From Alloactinosynnema sp. L-07 (lineage in GTDB: Bacteria > Actinomycetota > Actinomycetes > Mycobacteriales > Pseudonocardiaceae): a stretch of 64,000 bases of DNA. The notes beneath the pieces were generated by a model. That model was not told the DNA's origin. It ran no database searches and was given only the letters and a program-made list of their open reading frames with translations. The stretch covers positions 1,054,001-1,118,000 of the forward strand of contig NZ_LN850107.1 in assembly GCF_900070365.1 (NCBI RefSeq), written 5' to 3'. A program made the position numbers and the translations under genes. Of the stretch, positions 1-64,000 are shown piece by piece (the stretch's first letter is position 1; every line of letters starts with the position of its first letter).

Positions 1-192
1 ATTCTGCTCCAGCACGCCGAGGACCTGAAGGAGTGGATGTCGGGGATCTTGGAGTGGCATCGCACCGTCGCGCGTTACGGCGAGGCCGATCTCCGCCGCC
101 ACAGCACGCCCACGCCGCCCACCATCCCGTTCGGACCCACGGGCCTTGGCACCTCGGCGGCCCGTCTGGTCGCCCAGCTCGCCTCGCGCTGA
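1..192 (+). CDS. Terpene cyclase, C-terminal fragment (gene starts before the window)
   Basis: Frame 1 is open from base 1 to a TGA at 190-192, giving 63 residues. The stretch [15 protein letters not shown] matches the C-terminal W-x-x-G-x-x-x-W....RY element of class I bacterial terpene synthases. After it comes a Pro/Thr-rich tail ending in [12 protein letters not shown] (bases 133-168), which is outside the normal cyclase fold. The gene lies 29 bases upstream of a family 2B encapsulin and then a polyprenyl synthase, an arrangement in which terpene cyclases are known encapsulin cargo. The N-terminal and metal-binding motifs are outside the window, so the product cannot be stated. The family call is fairly secure from context; the tail as a targeting peptide is inference. 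Confidence 0.72.
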
Positions 193-221
193 CCCCTTTG
201 CAGAGAACAGATAGGAACGTT

Positions 222-1607
222 GTGACGACGACAGAAACCGATGCCGGTCAGCTCAGCCTCGGCACCGCGGCGGCCAGGAAACTGGCCACCACCACCAAGT
301 CCGTGCCGCAGATGCAGGGCATCTCGCCGCGCTGGCTGCTCAAGATGCTGCCGTGGATCGAGGCCAAGGGCGGCGCGTACCGGGTCAACCGGCGGCTGAG
401 CTACGCCATCGGCGACGGCCGGGTCACCTTCACCAACACCGGTGCCGACGTCCGGGTGGTCCCGCAGGAGCTGTGCGAGCTGCCGGTGCTGCGCGGGTTC
501 GACGACGACGCCGTGCTCTCCTCGCTGGCCGATCGGTTCGTGCAGCGCGAGTTCGCCGCGGGCGAGGTGATCGTGGAGTTCGGCCACGCCGTCGACCACG
601 TGTACCTGATCGCGCACGGCAAGGTGGAGAAGGTCGGCAGCGGCGCCTACGGCGACCCGGTGGTGCTCGGCGGCCTGGCCGACGGCGACTACTTCGGCGA
701 CCGGTCCCTGCTGCGCGCCGACGACATCTGGGAGTTCACCGCCAAGGCGCTGACCAAGTGCATCGTGCTCGCGCTGCCCAGCTCCGTGTTCGCCGAGGTG
801 ACCGAGCGGTCCGACGCGCTGCGGGCGCAGGTCGCCAAGATCCTTGACAGCGCGGGTAAGCCGCAGAACAAGCACGGCGAGGCCGCGATCGATCTGGCCT
901 CCGGGCAGTCGGGCGAGTACGACCTGCCCGGCACGTTCGTCGACTACGAGACCAGCCCGCGCGAGTTCGAGCTGAGCGTCGCCCAGACCGTGCTGCGGGT
1001 GCACTCGCGGGTCGCCGACCTCTACAACGACCCGATGAACCAGGTCGACCAGCAGCTCCGGCTGACCATCGAGGCGCTGCGGGAGCGCCAGGAGCACGAG
1101 CTGATCAACAACCGCGACTTCGGCCTGCTGCACAACGCCGACCTCAAGCAGCGCCTGCACACCCGCACCGGCCCGCCCACCCCGGACGACATGGACGAAC
1201 TGCTGTCGCGCCGCCGCAAGTCCCGCTTCTTCCTGGCCCACCCGCGCACCATCGCCGCGTTCGGCCGCGAGTGCACCGCGCGCGGGCTCTACCCGGAGGG
1301 CACGGTCGTGGACGGCAAGCCCGCGCAGGCGTGGCGCGGGGTGCCGATCCTGCCCTGCGACAAGATCCCGATCACCGACGGCGGCATCAGCTCGATCCTG
1401 GTGCTGCGCACCGGCGAGCAGGACGAGGGCGTGATCGGCCTGCACCGCACGGGCCTGCCCGACGAGTACCAGCCGGGGCTCAACGTGAAGTTCATGGGCG
1501 TCAACGAGAAGGCGATCATCTCCTACCTCGTCAGCGCCTACTACTCCGCCGCCGTGCTCGTCCCCGACGCGCTCGGTGTGCTGGAGAACGTCGAAATCGG
1601 CCGCTGA
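222..1607 (+). CDS. Family 2B encapsulin shell protein 1 (EshA-like, cyclic-nucleotide-binding domain)
   Basis: 461-residue shell protein of the HK97-fold family 2B encapsulins, which form protein nanocompartments around enzymes. The N-arm has the family block [19 protein letters not shown]. Residues about 85-210 form a Crp-like cyclic-nucleotide domain, with FAAGE at 111 and a phosphate-cassette-like YFGDRSLL at 157. The HK97-type core begins near LPGTFVDYE at 235. There is no helix-turn-helix, so it is not a Crp regulator. I chose GTG 222 because a TAGGA lies 6 bases upstream, and because the matching start (GTG after ACGTT or GCGTT) is used by shell protein 3. A longer frame to base 33 overlaps the cyclase gene and is not homologous. 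The next gene starts 1 base after the stop. It is closest in sequence to shell protein 3. Confidence 0.93.
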
Positions 1608-1608
1608 C

Positions 1609-2649
1609 ATGACCACCATCAACGACGCCACCGCGGCCCGGTCGGCCACCGACGTGCTCGCCGCGTGCCGGGACCTCGGCACGCCCGCGCTTCGGGCCGC
1701 GGTGGACTCCATGCCGGGGTCGATGCGGCACATCACCGGCTACCACCTCGGCTGGTGGGACGCCGACGGCGAGCCCACCGACGCCGACAGCGGCAAGGCG
1801 CTGCGGCCCGCGCTGGTGCTGTGCGCGGCCGAGGCCGTCGGCGGTGACCCAGCCGAGGCGATCCCGGCCGCGGTGGCCGTCGAGCTGGTGCACAACTTCT
1901 CGCTGCTGCACGACGACGTGATCGACGGCGACCTGACTCGGCGCCACCGGCCTACCGCGTGGACAGTGTTCGGCACCAGCGCGGCGATCCTGGCCGGGGA
2001 CTCGGCGCTGACCCTGGCGATGGACGTGCTGGCCGCCGCGGGCCACCCGGCCGCCGAACCGGCCACCCGGCTGCTAGCCGCCTGCGTGCAGGAGCTGATC
2101 GACGGCCAGGGCAACGACATCGCCTTCGAGGCCCGGGCCGACGTGACCATGGTGGAGTGCCTGCGCATGGTCGAGGCGAAGACGGGGGCGCTGCTCGCCG
2201 CGTCGTGCACGCTGGGCGCCCTGTTCGGCCGGGCCGACCAGGCCAGGGCGGGCAGGCTCGGCGCGTTCGGCAGACACCTGGGCGTGGCGTTCCAGAGCGC
2301 CGACGACCTGCTTGGGGTCTGGGGTGTGCCCGCGGTGACCGGCAAGCCGGTGCACTCGGATCTGGTCAGCCACAAGAAGTCGCTGCCCGTGGTCGCCGCG
2401 CTCACCTCGGGCACCCAGGCGGGCCGCGACCTGGCCGACCTCTACGCGGGCGACACGCCACTCACCGACGAGCAGGCTCGGCGCGCCGCGGGTCTCATCG
2501 ACCTGGCGGGCGGCCGGACCTGGGCCGAACAGCGTGCCGAGGACGAACTCGCCGCCGCGCTCAACGAATTGGCGATGGCCGATCCCGTGCCCCGAGCCGC
2601 CGCCGAACTGGGCGCGCTGGCTCGACTGGCCACCCGCCGGGATCACTGA
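1609..2649 (+). CDS. Polyprenyl diphosphate synthase, likely encapsulin cargo
   Basis: 346-residue trans-isoprenyl diphosphate synthase that condenses allylic diphosphates with IPP. The first Asp-rich motif is DDVID (102-106, followed by LTRR), and KALRP (63-67) binds IPP. The second Asp-rich position reads DDLLG (232-236), so its last Asp is missing compared with the usual DDxxD. This variant may affect chain length or diphosphate handling. The N-terminus is about 30 residues longer than the catalytic core and holds LGTPALR at 23-29, resembling the tail motif of the upstream cyclase. ATG 1609 follows the shell stop by 1 base, so the two are co-translated. It probably supplies FPP or GGPP to the terpene cyclase at the window edge; product length is unknown. 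Confidence 0.9.
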   Translation: MTTINDATAARSATDVLAACRDLGTPALRAAVDSMPGSMRHITGYHLGWWDADGEPTDADSGKALRPALVLCAAEAVGGDPAEAIPAAVAVELVHNFSLLHDDVIDGDLTRRHRPTAWTVFGTSAAILAGDSALTLAMDVLAAAGHPAAEPATRLLAACVQELIDGQGNDIAFEARADVTMVECLRMVEAKTGALLAASCTLGALFGRADQARAGRLGAFGRHLGVAFQSADDLLGVWGVPAVTGKPVHSDLVSHKKSLPVVAALTSGTQAGRDLADLYAGDTPLTDEQARRAAGLIDLAGGRTWAEQRAEDELAAALNELAMADPVPRAAAELGALARLATRRDH

Positions 2650-2724
2650 CGCGGGAGCCGGCATCCTGCACCCGTTGGCTTGCCAGGAAAGGGAAACAGC
2701 AGTGGACTTACGTGAGGTGGGCCG

Positions 2725-3486
2725 ATGAACATCTATGTGGCGGGTGGCCTGTGGGTCGTGGGCGCGGCGGCGATCGCGGCGCTGGTGGCCTATCTGGTCC
2801 GGCGCATCGGTGAGACCGACGGCATCGTGGAGAACAACGAGGCCGCGGGCCAGGTGTTCACCATCGTCGGCGGCCTGCACGCGGTCCTGCTCGCCTTCGT
2901 CCTGATCTCCCTGTTCGACGGGGTGAGCGCCGCCGAGGACGGTGCCTACCAGGAGGCCGACAGCCTCGTCGCGGCCTACTGGGCCGCCGACTCGCTGCCC
3001 GACCCGATCAAGACCGACGTCCAGGACCTCGCCCGCGCGTACGCCGTGACGGTCGCCGACACGGAGTGGCCCGCCATGGTCGATGGCACTGAGGTGGGCG
3101 GGGACGGCTGGACCCAGCTCGACGACCTGCGCAAGTCCGTGTCGTCGGCGACGGTGTCCGACGAGTGGCAGACCGGCCGCAAAACCGAGGCGGCGAGCCA
3201 ACTCTGGCACGTCTACCAGGCCAGGCAGGCCCGCCTCGACACCGCGGGCAGCGACGGCGTCAGCGGCGTCGTGTGGTTCGCGCTGATCGTCGGCAGCATC
3301 CTGTCGGTCGCCCTGCCGGTGATGTTCGGCGGGCCGCGGCCGGTCACCCACATCATCATCGTGTCGATCCTGGCCGGGACCCTGGCACTGCTGCTTTTCG
3401 CCACCCAGCAACTGCAGAACCCCTATAGCGGCGGCGCCAAGGTGGGTCCCGACGCGTTCCAAACCGCCCAGGAACGGCTGCGGTGA
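2725..3486 (+). CDS. DUF4239 membrane protein
   Basis: 253-residue integral membrane protein of the DUF4239 (bestrophin-like) family. Hydrophobic segments lie at about 4-25, 47-68, 195-213 and 216-236, and enclose an extracytoplasmic-looking helical domain rich in Asp and Ala. The family has no settled biochemical role; channel-like activity has been suggested from remote similarity only. ATG 2725 comes after an 75-base gap from the polyprenyl synthase. The stop overlaps the GTG of the next gene by 4 bases, so these two are a translationally coupled pair. Whether they belong to the encapsulin operon is unclear. Confidence 0.8.
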   Translation: MNIYVAGGLWVVGAAAIAALVAYLVRRIGETDGIVENNEAAGQVFTIVGGLHAVLLAFVLISLFDGVSAAEDGAYQEADSLVAAYWAADSLPDPIKTDVQDLARAYAVTVADTEWPAMVDGTEVGGDGWTQLDDLRKSVSSATVSDEWQTGRKTEAASQLWHVYQARQARLDTAGSDGVSGVVWFALIVGSILSVALPVMFGGPRPVTHIIIVSILAGTLALLLFATQQLQNPYSGGAKVGPDAFQTAQERLR

Positions 3487-4660
3487 ACCGGCGCGGATGG
3501 CGTCTGGTCCTGGTGATCGGGATCAGCGCCGCCGTCCTGTCGGTGGGCCCGACCGCGGCCGCCGCCCCCGCGGCCTGTCTCGCGCTGCAGGTCCAGAGCA
3601 ACGGCCGCGGCCTGTCGACCCTGGTCGCGGTGGACCTTCCCGGCGGCAGGGTGCGCACGATCGCGGAGCTCGGGTTCAAGGTCAACGCCATCGGCACGGC
3701 GGGCGACACCGTCTACGGACTGGCCACCCGCGGCCGATCCGGTCCGTTCCCCGACGGCGGCCACGTGGTCACCATCGCCCGCGACGGCACGACTGTCGAC
3801 AAAGGACCGTTGCGGGGATGGCCGCACCCGCTGCAAGCGCTGGCTGGTACCGTATCCGGGACGCGTTGGTACCTGCGCGACGACACGGGACTGTATGTGG
3901 TCGACGTCGATCCCCGCAGCGCCCGGTATCTGACGGTCGTCTCCCACGTGTGGCTGTGGCCGGGGGGACTGGCCCGCTCGGTCGACGACTTCGACTTCGG
4001 ACCGGATGGCCTGCTCTACGGGGTGGCCGCCCACGGCAAGCTTGTGACGCTCGACCCGCGCACCGGGGAAGTCCGCCCGACCCGCTCACCCAGCGTCGGC
4101 CAGGGCACCAGCTACGGTGCGGCGGCCCGCGCCTCCGACGGGACGCTTTACGTGCTGGCCAACGACTATCGCGGCCACAGCGTCTGGTTCCACGTCACTC
4201 TGCGCCCGCCTGCCGTCGCCGAGTTGGTCAGCAAGCCCACCGTCGACCACACCGACGCCGCGGGCTGCCTGCCCGCCCCGCCGCCGCCGCCACCGCCGCC
4301 AACGGTTCCGGTTCCGGTTCCGCCCACAACGACACCGCCGCGCACCACGACCGCGGCCCCGATCCCGGCACCCCCGCCCGCCACGACTACTCGGCCGCCG
4401 ACGACGACCACTCAGCCACCGACGACGTCACCGACCACGCCACCGCCGACCACCACCGCGCCGACTTCACCGACGCCACCGCCCACGCCTGCCCCGAATC
4501 CGCCCGCGCCGACCCGCAAGCCCTACCGGACCGCCACGCCGACCGCCCCGGCGCCCAAGGACTACCAGACCCGTACCGAGGAGAAACGCCGCTGGGGTCT
4601 GACGGCACTCGTGCTGATCCTGGGCGGAGGCGCCGCCGCCTCCGCCGCCCGCCGTCGCCG

Positions 4661-4664
<4 letters not shown>
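3483..4664 (+). CDS. Secreted, membrane-anchored Pro/Thr-rich protein with a beta-propeller-like ectodomain
   Basis: 393 residues starting at a GTG that overlaps the previous stop (GTGA). Residues 1-28 are a signal peptide ending in AAAAPAA. Residues about 30-265 show repeating G-x-V/L-Y-G-x-A and VDVDPRSARYL-type blades like DUF6923 or YVTN propellers. Residues about 265-355 are a low-complexity Pro/Thr linker. A C-terminal hydrophobic helix (about 370-388) followed by RRRR acts as an anchor. This resembles surface proteins of actinomycetes that span the cell wall. Binding partner unknown. It is convergent with the hydrolase gene below, with a 4-base overlap of the two ends. Confidence 0.65.
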
Positions 4665-5275
<611 letters not shown>

Positions 5276-5385
5276 CGGGCACCTCGTCCACTCGGTTCCA
5301 GGGCACGATCAACCAACCACCCCGCCACCGATCGGGCAAGGCGCCGCTCAGGTGGTCTGGTCTGCTCCCGGTGGTGGCAGGCTCG

Positions 5386-7437
5386 CTAGACGCGGGCCAA
5401 CTCGCGCCCTGACGACTCGGCGACGTCCTCGGTGACCAGTCTGCGCGCGATGGAGTACACCGCCGCTCGGACTTCGGGGCGGTCGTCGGCGGCGTCGCGG
5501 CGGATGTGTTCGTGGATCCAGTCGGCCCAGGCGGCGCTGATGAGGTCGAATTCCCCCGCGCCCGCCGGGGTATGGACGTAGACGCCGTCGTGGCGGGTCA
5601 GGTAGCCCTCGTGCACCATCCGGTGGAACACCGGTTCGAGCACCTCGGGCGGCATCCGCCTGCCCCTGGCGATGTCGGCGAGCGCGGCCTCGCCCACCGC
5701 CGTCGCGTAGACCTGGACCTGCACCACCGCCCACGCGCCCGCCGGGTCGAGCCGGGTGCCGGACCGCTCGCGGATCCGGTGGGCGTCGTCGGGGCCGAAG
5801 CCGCGCAGGACCGAGCAGACCGAGGACTCCAGCACCGCGGCCGACTCGCTCGTCGTGGGTGCGGCGAATCCCTCGCCGACGTCGGTCGAGGACGCCCTGG
5901 CCGGGTCGCGCAGCTCGACCTGTTTGAGGAACAGCGAGATCAGGAACCCGATCACGGCCACGGGGACCGTCCACAGGAACACCGTGTGCAGCGCGTCGGC
6001 GTAGGCGTCGATGATCGGACCGGCCTGCGCGGCGGGCAGGTCGTGCACGCCTTTCGGGCTCTGCGCGGCTGCGGCCAGCGCCCGCGGGTCGGCGCCGGTC
6101 TGGACAGCCGCCGCGGTGACGCCCTCGGTGAGGTTCGGGGTGAGCTGGTTGGCGTAGATCGTGCCGAAGACGGCGGTGCCGAACGCGCTGCCCAGGGTGC
6201 GGAAGAACGAGACCCCGGAGGTCGCCGCGCCCAGGTCGGCGTAGTCGACGGTGTTCTGCACAGCGATCGTCAGCACCTGCATGCACAGGCCGATGCCCAG
6301 GCCGAGCACCAGCATGTACAGCGAGGTCAGCCAGAACCCGGTATCGCGGTCCATCAGCGACAGCAGGAACAGCCCGACCCCCATCACCAGCGACCCGGCG
6401 ATCGGGAACAGTCGGTACTGCCCGGTCTTGCTCACCACGGTGCCGCTGAAGATCGACGCGGCGAGCAGGCCGACGATCATCGGCAGCAGCCGCAGCCCGG
6501 ACCCGGTCGCCGACTCGCCGTCGACGTACTGCAGGTAGGTGGGCAGGAAGATCATCGCGCCGAGCATCGCGAACCCGACGACGAAGCTGAGCACCGAGCA
6601 CACGGTGAACACCGGGTTGCCGAACAGCCGCATCGGCAGCATCGGCTCCTTGGCCTTCGTCTCCGCCAGGCAGAACAGCCCCAGCGCGACCGCGCCGCCC
6701 ACGAACAGCCCGATGATCACCGGCGAGTCCCACGCGTATTCGCTGCCGCCCCAACTGGTGGCCAGGATCAGCGCGCTCGACCCGGCGGCGATCAGTACGA
6801 TGCCCAGGTAGTCGATGATCGGCTTGGCCGCCGCCCGGATCGTCGGGATCGCGCGGGCGGACACCACGATGACGGCCACCGCGAGCGGCACGTTGACGTA
6901 GAAGGCCCACCGCCATGACATGTGGTCGGTGAACAGCCCGCCGAGCAGCGGACCGATCACGGTCGAGACGCCGAACACCGCGCCGATCGCGCCCTGGTAG
7001 CGGCCTCGCTCGCGCAGCGGGATCACGTCGGCGATCAGCGCCATGGCGGTGACCATCAGCCCGCCCGCGCCGATGCCCTGCAGCGCCCGCCAGGCGATGA
7101 GCAGGGTCATGCTGTCGGCCAGCCCGCACAGCAGCGAGCCGACGGTGAAGATCACGGTGGAGGCCTGGAAGACGACCTTGCGGCCGAACTGGTCGCCGAA
7201 CTTGCCGACCAGCGCCGTGGCCACCGTCTCGGCCAGGAGATACGCCGTGACCACCCACGACATGTGCGCCGCGCCGCCCAGGTCGGCCACGATCGTGGGC
7301 AGCGCCGTGCCCACGATCGTCTGGTCGAGCGCGGCGAGCAGCATGCCCATGGCGATGGCGGTGAACACGACGGTGCGCTGAGCGGGACTGAGCACGGGCG
7401 GGCCGGATACCGGCCGGGCGGCCTCGAGTGTGGTCAC
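5386..7437 (-). CDS. DHA2-family (EmrB/QacA-type) MFS exporter with a C-terminal winged-helix-like extension
   Basis: 683-residue proton-driven multidrug exporter. Fourteen membrane helices fill residues about 20-510. Motif A (GDQFGRK) follows helix 2, and the [13 protein letters not shown] motif D1 of the DHA2 group is in helix 1. After the last helix the protein continues for about 165 residues. This tail looks soluble, with a segment near 600-640 ([25 protein letters not shown]) that resembles the recognition helix and wing of a MarR-type winged helix. Typical members end near 500-530 residues. Substrate unknown; no regulator gene is adjacent. Confidence 0.9.
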
Positions 7438-7492
7438 CCGGCCATCATCAACCGGGCCGCCGCGATCCGCGCGCCGGAACGATCTCAGCAGG

Positions 7493-7615
7493 TCAGGCCG
7501 GGTGTGATGGGCTTGAGGTCGACCAGGTAGGCGTCGACGGCCTGCCCGCCTTGCGCAGCGCCCCGACCACCGCGAACCGCATGTCCTCGTCGTCCTCGAC
7601 CACCAGTACCCGCAC
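7493..7615 (-). pseudogene. Response-regulator N-terminal remnant
   Basis: A 40-codon minus-strand frame from GTG 7615 begins [20 protein letters not shown], the phosphoacceptor-domain start of an OmpR-type response regulator with its acidic pocket. The homology stops after about 24 residues. A different reading frame then continues through [17 protein letters not shown] to a TGA near 7488, which looks like the 3' end of another gene. It therefore reads as two gene ends joined by a deletion. No sensor kinase is adjacent. The response-regulator start is clear; the identity of the second fragment is unknown. Confidence 0.55.
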
Positions 7616-7656
7616 GGACCGCAAGGATAGCGGCTGTCCTCATCGGACAGTTCGGG

Positions 7657-8787
7657 CTAGGTGTGCTGGACCGGGCGGGCGGCGCCGTCCACGGCGCACT
7701 GGTCGATGACGTCGCGTAGCTGTCCCGCGCGGGCGAACGCGGCCCGCTGCCGCATCGCCCCGGTGCCGGTGCGGTCCAGGTCGGCGAGCAGGCCGGTGAC
7801 GGTGTCGAGGTCGCCGAACTGGGCCAATGCGCTCTTGGTCCGCTCCAGCAGCCGGTCCACCAGGGTCCGCGCCGGGACCAGCCGCCCGGTGAGCACGTCG
7901 AGCGCTTGCCCGGTGATCCCGTCGCGCGCGGCCCGCCACCCCGCGGCCCGCAGCACCTCGACCGGCACCCGCGGCGCCCGCCGACCCCGGCGCAGCTCGG
8001 TCAGGGCGGTGGCCACCAGCCCGCGCACGAGCGCGGCCAGCAGCACGGCCTCCGCCGCGGTCCCGGCCACGTCGGCGACCCGGACCTCGACAGTGGGCAG
8101 GTGGGCGGACGGGCGGACATCCCAATAGACCATCCGCCCGTCACTCGCCGCGCCCGACTCGCGCAGCATGGCGACCGTCTCGCGGTGGTGGGCGGCGGAC
8201 TCGAAGTATGGCGGCGGGCCCGAACTCGGCCACCGCGACCACACGATCGTGCGCCAGCTCGCGTACCCGGTGTCCCGCCCCGCCGCGATCGGCGAGTTCG
8301 CGGTCAGCAGGCCCAGCACTGGCAGCCACGGCCGCAGGTGGTTGCAAACCCGTACCGCTGTCTCCGGGTCGGGCACGGCCACGTGGACATGGCAGCCGCA
8401 GATGGACTGCTCGGCCGCGAGCTGCCGGTACCCGTCGACCAGCAGCCCGTACCGCCCGTCGGTCGACGTCTCGATCTCCGGCCCGCCCACCACCGGCACC
8501 CCGGCCGCCAGCGCCTCGCAGCTGACCGCCCTGGCCGCCGCGGTGGCGACTTTCCGCAGGTCACGCAGCTGGGCGTGGGCATCGGCGAGGGTTTGGCACA
8601 CCCCAGTGCGGATCTCGAGCTGGGCCAGCGCCAACTCCTGCCCCAACTCGACCCCGAACACCTTTGCGGCGTGCCGGATGACCTCGTCCCCCTTCGGGGC
8701 GGGCATCCCGCTGACCGCGTCGACCAGCAGGAACTCCTCCTCCACCCCGAGCGTCGGGGGCAGGGAAGTCGATCCGGAGACGGTCAT
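7657..8787 (-). CDS. Carboxylate-amine ligase, YbdK/GCS2-type glutamate-cysteine ligase
   Basis: 376-residue ATP-grasp-independent ligase of the glutamate-cysteine ligase type 2 family. These enzymes join glutamate and cysteine or related amines using ATP. Characteristic elements are LGVEEEFLLVD near the start, LAQLEIRTGVC, CGCHVHVAVPD and VEVRVADVA. I chose ATG 8787 because GGAGGG lies 7 bases upstream; a frame extending to 8841 has no homology. Actinomycetes carry several paralogues and only some have a proven role, so the true substrate pair is uncertain. It stands alone downstream of the tct operon terminator. Confidence 0.85.
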   Translation of the reverse strand: MTVSGSTSLPPTLGVEEEFLLVDAVSGMPAPKGDEVIRHAAKVFGVELGQELALAQLEIRTGVCQTLADAHAQLRDLRKVATAAARAVSCEALAAGVPVVGGPEIETSTDGRYGLLVDGYRQLAAEQSICGCHVHVAVPDPETAVRVCNHLRPWLPVLGLLTANSPIAAGRDTGYASWRTIVWSRWPSSGPPPYFESAAHHRETVAMLRESGAASDGRMVYWDVRPSAHLPTVEVRVADVAGTAAEAVLLAALVRGLVATALTELRRGRRAPRVPVEVLRAAGWRAARDGITGQALDVLTGRLVPARTLVDRLLERTKSALAQFGDLDTVTGLLADLDRTGTGAMRQRAAFARAGQLRDVIDQCAVDGAARPVQHT

Positions 8788-8907
8788 CGCGGCCCTCCGA
8801 CCAAGTGGTGCCAGGGACCAAGGGATACCCCACCATGGCACGCCGTCAAACGGGACCGCGCCACCCTGAGGTTCGAATCAGCCGGTCACCACGGGATTCG
8901 CACCGAG

Positions 8908-8953
8908 CGGACGGACGCCGTCGCACACGGTGATGTGCGACGGCGTCCGTCCG
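8908..8953. terminator. Perfect 20-bp hairpin, probable tctCBA terminator
   Basis: A perfect 20-bp inverted repeat (8908-8927 with 8934-8953) with a 6-base loop. It lies after the minus-strand tctA gene and before the minus-strand ligase gene. No T-run follows, as is common for actinomycete terminators. Confidence 0.65.
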
Positions 8954-8964
8954 GGCAGGGAACT

Positions 8965-9130
8965 CTAGTGCCCCGAGCCGGAAGTTCGACACCACCTCCG
9001 GCGCCCGCGCGGCGCCTGGCCACACCGCGCGAAAGGCCAAGTACACCCGGTACTAGACCTCCCGCGCGGCGTGCCCAGCCACCACGCGGATCACCGGATC
9101 TGGCGCCGAACCTCCGACTCGGGGCACTAG
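8965..9130. repeat. 166-bp foldback (MITE-like) element with 83-base imperfect arms
   Basis: The two halves are reverse complements of each other along almost their whole length. The outer 13 bases (CTAGTGCCCCGAG / CTCGGGGCACTAG) match perfectly and the inner parts are about 75-80% identical. The element has no coding capacity. Most arm differences would be G-U pairs in a minus-strand transcript, which is the strand tctA is read from. Its right end supplies the tctA stop codon. It may be a miniature transposable element or a structured 3' UTR; copies elsewhere in the genome would decide. Confidence 0.7.
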
Positions 9131-10635
9131 GCGTCGACTGTCTCCTTCTCCTTGGTCCGCGCGGGGAGCATCCGGCGGATCAGAGGCCACAGCAGGATCA
9201 GGGCGATCACCGCGTAGATGGTGACCGAGAACGTCGTGTTCACCAGTCCTGACAGTTCCCCGTCGCTGAGTTGCAGCGCTCGACGCAGCTGCTGTTCGGC
9301 GTTCGGGCCGAGAATGACGCCGATGATCGCGGGGAGGACCGGCAGGCCGAAGCGGCGCATCATGAAGCCGACCAGGCCGATCACGAACAACAACACCAGG
9401 TCCAGCACGTCCGCGCTGACCGCGTACGCGCCGACGGCGGCGAAGAACAGGATTCCCGAGTACAGATAGGGCCGGGGGATCCGCAGCAGCTTCGCCCACA
9501 TCGGGGCCAGCGGCAGGTTCAGCACCAGCAGCAGCACCGTGCCGATGAACAGGCTCGCGATCAGCGCCCACACCAGCTCCGGCTCACGGGCGAACAGCAG
9601 CGGGCCGGGCTGGATCCCGTACTGCTGGAACGCCGCCAGCATCACCGCCGCGGTCGCCGTGGTCGGCAGACCGAGCGTCAGCATCGAGGTCAGCGTGCCC
9701 GCGGCCGACGCGCTCGCGGTGGCCTCCGGTCCGGCGACGCCCTCGATGGCGCCGTGGCCGAACTCCTCGGGGTGCTTGGACAGCTTCCGTTCGGTCACAT
9801 ACGACAGGAACGTCGGGATCTCCGCGCCGCCCGCGGGCACCGCGCCGAACGGGAAGCCGATCAGCGGGCCCCGCAGCCACGGCTTCCAGGACCGGCGGAT
9901 GTCGGCGCGGTCCATCCACGGCCGCCCGACCGGGATGACCGTGCCGGTGGTCCGCCGCAGGTGCGCGGCCACCCACAGCGCCTCGCCGACGGCGAACAGG
10001 CCGACCGCGACGACCACGACGTCGATGCCGTCGGCCAGGTGCAGCGAGCCGAAGGTCAGCCGGGCCTGGCCGGTGATCGGGTCGAGCCCGACCAGGCCGA
10101 TGGCCAGCCCGATGCCCAGCGAGGCGAACCCGCGCACCCGGGACGTGCCGAGTACCGAGGTCACCGCGATGAACGCGAGCACCATCACGGCGAAGTAGTC
10201 CGGCGCGCCGATGTCGACGGCCAGTTTCGCCACGGTCGGCGCCAGCAGCACGAGCAGCGTGGTGCCGACGATGCCGCCGATGAAGTGGCCGATCGCCGCC
10301 GCGGCGAGGGCCTGCGGGCCGCGGCCCTTGCGGGCCATCGGATGCCCGTCGATCGCCGCCACCACCGAGGCCGTCTCGCCGGGGGTGTTCAGCAGGATCG
10401 ACGTGGTCGACCCGCCGAACATTCCGCCGAAGTAGATCCCGGCGAACATGATGAACGCGCCGGTCGGCTCGATGCCGTAGGTGACCGGCAGCAGCAGCGC
10501 CACCGCCATAGCCGGGCCGATCCCGGGCAGCACGCCGATCGCGGTGCCGAGCAGGACACCGACGGCGGCGAGCAGCAGGTGCGTGGGGGTCAGCGCGGTG
10601 CCGAAGCCCGCGAGCAGGTTCTCGAAGGTACTCAC
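9127..10635 (-). CDS. tctA: Tripartite tricarboxylate transporter, large permease TctA
   Basis: 502-residue TctA-family protein with about 12 membrane helices. It forms the channel through which a tricarboxylate or related carboxylate is taken up with cations. Diagnostic elements are [17 protein letters not shown] (about 38-54), [15 protein letters not shown] (about 73-87) and the second-half repeat [22 protein letters not shown] 10635 follows the tctB stop by 1 base. The TAG stop lies in the terminal CTAG of the adjoining foldback repeat, so the extreme C-terminus may have been altered by that element. Confidence 0.95.
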
Positions 10636-10636
10636 G

Positions 10637-11155
10637 TCACACCAGTCCCGTCAGCGGACCGCCCGGCAGGGTGACGCCGAGCAGGCCGTGGAAGACCACG
10701 TAGGTGCCTACCGACAGCGTCACCGCGACGACCGCGTCCCGCACGTACTTCCTGCTGCCCAACGCGTAGGCCGCGCCCCAGAACTGCACGGCCCCGGAGA
10801 TCGGGAAGCCGACCGTGTCGATCAGGGCGATGTTCGCCAGGAACGCCGCGGCGAGCAGTCCGACCGTGCGCCAGTCCGGGGGCGTGGACAGGTCGACGTC
10901 CTCACCGGACTCCGCCTGTCCACGCCCGCCGCGCAGCACATTCACCGCCAGCGCTATCGCGATGGCGATCAGCCCGCCGCCGACCATTGTCGGCACGGCG
11001 GCGGGCCCCACCGGTCCGCGCTGGGCGAAGTCGGTCGGCAGGGTGAGCGCGTCGGCGAGGACCAACGCGCCCAACCCGGCCAGAAAGACCGCGACGCCCA
11101 ACTCAGAGTGCTGCCGCAGCCACGAGCGGCGGCGCACCTCGACGGTCGTCGTCAT
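10637..11155 (-). CDS. tctB: Tripartite tricarboxylate transporter, small permease TctB
   Basis: 172-residue small membrane subunit of the TTT transporter, with four predicted helices (about 20-38, 52-70, 98-115, 128-165) and a charged cytoplasmic loop. ATG 11155 overlaps the tctC stop (ATGA), which fixes the start; a longer frame to 11281 would sit inside tctC. Sequence conservation in TctB is low, so the call rests on size, topology and position between tctC and tctA. Confidence 0.9.
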
Positions 11156-12135
11156 GCGGTCAGGCCCAGATCCTTGAGCACCAAGCCAACCCGGTCGTTC
11201 TCCGACTTGAGGAACGTGGCGAACTCGGGGCCGGTGATGAACGCGTCCTGCCAGCCGTTCTTGCTCAGCGCGTCCTTCCACGCCTTCGACTCGTGCAGCG
11301 ACTTGTAGAGGGCGACCAGCGCGTCGCGGTCCTGGTCGCTGATCCCGGGCGGCGCGACGACTCCGCGCCAGTTGGTGAACTCGACGTCCACACCGGACTC
11401 CTTGAGCGTCGGCGCGTCGATCCCGGACACCCGCTTCGGCCCGGTCACGGCCAGCACCCGCAGCTCGCCCGCCTTGACCTGGTCGGCGTACTCACCGACG
11501 CCGGAGACGCCGAAGGCGACCTTGTCGCCGAGCACCGAGGCCAGCAGCTCGCCGCCGCCGTCGAACGGCACGTAGTTGACCGCCTTCGGCTCCAGGCCGA
11601 TCGCCTTGGCCACCAGCATCGGCGCCAGGTGGTCCGGCCCGCCGGGGGAGGACCCGCCGCCGACCGGCACCTTGCCCGGGTCGGCCTTCCACGCCTCGAT
11701 GAGCTGCTTGATGCTGGTGTACTTGGAGTTCTTCGACACCACGATGATGTCGGGCTCCTCGATCAGCCGGGCGATCGGCGTGGTCTCCTGCAGGGTCGAC
11801 GGCGACTTGTTCGTGTAGACGCTGCCCACGACGCCCAGGCCCATCTGCATGATGAGCTTGCCGTTGCCCTTCTCGCTGACCAGGCGGCCCAGGCCGACCG
11901 TGCCGCCCGCGCCCGGCAGGTTGAAGACCTCGACGTTGCGGGCCAGCCCGGCCTCTTCCATCGCCTTGGCCGCGGTGCGCGCGGTGATGTCGTAGCCGCC
12001 GCCGGGGGTGTTGGGCACCATCAGCCGCAGGCCGGTGACCTTGGCCGCCGACTCGCTCTCCGCGGTGTTGCACGCCGTCACGCCCGTGACCGCCACCAGC
12101 GCCGCCAATAGCGGAATGATTCTGCGTGACCTCAC
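11152..12135 (-). CDS. tctC: Tripartite tricarboxylate transporter, solute-binding lipoprotein TctC
   Basis: 327-residue Bug/TctC-family binding protein that catches the carboxylate outside the membrane and delivers it to TctAB. A lipoprotein signal ends at VTAC (Cys22). Family signatures are MVPNTPGGGYDITAR (about 39-53), GAGGTVGLG (about 75-83) and GGGSSPGGPDHL. It is the first gene of the tctCBA operon and is divergent from the sensor kinase gene, with a 170-base gap that must hold both promoters. Citrate is the classic ligand, but Bug proteins bind many carboxylates, so the ligand is open. Confidence 0.93.
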   Translation of the reverse strand: MRSRRIIPLLAALVAVTGVTACNTAESESAAKVTGLRLMVPNTPGGGYDITARTAAKAMEEAGLARNVEVFNLPGAGGTVGLGRLVSEKGNGKLIMQMGLGVVGSVYTNKSPSTLQETTPIARLIEEPDIIVVSKNSKYTSIKQLIEAWKADPGKVPVGGGSSPGGPDHLAPMLVAKAIGLEPKAVNYVPFDGGGELLASVLGDKVAFGVSGVGEYADQVKAGELRVLAVTGPKRVSGIDAPTLKESGVDVEFTNWRGVVAPPGISDQDRDALVALYKSLHESKAWKDALSKNGWQDAFITGPEFATFLKSENDRVGLVLKDLGLTA

Positions 12136-12305
12136 TGTGATCCCTGCCTCTCTCGTCGAGTGCCCCGAATCGTGCGGCGCGGCGGGCGTGGCGTCACGGT
12201 TGCGTGCGCATCGGTCGATTTGCTCGTTTTGCTCACGGCTGGAGCCACCGGGTTAGGGTCACACTCTCTCTGCTGACGCACGCGCCGTGGCCAGGAGGTG
12301 AGCGC

Positions 12306-13862
12306 ATGGGTAAGAAGGGCTCGCTCGCCCGCCAGCTGCTGGTGTTGCAGCTGCTCAGCGTGCTGGTGCTGCTCGTGGCGGTGGCCGCGGTGAGCCTCGC
12401 GCAGGTCGGGCAGAGCTTCCGGGACACCGAGGGCAGGCGGATGCTCGGGTTGGCCGAGGACGTCGCGGCCAACCAGGGCCTGCGGTTCTCCCTGGCCGAC
12501 CGGGCCCGGCACGAGATGCTCGCGCCGTTCGCCGAGTCGGCCCGCAGCCAGTCCGGGGCCAGCTTCGTCATCATCGCCCGGCCGGACCGCACGGTGCTGA
12601 CCTCGCCGGACCCCCGGCAGAACGGCGAGCCGCTGCCCATCGGCGACAGCACGATCACGTCGGGCCGCTCGTGGGTTGGCGAGGTGGACGGGGCGATGGT
12701 GGCGCACGTGCCGGTCATGGGCCTGGCGGGCGACGTGATCGGCATCGTCGCGGCGGGCCAGGACCTGCCCAGCGTGTGGCAGGCCATGGTCGACTCGCCC
12801 GCCGACGTGCTCGTGCTGCTCGGCATCGCCACCGCGCTGGGCGTCGTCGGGTCGTTCTGGCTGGCGTGGTGGGTCAAGCGACAGACCCTGGGGCTGGAGC
12901 CCGCCGAGATCACCGGCTTGGTCGAGCACCGCGAGGCGATGCTGCACGGCATCCGCGAGGGTGTCGTCGGCCTTGACCCGCAGCACCGGATCACCCTGGT
13001 CAACGACCAGGCCCGCACCCTGCTGTCGCTGCCCGACCGGGTGGTCGGGTCGGCGGTGGCCGACCTGGATCTCAATGGGCGGCTGCTCGACGTGCTTACC
13101 GGCCGGGCCGCCGGGTCCGACCAGATCGTGCTGCGCAAAGGGCGGGTCCTGGTGATGAACCGGGTGCCGATCTCGATCGGCACCCGCGGCCTCGGCGCCG
13201 TGGTCACCCTGCGGGACCGGACCGAGTTGGTGCGGCTGCGCGACGAGCTGGCGGCCAACCGCAACATCACCGACACCCTGCGCGCGCAGGCGCACGAGTT
13301 CTCCAACCGGCTGCACACCATCTCCGGCCTGATCGAGCTGGGGGAGTACGACGAGGTGCGCCGGTTCGTCACCCGGGTCAGCACGACCATGGACCGCTGG
13401 CACGCCGAGGTCAGCACCCGCATCGCCGACCCGTCGGTGGCCGCCCTGCTCATCGCCAAGGCCAGCCTTGCCGCCGAACAGGGCGTCGACCTGCGCCTGG
13501 CCGACTCGGCGCGGCTCGGCGAGGTCGATGAGCGGCTCTCGGCCGACCTGGTGACGGTGCTGGGGAACCTGGTCGACAACGCGCTCGACGCGCTGCCGGG
13601 TCCGGGCGGGTGGATCGAGGTGGACGTGGCGCACACGGAGGTCGTCCGGGTCGTGGTGCGCGACTCCGGGCCAGGGGTGGCCCCGGACCTGGCGGAGGAG
13701 ATCTTCCGCAACGGGTTCACCACCAAGGCCGCCGAGGAGGGCGGCCAGCGCGGACTCGGTCTCGCGCTGACCCGGCAGGCGTGTGTGCGCAGATCGGGTT
13801 CGGTGACGGTGCACAACGCGGACGGAGCGGTCTTCACCGCGACTTTGCCGGTGACGCCATGA
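12306..13862 (+). CDS. CitA/DcuS-type sensor histidine kinase
   Basis: 518-residue membrane kinase that probably senses the carboxylate imported by TctCBA. Two helices (about 14-36 and 170-190) bracket an extracytoplasmic PDC-type sensor domain. A PAS domain follows (about 215-310), then a SpoOB-type dimerisation segment with the phosphoacceptor in QAHEFSNRLHTISGL, and an ATPase domain with VDNALDAL (N-box) and RGLGLAL (G-box). ATG 12306 has AGGAGG 8 bases upstream. The stop overlaps the regulator start (ATGA). Confidence 0.92.
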   Translation: MGKKGSLARQLLVLQLLSVLVLLVAVAAVSLAQVGQSFRDTEGRRMLGLAEDVAANQGLRFSLADRARHEMLAPFAESARSQSGASFVIIARPDRTVLTSPDPRQNGEPLPIGDSTITSGRSWVGEVDGAMVAHVPVMGLAGDVIGIVAAGQDLPSVWQAMVDSPADVLVLLGIATALGVVGSFWLAWWVKRQTLGLEPAEITGLVEHREAMLHGIREGVVGLDPQHRITLVNDQARTLLSLPDRVVGSAVADLDLNGRLLDVLTGRAAGSDQIVLRKGRVLVMNRVPISIGTRGLGAVVTLRDRTELVRLRDELAANRNITDTLRAQAHEFSNRLHTISGLIELGEYDEVRRFVTRVSTTMDRWHAEVSTRIADPSVAALLIAKASLAAEQGVDLRLADSARLGEVDERLSADLVTVLGNLVDNALDALPGPGGWIEVDVAHTEVVRVVVRDSGPGVAPDLAEEIFRNGFTTKAAEEGGQRGLGLALTRQACVRRSGSVTVHNADGAVFTATLPVTP

Positions 13863-14530
13863 TCCGCGTCCTGGTGGTCGACGACGACTTCATGGTCGCC
13901 AAGGTGCACAGCGGCTACGTCGCCCGCACGCCGGGTTTCACCGTTGTGGGGGTCGCCCACACGGGGGCGGACACGGTGCGGGCGGTCGACCGACTGCGGC
14001 CCGACCTGGTGCTGCTGGACATCTACCTGCCGGACATGGACGGCATCGCCGTGCTGCGCGAGCTGCGCAGCGGGTCGTCGGTCGACCCGGACGTGATCGT
14101 CATCAGCGCCGCGACCGACGTGGACACGGTTCGCCGGGCCATGCGCAGCGGCGTCCTGCACTACCTGATCAAGCCGTTCTCCTACTCGGCGCTCTATGAT
14201 CAACTCCAGCACTTCGCCGCCCTGCACACCCGATTGAGCGCGTTGTCGACCGCTGGCCAGTCCGATGTGGACAAAGTGTTCGGCGCTCGACCCGGCGGGA
14301 CTTCGGCGTTGCCCAAGGGGCTGACCGCCGAAACCGGCGACCTGGTGGCGCGGGCGCTGCGATCGGCGGACGAGGACATGTCAGCCGCGGAGTGCGCTGT
14401 CGTCGCTGCTCTCTCGCGGGCCAGTGCTCGGCGGTACCTGGAACACTTCGTGGACACCGGGCGGGCTGTTGTCCGGCTGCGGTACGGCGGGACAGGCAGG
14501 CCGGAACGGCGTTACCGGTGGGTGGTGTAG
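13859..14530 (+). CDS. CitB/DcuR-type response regulator
   Basis: 223-residue response regulator coupled to the kinase by a 4-base overlap. The receiver domain has VVDDDF, phosphoacceptor Asp in LVLLDIYLPD (about residue 59), and the switch Lys in YLIKPFSY. The C-terminal half (about 150-223) carries a helix-turn-helix (AECAVVAALSRASARRYLEHF) and the RYGGTGRPERRYRW wing of the CitB family. It probably activates tctCBA. Its 3' end overlaps the convergent permease gene by 19 bases. Confidence 0.92.
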   Translation: MIRVLVVDDDFMVAKVHSGYVARTPGFTVVGVAHTGADTVRAVDRLRPDLVLLDIYLPDMDGIAVLRELRSGSSVDPDVIVISAATDVDTVRRAMRSGVLHYLIKPFSYSALYDQLQHFAALHTRLSALSTAGQSDVDKVFGARPGGTSALPKGLTAETGDLVARALRSADEDMSAAECAVVAALSRASARRYLEHFVDTGRAVVRLRYGGTGRPERRYRWVV

Positions 14531-15543
14531 CGGGCGTGATACCGGCGGATCAGGCGCCACTGGAGGAACACCGCCGCACCCGTGCACAGGAGCATGACCA
14601 GGGTCGCGGCCGCCGCGTAGCCGTACCGTAGGTACTCGAAGGCGTTGCGGTAGACGAAGAGCGGCAGGTACGTGGTGGCGTAGGGCGGTGGGCCACCCTC
14701 GGTGACCACGAGTGCGGGGACGAACGAGAACTGGAAGCTCAAGATCGTGTCCCGCAGCAGCAGCAACCCGAGCACCGGCGCCATCAGCGGCAGCGTCACC
14801 CGACGCAGGAGGTACCAGCCGGTGGCGCCCTCGATGGCGGCCATCTCATAGACCTCCGCGGGCACCGCGCGGCGGGCGACGAGCAGGACGATGAACGTCT
14901 CACCGATGGTGAACAGACTCATCAGGATGATTCCGGCGCGCGCGTCGGTCGGGTCGGTGAGCCAGTTGGGGATCGAGTCGGGCTCGGCGAAGGTGCGCAG
15001 GATCTGGTTGATCGGGCCGTACATGGGGTTCAGCAGCCACAGCCATAACAGCCCGTAGGCGACCTCCGGCACGGCGGCGGGCAGGGTGACCGCGGTCCGC
15101 GCGGTCCCCACGCCGGGGGCGCGGCGGTACAGCAGCAGGGCCAACCCGAACGCGAGCAACAGCCGGAGCGGCACGGCGACCGCGGCGAACCCCAGCGAGT
15201 TGGACAGGGCGGCGTGAAAGGCGGGACTGCCCGCCAGTTCGACGAAGTTGGCGACACCGACCCACTCGACGGCGCCGATCAGGTCGTAGTCGGCGAACGC
15301 GAGGGCGAAGGTGACCAGGGACGGGCCCAGCACCAGCAGCACAAGCCCGACCAGGTACGGCGCGAGCATCAACCCAAGCTGCCCACGCCGAGACAACCGC
15401 CGCCGCCGTGCTCCACCGCCGGACGGCACGCGGTCAGGCACCACATGTTTTGGTGATGCTTCGCCGCCCATCTGTGTCAGGTCCGGTGTCGCCGGGTCCG
15501 TCTCGGCCAGGTCGGCGTTTCTCGGTCGGCTGTGGCCGGGCAC
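14512..15543 (-). CDS. Sugar ABC transporter permease, MalF/UgpA type
   Basis: 343-residue permease with six membrane helices from about residue 57 and the coupling motif EMAAIEGATGWYLLRRVTLP (EAA loop). The first 55 residues are polar. GTG 15543 follows the ATPase stop directly (TAGGTG); the ATG at 15471 is an alternative that would remove part of the polar N-terminus. Last gene of the minus-strand importer operon permease-SBP-ATPase-permease. Confidence 0.9.
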   Translation of the reverse strand: MPGHSRPRNADLAETDPATPDLTQMGGEASPKHVVPDRVPSGGGARRRRLSRRGQLGLMLAPYLVGLVLLVLGPSLVTFALAFADYDLIGAVEWVGVANFVELAGSPAFHAALSNSLGFAAVAVPLRLLLAFGLALLLYRRAPGVGTARTAVTLPAAVPEVAYGLLWLWLLNPMYGPINQILRTFAEPDSIPNWLTDPTDARAGIILMSLFTIGETFIVLLVARRAVPAEVYEMAAIEGATGWYLLRRVTLPLMAPVLGLLLLRDTILSFQFSFVPALVVTEGGPPPYATTYLPLFVYRNAFEYLRYGYAAAATLVMLLCTGAAVFLQWRLIRRYHARYTTHR

Positions 15544-16542
15544 CTAAGGGACCCGCTTTCCGTCGACGTCGAACGCGTGCAGGTCGGCGTCCGTAGCGTT
15601 CGCCACCACCGCCGCGCCGGGTTCCGGGCGAGAACTCGCGGGGACCCGGGCGACCAGCGGGTGGTCGCCGATGCGCAGGCGGACCCACGCGTCCTCGCCG
15701 ATCACCTCCATCCCCGTGACCGTCGCGGCGTGCCCAGAGCCGGTAGCCGCCAGTCGTACGGCCTCCGGCCGGATGCCGATCCGGTGGCCGCCGGGAACCC
15801 GCCACGGGCCGTCGCCGGGCAGGAGGTTCATCGCGGGGGAGCCGACGAAACCCGCGACGAAGGTGGTGGCGGGTCGCCGCCAGATCTCGTCGGGGGTGCC
15901 GATCTGCTCGATCCGGCCGTCGTGCAGTACCGCTATCCGGTCGGCGATGGCCAGGGCCTCGGTCTGGTCGTGGGTGACGTGCACCATCGTCGCCCCGACC
16001 CGGTCGTGCAGGGCGCGGAGTTCCACTCTGGTCCGCACTCTCGACTCGGCGTCCAAATTGGACAATGGCTCGTCCAGTAGGAACAGTGCGGGCTCGCGCA
16101 CCAGCGCCCTGGCCAGTGCGACGCGTTGGCGTTCGCCGCCGGAGAGCTGGTCCGGTCTGCGGGGGAGCACCTGATCACACCCCGCCACGGTGGCGGCCTC
16201 CTGCGATCGCCGACGCGCCTCGGTCCGGCTGACGCCGCGGGCGCGGAGGCCGAACCCGATGTTGTCGATCACGCTCAAGTGCGGGAACAGCGCGTAGGAC
16301 TGGAACACCATCGACACGTCGCGCTCGCCGGGGCTCAGCGCGGTGACGTCCCGGCCCGCGATGCGCACGACGCCCGCCGCGGTCGGGTGCAGGCCCGCGA
16401 TCACCCGCAGCAGCGTGGACTTGCCCGCGCCGGACGGCCCCAGCAGCACCAGCAGCTCGCCTTTCGCCGCCGTCAGGTCGATGCCGCTGAGTGTCTCGGT
16501 GCCACCGTGGGCCGCGCGCACGGACTCCAGATCCAGGCTCAT
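15544..16542 (-). CDS. Sugar ABC transporter ATP-binding protein, MsmK/UgpC type
   Basis: 332-residue importer ATPase. Walker A is GPSGAGKST, the signature is LSGGERQRVALARAL, Walker B is LFLLDEPLSNLD, and the H-loop is MVHVTHDQTEAL. A C-terminal TOBE domain (about 235-330) contains GIRPEAVRL. ATG 16542 overlaps the binding-protein stop (ATGA), which fixes the start against a longer frame. It energises the two flanking permeases. Confidence 0.94.
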   Translation of the reverse strand: MSLDLESVRAAHGGTETLSGIDLTAAKGELLVLLGPSGAGKSTLLRVIAGLHPTAAGVVRIAGRDVTALSPGERDVSMVFQSYALFPHLSVIDNIGFGLRARGVSRTEARRRSQEAATVAGCDQVLPRRPDQLSGGERQRVALARALVREPALFLLDEPLSNLDAESRVRTRVELRALHDRVGATMVHVTHDQTEALAIADRIAVLHDGRIEQIGTPDEIWRRPATTFVAGFVGSPAMNLLPGDGPWRVPGGHRIGIRPEAVRLAATGSGHAATVTGMEVIGEDAWVRLRIGDHPLVARVPASSRPEPGAAVVANATDADLHAFDVDGKRVP

Positions 16543-17873
16543 CGTCCGCGCTCGAACAGTGACCTGGTCTGCTCGTCTAGTTGACGCGCGACTTCCTGGG
16601 GCTGGTGGCCGTAGTAGAGGGCGTTCTCCAGGATGCCGTTGGCCACGTCCTCGATCTCCGGCCACGTCGAGATCGTCGGGGTGGCCCGGATCGTGGCGAT
16701 GGAGTCGAGGAACACCGCGGCGCTGCGCGGCGGCTTGGTCGCGTCGAGGAACGCGGGCGACCGGGAAACCTCCACAGTGGACGGAACGGTCCGGCCGGTC
16801 CTCGCCATGATCGCGGCGCCTTCCTTGCCCAGCGCGTACTCCACGAACCGCCAGGCGCCGGACTTGTTCTTCGAGCCCTTCGTGACGCAGTACGCGTCGC
16901 TGTGCAGGACGGTGGCGGGGGACTTGTGCACCGGCAGCGGCGCCACGTCCCACTCGAAGCCGGTGATCTTGCGGAAGGTGGTGGTCGAGCGGCGCGACGA
17001 CATCAGCATGCCGAGTTTGCCCGCGGCGAACCTGGCCTCGTCGTCCTCGCTCTCCACCTCCTGGTCTGTGGGCACGACGCCGTGGCGGCCGCGCAGGTCG
17101 ATGAACTCCGACAGCGCCTCGATCGCCGGACCGTCCAAGGCGAACCGGGTCGGCCGCCGCTCATCGTCGAACAGGGTGCCGCCGTTGGACCACACGAACG
17201 GCGCGAGCCGGATGACCTCGGGGGACACGCCGAGGCCGTAGGTGGCCGGAGGCGGACCGGTTGGCGCGGGGGTGCCCGGCGCGGCGTCCGGGTCGGCGCC
17301 CTTGGCCACGTCGCCGTTGGCGTCGCGGGTCAGCCCGGCCGCGGTGGCCACCATGTCGGGCCAGCCCCAGCCCGGCTTCGGCTCGGCGATGCCGTACTTG
17401 GCGAACAGGGTCCGGTTGTAGTACACGACCAGGCTGGACACGTTCTGCGGCATGCACAGCTGCTTGCCGTCGATCTGGAACGCCGACAGCGCCTGCGGGT
17501 AGAAGTCCGCGGCACGGATCGCCTTGGACTGGTCGAGCCGCTCCTGCACCGGCTCGATGGCGTCGCGCTTGGCGAACTGGCCGTAGAACCGGTAGTTCAT
17601 CAGGAACAGGTCCGGCGGGTTGCCGCCGGAGATCGACGTGGACAGCTTGGTGATCAGGTCCTTGCGGTCGCTCGCCTCGATCAGCCGCAGGTCCGCGCCG
17701 GGCACCGCGAGCTCGTAGGCGGCCTCGAGTTCGCGGTACGCGGCCAGCTCGTTGGGGTCGCCGAAGACCAGCAGGCTCACCGACCCGGCTGGTCCAGCGG
17801 CCACCTCGGCCGAGCAGGCCGACGCCACGGTCGCCGTCGCCATGAGCAGTGCCAGCGAGCGCGCGAATCTCAT
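16539..17873 (-). CDS. Sugar ABC transporter solute-binding lipoprotein
   Basis: 444-residue family 1 binding protein. A lipoprotein signal peptide ends at ASAC (Cys20). The N-lobe has the DLITKLSTSISGGNPPDLFLM pattern typical of sugar-binding proteins. ATG 17873 overlaps the upstream permease stop (ATGA). An internal loop rich in Pro, Ala and Asp near residue 200-215 is unusual but in frame. No sugar hydrolase or repressor gene is adjacent, so the ligand cannot be inferred. Confidence 0.92.
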   Translation of the reverse strand: MRFARSLALLMATATVASACSAEVAAGPAGSVSLLVFGDPNELAAYRELEAAYELAVPGADLRLIEASDRKDLITKLSTSISGGNPPDLFLMNYRFYGQFAKRDAIEPVQERLDQSKAIRAADFYPQALSAFQIDGKQLCMPQNVSSLVVYYNRTLFAKYGIAEPKPGWGWPDMVATAAGLTRDANGDVAKGADPDAAPGTPAPTGPPPATYGLGVSPEVIRLAPFVWSNGGTLFDDERRPTRFALDGPAIEALSEFIDLRGRHGVVPTDQEVESEDDEARFAAGKLGMLMSSRRSTTTFRKITGFEWDVAPLPVHKSPATVLHSDAYCVTKGSKNKSGAWRFVEYALGKEGAAIMARTGRTVPSTVEVSRSPAFLDATKPPRSAAVFLDSIATIRATPTISTWPEIEDVANGILENALYYGHQPQEVARQLDEQTRSLFERGR

Positions 17874-18682
17874 TCCCCTTGTCCTTTCCTGAGCCGCAGA
17901 CCTCGTTGGGCCACGGCGAACACCATCAGTGCGGGCACGGTCGCCAAGACGGCGCCCGCGAGGAAGACCGGGAAGTCGGTCGGGTCGAGCGTGGCCAGCG
18001 ACCGCAGCGCGAGCGGCAGGGTGAAGGTGTCGCGCTCGTAGAGGAACACCAGCGGGTCGAGGAAGTTCGACCAGGTGAGCACGAACGTCAGTGCCGCGAC
18101 GCCGGCGGTCACCGGCCGCACCAGCGGCATCCCGACCTGCCACCAGATCCGCAAGGGCGACATGTCCTCCAACCGGCACGCGTCGTACAGCTCGGCGGGC
18201 ACCGCGCGGAACGCCAGGTAGTAGACCAGCGGGTACAGCGGCGAGGTGGCGATCAGCGCGGGCGCGATCAGCGGGGCCAGGGTACCGGTCAGGTCCAGCG
18301 CCCGGAACAGCGCGAACCTGGGCACAAGCAGGGCGATCGCGGGCACCATCAGCGCCACCAGCGACAGCCCGATCACCACCCGCGCGGTCCGCGGCGACAC
18401 CTGGGTGAGCGCGAACCCGGCCGTGGCCGCGACAAGCACGCTCAACGGCACCGCGATCAAGCACACCAGCGCGGAGTTCAGCGTTGCTCTGGCCAGACCA
18501 CCCAGTTCGACCGATTGGCGGTATCCCTGTGTCGACAAGGGATCCGGCACCAGGTCGGGGGTGACCGGCGGGGGCAGGCCTGGCATGTGCAGCGACCCAG
18601 ACACCAACAGGACCAGTAGCGCGCCGAAGACCGCGACCACGGCGATCGCGCCCATGGCGCGTCCGAGACCGCTGCTGTGCAT
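17870..18682 (-). CDS. Sugar ABC transporter permease, MalG/UgpE type
   Basis: 270-residue permease with six helices and the coupling loop LYDACRLEDMSPLRIWWQVGMPLVRP. ATG 18682 fits the family length and has AGGAG about 12 bases upstream; the frame runs further to 18784 without homology. It is the first gene of the four-gene importer operon, in which the permease precedes the binding protein. That order is less usual than a binding protein first. The 211-base gap to the divergent BNR gene must contain the operon promoter. Confidence 0.88.
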   Translation of the reverse strand: MHSSGLGRAMGAIAVVAVFGALLVLLVSGSLHMPGLPPPVTPDLVPDPLSTQGYRQSVELGGLARATLNSALVCLIAVPLSVLVAATAGFALTQVSPRTARVVIGLSLVALMVPAIALLVPRFALFRALDLTGTLAPLIAPALIATSPLYPLVYYLAFRAVPAELYDACRLEDMSPLRIWWQVGMPLVRPVTAGVAALTFVLTWSNFLDPLVFLYERDTFTLPLALRSLATLDPTDFPVFLAGAVLATVPALMVFAVAQRGLRLRKGQGE

Positions 18683-18893
18683 GGCGGTTGCCGCTCCTGC
18701 CAACGAAGACAAGCCGCGGCGTGCCACCGCGGCCGGGGAACGGTGGCACACCGCCCTGGCCGAACACAATGGCAACTGCGGCAAAAACCCGTAGGTGAAT
18801 TGCCCGATTCGGCCCTGTCCGCCGTGTCCCTCCGTGCCCGATCATGGCGCCGGCGTCCTGCACACGCCGTATTTCGCGAGGGAAAGGGCGTCG

Positions 18894-21827
18894 ATGAGAC
18901 TCTCCAGAAAATCTCTGTTCCCATTATTGGTATTGGGAATGACCGTGTTGCCCGCTGCCGCGACGCCGAATGAGGCCGACCGGGTCATCGGGATCGCCGC
19001 GATCGACCCCGACCAGGCCACCGGTCCGGTCGGTGCCGACGAGTGGTTCGCCCGACAGCGGCTTTTCCCTGACCCCACAGTCGATCTGGCGGGCAACCTG
19101 TCCAGGGCGCAGGGGCACGCCAAGTCGCTGCAGGCAGGCCACAGTCGCGCGGCGATCCAGAGCCAGGCGCAGGCCGCGGCCTGGCAGTCGCTGGGCCCCG
19201 GCCTCGGCGGACGCGTCTCCGACCTGGCCACCGATCCCACGCGCGCCAACACGATCTACGCGGGCGCGGCGTCCGGCGGGCTGTGGAAGAGCACCGACGG
19301 CGGCAGCACCTTCAGCTACTCCTGGGGTCCGACCCTGCCGCAGAGCGTCGGCGCGGTCGCGGTCGCGGCCAACGGAACGATCTACGTCGGCACCGGCGAG
19401 GGCAACCCCGGCTCCGCGTCGTACTCCTTCCCCGGCAACGGCGTCTACAAGTCGACCGACGGCGGCAGCACCTGGCTGTCGATGGGCCTGACCGGCACCG
19501 ACCGGATCGGCCGGATCTCGATCGACCCCAACAACTCCAACCGCCTCTTCGTCGCCGCAGCGGGCAAGCTCTACCAGCCCGGCGGCGCGCGCGGCCTCTA
19601 CCGCACCGAGGACGGCGGCACGACCTGGCAGCAGGTGCTGGCGGGCGCCAACGACACCACCGGCTCGATCGACGTCTCGATCAGCCCCGACGACTCCAAC
19701 ACGATCTACACCTCGATGTGGGACCACACGCGCACCCCCGCGGGTCGCGTCTACGGCGGCGTCGGCTCCGGTATCCACAAGTCGACCGACGGCGGCGCCA
19801 CCTGGACCCGGCTGGCGGGCGGCCTGCCCGCGTCCAGCTCGAACCTGGGCCGCATGGGCGTCGCGGTCGCCAAGAGCGACCCGAACCGGCTCTACGCCAT
19901 CGCCGCGAACACCCCTGGCAACTTCCTCGGCTTCTGGACCTCCACCAACAAGGGCGCGAGTTGGACCCAGGTGACCAGCTCGTCCACGCTGAGCGGCTCG
20001 CAGTCCACCTTCGGCTGGTGGTTCGGCCGGATCTTCGTCGACCCGCTGGCCGCGCAGCACATCTGGGTGCCCGGCGTGCCGATGCTGGAGTCGACCAACG
20101 CGGGCACGAGCTGGACCAGCAACAGCTCTTCCTTCCACGTCGACCAGCACGCGCTCGCGTTCGACCCGAACGTGGCCAACAAGGTCTACCTCGGCAACGA
20201 CGGCGGCATCTACCGCTCGACCCAGAACGGCTCGCTCAGCGGCTCGTGGACCAAGAGCGGCAACCTGGCGAACATGCAGTTCTACACCGTTGGAGTGTCC
20301 CAACAGGACCCGACGCGGATCAACGGCGGCCTGCAGGACAACGGATCGGTGCGGTCGTGGGCGGGCTGGGGCTCGTACTACGGCGGTGACGGCCTGGCCA
20401 ACGTGATCGACCCGACCAACCACCTCAAGGTGTACGCCTGCTCGCAGAACGGCTCCTGCGGCCGCTCCACCAACGGCGGCAACTCGATGTCGGCGTTCGG
20501 CGCGGCCACCTCCGATCGGTGGAACTGGCTGTCCCCGGTGGCGCTCGACCCGACCACCCCGTCGACGGTCTACTTCGCGGGCAACCGGGTGAACCGCTCG
20601 ACCAACTCGGCCGCGGGCTTCTCGGTGATCAGCCCGAACCTGGCCGTCACCTCCTGGGGCACGGTCAGCGCCATCGGGGTGGCCAAGTCGAACGCCGCGG
20701 TGATCTACGCGGGCACCGACGACGGCAAGCTGTGGGTCACCCGCAACACGGGCTCGACCTGGACCGACATCACCGCGGGCCTGCCCAGCCGGTACATGAC
20801 CAGGGTGACCGTCGACCCGACCGACGCCAACCTGGCCTACATCACGGTGTCGGGCTACCGCAACGGTTCCAGCGCCGCGCAGGTCTTCCGCACCACCAAC
20901 GGCGGGTCGACCTACCAGGCGATCTCGGGCAACCTGCCCGACGCGCCGGTCAACGACATCGTGCTGGACCCGCAGAACCGCAACATCCTGTACGTGGGCA
21001 CCGACGTCGGCGCCTTCACCTCCACCAACGGCGGCGCGAACTGGTCGCCGGTCGGCACTGGCATGCCGCTGGTCCCGGTGACGGACCTGGAGCCGTCGGT
21101 GTCGGCGGGTCAGACGGTGCTGACGGCGGCCACCTACGGTCTCGGCATCTACCAGATCCGGCCCGCGGGCACGCCAAGCAACGACTTCTCGCTGTCGGCG
21201 TCCCCGGCGTCGGCGACGGTGATCCAGGGCTCGTCGGCGACCACGACGGTCAGCACGGCGGTCGTGTCCGGCACCGCGGAGTCGGTGTCCTTCTCCGCGA
21301 CCGGTCTGCCCGCGGGCGCGACCGCGTCGTTCAACCCCACCTCGGTCACCGCGGGCGGCTCCACCACCGCCACGGTCGCCACCTCGGCGTCGACTCCGGC
21401 GGGCACCTACTCGGTGACCATCACCGGCACCGCCGCCTCGGCCGTCAGGAGCACCACGTTCACCCTGACGGTCGCGATCGCGGGCGGCTGCGCGGGCACC
21501 AACGGCACGGATGTGGCGATTCCGGACAACACGACGGTGACCTCGACCATCGTGATCTCCGGCTGCTCGGGCAACGCATCGGCGACCTCGACGGCCGAGG
21601 TGCACATCCGGCACACCTACATCGGTGACCTGGTCGTCAGCCTGGTGGCGCCGGACGGGACCGCTTATGTCCTGCACAACCGGACGGGGTCGAGCACGGA
21701 CAACATCGACAAGGTGTACACGGTGAACCTGTCGTCGGAGGTCCGCGACGGGACTTGGACGTTGCGAGTCCAGGACGCCGCGGCACAGGACGTCGGCACG
21801 ATCGACACCTGGACGCTCACGCTGTGA
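18894..21827 (+). CDS. Large secreted BNR/sortilin-like repeat protein with a C-terminal P domain
   Basis: 977-residue exported protein. The signal peptide is residues 1-26. The body (about 80-760) has many Asp-box repeats of the type STDGGSTW, SxDGGATW or TNKGASW, as in VPS10/sortilin-like and xyloglucanase-type beta propellers. An Ig-like bacterial domain follows (about 765-865, [12 protein letters not shown]). The last about 105 residues form a proprotein-convertase P domain ([26 protein letters not shown]). Actinomycete proteins with this plan are annotated as exo-glycosidases or sialidases without proof, so I do not assign a substrate. ATG 18894 has GGGAAAGGG upstream. Confidence 0.85.
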
Positions 21828-21839
21828 TCCTTGAATGAG

Positions 21840-21871
21840 GAACGGCCCCCGACTCAGGTCGGGGGCCGTTC
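21840..21871. terminator. Bidirectional terminator hairpin
   Basis: A perfect 14-bp stem (21840-21853 with 21858-21871) with a 4-base loop (TCAG). It sits between the convergent BNR gene and the C-methyltransferase gene and can end both transcripts. Confidence 0.85.
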
Positions 21872-21884
21872 TCATATCGACCTT

Positions 21885-23096
21885 CTAGAGCACGCGGACC
21901 TCGGGTACGTACATGATCCATTTGCCGCCCGCGGCGCGGAACTCCTGTTCCTTGGCGGTGATCTCCTCGGCGTGGTTCCACGCGAACAGGAGCGCGTAGT
22001 CCGGGTACGGGTCGGCGAAGGCCGTCGGTGGCCGGACCGGGAGGTGGACGCCTGGGGTCAGCCTGCCTTGCTTGGCCGGGGTGGTGTCGCACACGAACGA
22101 GACCAGGTCCGGGCCTATTCCGCAGAAGTTGGTGACCGCTGAACTCTTGGCGGTGGCGCCGTAGCCGACGATCGTCTTGCCGTCCGCTTTCAAGGTCCTG
22201 AGCAGGTCGATGAGGTTGTCGCGGATCCGCGTGACCGAGGCGGCGAAGTCGGTGAGCGCCTTGAGTTCCGCTTGGCCGCCTTCTTCGGCGAGCAGTCGGG
22301 CGACCGCTGGTGTCGGGGTGCGGGCTCCCGTCCGGGCGAGGGTGTAGCGCATTCCTCCGCCGTAGGCCGCCAATCGCTCGACATCGACCAAGTCGAACCC
22401 GAACCGCTCGGCCATCGCTCGGACGGACCGGACCGAGAACAGGAAGAAGCGCTCGTTGCAGACCTGGTCGAAGGACGTCTTCTCGATCACGTCCCACAGG
22501 TAGGGGTCCTCGAAGACGAAGACACCGTCCGGACTCAGCAGGGCGTCCACACCGCCAAGCAGCGATGCCACGTAAGGGATCTGACTGATGGTGTCGGTCG
22601 AGTAGATGACGTCGGCGGCACCTTCGGTCGCGAAGACGTCCGCCGCGGTGGACTCCTCGAAGAAGTCGGGCCGGACGCGGACGCCGCGTTCCCTGGCGAG
22701 TCGGGCCACCCCGCCCGCGGGCTCGAAGCCCAGGTGACGGATGCCGGACTCGGCCAGGGTGCGCAGCAGGGAGCCGTCGTTGCAGCCGATCTCGACGAAG
22801 AACGCGTCCGGCTTGGTGAGTTCGGTGGTGAGCAGGCCCAGCGCGGTCCGGGTGAAGTGTTCTGCCATCACCGACGACCCGGAGGAGTGATAGGGGTAGT
22901 CGTCGTGGAACACCCGTTCGCGCTGGACCTCTTCGGTGAGCTGGACCATGGTGCAGGTGGTGCACCGGCCGATGGCGAGGCGGTCGAAGTACTCCCCGTC
23001 GATGTCCTCGGGGAGCAGGAAGGCGTCGGCGAGGGGTTGGCGTCCGAGGTCCAGGAACTCCTCGACGGTGCCGCCGCACACCCGGCATTCGGTCAC
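21885..23096 (-). CDS. NDP-hexose C-methyltransferase family protein with an altered active site
   Basis: 403-residue protein of the TylCIII/NovU/EvaC class I methyltransferase family. An N-terminal zinc site (Cys4, Cys7, Cys45, Cys48), the SAM site VEIGCNDGS (101-109) and the C-terminal half GYGATAKSS are present. The catalytic block that reads Q/H-EH-LxYY in family members is CNERFFLF here (213-220): the His is Arg and the Tyr pair is Phe. It may act on a different sugar, or be inactive. GTG 23096 starts 17 bases after the upstream methyltransferase. It is the last gene of the minus-strand sugar operon. Confidence 0.82.
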   Translation of the reverse strand: MTECRVCGGTVEEFLDLGRQPLADAFLLPEDIDGEYFDRLAIGRCTTCTMVQLTEEVQRERVFHDDYPYHSSGSSVMAEHFTRTALGLLTTELTKPDAFFVEIGCNDGSLLRTLAESGIRHLGFEPAGGVARLARERGVRVRPDFFEESTAADVFATEGAADVIYSTDTISQIPYVASLLGGVDALLSPDGVFVFEDPYLWDVIEKTSFDQVCNERFFLFSVRSVRAMAERFGFDLVDVERLAAYGGGMRYTLARTGARTPTPAVARLLAEEGGQAELKALTDFAASVTRIRDNLIDLLRTLKADGKTIVGYGATAKSSAVTNFCGIGPDLVSFVCDTTPAKQGRLTPGVHLPVRPPTAFADPYPDYALLFAWNHAEEITAKEQEFRAAGGKWIMYVPEVRVL

Positions 23097-23112
23097 TGGT
23101 GCCAGCCCTTCG

Positions 23113-24351
23113 TCAGATCTCGGAGACCGTCGGCAGGGGGACGACGAACTTGCCGCCCCGCGCGAGGAACTCCTGCTCGCGTTCGACGAAACCGTCGCGG
23201 TAGGCCCAGGGGAGGATCAGCAGCTGGTCGGGCTTGAGGGCCTTGGCGTCCTCCTCGGAGACGATGGGGATGCCGGAGCCGGGGGTGACGCAGCCGTGCT
23301 TCTCCGGGCTGACCTCGCCGATGCACGGCAGGTCGTCGGTGGTGACCCCGCAGTACTGCAGCGTCACGTTGCCCTTGGTCGATGCCCCGTATCCCAGGGT
23401 CAGCTTGCCCGCCGCTTTCGAGTCGTCGAGGAAGGCGCGCAGTTCGTCGCGGTGGTCGGTGACGCGGCGGGCGAAGGTCTCGTAGGTGGCCATCGAGTCC
23501 AGCCGGAGTTCGGCCTCGCGCTCGCGGGCCCGCTCGATCGCCGCGGTGTCGATCTTGTGGCGGCTGGGGTCCTTGACCAGGGTGAGGCACAGGCTGCCGC
23601 CGTTGGCCTCGGTGAGCTCGGCCGAGGACACGGTGAGGCCCACGCGGTCGGCCATCCACTCGATCTGGCGCAGCGTGTAGTACTCCAGGTGTTCCTGGCA
23701 GACCGCGTCGTAGGCCAAGGCCTCGATCGTGGAGGCCAGGTCGGTCATCTCGACCATCCACACGCCGTCGTCGGTGAGGATGTCGCGCACGTCGGACATG
23801 AACCCGGTCGGGTCGGGCAGGTCGTAGTACATCGCGATGGAGGTGACGATCTTGGCTTTGCGGTCGCCGAACTTCTCGGCGTAGACGTCCTTGGAGAAGA
23901 AGTCCGGGATCAGGTCGACACTGTCCGGGTAGTACTGGCGCCACTTGTCGCCGGTCGGGTCGATGCCGACCCTGGTGAGGCCCTCGGTGCGGTAGCCCTG
24001 CAGCAGCGTCGAGTCGTTGCTGCCGATGTCGACGACCACGTCGCCCGCGTCGAGGTCGACCAGGCCGGTGAGGGTGGCGACCTTGTCGTGCAGATAGTTG
24101 ATCATGAACGGGCGGATGCCGGAGCGGTATCCATAGTGGACGCCGTACATGAGGGAGAGGTCGGCGGTGTGCTTGAGCTGCACGAGCCCGCAGCCGTCGG
24201 GGGAGCACTTGACCACTTCCAGCGGCGCGGTCGGCACCTCCACGCCCGGCTTGGGGAAGATGCCGGTCAGCGCCTGGGTGCCCAGGTCGAGCACGGGCAG
24301 CAGGGTCCGGTTGCCGCAGATGCGGCACGCGGTGCACTCGATGACGTTCAT
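23113..24351 (-). CDS. NDP-hexose C-methyltransferase, TylCIII/EvaC type
   Basis: 412-residue SAM-dependent methyltransferase that adds a branch methyl to a keto-sugar nucleotide, usually at C3. Zinc cysteines are at 6, 9, 12, 49 and 54, the SAM motif VVVDIGSNDSTLL is near 107-118, and the catalytic block CQEHLEYY (218-225) is intact. The C-terminal domain (GYGASTKGN) is as in TcaB9. It is paralogous to the next gene but keeps all key residues, so it is the better candidate for the working C-methyltransferase. Confidence 0.9.
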   Translation of the reverse strand: MNVIECTACRICGNRTLLPVLDLGTQALTGIFPKPGVEVPTAPLEVVKCSPDGCGLVQLKHTADLSLMYGVHYGYRSGIRPFMINYLHDKVATLTGLVDLDAGDVVVDIGSNDSTLLQGYRTEGLTRVGIDPTGDKWRQYYPDSVDLIPDFFSKDVYAEKFGDRKAKIVTSIAMYYDLPDPTGFMSDVRDILTDDGVWMVEMTDLASTIEALAYDAVCQEHLEYYTLRQIEWMADRVGLTVSSAELTEANGGSLCLTLVKDPSRHKIDTAAIERAREREAELRLDSMATYETFARRVTDHRDELRAFLDDSKAAGKLTLGYGASTKGNVTLQYCGVTTDDLPCIGEVSPEKHGCVTPGSGIPIVSEEDAKALKPDQLLILPWAYRDGFVEREQEFLARGGKFVVPLPTVSEI

Positions 24352-24364
24352 GGTGCCCTCCAGG

Positions 24365-25663
24365 TCAGGGACGGTGTTCGGCGGTCAGCTTCTCCAGCGC
24401 GGGCACGACGTCGTTCGGGCTCGGGGTGGCCCGCACCTCGGTGCGCAGCCGGGCGGCGTTCGCGGCGTGGGACGGGTCGTCCAGGACGCGCTTGAGGCTG
24501 TCGCGCAGCACGTCGGCGGTGAACGTGGTGGAGTTGCCCGCGTAGACCCCGGCGCCGCGCTCCTCCAGCCCGTGCGCGATGGCGACCGGGCCCCACCACT
24601 TCTCGACCTTGAAGTCGTTGGGCACGATGATCTGCGGGACGCCGTACTCCAGCGCCGAGGCCAGGCTGCCGACGCCGCCCTCGTGGACGAACGCCGAGCA
24701 CGACGGCAGCAGCGAGGTGAACGGGACGAAGTCGACGGCCCGGACGTTGTCTGGCAGCGTCGCCGACCCGAGCTGCTGGGCGTTGAGCGTGGCGATCACC
24801 TCGGCGTCGAGGTCGGCCACCGCGTCGAGCAGGTCCTGGGCGGACGACCCGCCGCTGAGGGTGGCGTCCCGGTGCGAGATGCCCTGGGTGATGCAGACCC
24901 GCTTGCGCGTCGGCGGCTCGTACACCCACCGCGGGGTGGCGGCGGGACCGTTGAACGGCACCCCGCGCACCGGGACGTAGTGCACGCCATCGGGCTGCCC
25001 GATCCAGGACGGCGCGGGCGAGATCGTCCACTTCCCGAGCACCACGGACTCGTCGAACTCGCACCCGTAGCGGCCCAGGATCGGCTCCAGCCAGTCCCGC
25101 ATCGGGTCGCCCGCGGTGTCGAACCGCGGCCCGCAAGCCGCGCGCAGCTGCCCGATCCGGTCGACGTTGAGCGTCATCCGGGCGTGGGCCGCGCCGACGA
25201 CCCTGGCCGCGACCGCGCCGGGCAGGGCGGTCGGGTCGGTGATCACCAGATCCGGCTTCCACTGGCGGGCGAAGCCCACCAGGTCGTCGAAGGTCGACTC
25301 CGGGAAGAACGCCATCCGCACGCCGACGGTGAGGTCCTCCAGCTCGATATGCGGATCGCCCCAGCCGAAGTCGCCCTGGACCGACTTGCCGGTGCTCAGC
25401 CCCCGCGGGTCGCAGGGGCCCGCGGGGTCGCCCGGCGTCATCCGGATCGGGTCGTCGCTGGGCACCCCGCCCGCCATCATCGCTTCCAGGTTGAGCATGT
25501 CGCCGATCGCGACGCCGGGCAGCCCGGTGCGCGCGATCGCGTCGGCCAGATCCGGCGGGCCCGCGATGACGACCTCGTGGCCCGCGGTGCGCAGCGCCCA
25601 CGCCAGCGGAACCTGTACGTACAGGTGTGCCCTGAAAGGGTTGGTAACGAAGAGAACCCGCAT
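24365..25663 (-). CDS. Glycosyltransferase family 1 (deoxysugar transferase, EryCIII/DesVII-like)
   Basis: 432-residue GT-B enzyme expected to move the deoxysugar made by the flanking genes to an acceptor. The N-terminal acceptor domain starts MRVLFVTNPFRAHLY. The donor domain holds FVHEGGVGSLASALEYGVPQI, which replaces the usual HHGGxGT. It resembles activator-dependent glycosyltransferases of macrolide and anthracycline pathways, but no DesVIII-type helper gene is nearby. No polyketide or peptide synthase is in the window, so the acceptor is unknown. Confidence 0.87.
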   Translation of the reverse strand: MRVLFVTNPFRAHLYVQVPLAWALRTAGHEVVIAGPPDLADAIARTGLPGVAIGDMLNLEAMMAGGVPSDDPIRMTPGDPAGPCDPRGLSTGKSVQGDFGWGDPHIELEDLTVGVRMAFFPESTFDDLVGFARQWKPDLVITDPTALPGAVAARVVGAAHARMTLNVDRIGQLRAACGPRFDTAGDPMRDWLEPILGRYGCEFDESVVLGKWTISPAPSWIGQPDGVHYVPVRGVPFNGPAATPRWVYEPPTRKRVCITQGISHRDATLSGGSSAQDLLDAVADLDAEVIATLNAQQLGSATLPDNVRAVDFVPFTSLLPSCSAFVHEGGVGSLASALEYGVPQIIVPNDFKVEKWWGPVAIAHGLEERGAGVYAGNSTTFTADVLRDSLKRVLDDPSHAANAARLRTEVRATPSPNDVVPALEKLTAEHRP

Positions 25664-25691
25664 GACAGTCCTTCCGGCTAGATTGAGATCG

Positions 25692-26813
25692 TCAGCCGCG
25701 GCCGAGGATGTCGCGCAGGGCGGTGATGATCTTTTCCTGGAGGTCTTCCGGCAGCGTCGGGTACATCGGCAGGGAGAAGATCTCGTCGGCGACCCGCTCG
25801 GTCACCGGGAGCTCGCCGACGGAGTGGCCAAGGTGGGCGAATCCGGTCATGGTGTGGATCGGCCACGGGTAGCTGATGTTGAATTCGAAGTCGAGTTCCT
25901 TGAGCGCCTTGAGGATCTCGTCCCGCGCGGGGTGGCGCACCACGTAGATGTAGTAGACGTGGTCGTTGCCGTCGGCGATCTGGGGCAGGACCAGCTCGGT
26001 GTCGCCGAGTCCGTCGGCATAGCGCTGGGCCACCGCCCGGCGGTCGGCGATGTAGGTGTCGAGCCTGCGCAGCTTGCGGCGCAGGATCTCCGCGTGCACC
26101 TCGTCGAGTCGGGAGTTGTGGCCGGGCGTGGTGACGACGTAGTACTGCTTCTCCATGCCGTAGCGCCGCAGCTTGCGCAGCCGCTGCTCGGCCTCGTCGT
26201 CGGAGGTGATCACCGCGCCCGCGTCGCCGTACGCGCCGAGGACCTTGGTGGGGTAGAAGGAGAACGCGGCCGCGGCACCGGTCGTCCCCGCCATCCGGCC
26301 GTTTCGCCGCGCGCCGTGCGCCTGGGCGCAGTCCTCCAGGATCTTGAGGCCGTGCTGGGCCGCCAGCCGCTCCAGCGGGTCGAGGTCCACGCACTGCCCG
26401 TAGAGGTGCACCGGGAGCAGGCACTTGGTGCGGTCGGTGATCACCCCGGCCACCTGGTCGGTGTCCATGAGGTACGTGTCGGGATCGATGTCGACGAACA
26501 CCGGCTTGGCGCCCACGGCGTCGATGGCCAGCACGGTCGGCGCCGCGGTGTTGGAGACGGTGACGACCTCGTCGCCGGGGCCGACCCCGATCGCCTGGAG
26601 ACCGAGCTTGACCGCGTTGGTGCCGTTGTCGACCCCGACGCAGTGCGCGACGCCGTGGTAGGCGGCGAACTCGTTCTCGAAGCCCCGCACGCTCTCACCG
26701 AGGATGAGCTGGTCGGAGCGGAACACGGTGTCGACCGCGTCGAGGATGTCCTCGCGCTCGTTCTCGTACTCCCGCCGGTGGTCCCAAACGTAGGTGGTCA
26801 TCGGTGCCGACAT
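25692..26813 (-). CDS. DegT/DnrJ/EryC1/StrS-family sugar aminotransferase
   Basis: 373-residue PLP enzyme that aminates a keto-sugar nucleotide, most likely at C3 as in DesV, TylB and EvaB. The PLP lysine is in [16 protein letters not shown] and the Asp of [10 protein letters not shown] contacts the cofactor. [13 protein letters not shown] and the C-terminal SYPWPIHTM are typical of the 3-aminotransferases. The first ATG (26813) is almost on top of an AAAGGA; ATG 26801 is an alternative. The upstream gene makes the 2-deoxy-3-keto substrate. Confidence 0.88.
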
Positions 26814-26822
26814 TCCTTTCGG

Positions 26823-28214
26823 TCACAGGTTGTTCAGGCAGAGGAGCAGGGTGCGGGCCTCGATGCTGAGGTTGTAGCTGTGTCGTTGCAGCGCCATCAG
26901 CTGCTCGGCGGTGGCCCAGAGGAAGTCCGGCGGCACTTCGAGCGGGAAGTCGTCGTCCTGCACCACGAGGTAGCGGGTCTCGGCGTGCAGGAACCGACCG
27001 CCCTCTTCGGACTGGACGACGTCATAGCGGACGCCTTTTCGGGCCGACAGAAGGTAGTCGAGGAACTCCGGGCGACGGTCGGCCGGGGTGTGGGGGTAGT
27101 CCTCCATCATGAACCGCACCGTGGGACCGATCTCCACGGTGTCGCGGTTGCCCGGCAGGACCTCGGCCCGCACCAGCGCGTGCGGCATCCCGCCGATGTG
27201 CCGGACGACCAGCCCGGCCAGGCCGACGCCATGCGGTGCCAACAGGGGCTGCTGCCAGCTGTGGACCTCGCGGGTCTCGGCGTGGGTCCGCACCCCCACG
27301 ATACTGAAGTTTCCGTGCCCCGCAGGGGAAATCCGGTCGGCGTCGCGCCGCCACCCGACCACGGAGTTCATCGGGACCAGGCGGGCGGACAGCTCGTGCT
27401 CGCTCTTGCGGCCGGTGAACCAACTGAGCACCTCGGTCATGGTGTGCCTGCCGCCCGACTCCGCGCTGCCGAACGTGCCCCCGCCCGCCGGGCCCGCGAT
27501 GGGCAGGCACCCGAGCACCGTCCGGGCGTCCATGTTGATGACGTTGGGCTGCTGAAGCAGCAGGCGGATCTGGCCGAGCGTCAGCCAGCAAAAGTCCTCG
27601 TGGACCGGCACGTCGTCGGTGACCTCGACCACGACGTTTCGGTTGCGCTTCAAGTGGAACCAGGAACCCTGCTCCGACTGGAGGATGTCGACCACCGTGC
27701 GGCCACGACCTGGTTCCCGGAAGTAGTCGACATAGCGCGCGGGCCTGCCGCCGTGCACGCCAAGGTAGTTGCTCGACGTCGCCTGGACCGTCGGCGACAG
27801 CTGCACCATATCGACGTTCCCGGGCTCCATCTTGGCCTGCAACAGGAAGTGCAGGACGCCGTCGAACTCCTTGGCGATGATGCCGAGGATGGCGATGTCA
27901 CGCTGGACCAGGATGGGTTGCCACCACTCGCCGACGTGGCCATGGTTTGTGGTGACGTGCAGTCCTTCGACGGTGTAGAACCGGCCGGTGTGGTGTTCGA
28001 GGTTCCCGGTGTCGGCGGTGCGCCAGCCCGTTGGCTCGGCCAGTTCGTCCAGCGTGATCACGGTGCTCTCGAACGGCTGGTCACGCTTGCCCTTGATCCA
28101 CCCGTCGATGTCGACGGGGCTCACCCGAGACTCGGTCGTCCGCGCCGAGGCGGTGACGCGGTCGGCGACCTCGACGGCCGGGCTCGGGTCGAGCTGAGAG
28201 AGTCGCGCAGGCAC
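26823..28214 (-). CDS. NDP-hexose 2,3-dehydratase, EvaA type
   Basis: 463-residue protein with two tandem repeats of the dehydratase fold (about 30-240 and 255-460). Each has a W-WQPI/WQQPLL segment, an E-PGN-D core (MEPGNVDMVQLSPTVQ and VLPGNRDTVEIGPTVR) and an SEQGSWFH or SEEGGRFLH block. These enzymes remove water from NDP-4-keto-6-deoxyglucose to begin 2,6-dideoxysugar synthesis. It is the first gene of the minus-strand operon dehydratase-aminotransferase-glycosyltransferase-methyltransferases. GTG 28214 is preceded by GGGAG. A 289-base gap to the divergent reductase gene holds the promoters; I see no strong motif in it. Confidence 0.9.
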   Translation of the reverse strand: MPARLSQLDPSPAVEVADRVTASARTTESRVSPVDIDGWIKGKRDQPFESTVITLDELAEPTGWRTADTGNLEHHTGRFYTVEGLHVTTNHGHVGEWWQPILVQRDIAILGIIAKEFDGVLHFLLQAKMEPGNVDMVQLSPTVQATSSNYLGVHGGRPARYVDYFREPGRGRTVVDILQSEQGSWFHLKRNRNVVVEVTDDVPVHEDFCWLTLGQIRLLLQQPNVINMDARTVLGCLPIAGPAGGGTFGSAESGGRHTMTEVLSWFTGRKSEHELSARLVPMNSVVGWRRDADRISPAGHGNFSIVGVRTHAETREVHSWQQPLLAPHGVGLAGLVVRHIGGMPHALVRAEVLPGNRDTVEIGPTVRFMMEDYPHTPADRRPEFLDYLLSARKGVRYDVVQSEEGGRFLHAETRYLVVQDDDFPLEVPPDFLWATAEQLMALQRHSYNLSIEARTLLLCLNNL

Positions 28215-28503
28215 CGGAGGGCTCCCCTTGGGGTCGTGGGACTCCGATCATCGTCGTACGGCAGGTTTTGCCTTGCACCTTCTGGATTGCGGTGCGGTCG
28301 GCGCGACCAGCGCATACCCGATCGGCCCTGCGCCACGGGAAAGCGCGGGCAGGGCATCACCGGAGATGCGCGGCTCATGTGCCGTTGACAGGCTGGTCGA
28401 GCGCCGCCCCGTCACATTCCGAGAATGGGTGACCCATGAATTCGTTGTCCGGTCAGGGGAAAATGTCCGCGAAGGTCGGCACCGGGACGGGGAGGTAGCG
28501 GTC

Positions 28504-29508
28504 ATGGCGCGGGTTGTGGTCACCGGCGGATGCGGATTCCTGGGCAGCCACCTGGTCGATGAGCTGGTCCGACGCGGCGACGATGTCACCGTGTTCGACG
28601 GCGGCACACCCCCACCCGACCAGACACCACCCGCGTCAGTCCGATACGTGGCAGGCGACGTCCGCGACGCGGCGGCCCTGACCGAGGTCGTGAAGAGCGG
28701 CGTCGACACCGTCTACCACATGGCCGCCGTCGTCGGCGTCGACCGCTACCTCGCCAGCCCAGTCGACGTCATCGACATCAACTTGCTGGGCACCCGAAAC
28801 GTGTTGGATCTAGCGTCGAAGGCAGACGCGAAAGTCGTCGTGGCCAGCACCAGCGAGGTATTCGGCAAGAACCCGGCCGTCCCGTGGCGGGAAGACGACG
28901 ACCGGGTGCTGGGAAGCACCGCCGTCGACCGCTGGTGCTACTCCTCAAGCAAGGCACTGGGGGAGCACCTGGCCTTCGCCTACGCCCGCGACCGTGGACT
29001 GAAGACAGCCATCGTCCGCTACTTCAATGTCTACGGCCCACGCCAACGCCCGGCGTTCGTCGTCAGCCGAAGCGTCCACCGAGCCCTCAACGCCCAACCC
29101 CAGGTCGTCTACGACAACGGCGTCCAAACCCGCTGCTTCACCTACGTCCAAGACGCGATCGACGCCACCATCACGGCAGGAAACAGCGACGCCGCGATAG
29201 GAGAGTGCTTCAACGTCGGCAGCTCAGTCGAAACGACGGTCGCCGAGGTAATCAACCTGGTCGCCGAACTCACCAACACCGACGCGATAGTCCCGATCGA
29301 CACCCGCATCCACCTAGGCGCCCGCTACCAGGACCTACAACGACGCGTCCCAGATACGAACAAGATCCGAAACGCCCTCGGCTGGCACTGCACAACCGAC
29401 CTACGCGACGGCCTAGCCAAAACCATCGATTGGGCCCGAAAGAACCCATGGTGGCTAGCCCAACCCGACAGCGGCGTAGCCCCCAACACCGACCAAGCGG
29501 CGGCCTGA
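28504..29508 (+). CDS. NAD-dependent sugar epimerase/dehydratase (extended SDR), possible 4-ketoreductase
   Basis: 334-residue extended SDR. The NAD site is TGGCGFLGSH (about 7-16) and the catalytic residues are in the STSEVF region and YSSSK (Tyr-x-x-x-Lys). AAVVGVDRYL and YGPRQRPA resemble UDP-xylose synthase and UDP-glucose 4-epimerase relatives. Next to a dideoxysugar operon, a 4-ketoreductase or 4-epimerase role is likely, but a housekeeping NDP-sugar role is possible. ATG 28504 has GGGGAGGT upstream. The last third uses many CTA, CGA and ACA codons, unlike its neighbours, which suggests a separate origin. Confidence 0.8.
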   Translation: MARVVVTGGCGFLGSHLVDELVRRGDDVTVFDGGTPPPDQTPPASVRYVAGDVRDAAALTEVVKSGVDTVYHMAAVVGVDRYLASPVDVIDINLLGTRNVLDLASKADAKVVVASTSEVFGKNPAVPWREDDDRVLGSTAVDRWCYSSSKALGEHLAFAYARDRGLKTAIVRYFNVYGPRQRPAFVVSRSVHRALNAQPQVVYDNGVQTRCFTYVQDAIDATITAGNSDAAIGECFNVGSSVETTVAEVINLVAELTNTDAIVPIDTRIHLGARYQDLQRRVPDTNKIRNALGWHCTTDLRDGLAKTIDWARKNPWWLAQPDSGVAPNTDQAAA

Positions 29509-29625
29509 CCCACCACGCGCCTCCCAAGGACAACATGCCCAGGTCCGCGCTTCGCATAGGACAGCTTTCGCCCTCGCTGGTTTCGCTGACGTGAATTCCC
29601 CGCCCACCGGTGGTTGACTGGCGGC

Positions 29626-30651
29626 ATGCTGCCCTGGGACGTCGAACTCGCCGGTCGCCTCGACCGCAACACCATCACCTCCGATCTGCTGCGCGACAAC
29701 CCGCTGGGTGATCCGCACGAGCGGCCGCTGTGGGTATACGTTCCGCCGGGCTACGACGACGATCCCGACATCCGGTACCCCGCCGTCTACGTGATCCAGG
29801 GGTACACCGGGTCGGTGTCGATGTGGGCCAACCGGACCCCGTTCCGGCAGCCGTTCATCGAGACCGCCGACGCCGCTTTCGCGGGCGGCGTGCCCGGCTG
29901 CGTCGTGGTGTACGTCGACGCCTGGACCGCGCTGGGCGGCTCCCAGTTCGTCGACTCGCCGGGCACCGGCCCGTACCACTCCTATCTGTGTGATGAGGTC
30001 GTGCCGTGGGTGGACGAGCACTATCGCACCATCTCCGACCGCGACTCGCGCGCGATCGCGGGGAAGTCCTCCGGCGGCTTCGGCGCGATGATCACCCCGA
30101 TGCTGCGCCCGGACGTGTTCGGCGCCCTCGCCACCCACGCGGGCGACACCCTCTACGAGCTGAGCTATATCCCCGATATCGCCAAGGCCGTCCGCGCCCT
30201 GCGCGCCTACGACGGCGACATCACCCGCTGGCACGCCGACTTCCGGTCCCGCCCGGCCTTCACCAAGCCGGAGGACGCCGTCCTCATCGAGATGATGTGC
30301 CTGTCCTCGTGCTTCTCCCCGAGCGTGGACGGCACCCCTGAACTCCCGTTCGACCCGGCAACGGGCGTCCTGCGCCCGGACCAGTGGAACCGCTGGCTGG
30401 CTTGGGATCCGGTTCGCATGGTCGCGCCTCACGCCGACGCTCTGCGCTCTGTGCACTCGATCTGGATCGACGCGGGCACCAGCGACGAGTGGTATCTGGA
30501 CCTTGGCGCCCAGGCGTTCCGCGCGGAACTGGCGAAGATCGGCGTTCCGGACGACCGGGTCCACTTCGAACTCTTCGACGCCGGACACGGCGCGATCGAC
30601 TACCGCTACCCACTCGCGCTGACCTGGCTGGCCGAACGCCTGCACCGCTGA
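29626..30651 (+). CDS. Esterase D/enterochelin-esterase-like alpha/beta hydrolase
   Basis: 341-residue hydrolase of the putative esterase family (PF00756). The nucleophile elbow is GKSSGGFG, the Asp is in WIDAGTSDEW and the His in LFDAGHGAIDYRY. It has no signal peptide. Relatives include enterochelin esterase, S-formylglutathione hydrolase and the mycolyltransferase fold; the substrate is not clear. ATG 29626 gives the family-like start MLPWDVELAGRL. Its stop lies inside the 18-bp terminator stem shared with the convergent terpene cyclase gene. Confidence 0.82.
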   Translation: MLPWDVELAGRLDRNTITSDLLRDNPLGDPHERPLWVYVPPGYDDDPDIRYPAVYVIQGYTGSVSMWANRTPFRQPFIETADAAFAGGVPGCVVVYVDAWTALGGSQFVDSPGTGPYHSYLCDEVVPWVDEHYRTISDRDSRAIAGKSSGGFGAMITPMLRPDVFGALATHAGDTLYELSYIPDIAKAVRALRAYDGDITRWHADFRSRPAFTKPEDAVLIEMMCLSSCFSPSVDGTPELPFDPATGVLRPDQWNRWLAWDPVRMVAPHADALRSVHSIWIDAGTSDEWYLDLGAQAFRAELAKIGVPDDRVHFELFDAGHGAIDYRYPLALTWLAERLHR

Positions 30652-30677
30652 CAGCGTGGCGCTGTCAGCGGTGCAGG
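30639..30677. terminator. Bidirectional terminator hairpin overlapping the esterase stop
   Basis: A perfect 18-bp stem (30639-30656 with 30660-30677) and a 3-base loop (TGG). It includes the esterase TGA and lies 15 bases from the end of the convergent terpene cyclase gene, so it can serve both. Confidence 0.85.
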
Positions 30678-30691
30678 TGGATGGCTGGGTG

Positions 30692-31930
30692 CTACGCGGC
30701 GCTGGTGGCGGCGTTCTCGGCGTGGTAGCGCTTGGTGGTGGCGTGCCATTCCCGGCTGCCGCCGCACCAGGCCCACGTGTCGGCCAGGAAGCGCTGCAAC
30801 ATCGGTGTGCCCTTCAGGCTGAGCGCGGCCGCCTCGGCGACGAAGCGCTTCATCAGCTCGTTGTGGATCTCCACGGTGCGCTTGACCGCCTGCCGCGGCG
30901 TGCAGCCCTCCTCCTCCATGAGCGCGATCGGCAGGCTGATGTCGTTGTCGGCCTCCTTGCTCATCGAGTGCAGGTCGTTGATCAGCACGGCGGCGGTCCC
31001 GGCCATGGTGAACGCGCGGCGCACCGCCGGGTCGAAGAACTCCTGGGCGGGCAGCTCGTACCCCGCCACCGCGTCGACCAGGAGCATCGGCGGCAGATAG
31101 CTGTTGTGATGGCGGTGCATCAGGTACTCCCAGACCGCGGGCCGCCTGCCGGTGTTGCGCCAGCTCGCGTTCTGGCCCAGCGCGGTGAACAGGATCGCCA
31201 TCTGGTGCTGGAACCGGCCCATTTGCGGCGCGGTGGTGTACTTCGCCAGGTGTTCCATGCCGGTGCGGAAGGCGTGGGCGATCGGTTCCTCCTTGATGAA
31301 CCGATCGAGTTCGTGCTGGTAGCGCTGGGGGAGCACGACCGGGTCGACCACGCCGTAGAGCACCCCGAGCCGCGCGGCGGCGAGCTGAGGGTCGGCGCCC
31401 ATCTCCTCTTCGTCGAGGTAGTAGTCGTCGGCGGCCCACTCGGCCACAACGACCTTGGTGGCAGCCAGCAGCCGATCCGGGTCGTCGGTGCCGGGGTGGG
31501 TGAGCATGACCAGCCTGCCGAACCCGCAGGCCCGCAGGTGGTCTTCGCGCCCGGGATAGATCCCGACCTGCCCGGCCCACTCGACCATCCGGTCGTTGAC
31601 CTCCTCGCCGAGCGCGGGGTTGTCCCGCACCGGGCCGGGGCAGAACAGCTCCGGGATCGCGTCATCGTCGTCTGCGGGCTCGGGATCCTCGGCTTCCTCG
31701 CGCAGCCTGGCCGCGAGAAGCAATGGGAGCAGGACCGCCGACATGCCCAGCGAGGTCGGGTTCTCGATCGGCGGGAACACAGTGGACGGCGTTCGCGCCA
31801 GACCGGCCCCGGCGAGCAGCGCGGCGAGTTCGCCCGCCGGGGCCGTGTCCATGTCCGCGAGCACGGCCGCCGCTTGCCTGGCCAGGTCGTCGGTCGCGAG
31901 GGGGGCGAACAGACGGGACAACACGGACAT
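30692..31930 (-). CDS. 2-methylisoborneol synthase-like C11 terpene cyclase, likely encapsulin cargo
   Basis: 412-residue class I terpene cyclase expected to cyclise 2-methyl-GPP. The first metal motif is DDYYLDEEEMG, and the second is NDLHSMSKE, which fits the NSE consensus. The N-terminal about 110 residues precede the catalytic fold, are Ala/Pro/Asp-rich, and include NPTSLGMSAVLL at 57-68. The equivalent region of 2B cargo is thought to be disordered and to direct loading. The gene follows the GPP methyltransferase by 11 bases. 2-Methylisoborneol is the default product, but the metal motif differs from the DDCYCED form I recall for Streptomyces synthases, so 2-methylenebornane or another C11 product is possible. 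Confidence 0.88.
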   Translation of the reverse strand: MSVLSRLFAPLATDDLARQAAAVLADMDTAPAGELAALLAGAGLARTPSTVFPPIENPTSLGMSAVLLPLLLAARLREEAEDPEPADDDDAIPELFCPGPVRDNPALGEEVNDRMVEWAGQVGIYPGREDHLRACGFGRLVMLTHPGTDDPDRLLAATKVVVAEWAADDYYLDEEEMGADPQLAAARLGVLYGVVDPVVLPQRYQHELDRFIKEEPIAHAFRTGMEHLAKYTTAPQMGRFQHQMAILFTALGQNASWRNTGRRPAVWEYLMHRHHNSYLPPMLLVDAVAGYELPAQEFFDPAVRRAFTMAGTAAVLINDLHSMSKEADNDISLPIALMEEEGCTPRQAVKRTVEIHNELMKRFVAEAAALSLKGTPMLQRFLADTWAWCGGSREWHATTKRYHAENAATSAA

Positions 31931-31941
31931 GGTCGGCGGCC

Positions 31942-32814
31942 TCAGATCCGGTCGGCGGCGATGAGGAGGTAGTGGAAGCTGCCTTCGCGATACGCGGTGA
32001 GGAACGGGTCTTCGATTCCGGTGGCGACCGAGGACTGGGCCCGCAGTTCCCAGTAGGGGATCGTGGCGGCGGTCAGGTCGACGACATTGATGGGCACGAA
32101 GTTGTTGCGGGCCAAGGCTTCGAAGTACTTGCTGCGCGGATGGATGTTGCAGGTGTAGTGCTGGTCGATCTGGCTGACCGCCTTGGACCGCCCGCCGGTG
32201 ACGTCGTTGTAGCAGCCGGTGATGCAGACGTAGCGGCCACCGAACGGGATCAGCCGGGCGAACTCGGCGTAGAGGTCGTCCAGGTCGACGTACATGGTCG
32301 TCTCGTTGGTCCAGATGCCGTTCATCGACCCGGTTTCGAAGCCGGTGTCGAGCATGTTGCGGAAGTGGAACCGGACCTGGTCGGCGACGCCGCGGTCGAC
32401 GGCCTGGGAATTGGCGAACTCGACCTGGGACTCCGAGATCGAGACGCCGTCGACCCGGCAGCCGAACCGCTTGTTGGCCATGAACGACGTGCCGCCCCGG
32501 CCGGACCCGCCGTCCATGAGCCCGCCGGTCGCCGGGATCTCGCCGAGGTGGTCGAGCAGGACGTCGGCCTGAGCGGTCTCCAGGCGGTGCATCTCGGCGA
32601 TGATCGCCTGCTCGCGACCCTCAACCGGGCCGGTGAGCACCGCGGGGTCGTAGTCGCCGAGGCCGTAGTGGTGGTGGTAGAGGCCGTCGACGTCGCCCAG
32701 CCGCAGGTTCACCGGGTCCTTCTCGTTGTTCCAGTACGTCGCGACCGAGCGCTGGTAGTCGCTGCGCAGCACCGGCTGGGCGGGGGCATCGGAGAAAGAC
32801 CGCGTCGTGGTCAT
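31942..32814 (-). CDS. Geranyl diphosphate 2-C-methyltransferase
   Basis: 290-residue SAM methyltransferase that converts GPP to 2-methyl-GPP, the substrate of the next gene. Family markers are YHHHYGLGDYD (about 47-57), the SAM motif LMDGGSGRGG (about 97-106) and DQHYTCNIHPRSKYF. ATG 32814 is chosen because AAGGAG lies about 10 bases upstream; the longer TTG frame would start on the ribosome binding site. It lacks the LGxxA motif seen in the three prenyl/terpene enzymes, so it may remain outside the shell. Confidence 0.94.
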   Translation of the reverse strand: MTTTRSFSDAPAQPVLRSDYQRSVATYWNNEKDPVNLRLGDVDGLYHHHYGLGDYDPAVLTGPVEGREQAIIAEMHRLETAQADVLLDHLGEIPATGGLMDGGSGRGGTSFMANKRFGCRVDGVSISESQVEFANSQAVDRGVADQVRFHFRNMLDTGFETGSMNGIWTNETTMYVDLDDLYAEFARLIPFGGRYVCITGCYNDVTGGRSKAVSQIDQHYTCNIHPRSKYFEALARNNFVPINVVDLTAATIPYWELRAQSSVATGIEDPFLTAYREGSFHYLLIAADRI

Positions 32815-32866
32815 TTTGGGGAACTCCTTCAACGGTGGTGCGGATGTTGGATCGATGACCCGTGGG

Positions 32867-34270
32867 TCAGTCGGCGCGGCCGAGTTCGACGTCTTCGAGG
32901 ATGCCCAGCGCGTCGGGCATCAGGACGGCGGCGGAGTAGTACGCGGTGACCAGGTAGGAGGTGATCGCCTTGGCGTCGGTGCCCATGTTCCGCACGGACA
33001 GGCCAGGGCGGTACTCGTCGGGCAGCCCGGTCTGGTGCAGGCCGATCACGCCCTGGCGGTCCTCACCGGTGCGCAGCAGCATGATCGAGGTGGTGCCGCG
33101 GTCGCTGATCGGGATCTTGCCGCAGGGCAGCACCGGCACACCGCGCCACGCGGGCACCATCTGGCCGTTCATGTCGACGTGCTGCGGGTAGACCCCGCGC
33201 CTGCTGCACGCCTGGCCGAACGCGGCGATGGCCTTGGGGTGGGCCAGGAACGCCGTGGGTTCCTTCCACACCGTGGCCAGCAGCTCGTCCATGTCGTCGG
33301 GGGTGGGCGGGCCGCCGCGGGTGTGGATGCGCTGGCCGAGATCGGCGTTGTGCAGCAGGCCGAACTCGCGGTTGTTCACCAGTTCCCGTTCCTGGCGCTC
33401 GCGAAGTGCCTCGATGGTCAGGCGCAACTGCTGCTCGGCCTGGTTCATCGGGTCGTTGTAGAGGTCGGAGACCCTGGTGTGCACGCGCAGCACGGTCTGG
33501 GCGACGCTGAGCTCGTACTCCCGCGGCGTGAGTTCGTAGTCGACGAACGTGCCGGGCAGCTCGGGCTCACCTCGGTGGCCCGCGGCCAGTTCGATGGCGG
33601 CCTCGCCGTGCTCGTCCTGGGCGCCTGCCGTGAACTCCCGGTGCCACGCCAGCTGCGCGCGCAGGGCCTCCGAACGCGCGTTCAGCGCCAGGAAGTCGGC
33701 CTTGGACAGGATCAGCGCGGTGCAGCGGGTGGCGGTGTGCGCGGTGTACGCCCACGTCGCCTCGGCCGTCGACAGGATCTCGTCGCCGATGTGATCGCCG
33801 TCGGCCAGCACGCCCAGCGTCGTTCGGTCGCCGTAGTCGCCCGTGGCCAGCTTGTGCACCTTGCCGTGGGCGATGAGGACGAGCCGGTCGACCGACCCAC
33901 CCTGCTCCACAATGGACTCGCCTGCGGCGTACTCGCGTTGCTCGAAGCGGTTGGCCAGCTCGGCGAGCACCTCCGCGTCGTCGAATCCGCGCAGCGGGGC
34001 CAGTTCGCGCAGCTCCTCGGGGATCACCCGGACCTCGGCCCCGGTGGTGACGAACTCGACGCGCCCGTCGCCGACAGTGTGGGTGCGGCGGCGGTTGACC
34101 CGGTAGGCGCCGCCCTTGGCCTCCACCCACGGCAGGGTGCGCAGCAGCCAGCGGGAGCTGATGCCCTGCATCTGGGGAACCGACTTGGTGGTCGTCGCGA
34201 GATTTCGCGCCGCCGCCGTGCTCAGACTCAATTGTGTTTGTTCGGTTTCCGGGTCAAGAATGTCGGTCAC
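32867..34270 (-). CDS. Family 2B encapsulin shell protein 2 (2-MIB locus)
   Basis: 467-residue EshA-like shell protein heading the operon shell-methyltransferase-cyclase. The N-arm [19 protein letters not shown] and the HK97-type core from about LPGTFVDYE are conserved. The nucleotide-domain cassette is HIGDEILS (160-167), which keeps Gly-Asp/Glu. In the core it differs from shells 1 and 3 ([17 protein letters not shown] in place of [17 protein letters not shown]), so it is the most distant of the three. GTG 34270 has AGGAG 10 bases upstream. In Streptomyces the same three functions cluster, with the cyclase before the methyltransferase. Confidence 0.93.
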
Positions 34271-34553
34271 CGGCGAATACTCCTATCGAACTGTGAGGGT
34301 CGACGAGAAAGCCGATATCGAAATAGGCCTAACCGGCTGGGAGGAATTCCCGGCCGTGTCGGCGAGCGGCCCCGGTTTGGGGCGACAGCACCGAAACTAG
34401 CACTGATGATCTTCGAGGACTAGTCACTCGACAGGGTGATGGATCGAGCCGGAACCCACTTTCGTGTCATGGTCACGGCGCGGTGTGAATGTTTTAATTC
34501 CGTTGGCTATTCACCCCGGCCGCAGGTAGTACCCAACGGATTGGTGATGCGTT
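34271..34553. promoter_or_regulatory. Divergent promoter region between shell genes 2 and 3
   Basis: 283 bases with locally low GC content (for example GAATGTTTTAATTCCG near 34488) between two head-to-head encapsulin genes. Both promoters must be here, which could allow shared control of two shell subunits. I could not identify a confident operator or -10/-35 pair. Confidence 0.45.
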
Positions 34554-35942
34554 GTGACCGTGACAGAACCCGACGTCAGCCTGAATGGGCACGCTCAGCT
34601 CAGCCTGAGCACCAAGGCTGCCCGCAACCTGGCCACGACGACCAAGTCCGAGCCGCAGATGCAAGGCATCTCGCCGCGCTGGCTGCTGAAGATGCTGCCG
34701 TGGGTGACCGTCGCGGGCGGCACGTATCGCGTGAACCAGCGGCTGACCTACACCGTCGGCGACGGCAGTGTCGAGTTCACCAACGTCGGCGCGCGGGTCC
34801 GGGTGATCCCGCAGGAATTGCGCGAGTTGCCGCTGCTGCACGACTTCGACGACGAGGAGACCCTGGCCGCGCTGGCCGACCGGTTCGTGCAGCAGGAGTT
34901 CGCCGCGGGCGAGGTCATCATCCGGGCGGGGGATCCGGCCGACCGGATCTGCCTGATCGCGCACGGCAGGGCGGACAAGCTGGGCACCGGCATGTACGAC
35001 GACGATGTCGTGCTGGGTGTGCTGGCCGACGGCGACCATGTCAGCCATCAGAACGGCGATACCTGGCCGTTCAGCGTGACGGCCACGACCGCGTGCACGG
35101 TCCTGGTCCTGGCGGAGCGGGCGCTTGACGAGCTCGCCCAGCGGTCGGAACCGCTGCGGGCGCACCTGGAAGCGTTCCGGTCCAGGCCGGTGCTGTCGCA
35201 GAACAAGTACGGTGAGGCCGAGATCGCGCTGTCGGCGGGCCACGCCGGGGAGGCGGAGCTGCCGGGCACCTTCGTCGACTACGAGACCTCGCCGAGGGAG
35301 TACGAACTCAGCGTCGCCCAGACGGTCCTGCGGGTCCACTCCCGGGTCGCAGACCTCTACAACCAGCCGATGAACCAGACCGAGCAGCAGTTGCGGCTCA
35401 CCGTGGAGGCGCTGCGCGAGCGCCAGGAACGCGAGCTGATCAACAACCGCGAGTTCGGCCTGCTGCACAACGCCGATCTCCGCCAGCGCATCCACACCCG
35501 CACCGGCCCACCCACCCCCGACGACATGGACGAACTGCTGTGCAGGCGCCGCAAGTCCCGGTTCTTTCTGGCGCATCCGCGCACCATCGCCGCCTTCGGC
35601 CGCGAGTGCACCAAGCGCGGCATCTACCCCACCACCACAGAGGTCGACGGCACCCCGGTGATGGCGTGGCGAGGCGTGCCGGTGCTGCCCTGCGACAAGA
35701 TCCCGATCACCAACACCAACACCAGTTCCATCCTGGTGATGCGCACCGGCGAGGAGGATCAAGGGGTCATCGGTCTGACCCCGGCCGCCCTGCCCGACGA
35801 GTTCGAGCCCGGCTTGAACATCCGCTTCATGGGCATCAACGAGAAGGCGGTGATCTCCTACCTGGTCAGTGCCTACTTCTCGGCGGCGGTGCTCGTCCCC
35901 GACGCCCTCGGCGTCCTGGACAACGTCGAACTCGGTCGCTGA
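34554..35942 (+). CDS. Family 2B encapsulin shell protein 3 (no adjacent cargo gene)
   Basis: 462-residue EshA-like shell protein transcribed alone, divergent from shell 2. Its C-terminal core is nearly the same as that of shell 1 ([32 protein letters not shown]). The nucleotide domain is unusual: where shells 1 and 2 have 13 residues between LADGD and the next Trp, this one has 9 (HVSHQNGDT, from residue 162). The Gly-Asp/Glu of the phosphate cassette is displaced or lost, so ligand binding is probably weakened or changed. GTG 34554. It may co-assemble with shell 1 or 2 into a mixed compartment; this is inference. Confidence 0.92.
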
Positions 35943-36164
35943 CAAGTAGTCTCGGCGTTCCGATAGGTCGAGACCGCGCTGTCCAACCGAGGACAGCGCC
36001 TCCGATCACAGCGACCCAGCAGTGCGAAACCCGACATCGGCGAGTGCGGTGTCCAGTTCCGGGTGTCCAAGTGGGGCAGGCAAAGGCGGTTGCCGCAGTA
36101 GCCTCCGCGGCAGGCAGATCTCTTGCCAGTCCTAAGTGGACGAACATGCTCGGAAGGGACTCCA

Positions 36165-37250
36165 ATGATCACTCGAGGCAGGGTCGGGCAGGCCATCGGC
36201 GCCGCGATCCTCGTCACCCTGTTAGCCCCCGCGGTCGCCTCGGCCAACACGGGGGTCACCACGATCGCCACCGGCCTGGACAACCCGCGTGGCCTGGCCT
36301 TCGCCGCGGACGGGTCGCTGTATGTCGCCGAGGCGGGCACGGGCGGCACCGCGCCGTGCTTCCCCGGTGAGACGGCCGCGGAGGTGTGCTACGGCGCGAC
36401 CGGCGCGATCACCAAGGTCGGCTACGGCCACCAGCGCCGCGTGGTGACGGGTCTGCCCTCCATCGCCGGAGCCGACGGCGCCTCGGCCATCGGCCCCTCC
36501 GACGTCGCGGTCGTCGGCGGCGTCCCGGTGTTCACCGCCGGGCTCGCCGTCCGCGCCGAGCACCGACCCACGCTTCCCGGCGCGGGTCAGAACGCAGGTT
36601 GGCTGCTGGCAGCCAACCGCGGCCAGGTCACCCGACTGGCAGACATCACCGGCTACGCCACCCAGACCGACCCGGACGGCGGCAACCCGAACTCGGTGGC
36701 CATCACGTCGGCGGGCGCGGCCGTCGCCGACTCGGCGGGCAACACCCTCGTGCGCGTCAACCGGGACGGCGGCATCACCACCCTGGCCTCGTTCCCGAGC
36801 CAGCTGGTCGACGCGCCGCCGTTCCTCGGGCTGCCGCCCGGCACCCAGATCCCGGCGCAGGCCGTGCCCACCGGGGTCGTCACCGGCCCGGACGGCGCGT
36901 ACTACGTCAGCCAGCTCACCGGATTCCCGTTCCCAGTGGGCAAAGCCAGCGTGTTCCGCGTGGTGCCCGGCGAGCAGCCGACCGTCGTGGCAGGCGGTTT
37001 CACCAACATCATCGACCTGGCCTTCGACCGCCGTGGCTCCCTCTATGTCCTGGAGGTCGCCCACAACGGCTTGCTCTCCGGCGACCTGACCGGCGCATTG
37101 ATCAAGGTCAAGCGGGACGGCTCCCACGAGATCGTCACCACCGACCTGACCGGCCCCGGCGGCATCGCGATCAAGGACGGTGCCGCGTACGTCACCGACT
37201 GCGGCGTCTGCCCGGGAACCGGCACTGTGAAGCGGATCCCGCTGTCCTGA
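36165..37250 (+). CDS. ScyD/ScyE-family secreted beta-propeller protein
   Basis: 361 residues with a signal peptide (cleavage near ASA-N, residue 28). Repeated blades such as LDNPRGLAFAADGSLYVAEAG, PTGVVTGPDGAYYV and IIDLAFDRRGSLYVLEVA define the ScyD/ScyE family, named after scytonemin genes but widespread in actinomycetes with unknown roles. Cys pairs near the C-terminus (DCGVCPG) could form a disulfide. ATG 36165 has GGAAGG upstream. It stands alone between shell 3 and a terminator; no link to the encapsulin is shown. Confidence 0.85.
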   Translation: MITRGRVGQAIGAAILVTLLAPAVASANTGVTTIATGLDNPRGLAFAADGSLYVAEAGTGGTAPCFPGETAAEVCYGATGAITKVGYGHQRRVVTGLPSIAGADGASAIGPSDVAVVGGVPVFTAGLAVRAEHRPTLPGAGQNAGWLLAANRGQVTRLADITGYATQTDPDGGNPNSVAITSAGAAVADSAGNTLVRVNRDGGITTLASFPSQLVDAPPFLGLPPGTQIPAQAVPTGVVTGPDGAYYVSQLTGFPFPVGKASVFRVVPGEQPTVVAGGFTNIIDLAFDRRGSLYVLEVAHNGLLSGDLTGALIKVKRDGSHEIVTTDLTGPGGIAIKDGAAYVTDCGVCPGTGTVKRIPLS

Positions 37251-37255
37251 CTGCG

Positions 37256-37295
37256 ATCCCTGGGGGCAGGCCGACGACGCCCTGCCCCCAGGGAT
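37256..37295. terminator. Bidirectional terminator hairpin
   Basis: A perfect 15-bp stem (37256-37270 with 37281-37295) and a 10-base loop between the convergent ScyD/ScyE-like gene and the ABC permease gene. Confidence 0.85.
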
Positions 37296-37297
37296 GA

Positions 37298-38287
37298 TCA
37301 GGACAGATGGCGCAGGCGCCGGAAGCAGAACCAGGTCAGCAGGCCGGACAGCGCGAGCAGGATCGCCGTCTCGATCCACTGCAGCGGCCAGAAGCGGCTG
37401 CCCGGCTGGTAGACTAGGTGCTGCCGGTAGCCGAGGTCGTTGAGCAGCGCGAAGCACTTCGCGAGCGTTTGGCCGCTCGGCGGGCCTTCGCCCCGATCCG
37501 GTTTCGGCATGCACTGCTGGAACGTGTCGGGCAGCGGGGTGACCGCGTTGCCCGCGGCGTCCACGGTCACGTTGCTCAGCCCCCACACACCCGCGGGTTC
37601 GGCCATCGCGATGTAATCGATCACCCCTGCCTGAGTCCCGCTGATCTGCGTGACGTTGTCGATGCTGATCGTCACCGTCTGCTCCGTGGCGGGCAGTAGG
37701 TTCGGGCGGACCAGCAAGGGGACGGCCAGCTGCACCGCCGTGAGCGCGACGAGGGTGACGGCCATGGCGGCGACCGTGCGGCGCAGCACCATTGCGATGG
37801 TGACGCCGAGGACCAGCGCGAACGCGGCGTAGCCGATGGGGACCAGTCCCCGCGCGGCGAACACCACTGGCGAGATGCGGCTGGGCAGGGAGCTGTCCGC
37901 GGTCTGGCTCGCGAGCGCGTCGATCGGGCCTGCCCACCAGCTGACCGCCAGGCTCAGCAGCCCCGCCGCGACCATGGCCGCGGGCACGGCGATGCCGAGT
38001 TTGGTCGTCAGCCAGCGGGAGCGGGTGACGCTCTGGTTCCACACCAGCGCGTGGGTCCCGGTCTCCAGCTCGCGGGTCACCATCGGCACGCCCCAGAAGA
38101 CGCCGAGGACCGCGGGCAGCAGGTACAGCGTGATCAGGCCGCCCTGGTAGAGCACGTCCAGGTTCGAGTAATCCGTGCGGCCTGCCAGATCCTGCCCGGT
38201 GATCACCAGGATCACCGCGATCACGGCGAGGCCCGCGTACACCGACGCGGCCTGGACACGGAACTGGCGCCAAGTCAGCCAGATCAT
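37298..38287 (-). CDS. ABC-2 type transporter permease
   Basis: 329-residue permease with about six membrane helices (near 15-35, 55-75, 110-130, 155-180, 185-205, 300-320) and a large extracytoplasmic loop at about 205-300. It begins MIWLTWRQFRVQAA, typical of permeases paired with YtrB-like ATPases. ATG 38287 overlaps the ATPase stop (ATGA). The substrate is unknown; YtrA-type operons often respond to cell-envelope stress. Confidence 0.87.
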   Translation of the reverse strand: MIWLTWRQFRVQAASVYAGLAVIAVILVITGQDLAGRTDYSNLDVLYQGGLITLYLLPAVLGVFWGVPMVTRELETGTHALVWNQSVTRSRWLTTKLGIAVPAAMVAAGLLSLAVSWWAGPIDALASQTADSSLPSRISPVVFAARGLVPIGYAAFALVLGVTIAMVLRRTVAAMAVTLVALTAVQLAVPLLVRPNLLPATEQTVTISIDNVTQISGTQAGVIDYIAMAEPAGVWGLSNVTVDAAGNAVTPLPDTFQQCMPKPDRGEGPPSGQTLAKCFALLNDLGYRQHLVYQPGSRFWPLQWIETAILLALSGLLTWFCFRRLRHLS

Positions 38288-39165
38288 CGGAGGACCTCCA
38301 GGGCGGGGCGGACGGCGACCGGGTTGCCCATGTACTCGAGGACCAGGTCCTCCAGCGTGAGGGCGCCGACGGTCCACGTGGGGTCGAGGATCGGCGCGTC
38401 GGTGCGGACGACGGCGATGGTCTGGCGGTCGGTGTGGCTCGCGGAGATGACGTGCTGGTCCGCGGGCAGGGTGTCGAGGTCGCGCCGCGGCCCGCTGAGC
38501 CGGTGTTGGGTGGCCAGCAGGTCCTCGACCTCGCCCATGATCCGCACCTGGGAGTCCACCAGCACGATCAGGTGGTCGCAGACGCGTTCGAGGTCGGCGA
38601 CCAGATGGGAGGACAGCACGACGCTGAGCTCGTGCTCGGCGACCGCCTCCATCAGGTCCCGCAGGAACTCCCGCCGGGCGAGCGGGTCGAGCGCGGCGAC
38701 CGGTTCGTCGAGCAGCAGCAGCGCGGGTCGCTTCGCGATGCCCAGCGTGAGCGCGAGCTGCGCGCGCTGGCCGCCGGACAACCTGCCCGCCCGCTGTCCC
38801 GGGTCCAGCCCGATCCGTTCGATCCGGCGCTGGGCCAGCTTGTCGTCCCAGTTGGGGTTGAGATGGGCGCCGAGGCGGAGGTGGTCCTCGACGGTCAGAC
38901 CCGCGTAGACCGGCGTGCTCTGCGCGACGTAGCCGACCTTGGCGAGCTGGGCCGGACCGCTGCCCGGCACTCCGCCGCACACCTCGATCGTGCCGGTGCT
39001 CGGCGTGAGCATCCCGGACGCGAGGTTCAGCAGCGTCGACTTGCCCGCGCCGTTGGGTCCGACAAGTCCGGTCACGTGTCCGGCCTCGATCTCGATCGTG
39101 CAGCCGGTCAGCGCCCACTTGCGCTTGTACTTCTTGCCCAGTCCCCGGGCGCGCAGCACGGTCAC
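38284..39165 (-). CDS. ABC transporter ATP-binding protein, YtrB-like
   Basis: 293-residue exporter ATPase with Walker A GPNGAGKST, signature LSGGQRAQLAL, Walker B LLLLDEPVAALD and the H-loop in VLSSHLVADL. GTG 39165 overlaps the regulator stop (GTGA), which fixes the start. The C-terminal 70 residues are outside the core fold. Middle gene of the GntR-ATPase-permease operon. Confidence 0.92.
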   Translation of the reverse strand: MTVLRARGLGKKYKRKWALTGCTIEIEAGHVTGLVGPNGAGKSTLLNLASGMLTPSTGTIEVCGGVPGSGPAQLAKVGYVAQSTPVYAGLTVEDHLRLGAHLNPNWDDKLAQRRIERIGLDPGQRAGRLSGGQRAQLALTLGIAKRPALLLLDEPVAALDPLARREFLRDLMEAVAEHELSVVLSSHLVADLERVCDHLIVLVDSQVRIMGEVEDLLATQHRLSGPRRDLDTLPADQHVISASHTDRQTIAVVRTDAPILDPTWTVGALTLEDLVLEYMGNPVAVRPALEVLR

Positions 39166-39554
39166 GCTATTTCCTCTCTGGCGGCGGTGCGAAACGTGGC
39201 CAGGAACAGCGCCTCGATGCTTTCGTCGTCGACGCCCGCGCGGCGGGCCTTGGCCAGCCACCGCCGCAGGTCCTGCCGCAGCGGCCCGAGCACGGCGAGC
39301 GGGGCCCCGTTGAGGGTCGCCGTCACGAACGTCCCCACCCCCGGTCGGGCCGAGACGAGCCCGTCGTGCTCCAGCTCCCGATAGGCCTTGAGCACGGTGT
39401 TCGGATTGATCGCCAGGCTCGCCACGACGTCCTTGACCTTCGGCAGCTGGTCGCCGACCTCCAGCAGTCCCAGCCGCAGCGCGTGACGCACCTGCTGGAC
39501 GAGCTGTTGGTAGGGCGAGAGCCCGGAGCCGCCGTCCAGGTGAAACTCGATCAC
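39162..39554 (-). CDS. GntR-family transcriptional regulator, YtrA subfamily
   Basis: 130-residue repressor. An N-terminal winged helix (about 10-75) has SPYQQLVQQVRHAL, LPKVKDVVASLAINPNTVLKAYRELE and VSARPGVGTFV. The effector domain is the short two-helix YtrA type. It heads the ABC operon and probably represses its own promoter, which overlaps an AT-rich TAG/CTA repeat. GTG 39554 has GGAGGTGG 4-11 bases upstream. Confidence 0.93.
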   Translation of the reverse strand: MIEFHLDGGSGLSPYQQLVQQVRHALRLGLLEVGDQLPKVKDVVASLAINPNTVLKAYRELEHDGLVSARPGVGTFVTATLNGAPLAVLGPLRQDLRRWLAKARRAGVDDESIEALFLATFRTAAREEIA

Positions 39555-39567
39555 ATTGCCACCTCCA

Positions 39568-39615
39568 TTTAACTAGCTAACTAGTACTATAGATGCATCG
39601 ATGAATGGGCGGCAA
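39568..39615 (-). promoter_or_regulatory. Promoter and probable operator of the GntR-ABC operon
   Basis: Read on the minus strand there is TTGCCG (39610-39615), an 18-base spacer and TATAGT (39586-39591). Immediately downstream is TAGTACTAGTTAGCTAGTTA, an AT-rich run of TAGT/CTAG repeats in an otherwise high-GC region. YtrA-type regulators bind such sites at their own promoter. Binding is inferred. Confidence 0.6.
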
Positions 39616-39652
39616 GGTGCCCGACCCGTAACGGGTCGACTACGCAAGCGAT

Positions 39653-39769
39653 GTGATCAGTGACCGCGCGCCACGAGGCGCGGTGGAACCTGTACGGATT
39701 CCTGGGGGACCCCTGCTGGAGGCGATGATCGACCAGGTGCTCGCCGACACCAAGACGTGCCCGAAATGA
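39653..39769 (+). CDS. Small ORF (38 aa) coupled to the next lipoprotein gene, or a 3' gene remnant
   Basis: A 38-codon frame from GTG 39653 ends in TGA 39767-39769, overlapping the ATG of the lipoprotein gene (ATGA). It contains EPVRIPGGPLLEAMIDQVLADTK, which reads like the end of a longer soluble protein. The frame is closed upstream by a TAA at 39629. It could be a translational leader or the tail of a deleted gene. I do not recognise its family. Confidence 0.35.
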   Translation: MISDRAPRGAVEPVRIPGGPLLEAMIDQVLADTKTCPK

Positions 39770-41322
39770 CGTTGCCCGCGCGGGTGCTGGCCTGCGTGCT
39801 CGGCATGGTCGTGGTCCTCGCGGGGGTGAGCTGCACGCCCGCGGGCGAACGGATCCGGTTGCGGGTGCTGGCGAGTCCGGAGATGCGCGACGTGGAACCG
39901 CTGCTCGCCGACCTCCGCGCGGAGACCGGGATCGAGCTGAGCCTGGAATACCGGGCCACCGTCGACGCCAGCGCGGACATCGCCGCGGGCGGATCGGGCT
40001 ACGACCTGGCCTGGCTGTCCTCCGACAAGTACCTCGACCTGCGGCTGCGCGCCCAGCGGCCGCCGAGGAACCTGCCGCCCAGCACGGCGATCATGACCTC
40101 GCCGGTGGTCATCGGCGTCACCGGCGCTGTCGCCGACAAGGTCGCCGCGCGCGGCCCGAACCCGACCTGGGCGACGATCGCCGACCTCGCCGCGGCCGGT
40201 GAGCTGCGGTTCGCCATGGGCGATCCCCGGCACAGCGGCTCCGGCCTGTCCGCGCTGGTCGGCGTGGCCACGGCGGCGGCGGACACCGGGCAGGCGCTGC
40301 GCGTCGAGGACGTGCGGTGCGACCGGCTCAGCGGGTTCCGCACCGGGCACACGGTGGCGACCGACAGCTCCGCCGACGCCGCCGAGCGGTTCACCTCGCC
40401 CGGCGGGCTCGACGGACTGATCGCCACCGAGTCGGTCCTGTTGGAACTCAACGCGAGCGGCAAGCTGCCCGAGCCGCTGCGGATCGTCTACCCGGCCGAC
40501 GGGATCGTGCTCGCCGACCATCCGCTGCTGCTGCTCGACGACGCCCACCACGCCGCCTACGAGAAGGTCACGACGTGGCTGCGCGCCGAGTCCGCCCAGC
40601 GGTGGATCATGGACAACACCGCGCGCAGGCCGATCAACCCCGACGTGCCGCGCAGCGACCGGCTCGCCCGGTCCGTCGGCACCGCCCTGTACTACCCCGA
40701 CGACCTCGACGTCATCAAGACGCTCCTGGACAATTACGGCCAACCGGGCCACGGCGACCCGGCCCGGCGGCACGTGGTGTTCGTGCTCGACTATTCCGGC
40801 TCCATGCGCGGGGACCGCATCGCCGAGCTGCGCGCCGCGTTCAACGAGTTGACCGGCGCGGGGGAGAGCAGCTTCGTCCGGTTCCACCAAGGCGAGCGTA
40901 TGAGTGTGCTGAAATTCGCCGACGGCGTGCTCGATCAACGTGAGTTCGCGGTCGCGGGCGAACAGGACATGGCCGCCCTGCGCGACATGATCGCCGTCGA
41001 GAACTTCGGCGACCACACCGCGATCTGGTCGGCGGTGGGCGCCGCGTACGACATCGGTGTCAAGGTCCGCGCCGCCCGCCCCGGAACGCAGGTGTCGGTC
41101 GTGCTGATGACCGACGGCCTCAACAACGCCGGAGACACCGCCGACGCGTTCCTCGCCGCGCGACAGGCCCGAGGCCCGGTCGGCCCGCTGTTCCCGATCC
41201 TGTTCGGCGACGCCGACGCCGCGGAGCTCAGCCGGGTCGCCACCGCGACCGGCGGTTCGATGATCGACGCGACCGCCGGGTCGCTCGCCGACGCGTTCAA
41301 GGAGTCCCGTGGGTGCTTCTGA
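39766..41322 (+). CDS. Lipoprotein fusing a solute-binding domain to a von Willebrand factor A domain
   Basis: 518-residue exported protein. The lipoprotein signal ends at AGVSC (Cys23). Residues about 28-320 form a periplasmic-binding-protein fold of the extracellular type (RVLASPEMRDVEPLLADLR, DLAWLSSDKYLDL). Residues about 335-515 are a VWA domain whose MIDAS begins VVFVLDYSGSMRGDR and includes MTDGLNN. Relatives in actinomycetes often sit beside TelA-like or phosphate-type uptake genes; none is here. ATG 39766 overlaps the stop of a small upstream frame; GTG 39757 is an alternative. Function unknown, possibly surface adhesion or ligand sensing. Confidence 0.85.
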   Translation: MTLPARVLACVLGMVVVLAGVSCTPAGERIRLRVLASPEMRDVEPLLADLRAETGIELSLEYRATVDASADIAAGGSGYDLAWLSSDKYLDLRLRAQRPPRNLPPSTAIMTSPVVIGVTGAVADKVAARGPNPTWATIADLAAAGELRFAMGDPRHSGSGLSALVGVATAAADTGQALRVEDVRCDRLSGFRTGHTVATDSSADAAERFTSPGGLDGLIATESVLLELNASGKLPEPLRIVYPADGIVLADHPLLLLDDAHHAAYEKVTTWLRAESAQRWIMDNTARRPINPDVPRSDRLARSVGTALYYPDDLDVIKTLLDNYGQPGHGDPARRHVVFVLDYSGSMRGDRIAELRAAFNELTGAGESSFVRFHQGERMSVLKFADGVLDQREFAVAGEQDMAALRDMIAVENFGDHTAIWSAVGAAYDIGVKVRAARPGTQVSVVLMTDGLNNAGDTADAFLAARQARGPVGPLFPILFGDADAAELSRVATATGGSMIDATAGSLADAFKESRGCF

Positions 41323-41425
41323 GGACCGCACCGGCCTGCTCGACCAGGACGATCGCGGCAGGCCGGAGGAGGTCCCCCTTGACCAGACTCGGCGGCCGAG
41401 AAGACCCGCGCCTGCTGGTGATCAC

Positions 41426-42694
41426 CTACAAGGCGACGCTGTCGCGCTCCTGCGCTGAGCGTCCGCTGGTGAGCGGTGGTGTTCTGTGCAGCACGCGGGC
41501 CAGCACGCCGGTGACCGCCAGCAGCGCGAGCGACAGGCCGACGACGGTCGGCCACCCCGCTGTCGACCAGGCGTGGGCGGCGAGGGTGCCGAACGCGGAT
41601 GACCCGAGGTAGTAGGCGAACAGGTAGAGCGAGGCCGCTTGGCCGGTGGCGACGCCGCCCGCGTGGGCGCGGGCCGGGACCCACCCGCTGGTGACGCCGT
41701 GGACGATGAAGAAGCCCGCGGTGAGCAGCGCCAGACCTGCGACGACAGTCGGTACGGTGGCCGGAAGGGTCAGCAGGAGGCCGAAGACGGCCAGCATGCA
41801 CCCCAGCGGAACGACCGATCGCCGCCCCAGCTTGTCGGCCAGTCGACCGGCCACAGTGGAGCTGACGGTCCCGAGCGGGTAGACGAGGAAGACCATCCCC
41901 GCGGCGGTGAGTCCCATGTGGAACGGAGCGCCCGCGAGCCGGAATCCGATCGTGTTGAGGACGGCGACGAACGCGCCTACGACGCACGCGCCGATGCCGT
42001 AGAGGGCGAGCAGCCCGGGGTCGGAGACCGCCCCGCGCAACCGCGCGAGTGCCGCCCGGCCGCCCGCGGGGGCCGCGGTGAACCGGCGGGAGGGCGGGAG
42101 CAGGAGTCGCACGGTCAGCGCGCAGCCGAGGCCGAGCGCCGCCACCGCGACCATCGACCACCGCCATCCGGCGGCCTCCGCGATCGGCGCGGTCACCAGC
42201 CGTCCGGCCATTCCGCCCAGCGCGGTGCCACCGACGTACAAGCCCGCCGCGCGGGCGTGGGTGGCGGGGTGGAGCTCCTCACGCAGGTACGCGGTGGCGA
42301 CCGACGGCAGACCGGCCAGCGCGACACCTTCGACAAGGCGCAGCGCAAGGAAAAGCTGCCAGGTCGGCGCCAACGCGCAGGCCACGGCGATCACCGCGGC
42401 GGCCGCGAGCGAGACGTGGATGAAAGCGGTCCGGCCGAACCGGTCCGACACCGGCCCCACCACGATGATCGCGATGGCGAGACTGGCCGTGGTCAGCGAC
42501 AGCGCGAGGGTGCTCTGCGCCGGGGTGACGCCGAACCCGTTCGCCAGTTCGGGAAGCAGCGCCTGGGTGCTGTAGAGCAGGGCGAAAGTCGCTATGCCCG
42601 CGGTGAAGAGCGCGAAGACGACGCGGCGGTAGGGACCGGTACCGGACTGATGGCCTAGGTGTTCGACGGGCCTTGGCGGCAGGAGCGTGTTCAC
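41426..42694 (-). CDS. MFS transporter, YnfM/Bcr-type
   Basis: 422-residue major facilitator with 12 predicted helices and motif A VGPVSDRFGRT after helix 2. A second GRLADKLGRR lies between helices 8 and 9. It resembles YnfM and arabinose/drug exporters. It is divergent from a LysR regulator that probably controls it. The 103 bases between its 3' end and the upstream lipoprotein gene hold no gene that I can support. Confidence 0.9.
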   Translation of the reverse strand: MNTLLPPRPVEHLGHQSGTGPYRRVVFALFTAGIATFALLYSTQALLPELANGFGVTPAQSTLALSLTTASLAIAIIVVGPVSDRFGRTAFIHVSLAAAAVIAVACALAPTWQLFLALRLVEGVALAGLPSVATAYLREELHPATHARAAGLYVGGTALGGMAGRLVTAPIAEAAGWRWSMVAVAALGLGCALTVRLLLPPSRRFTAAPAGGRAALARLRGAVSDPGLLALYGIGACVVGAFVAVLNTIGFRLAGAPFHMGLTAAGMVFLVYPLGTVSSTVAGRLADKLGRRSVVPLGCMLAVFGLLLTLPATVPTVVAGLALLTAGFFIVHGVTSGWVPARAHAGGVATGQAASLYLFAYYLGSSAFGTLAAHAWSTAGWPTVVGLSLALLAVTGVLARVLHRTPPLTSGRSAQERDSVAL

Positions 42695-42743
42695 CCGACC
42701 GACTCTCGTGCCGGTAAGTCAATGCGTCCAATGAGTGAAACAG

Positions 42744-42776
42744 CGCCACATCATGCGTTTGCCGTATGATGTGGCG
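42744..42776. promoter_or_regulatory. LysR-type operator between the MFS and LysR genes
   Basis: A perfect 11-bp inverted repeat, CGCCACATCAT (42744-42754) and ATGATGTGGCG (42766-42776), with an 11-base spacer. It ends immediately before the LysR start codon. Location and symmetry fit an autoregulatory LysR site that also controls the divergent transporter. Confidence 0.75.
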
Positions 42777-43673
42777 ATGTTGCTGCGTGACCTCGCCTGG
42801 CTCGTCGCCCTGGCTGACTACCGGCATGTGACCGACACCGCGGCCGTCCTCAAAGTGCCGCAGCCCACGCTGTCCCGAGCACTCGCCCGCGTCGAATCCG
42901 AACTCGGCGCCCGATTGTTCGAACGCGTTCCGCACGGTGTGCGGGCCAATCCCAACGGCGACCTCGTCGTGACCGCGGCCCGCGAGATCATCGCGCGATA
43001 CCAGCGGATGGTCGCCGAGCTGGAAAGTCGGCTCGACCCGGACACCGGCACCGTTCGACTCGCCTTCCTCGACTCGATGGCCACCTCGCTGGTGCCGCGG
43101 CTGCTCCGGGCCTTCCACCAGCACGCACCCAAGATCAAGGTGCTGCTGACCCAGGAACCGGCCCACGAGATCCTGCGCGACCTGGAAACCGGCGCCGCGG
43201 AACTCGCCATCACCTCATCCCGGCCGGGCCCGAACCACGGCTGGCTCGCACTGCAGCAGGACCGGCTCATCCTCGTCGTCCCGCCCACCCACCGCCTGCG
43301 CGCCCGGCGCCGGATCGGACTCGAAGAGCTGGCGGGCGAGGAACTGGTGACCACACCGGTCGGCTTCGGCTTCCGAACCCAGCTCGACAAGCTCCTCACC
43401 GAAGCGGGCGTCTCACCCACCGTCTCCTTTGAGAGCGCGGACTTCGCGACCATCGAGGGTCTTGTCGCGGCCGGACTCGGCGTTGCCCTGGTACCGGAGC
43501 AGTTCGCCGGACTTTCCGGCACCATCGGGATCGCCCTGAACACCCCGGCCGCCCGCCGCACGGTGGGCCTCACGTGGCGCAGCGACCGTGATCTCGCGCC
43601 TGCGGCCACCCGCCTTCTCGACTTCATCAAGAGCACGCCGAATCCGACCCAGCCCAGGTCAGGCCTGGTCTGA
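42777..43673 (+). CDS. LysR-family transcriptional regulator
   Basis: 298 residues. The N-terminal winged helix (about 1-60) contains LADYRHVTDTAAVLKVPQPTLSRALARVESELGARLFERV. A periplasmic-binding-like effector domain follows (about 80-290). ATG 42777 matches the family start MLLRDLAWLVAL and sits right after the inverted repeat. It is similar to regulators of YnfM-type exporters, and the head-to-head arrangement supports control of that gene. Confidence 0.92.
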   Translation: MLLRDLAWLVALADYRHVTDTAAVLKVPQPTLSRALARVESELGARLFERVPHGVRANPNGDLVVTAAREIIARYQRMVAELESRLDPDTGTVRLAFLDSMATSLVPRLLRAFHQHAPKIKVLLTQEPAHEILRDLETGAAELAITSSRPGPNHGWLALQQDRLILVVPPTHRLRARRRIGLEELAGEELVTTPVGFGFRTQLDKLLTEAGVSPTVSFESADFATIEGLVAAGLGVALVPEQFAGLSGTIGIALNTPAARRTVGLTWRSDRDLAPAATRLLDFIKSTPNPTQPRSGLV

Positions 43674-43722
43674 CCTGGGCTGGCGCAGGTATGCCTGGTG
43701 ATGGAGCTGGTCGCGGAGGCTC

Positions 43723-44664
43723 CTAGTCCCACTCCCAGCGGATGCCGTAGCGGCCTGGCCCGAAGTCGGTGGCCAGGGCGTGTACGGACCCTTCCGCGTC
43801 CAAGCTCAACGTCTTGACCCGCTCGTGGTCGGCGATCACGCTGTACTGCACGATCCTGGCGGGCAGGGCGGCCCGGTCGAAACGCACCTCCAGCAGCAGT
43901 TCCCGGACGAGGAGCCTGCAGCGGCGCTCGTGTTGCACCGACAGCGGCTGCCCCGGCGGGTTGTCCAGCGCGTGCTCGGTGAGGATGGATTCCCCGCGTG
44001 CCAACGGATGCGGGAAAACCAGCTCGGTCACGAGCAGCCCGGTGGCCTGGTCGACGTTCACCGTGCCGAGCGAGCAGTTCCACACGGGACGGATCAGGGG
44101 CATCGGCCCACCTGGCTCATCGACCTCATAGATCACGACCCACCGGTCGACGCCGTCCTCCTCGGCGCGCAGCACCTGGCGGATGGACTGGGTCTGTTCG
44201 GTGCCGTCCGGCCCGATCACGATCCGGTCGTGCAGGCTGACCCTGCTCAGCCGCGTGTCCCAGCTGGTGTCGACGTTGGCGAGGGCGCTGTGCACTGCCT
44301 CCGGCTCCGGCCACAGCGCCGCCACGTCGATGGCTTCGCGGTTGACCGACCGGCCGCGTGGCCGCGGGGCGGACAACATGCCGAGCAGGTCGCCCGTCCG
44401 CAGGTTGAGCAGCTGCTCGAGTTGCTCGACCGCGGCCAGCGACGCCGCGCGTTCCGGCTGGCTGCGGCCGGACTGCCAGTAGCTCAAGGTGGCGACGCTG
44501 ACCGGGGTGCCACGCTCGCGGAGCCGTTCACAGATCCGCTCCATGCTGATCCCACGCTCCCGAATCGCCTTGCGCAGCGTGAAAGCGAAGCTCGGGCCCG
44601 GCTCAGAGCCCGTCCCGCTCGCCGACCGGGGAGTTCTCACGATGAGCCACGTTAGCTGCGCCAC
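43723..44664 (-). CDS. XRE-type helix-turn-helix regulator with a C-terminal sensor-like domain
   Basis: 313 residues. The DNA-binding part (about 28-95) reads FTLRKAIRERGISMERICERLRERG..VSVATLSYWQSGRSQPER. The remaining about 210 residues form an all-beta region (WVVIYEVDEPGGPMPLIRP, FPHPLARGESILTEH) found in actinomycete XRE proteins of unknown ligand. It lies alone between LysR and the protease genes. Targets unknown. Confidence 0.8.
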   Translation of the reverse strand: MAQLTWLIVRTPRSASGTGSEPGPSFAFTLRKAIRERGISMERICERLRERGTPVSVATLSYWQSGRSQPERAASLAAVEQLEQLLNLRTGDLLGMLSAPRPRGRSVNREAIDVAALWPEPEAVHSALANVDTSWDTRLSRVSLHDRIVIGPDGTEQTQSIRQVLRAEEDGVDRWVVIYEVDEPGGPMPLIRPVWNCSLGTVNVDQATGLLVTELVFPHPLARGESILTEHALDNPPGQPLSVQHERRCRLLVRELLLEVRFDRAALPARIVQYSVIADHERVKTLSLDAEGSVHALATDFGPGRYGIRWEWD

Positions 44665-44699
44665 CTAGAGTAGGGAAAGGCCTGGGGTCCGCGGACCGA

Positions 44700-44732
44700 G
44701 ACGGCGGCACCCCGGGCAGGGGTGCCGCCGTC
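44700..44732. terminator. Terminator hairpin of the subtilase gene
   Basis: A perfect 14-bp stem (44700-44713 with 44719-44732) and 5-base loop, 13 bases after the minus-strand protease stop and before the XRE gene start. Confidence 0.8.
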
Positions 44733-44744
44733 CGCGGGACTTGG

Positions 44745-46616
44745 TCAGCTGTATGTCAACGCGGTGTCGTCGATGACGAACGACGTCTGCAGGTCGGCGT
44801 CCTCGGTGGCGGTGAACCGGATCTTCACCGTCTGCCCGATGTAGGAGTTCATGTTGATCGACTTCAGCGCGTACGCGGTGTTCTCGTCCGCGTTGGAGTA
44901 GGTGACGGATCCGAGCACGGCGCCCGAGGTGCTGAGGATCTGTACCTTGAGCGTGTCGTAGACGGTCGTTCCGGTCTCCGCGGAGTCGATCCGCAGGTAG
45001 AACGACAGCGTTGACGACGTCGCGCCGGACGGGATGCTGACGGTCTGGTCGACGGTGTCGGTGTGCGTCGCGCCGTAGCCGCACAGCCAGGCCTTCCACG
45101 AGCCGGTCCGCGCCGGGTAGGTGGCGTCGGTGGTGATCACGCCGCTGCTGGCGGTCCAGCTGGTGTTGCCCGACTCGAAGCCGGGGTTGGCGAGGACCTG
45201 GCCGGAGCCGCCGCCGAGCGAGGCGATCGTCGCCGCCGCGTCGACCAGGCCCGCGCCGCACCCGCCGGAGCACGATCCGGGCAGTGGCCGCGAGTTGGCC
45301 TTCAGGGAACTCTCCACGCTCGCCGGGGACATCGACTTCTCGCCCAGCATCAGCGCGACCAGCCCGGCCACGTGCGGCGTCGCCATGCTCGTGCCCTGGT
45401 AGTACTCGTAGGTCGACCCGCCGGGCGTGGTGGTGCCCGCGTTCATCGCGGACAGGACACCGTTGGTGGCCGTCGCGGTCTCGCCGCCGGGGGCGGAGAC
45501 GTCGATCACCGCGCCGTAGTTCGAGTACGACGCCCGGTTGCCCTGGCGGTCGGTCGCGGCGACGGTGATCACGCCGCCGCAGTTGGCGGGCCGCGTGTTG
45601 GCCGCGTCGATGTTGCTGTTGCCGGCAGCGACGATGACCGACGAGCCGCGGCCGACCGCGGAGTTGATCGCGTTCTGGTAGGTCGTGCCGCACGCGCCGC
45701 CGCCACCGAGACTCATGTTGATGACCTTGGCCGGGTTCGCGTTGGCCGGGACGCCCGGGACGGAGCCGCCGGAGGCCCAGATGATCGCGTCGGCGATGTC
45801 GGACAGCGCGCCGCCGCAGAACCCCAGGACCCTCGCGTGCAGGACCTTGGCGTTCGGGGCGACACCCGCGACACCTGACCCGTTGCCGGTCACCGCGGCG
45901 ATGGTGCCCGCGACGTGCGTGCCGTGCCAGGAGGAGTCGCTCGGGTTGCTGCCCACGCCGCAGTCACCGGCGTTGGGCACCCAGTCGCCCTGGTCCTGCG
46001 GGTTGGAGTCGCGGCCATTGCCGTCGCGGGCCGCGCTCGACGAGCTGATGAAGTCGTAGCCGGGCAGCGTGTTCGCGTCAAGGTCGGGGTGGAACGTCCG
46101 ACCGGTGTCGATCACGGCGACGACCGACCCCGCGCCGTTCGCGGTGTCCCACGCCGTCGGCAGGCGCATGCCCGCGGTGGACTCCCAGTAGTGCCACTGG
46201 TCGCCGTAGTAGGTGTCGTTCGGCGAGTACGTCGGATAGAACCGCGAGTCCGGTTCGACCGCCTCGACATCGGGCTGCGCGGCCAGCGTGCGCAGGAAGC
46301 CCCGCGCCTGGGCCGCGTCGAGCCCGCGGTCGGTCCGCACCACCTGACTGCCGAGCGCGGTGTCCCGGAGCTCCTCGACGGCGACGCCGTGCTTGGTGCC
46401 CGCCGCACGCTGCGACGCGACTCGCTTGGCCTTGTCCCGACGCGCCTGCGACTGTGGCTTGTAGGTCACGATGTACTGATCGACAATATCGCCGTCGGCG
46501 ACGTTCTCGACATATGCGCGGCCCGGTTGTTCGGCATTGGCCACCGGCGCGGCGACAATTGCGACACTCGACGCGGCGAGCGCGATAATGATATTGAGCG
46601 CGATTCTTCTACCCAC
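44745..46616 (-). CDS. Secreted S8 (subtilisin-family) serine protease
   Basis: 623-residue preproprotease. Signal peptide about 1-28. Inhibitor I9 prodomain about 45-115. Catalytic Asp in VVAVIDTGRTFHPDL, His in SSWHGTHVAGTIAA, oxyanion Asn in VIVAAGNSNID and Ser in YQGTSMATPHVAGLVALM. A C-terminal beta-sandwich of about 150 residues (NPGFESGNTSW.., SFVIDDTALTYS) probably aids binding. It may be secreted and self-processed. GTG 46616 has GGAAGG upstream. Confidence 0.93.
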   Translation of the reverse strand: MGRRIALNIIIALAASSVAIVAAPVANAEQPGRAYVENVADGDIVDQYIVTYKPQSQARRDKAKRVASQRAAGTKHGVAVEELRDTALGSQVVRTDRGLDAAQARGFLRTLAAQPDVEAVEPDSRFYPTYSPNDTYYGDQWHYWESTAGMRLPTAWDTANGAGSVVAVIDTGRTFHPDLDANTLPGYDFISSSSAARDGNGRDSNPQDQGDWVPNAGDCGVGSNPSDSSWHGTHVAGTIAAVTGNGSGVAGVAPNAKVLHARVLGFCGGALSDIADAIIWASGGSVPGVPANANPAKVINMSLGGGGACGTTYQNAINSAVGRGSSVIVAAGNSNIDAANTRPANCGGVITVAATDRQGNRASYSNYGAVIDVSAPGGETATATNGVLSAMNAGTTTPGGSTYEYYQGTSMATPHVAGLVALMLGEKSMSPASVESSLKANSRPLPGSCSGGCGAGLVDAAATIASLGGGSGQVLANPGFESGNTSWTASSGVITTDATYPARTGSWKAWLCGYGATHTDTVDQTVSIPSGATSSTLSFYLRIDSAETGTTVYDTLKVQILSTSGAVLGSVTYSNADENTAYALKSINMNSYIGQTVKIRFTATEDADLQTSFVIDDTALTYS

Positions 46617-46798
46617 GACTGCGCACCTTCCTGAACTGCGGCGCTTTCTGTGGGTCGTGAGTCTGCGTGCGGAAATACCTTAAGGAAACCCTTAACTCTT
46701 AACAGTCGAATTGCGCGACTCAGGCCTGCCTTGATCGAACGACTCGCGACATATGGATTTCCACGATCGTTTCGAACGAAATCATGCCGCCGAAGGAA
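46617..46798. promoter_or_regulatory. Promoter region of the subtilase gene with an inverted repeat
   Basis: 182 bases with relatively low GC. TTAAGG (46680-46685) and CCTTAA (46690-46695) form a perfect 6-bp inverted repeat with a 4-base gap, next to a second TTAA-rich stretch. It could be the operator or promoter core of the protease gene. Function inferred from position only. Confidence 0.4.
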
Positions 46799-46906
46799 TC
46801 ATGGTCCGGCGAGACCAGGACCGCCCGGCGGTTCGGGATCTGCGTGGCCGTCGGAGGTGAGCCAGGCGACCAGTTCCCCGAGCTTGAGGCGGTCTGCGGG
46901 TAGCAC
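46799..46906 (-). CDS. Possible 35-aa small protein after the AAA+-VWA gene
   Basis: GTG 46906 overlaps the AAA+-VWA stop (TAGTG), and the frame runs to a TGA at 46799. The product contains LKLGELVAWLTSDGHADPEPP. The stop-start overlap matches the coupling used throughout this locus, but no family is recognised and it could be chance or a remnant. Confidence 0.3.
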   Translation of the reverse strand: MLPADRLKLGELVAWLTSDGHADPEPPGGPGLAGP

Positions 46907-48789
46907 TAGACGCGGTCGTCCGCCATCAGGCGGTTCAGCAGCCGTGGTACGTCCAAGACGGTGTCGACGGGAGCCCAGGTCCCACCCGCGGCGCGGGCCA
47001 ACTGCCGGGCTGCCTCGACGTCGTCGCCCGGGGCCAGGATAATCAGCTCCTGCAACCCCAACGCCGCGGCTACGGCCCCGGACTCCTCCGTTGCCCGACA
47101 GTCCGACAGGAGCAGGGTGACCTTGCGGCGCGCGCCGGCTTTGCCCAGCTGCGAGTGAGCCTCGTCGAGCGCGGCGGATAGCGACGTCGTCCCGTGTCCG
47201 CGCAACGACAAGATCGACGCCACCGTCTCACTCGCCGGTCTCCGCTCGTTCATCGGCTTGAGCACACCCACGTGGGCCGCGAAGGTGATCACCGCGTGCT
47301 CTCGAGGCGTCAGGCTGGCGCAGGCGGCTGCCGCCACCGCGGCCGTCGTCAGCCGGGCGCCGTTCATCGAGCCTGACCTGTCGATCACCAGACACAGCGC
47401 GAGCTCTGGCCTCGCCCAGTCGCTGACGAGGAGCTCGTCGAGCCTCGGGCTGCGACCTTCCGCTCGCGCGCCGAGCACCCGGTCCATGGATCGGTCGAGG
47501 TCGATGTCGCCTCCGTCCACGGCACGGCGGATGCGCCTCCTCGCGATACCCGAGGACTTCGGCAGGCCGCGCCGCGTCTGTTCCAGGATCAGTCGAGGGG
47601 CCAGTCGGCGCACCTGGCTGCGCAGAGCGTCGTCGGTCGCCAGCGACATCTCGACGATCAGCGTGAGCGTCTCGTCGGCGTGTTCGGCCAGGGCCGAGTT
47701 CAAGGCGTCCTGGTCCAGGACGCCCACCTCCGGGGACAACTCGGCGAAGCGCGGGTTGCGCGCCAGGTCCGAGCGGCCGGTCGTGCGCTCGCCGCGGGGG
47801 CGGTCACGCGCATGTGGGCTGTGCGTCGGCTGAGGTGAGCCCGTCGGGGTCGACGGGCTCAGCGTTCCCTCGGGCGACGCCTCGGGGTCGGGGTCTGCCG
47901 CGTTCTGGGCAGGCTCGGGACCGAAGACGCGTTCATACATCTCCAACACGACGTCCTCAGGGCTCCGGCCTGCGGAGTCGTGGAGCCGGATCCGACCGCT
48001 GAGTGAGACCTTGGCCGCGGCCAGACCCACGTGCCAATCGTTCACCGCCACCCCGCGCAGCCTTGCCAGCTCGACCGCGATGCGGGCGATGTCGATGGCG
48101 CCCCGCACCGACGATCCCCATTCGAGAGCGTCGTGCTCACGAGAGGCACGCACGAGTGCGACCACTTTGTTCCGCCAAGACGCGTCGATGCCGGGGGCGT
48201 GCAGCGAGACGATGTCGCGCTCCGCCTCGGCCGACTGGTATCCCATGGAAATGCGGCATGTCCGGTCGTACAGCGCGCTGGAGACGCGTGCCGTGCCCAC
48301 CGTGTCGAAGGGATTCATGGCCGCGACGAGCCCGAAGCCCGCAGCTGCGACGATGCGTCCCAGCCGGGGTACGGCGATCTCCTTCTCGGACATCGCGGCC
48401 AGGAGAACGTTCAGGGTCTCCTCGGGAATGCGATTGAGCTCTTCGACGTAGAGGAGGCCTCCTCTTCTCATGGCGTCGAGCAGGGGTCCGTCCTCGAAGA
48501 TCTCCGCGACGTAGCCGCGGTCCAGGACCAGTGCCGGGTCGAAATGGCCGATGAGGCGGGCCGGAGTGAGTTCCGAGTTGCCCTCCACGAGGACGAACGG
48601 GATCTCACGTTCGCGAGCGACCTGCCGCAGCAGGGTGGACTTGCCGGTGCCGGGAGGCCCTTCGAGCAGCACGTGTGTGCCGCTGAGCAGCGCGGCTTCG
48701 AGGATCTGGGCCTCGTCGGTCCGGGCGACCGCGTCCATGGGTGCGGCAGCGCCTGCCGCACCCGTCGACAGTGACGGCTGGTTGGCCAC
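46906..48789 (-). CDS. MoxR-type AAA+ ATPase fused to a VWA domain (ChlD-like), next to the mycofactocin alcohol dehydrogenase
   Basis: 627 residues. The AAA+ part has Walker A GPPGTGKST (44-52) and Walker B-like LLYVEELNRIPEETL (about 111-125). A Pro/Ser/Thr-rich linker (about 295-345) follows, then a VWA domain with MIDAS DRSGSMNG near 470. This order of domains resembles magnesium-chelatase D subunits and MoxR/CoxE-type pairs that insert metals or activate enzymes. GTG 48789 directly follows the alcohol dehydrogenase stop (TGAGTG), so a role in maturing or remodelling that enzyme is likely but unproven. Confidence 0.85.
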   Translation of the reverse strand: MANQPSLSTGAAGAAAPMDAVARTDEAQILEAALLSGTHVLLEGPPGTGKSTLLRQVAREREIPFVLVEGNSELTPARLIGHFDPALVLDRGYVAEIFEDGPLLDAMRRGGLLYVEELNRIPEETLNVLLAAMSEKEIAVPRLGRIVAAAGFGLVAAMNPFDTVGTARVSSALYDRTCRISMGYQSAEAERDIVSLHAPGIDASWRNKVVALVRASREHDALEWGSSVRGAIDIARIAVELARLRGVAVNDWHVGLAAAKVSLSGRIRLHDSAGRSPEDVVLEMYERVFGPEPAQNAADPDPEASPEGTLSPSTPTGSPQPTHSPHARDRPRGERTTGRSDLARNPRFAELSPEVGVLDQDALNSALAEHADETLTLIVEMSLATDDALRSQVRRLAPRLILEQTRRGLPKSSGIARRRIRRAVDGGDIDLDRSMDRVLGARAEGRSPRLDELLVSDWARPELALCLVIDRSGSMNGARLTTAAVAAAACASLTPREHAVITFAAHVGVLKPMNERRPASETVASILSLRGHGTTSLSAALDEAHSQLGKAGARRKVTLLLSDCRATEESGAVAAALGLQELIILAPGDDVEAARQLARAAGGTWAPVDTVLDVPRLLNRLMADDRV

Positions 48790-49902
48790 TCAGTGCTCGT
48801 GGACGACGACGCCGCGCACGTTCTTGCCCGCGAGGAGGTCGTCGTAGCCCTCGTTGACCTGGTCGAGGCGGTATGTGCGGGTGATGATCTCGTCCAGCTT
48901 GAGGTCGCCGCTCTGGTACAGGCCGAGGATCTTGGGGATGTCCACGGTGGGGTTGCAGTCGCCGAAGAGGCTGCCCTTGATGGTCTTGCGGAACAGAGTC
49001 AAGATCGAGCCTGGCAGCTGAATTGTCTGCTCGTCGAGCTTGTTCAGTCCGGTCACGACCACGGTGCCGCCCTTGCCGATGGCGTTGAACCCGCTGGTGA
49101 CGATCTCGGCGGTCAACAGGTCGGGCGTCAGGATCGCGGAATCGGCCCCTTGTCCGCGGGTCAGCTCAACGATCTTGTCCTGTGCCTGCGCGGCGTCGGC
49201 GAACGCGTGCGTGGCGCCGAGCTCCATCGCCTTTTCCCGCTTGTTCTCCAGGGGGTCGATGGCGACGATGTTCTTGGCGCCCGCAAGGCGGGCGCCCTGC
49301 ACGGCGTTGATGCCGATGCCGCCGATGCCGTAGACGGCGACCGTGTCACCGGGCTGGACCTTGGCGGTGTTGACCGCGGAACCCCATCCGGTCGGCACGC
49401 CGCAGCCGACGAGCACAGCCTTCTCCAGCGGGAGGTCGTCATCGACCTTGACGCAGGAGTTCTGGTGGATCACGCCCCACTGGCTGAACGTGCCCAGCAT
49501 GCACATGGCGCCGTACTGGCCGCGCGGGCCAGAGATCGGGAAGCGATCGCCCGGCAGGTAGCCCTCGAGGATCGTCGCGCCCATGTCGCAGATCGACTGC
49601 TGGCCGTTCGCGCAATAGCGACAGGTGCCGCAGTTGGGGATGAACGAGCAGACAACGTGGTCCCCGACCTTTACGCGGGTGACACCGGGGCCGACTTCCT
49701 CGATGATTCCGGCGCCCTCGTGGCCCAGCACCATGGGGAGCCGCGCTTGGATGTCGCCGTGGGCGACGTGCACATCGGAATGGCACAGCCCAGCGTGCGT
49801 GTAGCGAATCAGCACCTCCCCGGCCTGGGGACCGTCAAGGTCGAGTTCCTCGATCTCGATCGGCTTCCCGGGCTCGTAGACGACCGCGGCGATGGTCTTC
49901 AC
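48790..49902 (-). CDS. NDMA-type, mycofactocin-associated zinc alcohol dehydrogenase
   Basis: 370-residue medium-chain dehydrogenase. Catalytic zinc ligands are in GLCHSDVHV and GHEGAGII. The structural zinc loop reads CGTCRYCANGQQSIC. The nucleotide motif is GIGGIGINAVQGA. Enzymes of this type keep NAD(H) bound and need an external acceptor, which is mycofactocin in vivo. It is divergent from the GAF activator and shares a 137-base regulatory gap with it. Likely oxidises a primary alcohol to the aldehyde used by the nearby aldehyde dehydrogenase. Confidence 0.93.
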   Translation of the reverse strand: MKTIAAVVYEPGKPIEIEELDLDGPQAGEVLIRYTHAGLCHSDVHVAHGDIQARLPMVLGHEGAGIIEEVGPGVTRVKVGDHVVCSFIPNCGTCRYCANGQQSICDMGATILEGYLPGDRFPISGPRGQYGAMCMLGTFSQWGVIHQNSCVKVDDDLPLEKAVLVGCGVPTGWGSAVNTAKVQPGDTVAVYGIGGIGINAVQGARLAGAKNIVAIDPLENKREKAMELGATHAFADAAQAQDKIVELTRGQGADSAILTPDLLTAEIVTSGFNAIGKGGTVVVTGLNKLDEQTIQLPGSILTLFRKTIKGSLFGDCNPTVDIPKILGLYQSGDLKLDEIITRTYRLDQVNEGYDDLLAGKNVRGVVVHEH

Positions 49903-49918
49903 GGGTCCTCCTAAGTTG

Positions 49919-50009
49919 TGATGGGGACCACATCATCGCAAGATTGAGGAACAAACTCTGTTCAAAGTCTGGACAAGTCGAGTTCACGGCGCGGGTCACA
50001 CTGTGTGAC
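49919..50009. promoter_or_regulatory. Divergent control region with activator-type inverted repeats
   Basis: Contains TGATG..CATCA (49919-49935), GAACA-N5-TGTTC (49949-49963), TGTTCAAAGTCTGGACA (49959-49975) and GTCACACTGTGTGAC (49995-50009). The reverse complement of the third site, TGTCCAGACTTTGAACA, matches the site upstream of the aldehyde dehydrogenase at all but a few central bases. These are probable sites for the GAF/Fis regulator encoded next to them. Confidence 0.65.
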
Positions 50010-50039
50010 GGCGATAACAGCCCGAAGGGAGCCAGCCCT

Positions 50040-51686
50040 ATGGACTCGCATCGGCCCGCTGGGCCAGCGGGCGCAGGCGTCCGCGAAGACATCGCGCTGT
50101 CCTGGCAGCGCGCGACCATGTCCGGTCTCGACCCGTCCGCCGAGTTCGACACGGCGGCCCACGACGTCGACCTGCGCAGTTCGCTGCTGGTGGGCGCGAT
50201 GCCGGTTCTCGAGGAGCTGGAGGAGAACCTGCGGGGGAGCAACTACTGCACGCTGCTGGTGGACCGCGACTGTCGAGTCGTCCGTCGGTGGTTCGACGAC
50301 CCGCGCCTCGAATGTGGCTTCGACGCTCTCAATGTCACGCTCGGTGCCTGCCTCCTCGAGGAGAACATCGGCACCAACGCGCTGGGCACCGTCATGGTCA
50401 CCCGGCAGGGCATCAGCATCAGCGGGCACGAGCACTTCGCGAAATCCCTTCAGGGTTTCAGCTGCTACGGCCACCCGATCAGGCATCCGCTCACCAAGCG
50501 CATCGAAGGCGTCCTCGACATCACGGCGATTGTCGACCAGGCCAGCCCGCTCTTGCCGCCGCTGATCTCCCGGGCGGTCCACGACATCGAGCAGCGTCTC
50601 CTGGACGGCAGTCGCACCTCGGAGAAAAGCCTGCTTTTGGCGTTCCAAGGTGCGGCAGGCCTGCGGCGTCGAGCGATCCTGGCCATTGGCGAGGACATCG
50701 TGCTGTCGAACCACGCCGCCAACGATTTGCTCAGTCCTGGCGACATCGCGCTGCTTCGCGCCCTTGCCGAAGAGTCGCCGCGCGAGGAACAGACAGTGGA
50801 GCTCACGCTGGAGGCCGGTGTCGCCGTCAGCATCGAAATCTCGCGCGTGGGTGGCGCGTGTCGTGGCGCGCTCTTGCGGGTGGACCGCGTGAGCGGCGAT
50901 CGGGCACGGGCGGTACTGCACCGATCCCAGACGAAACTCAAGGAGGTCGGCGCTCCCCGCATGGTCACCGGCGTACCAGGTACCGGACGTTCCACGCGAG
51001 CAAGAGAGTTGGCCGCCGAGCATCCCCCGTTGAAGGTCATGCGACCAGCGGCCGCGCTCCTCGAAGGCGGCGCGGAGTGGGCCTGCGAGTTCGAGGAGGC
51101 GATGCGGCGTCCGAAGGGGACGGTGTGCGTAGACGGAATCGACCTGTTGTCCAGCGAGTTGCTCGACCTCGTCGTCGACTGGGTCGATCGTGACCCGCGC
51201 CCTGACCTGATCCTCACGGCAGGTCCGATCGCGGGCCTCACCGGCCGCGCGGCCGCGTTGGCCGGGATGGCGATGATCCGCGAGGAACTCGTCCCCCTCG
51301 CCACCCGGCGCAAAGACATCCCCGGGCTGGCCGCGGCGATGTTGAGCGAGGTGGCGCCGAATCGGGCGCTGCACCTGGCTCCCAGCCTCATCCAGGCCCT
51401 CGCCGCCCAGTCCTGGCCGGGGAACCTCTGGGAGCTCAAGGCCGTGATCAGCTACCTGGCACAGCAACGGTCCGTGGGCGCCCTCACCGTGCGAGATCTT
51501 CCCGAGCAATACCGTTCGACGTCGCTGGACCACCCGCTGACGGCGTTGGATCAAGCCGAGCGGGACGTGATCGTCACGGCCCTCAAAGCCGCCGACGGCA
51601 ACAAAGTCCGCGCGGCCGAAGAACTGGGCATTTCCCGCACGACCCTGTATGCGCGCATGAGAACCCTGCGCATCACGACGTACTGA
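50040..51686 (+). CDS. GAF-domain, AcoR/MimR-like activator lacking the sigma-54 contact motif
   Basis: 548-residue regulator. Residues about 45-190 form a GAF-type sensor (YCTLLVDRDCRVVRRW, NIGTNALGTVMVTRQGISISG, SGHEHFAKSLQGFSCYGHPI). The AAA-like domain keeps a weak Walker A (GVPGTGRST) but has no GAFTGA loop, and Walker B is only VCVDGIDLL. A Fis-type helix-turn-helix ends the protein (NKVRAAEELGISRTTLYARMRTL). This fits actinomycetes, which lack sigma-54. It lies between the alcohol and aldehyde dehydrogenase genes, and probably activates both with alcohol or aldehyde as signal. ATG 50040. Confidence 0.88.
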   Translation: MDSHRPAGPAGAGVREDIALSWQRATMSGLDPSAEFDTAAHDVDLRSSLLVGAMPVLEELEENLRGSNYCTLLVDRDCRVVRRWFDDPRLECGFDALNVTLGACLLEENIGTNALGTVMVTRQGISISGHEHFAKSLQGFSCYGHPIRHPLTKRIEGVLDITAIVDQASPLLPPLISRAVHDIEQRLLDGSRTSEKSLLLAFQGAAGLRRRAILAIGEDIVLSNHAANDLLSPGDIALLRALAEESPREEQTVELTLEAGVAVSIEISRVGGACRGALLRVDRVSGDRARAVLHRSQTKLKEVGAPRMVTGVPGTGRSTRARELAAEHPPLKVMRPAAALLEGGAEWACEFEEAMRRPKGTVCVDGIDLLSSELLDLVVDWVDRDPRPDLILTAGPIAGLTGRAAALAGMAMIREELVPLATRRKDIPGLAAAMLSEVAPNRALHLAPSLIQALAAQSWPGNLWELKAVISYLAQQRSVGALTVRDLPEQYRSTSLDHPLTALDQAERDVIVTALKAADGNKVRAAEELGISRTTLYARMRTLRITTY

Positions 51687-51697
51687 CGTCCCGGGAC

Positions 51698-51714
51698 TGT
51701 CCAGAGACTGAACA
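51698..51714. promoter_or_regulatory. 17-bp inverted-repeat operator upstream of the aldehyde dehydrogenase
   Basis: TGTCCAGAGACTGAACA begins 12 bases after the activator stop and lies about 77 bases before the aldehyde dehydrogenase start. It matches the reverse complement of 49959-49975 at all but a few central bases. Probable binding site of the GAF/Fis regulator, controlling aldehyde dehydrogenase and perhaps the mft genes. Confidence 0.65.
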
Positions 51715-51790
51715 CCGGCGCTCGCGGTCGGGAGTGATCCTGGTCGCACGGACCTCGCAGGAGGCGGGGTCGCCGCACCCGGAGGCATCC

Positions 51791-53296
51791 ATGACGTTTG
51801 TTCTTCCCGACCTACACGCTTCGGTCATCCCGGCCGTACGCGACTTCCTGGGTACCCCGAAGCAGTTGTTCATCGGCGGAGAATGGGTCGACGCGGCGAG
51901 CGGCGAAACGTTCGACACGGTCGACCCCGCCACGGGACGAGTCCTCACGACCGCCGCCCTCGGCGGCGCGGAGGACATCGACCGGGCCGTCAAGGCCGCG
52001 CGCATGGCCTTCGATGGCGAATGGAGCCTCTGGACACCGGCCCAGCGCCAGCGTCTGCTGTTCCAGATCAGTGAGGCGATCCGGGATCGGGCCGAGGAGT
52101 TCGCCCAGCTCGAATCGCTCGACAACGGAAAGTCGGCTGCCGTCGCCCAAGCCGTCGACGTGCTGTGGGTGGCCGAGTTGTTCGCGTACTACGCGGGCTG
52201 GGCGACCAAGATCGAGGGTCGAACGATCCCGGTCTCCGTCCCTTGGGCGCCCGGCGCCCAGTGGCACGCCTACACGCTGCGCCAGCCCGTGGGTGTCTGC
52301 GGCGGCATCGTGCCTTGGAACTTCCCGCTGCTCATGGCCGCCTTCAAGGTGCCCGCCGCGCTGGCGTGCGGCAACACGACGGTGCTCAAGCCCGCCGAGC
52401 AGACCCCGCTGTCCGCGCTGCTGTTGGCCCAGGTGATGGCCGACGCGGGTCTGCCCGACGGAGTGTTCAACGTGGTCACCGGCTACGGCGACGCAGGCGC
52501 CTCGCTCGCCGCGCACATGGACGTCGACAAGATCGCCTTCACCGGGTCGACCGAGGTGGGCAAGCTCGTCGTCGACGCCGCTCGCGGCAACCTCAAGAAG
52601 GTCTCGCTGGAACTCGGGGGCAAGAGCCCCCAGGTGGTCTACGCCGACGCCGACCTCAATGTCGCGGTCCCGGGAACAGCGAGCGGTTTCCTGTTCAACC
52701 ACGGCCAAGCCTGCACCTCGGGCACCCGCCTCCTCGTGGAGGACTCGATCTTCGAGGAGTTCACACAGGCCGTCGCCGAGGTGGCAGGCGCGAGCAAGCT
52801 CGGGCCAGGCCTGGACCCGACCTCGGAGGTGGGACCGCTGATCGACGGCACCCAATTGGCGCGCGTGACCGGCTTCATCGAGGCAGGCCTCAATGACGGA
52901 GCCCGTGCACTCACCGGCGGTGGCCGCCACGGCGACGAGGGCTTCTACGTGGAGCCGACCGTGCTGGTGGACGTCCAGGACTCCTTCAGCGTCTACCGCG
53001 AGGAGATCTTCGGGCCGGTCGTGGTCGCCACCCCCTTCAGCGCGCGGGAGGGAGTCCGTCGGCAGGCGAACGACACGCCGTTCGGTCTCGCCGCGAGTGT
53101 CTGGACCCGCGACGTCGCCAAGGCCCACCGCACCGCTCGCGAGATCAACGCGGGCACCGTGTGGATCAACTGCCACAACGCCTTCGACGCCGCCATGCCC
53201 TTCGGCGGCTTCAAGGAATCCGGGTGGGGCCGCGAACTCGGCGAAGGCGCGATCGACCTCTACACCCAGAACAAGTCAGTCAACGTCGCACTCTGA
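51791..53296 (+). CDS. NAD-dependent aldehyde dehydrogenase
   Basis: 501-residue ALDH superfamily enzyme. NAD-binding PWNFPLLMAAFK and FTGSTEVGK, catalytic Glu in LELGGKSPQ and catalytic Cys in NHGQACTSGTR are present, as is EEIFGPVV. ATG 51791 has GGAGG 6-10 bases upstream; a longer frame to 51734 lacks homology. It lies 22 bases before mftA, so the aldehyde oxidation step and the cofactor genes can share a transcript. Confidence 0.94.
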   Translation: MTFVLPDLHASVIPAVRDFLGTPKQLFIGGEWVDAASGETFDTVDPATGRVLTTAALGGAEDIDRAVKAARMAFDGEWSLWTPAQRQRLLFQISEAIRDRAEEFAQLESLDNGKSAAVAQAVDVLWVAELFAYYAGWATKIEGRTIPVSVPWAPGAQWHAYTLRQPVGVCGGIVPWNFPLLMAAFKVPAALACGNTTVLKPAEQTPLSALLLAQVMADAGLPDGVFNVVTGYGDAGASLAAHMDVDKIAFTGSTEVGKLVVDAARGNLKKVSLELGGKSPQVVYADADLNVAVPGTASGFLFNHGQACTSGTRLLVEDSIFEEFTQAVAEVAGASKLGPGLDPTSEVGPLIDGTQLARVTGFIEAGLNDGARALTGGGRHGDEGFYVEPTVLVDVQDSFSVYREEIFGPVVVATPFSAREGVRRQANDTPFGLAASVWTRDVAKAHRTAREINAGTVWINCHNAFDAAMPFGGFKESGWGRELGEGAIDLYTQNKSVNVAL

Positions 53297-53318
53297 CTCA
53301 CCGCAGGAAGGGAACACC

Positions 53319-53432
53319 ATGAACCCGGCTGACATGAACCCACCGCAGGACACCGAGGACGCAGGCGAGGAACTCGTCGCGGAAGACCTCATCGAGGAGG
53401 TCTCGATCGACGGCATGTGTGGCGTTTACTGA
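53319..53432 (+). CDS. mftA: Mycofactocin precursor peptide MftA
   Basis: 37-residue RiPP precursor. The acidic leader (EELVAEDLIEEVSIDG) is followed by the invariant C-terminal core with terminal Val-Tyr (IDGMCGVY). MftC decarboxylates and cross-links the Val-Tyr pair, and later steps turn it into the redox cofactor. AGGAAGGGA lies 4-12 bases upstream of ATG 53319. The stop overlaps the mftB start by 1 base (TGATG). Short but unmistakable. Confidence 0.97.
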   Translation: MNPADMNPPQDTEDAGEELVAEDLIEEVSIDGMCGVY

Positions 53433-53731
53433 TGCCGGACCTCCTGCTCGACCCGATGCTGGGGCAGGCGTGGACACTGTCCCCGTCGGTGGCGCTGCGT
53501 CCCGAACCCTTCGGTGCGCTGGCCTACCACTTCGGCAACCGCAAGCTCACCTTCCTCAAGCGCCCGCGGTTGGTGTCAGTGGTCCGGGCGCTCGGTGAGC
53601 GCCCGGACGTGCGGTCGGCCCTGATAGCCGCAGGCGTTCCCGAGGCCCAGCACGCGGCGTACGTCGCGGCGCTGCGCGCTCTGGCCGCCACCGACATGAT
53701 TCGCCCGCGCGCCGAGGAGGTGACCACATGA
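53432..53731 (+). CDS. mftB: Mycofactocin biosynthesis chaperone MftB
   Basis: 99-residue PqqD-like RiPP recognition protein that presents MftA to MftC. The N-terminal half has the beta-hairpin pattern LSPSVALRPEPFGALAYHFGNRKLTFL, and a helical C-terminal part follows. ATG 53432 is used; the frame extends slightly upstream inside mftA. It overlaps mftC by 4 bases. Confidence 0.94.
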   Translation: MPDLLLDPMLGQAWTLSPSVALRPEPFGALAYHFGNRKLTFLKRPRLVSVVRALGERPDVRSALIAAGVPEAQHAAYVAALRALAATDMIRPRAEEVTT

Positions 53732-54948
53732 CCGCGGTGCGCGAACGTCCCTTGGGCGGCTCCCTCATCGATCAGTTCGAGCTCGGACTGGACGCGCCGA
53801 TCTGCCTGACGTGGGAGCTCACCTACGCGTGCAACCTCGCGTGCGCACACTGCCTCTCGTCATCGGGCAAGCGCGACCCGCGTGAGCTGAGTACCGAGCA
53901 GTGCGAGGCGGTGATCGACGAACTGCGGCGGATGCAGGTGTTCTACGTCAACATCGGCGGTGGCGAGCCCACGATCCGGCCGGATTTCTGGCACCTGCTG
54001 GAGTACGCCGTCGACCACCAGGTCGGCGTGAAGTTCTCCACCAACGGCGTGCGGATCACTCCCGAGCGAGCGCGGTTCCTGGCGTCGACCGACTACATCG
54101 ACGTTCAGATCTCCCTGGACGGCGCGACCGCGGAAGTCAACGACTACGTGCGGGGGCCAGGGTCGTACGACACCGCGCTCACCGCGCTGCGGAACCTCCA
54201 CGACGCGGGTTTCAAAGACGCGAAGATCTCGGTCGTCTGCACCCGCGAGAACATCGGGCAGCTCGACGAGTTCAAGGCCCTGGCGGACCGGTTCGGCGCG
54301 ACGCTGCGCCTGACGCGGCTGCGCCCCTCGGGGCGCGGGGCGGATGTGTGGGACGAGCTGCATCCCCGGCCCGAGCAGCAGAAGGTGCTCTACGACTGGC
54401 TGATGGCGCACGGCGAGGACGTCCTGACCGGTGACTCGTTCTTCCACCTCGCCGCGTTCGGCGAAAGCCTGCCGGGCCTGAACCTGTGCGGCGCGGGCCG
54501 CGTGGTGTGCTTGATCGACCCGATCGGTGACGTGTATGCGTGCCCGTTCGCGATCCACGCCAATTTCCTGGCGGGCAACCTCCTGGCCGACGGTGGATTC
54601 CAGCGGGTGTGGCAGACCTCCGAGCTGTTCACCGAGCTGCGCTCGCCGCAGACCGGTGGCGCGTGCGCGAAGTGCACGTTCTTCGACTCGTGTCGCGGTG
54701 GTTGCATGGCTGCCAAGTTCTTCACCGGGCTGCCGCTCGACGGGCCCGATCCCGAATGCGTGCGGGGCTATGGCGAAACCGCGCTCGCCGGGGCGCGAAC
54801 CATTCCCGCCGCGAGCCAGGACCACTCCAAGACCGGTCCGACGCGCAACCAGCCGGTGATGCTCAAACTGATGACCCGGCCTCCCGTGTCCGCGTGCTCG
54901 GAGAGCCCGCTCGCCGACTACTCGCCCGAGAACGGCTGCTGCTCGTGA
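53728..54948 (+). CDS. mftC: Mycofactocin radical SAM maturase MftC
   Basis: 406-residue radical SAM/SPASM protein that oxidatively decarboxylates the C-terminal Tyr of MftA and forms the Val-Tyr carbon bond. The SAM cluster motif is CNLACAHC (Cys35, 39, 42) and GGGEP follows. SPASM cysteines are in LCGAGRVVCL, VYACPF and CAKCTFFDSCRGGCM. The C-terminal ENGCCS also fits the family. ATG 53728 overlaps mftB (ATGA). Confidence 0.97.
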   Translation: MTAVRERPLGGSLIDQFELGLDAPICLTWELTYACNLACAHCLSSSGKRDPRELSTEQCEAVIDELRRMQVFYVNIGGGEPTIRPDFWHLLEYAVDHQVGVKFSTNGVRITPERARFLASTDYIDVQISLDGATAEVNDYVRGPGSYDTALTALRNLHDAGFKDAKISVVCTRENIGQLDEFKALADRFGATLRLTRLRPSGRGADVWDELHPRPEQQKVLYDWLMAHGEDVLTGDSFFHLAAFGESLPGLNLCGAGRVVCLIDPIGDVYACPFAIHANFLAGNLLADGGFQRVWQTSELFTELRSPQTGGACAKCTFFDSCRGGCMAAKFFTGLPLDGPDPECVRGYGETALAGARTIPAASQDHSKTGPTRNQPVMLKLMTRPPVSACSESPLADYSPENGCCS

Positions 54949-56174
54949 AGCTCGAGAACCCCTGGAAACAGAACCCCTGGTTCGAGTCCGTCGCCGTCGC
55001 CCAACGACGTGCACGGAAGAAGTTGCCCGCCCCGGTGTACGGCGCCCTCGTGGCGGGCTCCGAGCGTGGCCAGACGATGAGCGACAACGAAGCAGCGTTC
55101 CGCGAACTCGGGTTCGCTCCGCACGTCGCTGGTCAGTGGGCAGAGCGATCGATGGCCACAACGGTGCTGGGCCAGGAGATCTCGCTGCCGGTCCTCATCA
55201 GCCCGACCGGCGTCCAGGCGGTGCACCCCGATGGCGAGGTGGCCGTCGCCCGCGCGGCCGCCGCGCGGGGAACGGTGATGGGGTTGTCGAATTTCGCCTC
55301 CAAGTCCGTCGAGGAGGTCACGGCCACCGGAGCGGCGACGTTCTTCCAGATGTACTGGACCGGCGACCGCGACGTAGTGGTCCAGCGGATGCGGCGCGCG
55401 CACGCGGCCGGTGTGGTGGGCCTGATCGCCACCCTCGACTGGTCGTTCTCGATGGGCCGCGACTGGGGGAGTCCCGAGATCCCGGAGAAGGTCGACCTCA
55501 AGACGATGGTCCGAATGGCGCCGAAAGTCCTCACCAAACCGCGCTGGCTCTACCAGTTCGGGCGCACCGGCCATATCCCCGACCTCACCGCACCCAACCT
55601 GGCACCTCTCGGTGGAGAGGCGCCGACGTTCTTCACGGCGTACTACGAATGGATGACCACCCCGCCGCCCTCCTGGGAGGACGTCGCGTGGATGCGCGAG
55701 CAGTGGGCCCAGATCAGTGGGACGCCGTTCCTGCTCAAGGGGGTCTGTCGCGTCGACGACGCCATCCGCGCCCGCGACGTGGGGGTCTCCGGCCTTTCTG
55801 TCTCCAACCACGGCGGCAACAACCTCGACGGCACGCCTGCCGCGATCCGGATGGTCAAGCCGATCGCCGACGCTGTCGGTCACGACCTCGATGTCGTGAT
55901 GGACGGCGGCATTCGCCGCGGCTCCGACGTCGTCAAAGCTGTCGCTCTCGGCGCCCGGGCCGTGATGATCGGCCGCGCCTACCTGTGGGGTCTCGCGGCC
56001 AACGGTCAAGCGGGCGTTGAGAACGTCCTCGACGTATTGCGCGGCGGCATCGACTCGGCGCTCATGGGCCTGGGTGTCGCCTCGGTCGACGAGCTGACCC
56101 CCGAGCACGTGCTGGTGCCCGCGGGATTCCACCGCACTCTCGGCGTACGGACTCCGGAGGTCGCAGGCGGATGA
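54945..56174 (+). CDS. mftD: Mycofactocin FMN-dependent dehydrogenase MftD
   Basis: 409-residue member of the lactate/glycolate oxidase family that deaminates the cyclised Val-Tyr intermediate to a keto-lactam. FMN-site segments are VLISPTGVQAVHPDGE, SNHGGNNLDGTPAA and MDGGIRRGSDVVKA. GTG 54945 overlaps the mftC stop (GTGA); a longer frame into mftC is not used. Normal length. Confidence 0.95.
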   Translation: MKLENPWKQNPWFESVAVAQRRARKKLPAPVYGALVAGSERGQTMSDNEAAFRELGFAPHVAGQWAERSMATTVLGQEISLPVLISPTGVQAVHPDGEVAVARAAAARGTVMGLSNFASKSVEEVTATGAATFFQMYWTGDRDVVVQRMRRAHAAGVVGLIATLDWSFSMGRDWGSPEIPEKVDLKTMVRMAPKVLTKPRWLYQFGRTGHIPDLTAPNLAPLGGEAPTFFTAYYEWMTTPPPSWEDVAWMREQWAQISGTPFLLKGVCRVDDAIRARDVGVSGLSVSNHGGNNLDGTPAAIRMVKPIADAVGHDLDVVMDGGIRRGSDVVKAVALGARAVMIGRAYLWGLAANGQAGVENVLDVLRGGIDSALMGLGVASVDELTPEHVLVPAGFHRTLGVRTPEVAGG

Positions 56175-56833
56175 CCGGTCAGATCGCGGACGCCACCTGG
56201 CCCGAGCTGGCCCAGGTCGATCTCGTGCTGGTGCCGGTCGGGTCGATCGAGCAGCACGGACCCCACCTGCCGCTCGACACGGACACCGCGATCGCGACCG
56301 GCGTGGCGCGGGGTGTGGCCGCGGCTCTGGAGGGGGCCTGGGTGGCGCCTGCGGTCGTCTACGGCTCCAGCGGCGAGCACCAGGCGTTCCCGGGCACCAG
56401 CTCCGTCGGCACCGATGCCCTGCGTCTCATGCTGGTCGAGCTGGTCCGGTCCATGCGGACGTGGACGCGACGCGTGCTGTTCGTCAACGCCCACGGTGGC
56501 AACCTGCGGGCCCTGGACGGCGCCGTCCGCCAACTGGTGGACGAAGGCCACGATGTCACCTGGGCGCCGTGCGCGACGGAGGAGGTCGATCTGCATGCCG
56601 GTCGCACCGAGACCTCGCTGATGCTGCACCTGCGACCGGACTCGGTGCGCCTCGACCGGTCCGAGGCGGGAAACACTCAGCCCCTGCAAGAGATCCTGCC
56701 AACCCTCATCACGCGCGGCGTGCGTGCCGTCTCCGCCAACGGGGTGCTGGGCGATCCGACTGGCGCCACGGCGGAGGAAGGCTCCCGGCTCCTCGCGCGG
56801 ATGGTGCGCGACGTCTTGGCGCGCGCGACATGA
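56171..56833 (+). CDS. mftE: Mycofactocin peptidase MftE
   Basis: 220-residue creatininase-family metallopeptidase that releases the modified C-terminal dipeptide from MftA. Metal-site motifs are GSIEQHGPHLPLDTD (Glu and His), VNAHGGN and the Glu in HAGRTETSLML. ATG 56171 overlaps mftD, and the TGA overlaps the next gene. Confidence 0.96.
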   Translation: MTGQIADATWPELAQVDLVLVPVGSIEQHGPHLPLDTDTAIATGVARGVAAALEGAWVAPAVVYGSSGEHQAFPGTSSVGTDALRLMLVELVRSMRTWTRRVLFVNAHGGNLRALDGAVRQLVDEGHDVTWAPCATEEVDLHAGRTETSLMLHLRPDSVRLDRSEAGNTQPLQEILPTLITRGVRAVSANGVLGDPTGATAEEGSRLLARMVRDVLARAT

Positions 56834-57594
56834 GCCGGGTGGCGATCGTCACCGGAGCGGCCCGCGGGATCGGAGCGGCGACCGTCGCGCGACTGGTCGC
56901 CGACGGCTATCGGGTCACGGCAGTGGACTCCTGCGAGGGCGCCCCGCTGGCCACTCGCGCTGACCTCGACGCCGTGGCCGCCGCCCACGGAGACACCGTG
57001 CTCGCCCACGTCGCGGACGTCCGCGACCGCGCTGCCCTGGCCGAGGCCGTCACGCACACGATCGACCGCTGGCACCGGCTCGACGTGGCCGTCGCCTCCG
57101 CCGCGGTCATCCGTGGCGGCGCACCGCTGTGGGAGACGGCCGAGGCAGACCTGGACCTGCTGTGGGACGTGGACGCCAAGGGTGTCTGGAACACCGCCGC
57201 CGTCACCGTGCCCGCGATGCTGGCAGGCGCCGACCCGTCCGGTTGCCGGTTCGTGGCCGTCGCGTCGGCGGCAGGCACCCACGGCATGTTCCACCTGGCC
57301 GCCTACAACGCCGTCAAGCACGCGGTGGTCGGCATCGTGAAGGGCCTGGCCGCCGACTTGGCGGCCACCGGCGTCACGGCCTGCGCCGTCTCGCCCGGCT
57401 CCACCGACACGCCCATGCTGCAGGCGACCGCCGACCTCTACGGCGTCACGGCCGCGGAACTCGCGGGGCACCAGCTGATCCGGCGACCGATCGACCCCGC
57501 CGAGATCGCCGCCACGATCGCCTTCTGCGCCTCGCTGGCGGGTCGGGTCGTGAACGGCGGTGTCGTGCACGCCGACGGCGGCTTCGCGTCATGA
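56830..57594 (+). CDS. Mycofactocin-coupled short-chain dehydrogenase/reductase
   Basis: 254-residue SDR. The NAD motif is TGAARGIG and the active site is in SAAGTHGMFHLAAYNAVKHA (Ser, Tyr-x-x-x-Lys). Longer loops, such as DVDAKGVWNTA, resemble SDRs restricted to mycofactocin producers, which hold NAD tightly. It sits between mftE and mftF with 4-base overlaps on both sides, a common location in mft clusters. The alcohol substrate is unknown. Confidence 0.9.
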   Translation: MSRVAIVTGAARGIGAATVARLVADGYRVTAVDSCEGAPLATRADLDAVAAAHGDTVLAHVADVRDRAALAEAVTHTIDRWHRLDVAVASAAVIRGGAPLWETAEADLDLLWDVDAKGVWNTAAVTVPAMLAGADPSGCRFVAVASAAGTHGMFHLAAYNAVKHAVVGIVKGLAADLAATGVTACAVSPGSTDTPMLQATADLYGVTAAELAGHQLIRRPIDPAEIAATIAFCASLAGRVVNGGVVHADGGFAS

Positions 57595-59120
57595 CCACGT
57601 CAGCCGCGGCCCGGCTCCCGGACGGGTTCGAGGTCCGCATCCGCGACGACGTCACACGGTTGGGCGATGGTCGCGTGCTGGTCGGGGGCTCGCCGTTGCG
57701 CGCCATCCGGCTCAGCAGCGGCGCGATGGGGCTGATCGACCGAGACCGGGTTCGGGTGGTCGACCCCCGGAGCGGCGCCCTCGCGCGACGACTCCTCGAC
57801 GCCAACGTCGCCGACCCCGTCCTGCTTGCGATGGTCCCGGCCGACTCGATGACGGTGGTGATCCCGGTGCGGGACCGGCCCGAACAGTTGGACCGTGCCC
57901 TGGCAGCACTCCACCCGCTTCCCACAGTCGTTGTCGACGATGGCTCGAAAGCCCCGGAGGCCGTCGCCACGGTGGCGGCGCGCCATGGTGCGCGACTTGT
58001 CCCACTTCAGGTCAACCTGGGACCGGCGGGCGCGCGGAACGCCGGGCTCGCGACCGTCCAGACGCCGTACGTCGCGTTCGTCGACTCCGACGTTGACGTC
58101 ACGGCTGACGCCCTGATGCGCCTCGCACAGCACTTCGCCGATCCATGCGTCGCCCTGGTGGGGCCTCGGGTCGTCAGCGTCGCGCGCTCCGCGCGGCCAC
58201 GATGGCACGAGCGGTACGACGAGTCCGCATCCTCGCTCGACCTGGGAGTTCGCGCCTGCTCCGTGCGCCCCGGCGCCGCGGTCGCCTGGCTGCCCAGCGC
58301 GTGCGTCGTCGGTCGCGTTGATCTGCTGGCCGACGGGTTCGACGGCGACCTGCGCATCGGGGAAGACGTCGACCTGGTGTGGCGGCTCGTCGCCGCGGGC
58401 CACACGGTCCGTTACGACCCCTCCGTGCTTGCTCGACACGACACGCGACCGACCCTGACCGGGTGGCTGGGACGCAAGTTCGCCTACGGCACCGGTGGTG
58501 CCGTGCTCGCACAGCGGCACGGCGCTCACACGGCGGTGGCGCAATTGTCGCCTGCGATGGCGCTGGCGGCCGGTGCGCTGCTCGTCCGCCGACGCTGGTC
58601 CGTGCCGATCGCCGCCGTCTGCCTTGCGCGCGGCGCCAGGTCCTTGGCCACCAGCCTCCCCGATCCGGTGATCACGCCTCGACTCGTGGGCCAGATCTCC
58701 GCGCGGGGATTGGGCTGGGCACTGCGCCAGGAGTCGTCGCTGCTGCTGCGCCACTGGTGGCCGGCAGCACTGGCTGCCGCCGTGTGGAGCCGGTCGATAC
58801 GCCGCGCCATCGTGACGGCGACCGTCGTGGACCTCATCGCGGCCACCCTGGAAGGAGTTCGCCTGCGACCCATCGCTGCCTTCTTCGGACGTCGGATCGA
58901 TGATCTGGCCTATGGCGGTGGTCTCTGGTGGGGCTCTATCCGGGCCCGTTCTCCCCGGGCACTCGCGGTGCGGTTGGTCCGCTCGATCGGGATCTCAACG
59001 CCGCGCTTGGAGCCGACGGCGATCTCCACCGCCGGGCCGGAGAGGATCAGTCCGGCCAGGTCGGCGGGGTTGCCGGTGGTGCACTGCAGGGCGATCAGGC
59101 CGCCCATGCTGTGGCCGTAA
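57591..59120 (+). CDS. mftF: Mycofactocin glycosyltransferase MftF with a non-native C-terminal tail
   Basis: 509-residue protein; family members are near 470. It adds a beta-glucan chain to premycofactocin. Residues about 85-300 form a GT2 domain with VIPVRDRPEQ, VDDGS, FVDSDVD (metal-binding DxD) and GEDVDLVWR. Hydrophobic helices follow (about 320-345, 385-430). Homology fits up to RIDDLAYGGGLWWGSIRARS near residue 455. The last about 45 residues are read antisense through a lipase remnant, so the natural stop was replaced. Activity is probably kept because the added part is terminal. Confidence 0.92.
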   Translation: MTTSAAARLPDGFEVRIRDDVTRLGDGRVLVGGSPLRAIRLSSGAMGLIDRDRVRVVDPRSGALARRLLDANVADPVLLAMVPADSMTVVIPVRDRPEQLDRALAALHPLPTVVVDDGSKAPEAVATVAARHGARLVPLQVNLGPAGARNAGLATVQTPYVAFVDSDVDVTADALMRLAQHFADPCVALVGPRVVSVARSARPRWHERYDESASSLDLGVRACSVRPGAAVAWLPSACVVGRVDLLADGFDGDLRIGEDVDLVWRLVAAGHTVRYDPSVLARHDTRPTLTGWLGRKFAYGTGGAVLAQRHGAHTAVAQLSPAMALAAGALLVRRRWSVPIAAVCLARGARSLATSLPDPVITPRLVGQISARGLGWALRQESSLLLRHWWPAALAAAVWSRSIRRAIVTATVVDLIAATLEGVRLRPIAAFFGRRIDDLAYGGGLWWGSIRARSPRALAVRLVRSIGISTPRLEPTAISTAGPERISPARSAGLPVVHCRAIRPPMLWP

Positions 59121-59255
59121 AGGCGCGTGCTCGGCGATGCCGTGCGAGATCACCACGACGGCCTTGGCGTCGTTGGCGTCCGGGCCGGTCCAGCCCTGCC
59201 AGTGGATGGTGCCGCCCGCGGTACCGGTGAACCGACCCTCCACATGCTCCGTCAT
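58985..59255 (-). pseudogene. Broken monoacylglycerol lipase (alpha/beta hydrolase)
   Basis: ATG 59255 overlaps the wax-ester-synthase stop (ATGA). The frame begins MTEHVEGRFTGTAGGTIHWQ and reaches VVVISHGIAEHA near 59128. It then jumps by frameshift to LYGHSMGGLIAL near 59120, which normally lies about 65 residues later. After LILSGPAVEI the homology stops where mftF begins. It has therefore lost an internal segment and its 3' half. It was the last gene of the lipid operon. Left boundary approximate. Confidence 0.75.
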
Positions 59256-60700
59256 CGGCCCTCCACGGTGGATAGCTCGAGCACCTCGCGCAGGCCCTCG
59301 TCCAGACATTCCATCATCACGTCCGGATCCTGGACCGCGCTACCGTCCATATTGATGCCGAAGCAGCAGACCCCGGCATGCGAGACCATCGCCGCCATCA
59401 CCGCGACGCCTGGCAGCGGGCCGAACGGGAACAGCCGCTCCACCTTCGCTCCGGCCATGTACACCGGGTGCGGTACGCCCGGGATGTTGGACGCGGACAG
59501 GTCGGCCGCGCTGCCGATCTGGTCGTAGACGAACCCGCCGACCGCCGACGGAATCCGGTTCAGCACCGGCGCGACCATCGAGAAGGTGTCCAATGCGGGT
59601 TCGGTGCGCAGCGAGAGCACGGTGCCGCGGATGGTGGCGATCCGCTCCGCCGGGTCCTCCACACCGACCGGCGCGGCGAAGAACGCACCGGCGAACTTGT
59701 TGCCGCCCAACGGATCGTCGGCCTTGCGCAGGCTGACCGGCATCGCCATCGGCAGTTCGTCGATCGACGTGCCGTGCCGGTCGTGGTAGCGCCGCAACCC
59801 GCCGAGCAGAGCGGCGACATAGGCGTCGTTGAGCGATCCACCGGCCGCCTTCGCCGCCGAACGCAGCTCCGCCAGCCCGCACTCCAGCACACCGAACTTC
59901 CAGGATGTGCCGGACCGGTTGGTCAGCAGCGGGGACGGCGCCGCGGGTGGTGGCGAGAGGGTGCGGCGCATCGACCCGGCGAATCTGACCGCATCGCTGA
60001 GCACCTCCGACGGGTGCGTCGCGGCGTACACGCCCATCGACAGCGCGCGCCACAGCACGCCGGGCACCCGCCGGGCCTGCTCGGTCAGCTCGACCGTTGC
60101 CAGCCCGGAGGCGTCCATGGTTTCCCTGGCGGTCAACGGATCCGCGGGCAGCGGCTTGTTCGGGGTGTGCTCGCGGGTGCGGCTCTGCACCATGGTCATC
60201 AGCTGGATGCCGCCCATCCCGTCGGTGAGTGAGTGGTGCAGCTTCAGCACGTAGGCGGCCTTTTCGCCGTCGAATCCCTCGACCAGGGTGCCCTCCCAAA
60301 GCGGGCGGGTGCGGTCGAACGGCGTCATCGCCAGTGACTGGGCCAGTTCCAGCAGTGCGGCCAGGCCGCCCGGGGCGGGCAGGCGGGTACGCCGGACGTG
60401 GTAGTCGAGCTGGAAGTTCTCGTCCGGCACCCAGGCGGGCGGGCCGACCGGCAGGGCGGGTTCGAGCACCCGCTGGCGGCAGCGCGCGATCAGCAGGCTG
60501 GCCCAATCGTGCGCGGCGAAGAACCGGTCCCAGTCCGGGACCTGGTCGTAGATCAGCACCGAGGTGATCGTGGAGGACAGCCGCGGATGCCGTTCCGAGC
60601 GCCACAACAGCGCCTCGATCTCGTTCATCCGGTCGCTGGTGTTCCACCCGGAGGCGGCGGCCCAGGCCTCCTCGTTGGTCGAAAGCGGTCCGGTCACCAC
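59252..60700 (-). CDS. Wax ester synthase/diacylglycerol acyltransferase (WS/DGAT)
   Basis: 482-residue acyltransferase that joins acyl-CoA to diacylglycerol or a long-chain alcohol to make storage lipid. The active-site motif is LKLHHSLTDGMGG (HHxxxDG), and the second family motif NDAYVAALLGGLRRY is present. GTG 60700 overlaps the gpsA end. It has the same neighbours as the plsB2-plsC-WS/DGAT group of mycobacteria. Confidence 0.93.
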   Translation of the reverse strand: MVTGPLSTNEEAWAAASGWNTSDRMNEIEALLWRSERHPRLSSTITSVLIYDQVPDWDRFFAAHDWASLLIARCRQRVLEPALPVGPPAWVPDENFQLDYHVRRTRLPAPGGLAALLELAQSLAMTPFDRTRPLWEGTLVEGFDGEKAAYVLKLHHSLTDGMGGIQLMTMVQSRTREHTPNKPLPADPLTARETMDASGLATVELTEQARRVPGVLWRALSMGVYAATHPSEVLSDAVRFAGSMRRTLSPPPAAPSPLLTNRSGTSWKFGVLECGLAELRSAAKAAGGSLNDAYVAALLGGLRRYHDRHGTSIDELPMAMPVSLRKADDPLGGNKFAGAFFAAPVGVEDPAERIATIRGTVLSLRTEPALDTFSMVAPVLNRIPSAVGGFVYDQIGSAADLSASNIPGVPHPVYMAGAKVERLFPFGPLPGVAVMAAMVSHAGVCCFGINMDGSAVQDPDVMMECLDEGLREVLELSTVEGR

Positions 60701-61710
60701 TCCTCCCCGTGCACCTCGTGGCCGGGCGCCTTGCGCAGCAGGCCACGGTAGGTGTCCTCGACCGGCTGCCCGTGGTTGATCACCGCATCCATCTCGCGGG
60801 CGATCGGCATGTCGATCCCGCGCTCGGCGGCCAGCTTCATCACGGTGGCGACGGTCTTGACGCCCTCGGCGACCTGGTTCATCTCCTGCGCGATCTGATC
60901 CAGCGACTTCCCTTGCGCCAGACCGACTCCAACCGTCCTGTTGCGACTGAGCGGGCTGGTGCAGGTGGCGATCAGGTCGCCCATGCCGGACAGCCCCGCG
61001 AACGTGTCGGCCTGCCCGCCGAGTGCGACGCCGAGGCGGGTCAGTTCACGCAGCGCACGGGTGATCACCATCGCCCTGGTGTTGTCCCCTGCCTCCAGGC
61101 CGTCGCCGATGCCGACCGCGATGGCGAACACGTTCTTCAGCGACCCGGCGTACTCCACGCCGATCACGTCAGTGGTGGTGTAGACCCGGAAACGCGTGGT
61201 ACGGAACAGATCCTGCAGCATCGAGGCCTGCTGCTGCTCCGGCATGGCGATGGTCGCCGCGGCCGCGTAACCCTGCACCACCTCGCGCGCGATGTTCGGC
61301 CCGGCCAGCACACCGGCCGGATGCCCCGGCAGGATCTCGTTGACGATCTCGGTCATCCGCTTCCGGGTGCCCTGCTCCAGGCCCTTCACCAGGCTCACCA
61401 CCGGTACCCACGGCCGCACGTGCTCGGCGACCTGCTCCAGCACCGAACGGCTGTGCTGCGACGGGACTCCGAGCACGATCACGTCCGCCTTGCCTACCGC
61501 CTCGGCCAGCTCCGCGGTCGCGCGGAGCGCCTCGGTGAGCGGCAAGTCGTTGAGATAGCGGGAATTGCGGTGGTTGTCATTGATGTCCGCGACCGTCGCC
61601 GGGTCACGCGCCCACAGGACTGTGTCGGTGTTTCGCGCCGCCAGCGAAGCGACGGTCGTACCCCACGACCCGCCGCCGAGCACCGCGACACTGGGCATCC
61701 TGCCAGCCAT
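60694..61710 (-). CDS. gpsA: NAD(P)-dependent glycerol-3-phosphate dehydrogenase GpsA
   Basis: 338-residue enzyme that makes glycerol-3-phosphate from dihydroxyacetone phosphate, the backbone for PlsB. The Rossmann motif is VLGGGSWGTTVA, and SLVKGLEQGTRKRM, GPNIAREV, KNVFAIAVG and SRNRTVGVGLAQGK are family signatures. ATG 61710 overlaps the upstream stop by 1 base (TGATG). Its location inside the acyltransferase operon couples precursor supply to lipid assembly. Confidence 0.96.
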   Translation of the reverse strand: MAGRMPSVAVLGGGSWGTTVASLAARNTDTVLWARDPATVADINDNHRNSRYLNDLPLTEALRATAELAEAVGKADVIVLGVPSQHSRSVLEQVAEHVRPWVPVVSLVKGLEQGTRKRMTEIVNEILPGHPAGVLAGPNIAREVVQGYAAAATIAMPEQQQASMLQDLFRTTRFRVYTTTDVIGVEYAGSLKNVFAIAVGIGDGLEAGDNTRAMVITRALRELTRLGVALGGQADTFAGLSGMGDLIATCTSPLSRNRTVGVGLAQGKSLDQIAQEMNQVAEGVKTVATVMKLAAERGIDMPIAREMDAVINHGQPVEDTYRGLLRKAPGHEVHGEEW

Positions 61711-63152
61711 CAATCTCCCTCTCGATCCGGCCACTTCTCAAGCGTGTCAACGAACTTCTGCCGCACCTCGGCGGTGATCCGGTCCAGGTCCTCGACCTTC
61801 CAGTCATCGGTCGGGATCGGGTCGAGCACGCACACTTCGACGGTGCCAGGGTGCACCAGTTTGGACCGGCGCCACATCAGCTCGCCGGTGTTGCGCAACA
61901 CGATGGGCACCATCGGCACGCCCGCCTGGATAGCGATGTGGAACGCGCCCTTTTTGAACCGCGCCAGCGCCGGAGTCGGCGCCCGGGCGCCCTCCGGGAA
62001 GATCACGATCGACGTGCCCGAGCGGATCCGCTCACCGAGCTTGTCCAGCTCCGCGATGGCCTTCTCCGGGTTGGAGCGATCGATGAACGCCGGGTCGAGC
62101 AGCAATCCGCCGATCAGCGTCCGTGGATCGTACTGCGCCTCCTTCTTGCCGACCGCGGTGAAATCCTTGCGCAGCAAGGAACCCATCACAATTGAATCAA
62201 GCGAGCTCTGGTGGTTGCCGATGAAGATCGACGGCCGCGCCCGCCACAGGTTGTGCTCGCCGATCACGTTCAGCTTCACCCCGGCCAGCGCCAGCGCCGA
62301 GTCGCATGCCAGCGGGATGCCGGTGTTGATGCCGAACTTGCGGTCACGGTTGAGGATGCCGAGCGCGGCGCCGACCCCGAGGCCGACGTTGAGCCCGGCC
62401 AGCGCGCCGACCGTGCCCAGCACCGAACGCAGCCCCGCCTTCCTCGGCTCGCGAAGCCTCAGCACCGGCCACTTCTGCAGCGCCGCCGCGTCCAGCAAGC
62501 CGCGGTGCGGGTTGATCGCGTACGGCAGGCCTGCCGAGGCGAGAAACGCCACATCCTCGTCGCCGTTGGCGTAGGCGTGGCTGGCGGCGAGGTCGATTCC
62601 CTTGTCCCGCGCGAACTGCCGCACCGCCCGCGCCTTCGGCTCACCCCACAGCATCTTCCCGGCCAGGCGCCCGGTGAGGATGCCGTCCTCGGTCTCCAAT
62701 TCGGTGCACAACACGTGAGTCACGCCCAGATCAGCGGCGATCGGCTCGATCTGGAACCGGGTCGCCGCCGAAGCGAAGGCCACCGTGTGCCCCATCTTCA
62801 GGTGCGCCCGGACCAGGTCGCGGGCCTGCGGACGGATGGTGCCCGCGGTCTTCTGCACGAACAGCCGCTCGCCCAGTTCGACCAGTTCGTCCTCACCGCG
62901 TCCGCGCAGGCCCCCGACGCTCACATCACCGATCTTGGTCGGGTTGCCGCCAAGCAGGTTGCCGTCCAGCGCCGCGACCATTGTCCTGGTGAACTCGCCG
63001 ACGCCGATGTCACGGCTGCGCAGCCGGTCGTTCCAGAACGCACTGGCCGTGTAGCCCGCCACGACTGTGCCGTCGAGGTCGAAGAACGCTCCGATCCGCG
63101 GACCACCCGGTCCACTATGGATGGACGCGACCACGTCTTCAGGTGTGATCAT
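61710..63152 (-). CDS. Fused HAD-IB phosphatase/1-acylglycerol-3-phosphate acyltransferase
   Basis: 480-residue two-domain protein. The N-terminal HAD-IB domain (about 1-230) has FFDLDGTVVAGYT, FASAATRF and NGDEDVAFL and could remove phosphate from an acyl intermediate. The C-terminal PlsC domain (about 260-475) has the IGNHQSSLDS (HxxxxD) motif, FPEGARAPTP and VPMVPIVLRNT. It likely makes phosphatidate and perhaps diacylglycerol for the downstream WS/DGAT. ATG 63152 overlaps the plsB stop. Confidence 0.94.
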   Translation of the reverse strand: MITPEDVVASIHSGPGGPRIGAFFDLDGTVVAGYTASAFWNDRLRSRDIGVGEFTRTMVAALDGNLLGGNPTKIGDVSVGGLRGRGEDELVELGERLFVQKTAGTIRPQARDLVRAHLKMGHTVAFASAATRFQIEPIAADLGVTHVLCTELETEDGILTGRLAGKMLWGEPKARAVRQFARDKGIDLAASHAYANGDEDVAFLASAGLPYAINPHRGLLDAAALQKWPVLRLREPRKAGLRSVLGTVGALAGLNVGLGVGAALGILNRDRKFGINTGIPLACDSALALAGVKLNVIGEHNLWRARPSIFIGNHQSSLDSIVMGSLLRKDFTAVGKKEAQYDPRTLIGGLLLDPAFIDRSNPEKAIAELDKLGERIRSGTSIVIFPEGARAPTPALARFKKGAFHIAIQAGVPMVPIVLRNTGELMWRRSKLVHPGTVEVCVLDPIPTDDWKVEDLDRITAEVRQKFVDTLEKWPDREGD

Positions 63153-64000
63153 CGGCTGCTCGCCCTGGCAAGCTGCGCGACGACTCCCGCACGGCGGGCC
63201 GCCTCCCGGATCTCGGCCAGGAAGTCCTTGCGGCGCTTGGCCAGATGCGGCTCCGCCGAGTCGATCAGATCACGGTGTCGGGCCAGGCGCAGCGCCGTCC
63301 GGAACAGCTCCAGCGTCACCGACTCGTCACTTGCCACTCGCCGCTGCAGCGCCCACTGGCGGCCCACTCGCAGGCACTCGTCGAGGAAGCGCTTCTCCTC
63401 GAACTCGTCGTCCCACGCGGCCAGCCGGTCGGCCACCACGTGGTAGGCGTCCAGGTACGGACGCAGCACCAGGTGCGCGACATGTGGCCGAGCCCGTTCC
63501 AGCCGCAGCCGCAGATCCGCCGGGTCGAACTCGACCTTGGCGTCGCCGAAGAGGGCCAGTTCCTCGCGCAGTTCGTGACCGAACTCGTCGCGGCCGGAGA
63601 AGAAGAACTCGAACTTGAGCAGCTCGCGCAGCCGCAGGGCCTCCCCGCGCGCGGTCCGCGCCACCTCGCCGGTGCCCTCGACCGCTGAATCCTCGGCCGC
63701 GGCGAGCAGCGCCAACTCGCCGATCGCCCGCTCGACCAGAACGTGGATCGCGGTGTTGCGGTAGAACGCGGCAACCAGATGCCTGTCCGGCGCGATGCCC
63801 CACACCGTCTCGGTGCCGCCCTCGTAGCAGGTGAGCACGCCGGAGGAGGTCATCTCCTGCAGTGCGCGGCGGATCGTCGAACGGTCGGTCAAGTTCGCCG
63901 CCCCGGCCACCGGCCAACTGCGGCTGCTCAAATAGTCGGCCAGTGGAGCGACCGTCGCCAGCACCTCGTCCAGCGACAACGCGCGGTCCGCGCCCAGCAT
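63149..64000 (-). CDS. plsB: Glycerol-3-phosphate acyltransferase PlsB, C-terminal part (gene continues beyond the window)
   Basis: The minus-strand frame is open to the window edge; the Met at 64000 is internal. The 283 residues match the helical C-terminal region of actinobacterial PlsB (SLDEVLATVAPLADYLSSRSWPVAGAANLTD, LTCYEGG). The acyltransferase HxxxxD domain lies outside the window. It starts phospholipid and triacylglycerol synthesis and heads the operon seen here. Confidence 0.88.
   Translation of the reverse strand: MLGADRALSLDEVLATVAPLADYLSSRSWPVAGAANLTDRSTIRRALQEMTSSGVLTCYEGGTETVWGIAPDRHLVAAFYRNTAIHVLVERAIGELALLAAAEDSAVEGTGEVARTARGEALRLRELLKFEFFFSGRDEFGHELREELALFGDAKVEFDPADLRLRLERARPHVAHLVLRPYLDAYHVVADRLAAWDDEFEEKRFLDECLRVGRQWALQRRVASDESVTLELFRTALRLARHRDLIDSAEPHLAKRRKDFLAEIREAARRAGVVAQLARASSR

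Follow-up and report, generated by a model that had tools for sequence, protein, structure and literature searches.

The 2-methylisoborneol (2-MIB) synthase of Streptomyces griseus is reportedly encapsulated by a family 2B shell in a single-shell system. One of the two gene sets that we describe here, set B, is similar to it in combining a 2-MIB synthase (2-MIBS) cargo with a 2B shell but has two shells. Mixed shells made of two 2B components, Sl-Enc1 and Sl-Enc2, have been shown for S. lydicus (Dutcher, Andreas, Giessen 2025; PMC12407261), and the published pattern is that Enc1s from different operons group in one lineage and Enc2s in another (PMC12407261). Our locus resembles this two-component system in its motif 1 classes (VWK vs RRR), its CBD insertion and its paired genes, and set A follows the TC/PT operon order described in the same work. 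The S. lydicus system consists of one pair with a putative xylulose kinase as cargo, whereas the source genome carries two pairs within 39 kb, set B being divergent. The locus is also like the 2B terpene operons treated in the consulted passages of Andreas and Giessen (2021; PMC8346489) in both kinds of cyclase, the C-methyltransferase, the polyprenyl synthase (PT) and the GPTGLGT-type tags, but differs from them in the degenerate tag of its 2-MIBS (NPTSLGMS); these passages make no mention of two adjacent pairs or of divergent pairs.

We conclude, with a probability of about 0.8, that the locus corresponds to two two-component family 2B encapsulin systems, in each of which Enc1 most likely co-assembles with Enc2, and that the closeness of sets A and B is probably incidental. 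The window, i.e., the whole stretch of 64,000 nucleotides analysed, contains the following features:

1-192, forward strand: 3' end (last 63 codons and stop) of a geosmin-synthase-like two-domain terpene cyclase
222-1607, forward strand: shell 1, the set A Enc2; family 2B encapsulin with the Enc2 motif SRRRKS
1576-2649, forward strand: polyprenyl synthase, encapsulin cargo type 4, set A; probable start ATG 1609, right after the shell 1 stop
30692-31930, reverse strand: 2-MIBS-like terpene cyclase, set B cargo; tag-like NPTSLGMS at 31739-31762
31942-32832, reverse strand: geranyl diphosphate (GPP) 2-C-methyltransferase, set B; probable start ATG 32814
32867-34270, reverse strand: shell 2, the set B Enc1; family 2B encapsulin with the Enc1 motif ATVWKE
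34271-34553, no strand: intergenic region of 283 bp between the divergent shells 2 and 3
34554-35942, forward strand: shell 3, the set B Enc2; family 2B encapsulin with the Enc2 motif CRRRKS

The three shell genes were confirmed as open frames and scored 780.5 (shell 1), 764.2 (shell 2) and 773.6 bits (shell 3) against the NCBIfam profile NF041163 for family 2B shells (cut-off 400). All three matched Pfam PF19307 (SrpI-like/HK97 shell domain), and an E-loop cyclic-nucleotide-binding-like insertion (CBD; PF00027 at residues ~109-197) precedes this match. Profile scores likewise showed that the sequence-only reading had placed real genes for the polyprenyl synthase (NF041169, 480.3 bits, cut-off 450), the GPP methyltransferase (NF041943, 520 bits, cut-off 400) and the 2-MIBS-like cyclase (NF041167, 504.1 bits, cut-off 400). 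Its three shells are genuine but its count was too low, a fourth 2B shell (NF041163, 789.8 bits, cut-off 400) being located 2 kb upstream of the window (G000:C1:1050508-1051977). The genome total is four family 2B shells, all within 39 kb, and a three-subunit set was rejected because of this fourth gene. Assembly of these shells into T=1 particles with internal cargo, as in family 2B encapsulins, is predicted. The longest identical runs among the four genes were 27-44 nt, with third-position identity varying from 0.33 to 0.88 by stretch; recent gene conversion among them was rejected by inspection of these values.

We typed the shells by their diagnostic motif 1, VWK for Enc1 and RRR for Enc2. 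This motif was bimodal across 233 non-redundant shells (110 Enc1, 122 Enc2 and 1 neither). The variants LVSKEP (G074, G102) and NTVYKS (G021) were counted as Enc1-like by resemblance. The fourth shell (ALVWKE) is an Enc1 like shell 2, and shells 1 and 3 are both Enc2s, so that sets A and B each combine an Enc1 with an Enc2, their two different 2B shell genes lying less than 10 kb apart. A tree of 2B shells, which had been proposed as a check on the three genes, was built from the HK97 domain, leaving out 11 partial shells; the trio turned out to be two Enc2s and one Enc1, forming two pairs with the fourth gene. The four shells fell on the matching sides of the best Enc1/Enc2 split (support 96), but 15 of the 233 rows were misplaced, including cyanobacterial Enc2s, and several deep branches were poorly supported. 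The best PDB match of shell 3 was 9bix, which carries the Sl-Enc2 motifs, and that of shell 2 was 9bje, which carries the Sl-Enc1 motifs, narrowly over 9bix (656.9 vs 651.2 bits). This narrow preference and the imperfect split of the tree both count against the two-component reading.

Shells 1 and 3 are indeed the closest of the three window shells, as had been noticed from the sequence (70.1% identity vs 65.8 and 63.9% for the other two pairs), because both are of Enc2 type. Their likeness resides in the HK97 domain alone (79.4%), the CBDs being 50.8% alike and no closer than those of other pairs (50.0-56.7%). Since both are Enc2s, shells 2 and 3 are best regarded as partners, although these two form the least similar pair of all four (63.9%). 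The earlier proposal of mixed 2B compartments going beyond the one shell-one cargo pattern was thus right in that mixed shells exist, as in S. lydicus, but not in placing the locus outside the known pattern: a two-component system is published, and the trio and the fourth gene make up two pairs of an Enc1 and an Enc2, and each pair has terpene enzymes of its own.

Set A (L005 14508-19998; window 1-2649) has the order Enc1 (fourth shell), geosmin-synthase-like cyclase, Enc2 (shell 1) and polyprenyl synthase, its shell genes being 3.6 kb apart start to start. It belongs to the TC/PT type, with the TC between Enc1 and Enc2 and the PT directly after Enc2, and shows the conserved gene order in that Enc1 precedes Enc2 within the same operon; the exact order was found in 19 of 126 examined loci, set A included. 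The cyclase previously placed before shell 1 does lie there, but only its end falls within the window, most of the full gene (737 aa, L005:15979-18192) lying outside. GPTGLGT occurs twice in this protein (P0006), between its two cyclase domains and at the C-terminus (encoded at about 133-165). These were the only two matches of the exact GP(T/S)GLGT pattern in the genome and no other tagged cargo was found with it; the search does not recover degenerate tags like NPTSLGMS. The cyclase scored 1169.5 bits with NF041168, just below the curated cut-off of 1200, which is a point against the two-component reading. A second geosmin synthase in the genome was rejected, the sole further match being of half length and 31% identity.

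In set B, Enc2 (shell 3) is divergent from Enc1 (shell 2), which is followed by the GPP methyltransferase and the 2-MIBS, the two shell genes being 0.28 kb apart. It most likely represents a less common variant of the TC type, with divergent shell genes. Divergent Enc1/Enc2 pairs were found at 2 loci (set B and one other) vs 81 tandem ones, so that common expression of its Enc1 and Enc2 is not guaranteed. Both this divergence and the degenerate tag of the 2-MIBS, NPTSLGMS vs the GPTGLGT-type N-terminal tag of the class, weigh against the two-component reading of set B. No sigma-70-like promoters were found in the divergent region, a result that is uninformative for this organism. The sequence-only reading had correctly described shell 3 as divergent and without a cargo gene, none having been found on its own side. 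The gene next downstream of shell 3 encodes a ScyD/ScyE-family protein.

The source genome was treated as an Actinokineospora and examined among 16 genomes of the genus. An orthologous set B recurs in one genome besides the source, G001, where it occupies a non-syntenic place and its flanks have no DNA in common with the window. Shells 2 and 3 each join their own G001 counterpart in the tree (support 100 and 99), and short blocks of the 283-bp intergenic region, GACAGGGTGA and GTGATGCGTTGTGACC, are common to the equivalent G001 region. The expectation that other genomes would keep the trio was not borne out: it is present in only 1 of the 16 genus genomes. Clustering of sets A and B as a conserved unit was thus rejected, given also the position of set B in G001; their close neighbourhood is unusual, is not common to the relatives examined and is probably incidental.

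By analogy with S. lydicus, each Enc1 would form with its Enc2 T=1 shells of variable composition. The shell of set A would enclose the cyclase with its two tags, and possibly the polyprenyl synthase as well, and that of set B the 2-MIBS. Such co-assembly and cargo loading are most likely, and the two sets probably make earthy-smelling terpenes.

An alternative that extends the earlier proposal, but that we consider unlikely, is that the four subunits form one exchangeable pool in which any Enc1 associates with any Enc2, giving mixed shells of continuously varying make-up with both terpene pathways inside. It is favored by the tolerance of S. lydicus protomers for all contacts (PMC12407261) and by the CBDs of the source genome, which are as alike across sets (56.7 and 54.8%) as within sets (52.4 and 50.8%). 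In relatives, one Enc1/Enc2 pair brackets cyclase, 2-MIBS, GPP methyltransferase and PT together (e.g., L159-L161, L163, L182, L183, L246 and L249, as well as L107, which has a second MIBS-like gene). A lone Enc1-type gene was found in 11 relatives (in 9 of them intact beside prenyl/terpene genes), all of which also hold a complete pair, as was likely in advance since these genomes were chosen for at least 3 shells. The lack of conservation of the arrangement and the separate location of set B in G001 argue against a pool. So does the matching of partners: 93 same-locus Enc1/Enc2 pairs were more alike than unmatched pairs, which mix distant species, in both HK97 (74.0 vs 69.6%) and CBD (55.4 vs 48.9%; 0 of 2000 permutations). 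Three of the 12 multi-set genomes (G110, G136, G145) were dropped for a set lacking a complete classed Enc1 or Enc2; in the remaining nine, same-pair HK97 identity exceeded cross-pair identity by a median of 2.6 points (p 0.008; 8 of 9 genomes), but the CBD excess was not clear (median 1.6 points, p 0.31). For the source genome, same-minus-cross differences were +1.1 points (HK97) and -4.2 points (CBD).

Separate homomeric particles, one per cargo, with redundant extra shell genes, are improbable. Single-component 2B systems do exist, and one Enc2-type shell with a PT was found in 13 of the 126 loci, in a set seeded with an Enc2 query and with some loci cut by contig ends; for the 80 named loci seeded in this way, the surplus of Enc2 genes without an Enc1 is of little significance. 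Sl-Enc1 alone, however, forms no shells (PMC12407261). Of 74 classified genomes with an Enc1-type gene, 73 also had an Enc2-type gene, and in the remaining one (G015) a contig end interrupts the locus; the 80 family genomes classified in all were a non-random selection, taken for listed positions, a 2-MIBS or several shells. It is very improbable that shell 3 is without function, as a duplicate that is dispensable or in decay. Although no cargo gene was found on its own side and its downstream DNA is not shared with G001, it keeps an open frame with a third-position G+C of 0.92, and its G001 counterpart, at 81.6% identity, is likewise placed divergently.

On the two-component reading, the false novelty of a three-subunit set is replaced by a genome in which two odorant pathways each have a complete Enc1/Enc2 pair. 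It can serve to distinguish partner fidelity from mixing across loci, which the single pair of S. lydicus cannot. The lone Enc1 genes, together with the 2-MIB synthases with a tag-like motif that have no shell gene nearby in 8 relatives, point to cargo and shell genes that may lie apart, and neighbourhood-based cargo assignment may therefore miss cases. Sharing of shells across loci in relatives is plausible from these gene arrangements. More doubtful is a cell-wide pool of Enc1 and Enc2 in this actinomycete family, in which a lone Enc1 would need an Enc2 from elsewhere and shell-less tagged 2-MIBS would be loaded from other loci; if it were true, the make-up of the four shells and the co-encapsulated terpene enzymes would follow the relative expression of the two loci.

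The sequence-only reading had placed three family 2B encapsulin shell genes in the window, and all three were recovered at those positions, well above the family 2B model cut-off. The count of three holds for the window, positions 1,054,001-1,118,000, but not for the whole 7.4-Mb, single-contig genome, in which a fourth gene, 2 kb upstream of the window, also exceeded the cut-off. As had been proposed, shell 1 lies between a terpene cyclase upstream and a polyprenyl synthase (PT) of encapsulin-cargo type downstream, and shell 2 is followed by a GPP C-methyltransferase (GPPMT) and a cyclase resembling 2-MIB synthase (2-MIBS). The four shells thus fall into set A (fourth shell-cyclase-shell 1-PT) and set B (shell 3, divergent from shell 2-GPPMT-2-MIBS). 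The set A cyclase, a two-domain, geosmin-synthase-like protein of 737 aa of which only the last 63 codons and the stop lie in the window, bears the tag GPTGLGT between its domains and an 11-residue tag near its end.

Subunits of two-component 2B systems belong to two classes, Enc1 and Enc2, defined by two motifs; according to a 2025 report on S. lydicus (PMC12407261), motif 1 is TVWK in Sl-Enc1 and RRRK in Sl-Enc2. In our alignment of 233 non-redundant shells, from which 11 partial shells were left out, this motif identified 110 Enc1, 122 Enc2 and one sequence of neither class. The four shells of this genome were typed as follows:

Fourth shell, 2 kb upstream of the window: motif 1 ALVWKE, Enc1
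Shell 1, 222-1607: motif 1 SRRRKS, Enc2
Shell 2, 32867-34270, minus strand: motif 1 ATVWKE, Enc1
Shell 3, 34554-35942, divergent from shell 2: motif 1 CRRRKS, Enc2

The tree of the shell (HK97) domain placed these four in agreement with their motifs, although its best Enc1/Enc2 split (support 96) misplaced 15 of the 233 sequences, cyanobacterial Enc2s among them, and several deeper branches had little support. Shells 1 and 3 resemble each other, as had been noticed from the sequence, because both are of Enc2 type; the likeness holds in the HK97 domain (79.4%) but not in the inserted cyclic-nucleotide-binding-like domain (CBD, 50.8%). The best PDB sequence matches were 9bix for shell 3 (655.7 bits) and 9bje for shell 2 (656.9 bits, with 9bix close at 651.2), chains that contain the Sl-Enc2 and the Sl-Enc1 motifs, respectively.

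All 16 genomes of the genus encode a 2B shell above the cut-off: two in 13 of them, one in G015, at a contig end, and four only in the present genome and in G001. The latter shares set B, with DNA matches of 85.6% over Enc1-GPPMT-2-MIBS and 82.5% over Enc2, and shells 2 and 3 each paired with their G001 counterpart in the HK97 tree (supports 100 and 99). Set B nevertheless occupies a different place in G001, where about 7 kb on each side matched neither the window nor the 18 kb before it, and the second pair of G001 is a plain Enc1-Enc2-PT. In a draw of 200 family genomes, 131 had a 2B shell and 12 of these two or more complete or nearly complete sets. Both sets were on one contig in six of the 12, within 50 kb only in the present genome and 0.4-2 Mb or more apart in the others; in the remaining six, separate contigs made the distance unreadable. 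Under random placement, the 33-kb spacing has a chance of 0.9% for any single genome and of about 10% for turning up in one or more of the 12, so the closeness of sets A and B is notable but not compelling.

The scanned genes of the 28-kb stretch between the two sets, which include transporters, a histidine kinase and deoxysugar genes, had no evident tie to either set. The deoxysugar and glycosyl-transfer genes (21885-28214: two C-methyltransferases, an EryCIII-like glycosyltransferase, an aminotransferase and an NDP-hexose 2,3-dehydratase) had no obvious aglycone pathway among the scanned genes. The set A PT is followed on its own strand (2725-4664) by genes for a bestrophin-like membrane protein and for a protein with DUF6923, and a mycofactocin biosynthesis locus lies at 48790-56833 (NDMA-dependent alcohol dehydrogenase, Fis-type regulator, aldehyde dehydrogenase, MftB, mycofactocin radical SAM maturase and MftE-like peptidase).

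Neighbouring Enc1/Enc2 pairs in 126 loci were tandem in 81 cases versus divergent in two, set B here and in G001; the other neighbouring shells comprised four tandem pairs with one unclassed member, one tandem Enc2/Enc2 and one divergent Enc1/Enc1. Both genes were on the same strand in all 40 two-shell family genomes retrieved (the Enc2 of G070 being in pieces). The exact order of set A, Enc1-cyclase-Enc2-PT, occurred in 19 of the 126 loci, set A included. Four loci had a single pair bracketing both pathways (Enc1-cyclase-2-MIBS-GPPMT-Enc2-PT), two more, plus L246 and L249, the same order with 2-MIBS and GPPMT swapped, and one further both-pathway locus an additional 2-MIBS-like gene.

The exact pattern GP(T/S)GLGT was found nowhere in the whole genome outside the set A cyclase. 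At the tag position the set B 2-MIBS has NPTSLGMS, and ten orthologues (76-87% identical) keep P-x-x-LGM-(S/A)-A there. Over the 11-row alignment, mean conservation was 0.89 in the tag segment and 0.88 in the catalytic region, versus 0.55 and 0.57 in the segments adjoining the tag, where gaps scored low. Eight of the ten orthologue genomes had no shell in the fetched 18-kb stretch around the methyltransferase and 2-MIBS (L146-L153, with the tag-like motif conserved), and all eight had shells elsewhere; they come from two genera only and are therefore not eight independent cases. The fetched stretches of G021 and G023, with less similar 2-MIBS (61% and 64%), likewise had no shell.

Gene content, subunit classes and tags are what the present analysis establishes. 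By analogy with S. lydicus and with the work reported on S. griseus, each Enc1/Enc2 pair would most likely co-assemble into 60-subunit shells of variable make-up, enclosing the tagged cyclase in set A and 2-MIBS in set B. Precursors would pass in, and the volatile product out, by way of pores that the CBDs cover in part.

The sequence-only reading had suggested exchangeable subunits forming mixed compartments. Same-locus Enc1/Enc2 identity (93 pairs) exceeded that of unmatched pairs, which mix distant species, in both the HK97 domain (74.0 versus 69.6%) and the CBD (55.4 versus 48.9%), an excess reached by 0 of 2000 permutations. Among nine genomes with two complete pairs, two of which (G185 and G205) hold a pair apparently homogenised by gene conversion, same-pair HK97 identity was higher than cross-pair in eight (median 2.6 points, Wilcoxon p 0.008), with no clear difference in the CBD (median 1.6, p 0.31). 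This is modest evidence that Enc1 and Enc2 are generally matched as pairs. In the present genome the same-pair minus cross-pair difference was +1.1 (HK97) and -4.2 (CBD), and mixing between sets A and B stays compatible with these comparisons.

In Actinopolyspora mzabensis, an operon of Enc1-TC-Enc2-PT-like order (L173:6288-11322, the same stretch as L048) has the Enc2 motif in both its shells, which are identical at 100% in the CBD and 96.8% in HK97; the Enc1 seems to have been overwritten by Enc2 through gene conversion. Within-pair identity is also raised in its sister operons L175 and L178. Two separate loci of Kutzneria viridogrisea (L145 and L170) have Enc1 genes identical at 100% (CBD) and 96.2% (HK97), which points to recent exchange between the two loci or to duplication from one to the other.

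In the literature searched, including passages of PMC8346489 and PMC12407261, we found no account of two Enc1/Enc2 pairs lying next to each other, of a divergent pair, or of an Enc2 serving in trans, which falls short of proving novelty. An Enc1-type gene was present in 74 of 80 classified genomes, among which those with three or more shells had been selected for having them, and 73 of the 74 also had an Enc2-type gene, the exception, G015, ending at a contig edge. Eleven genomes (G021, G074, G098, G099, G102, G122, G136, G138, G152, G179 and G200) have an Enc1-type gene without an adjoining Enc2 of its own, and all 11 also have a complete pair. The lone copy is broken in G179, and in G122 none of the searched cargo genes is nearby. 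In G136 it adjoins a complete set divergently (L181:4813-16680), so that three shells, two Enc1s and one Enc2, lie within 10 kb as Enc1-PT divergent from Enc1-cyclase-Enc2-PT. That Enc1 alone forms no shells is reported for S. lydicus only (PMC12407261); if this were general, the lone-Enc1 loci would have to borrow Enc2 from elsewhere.
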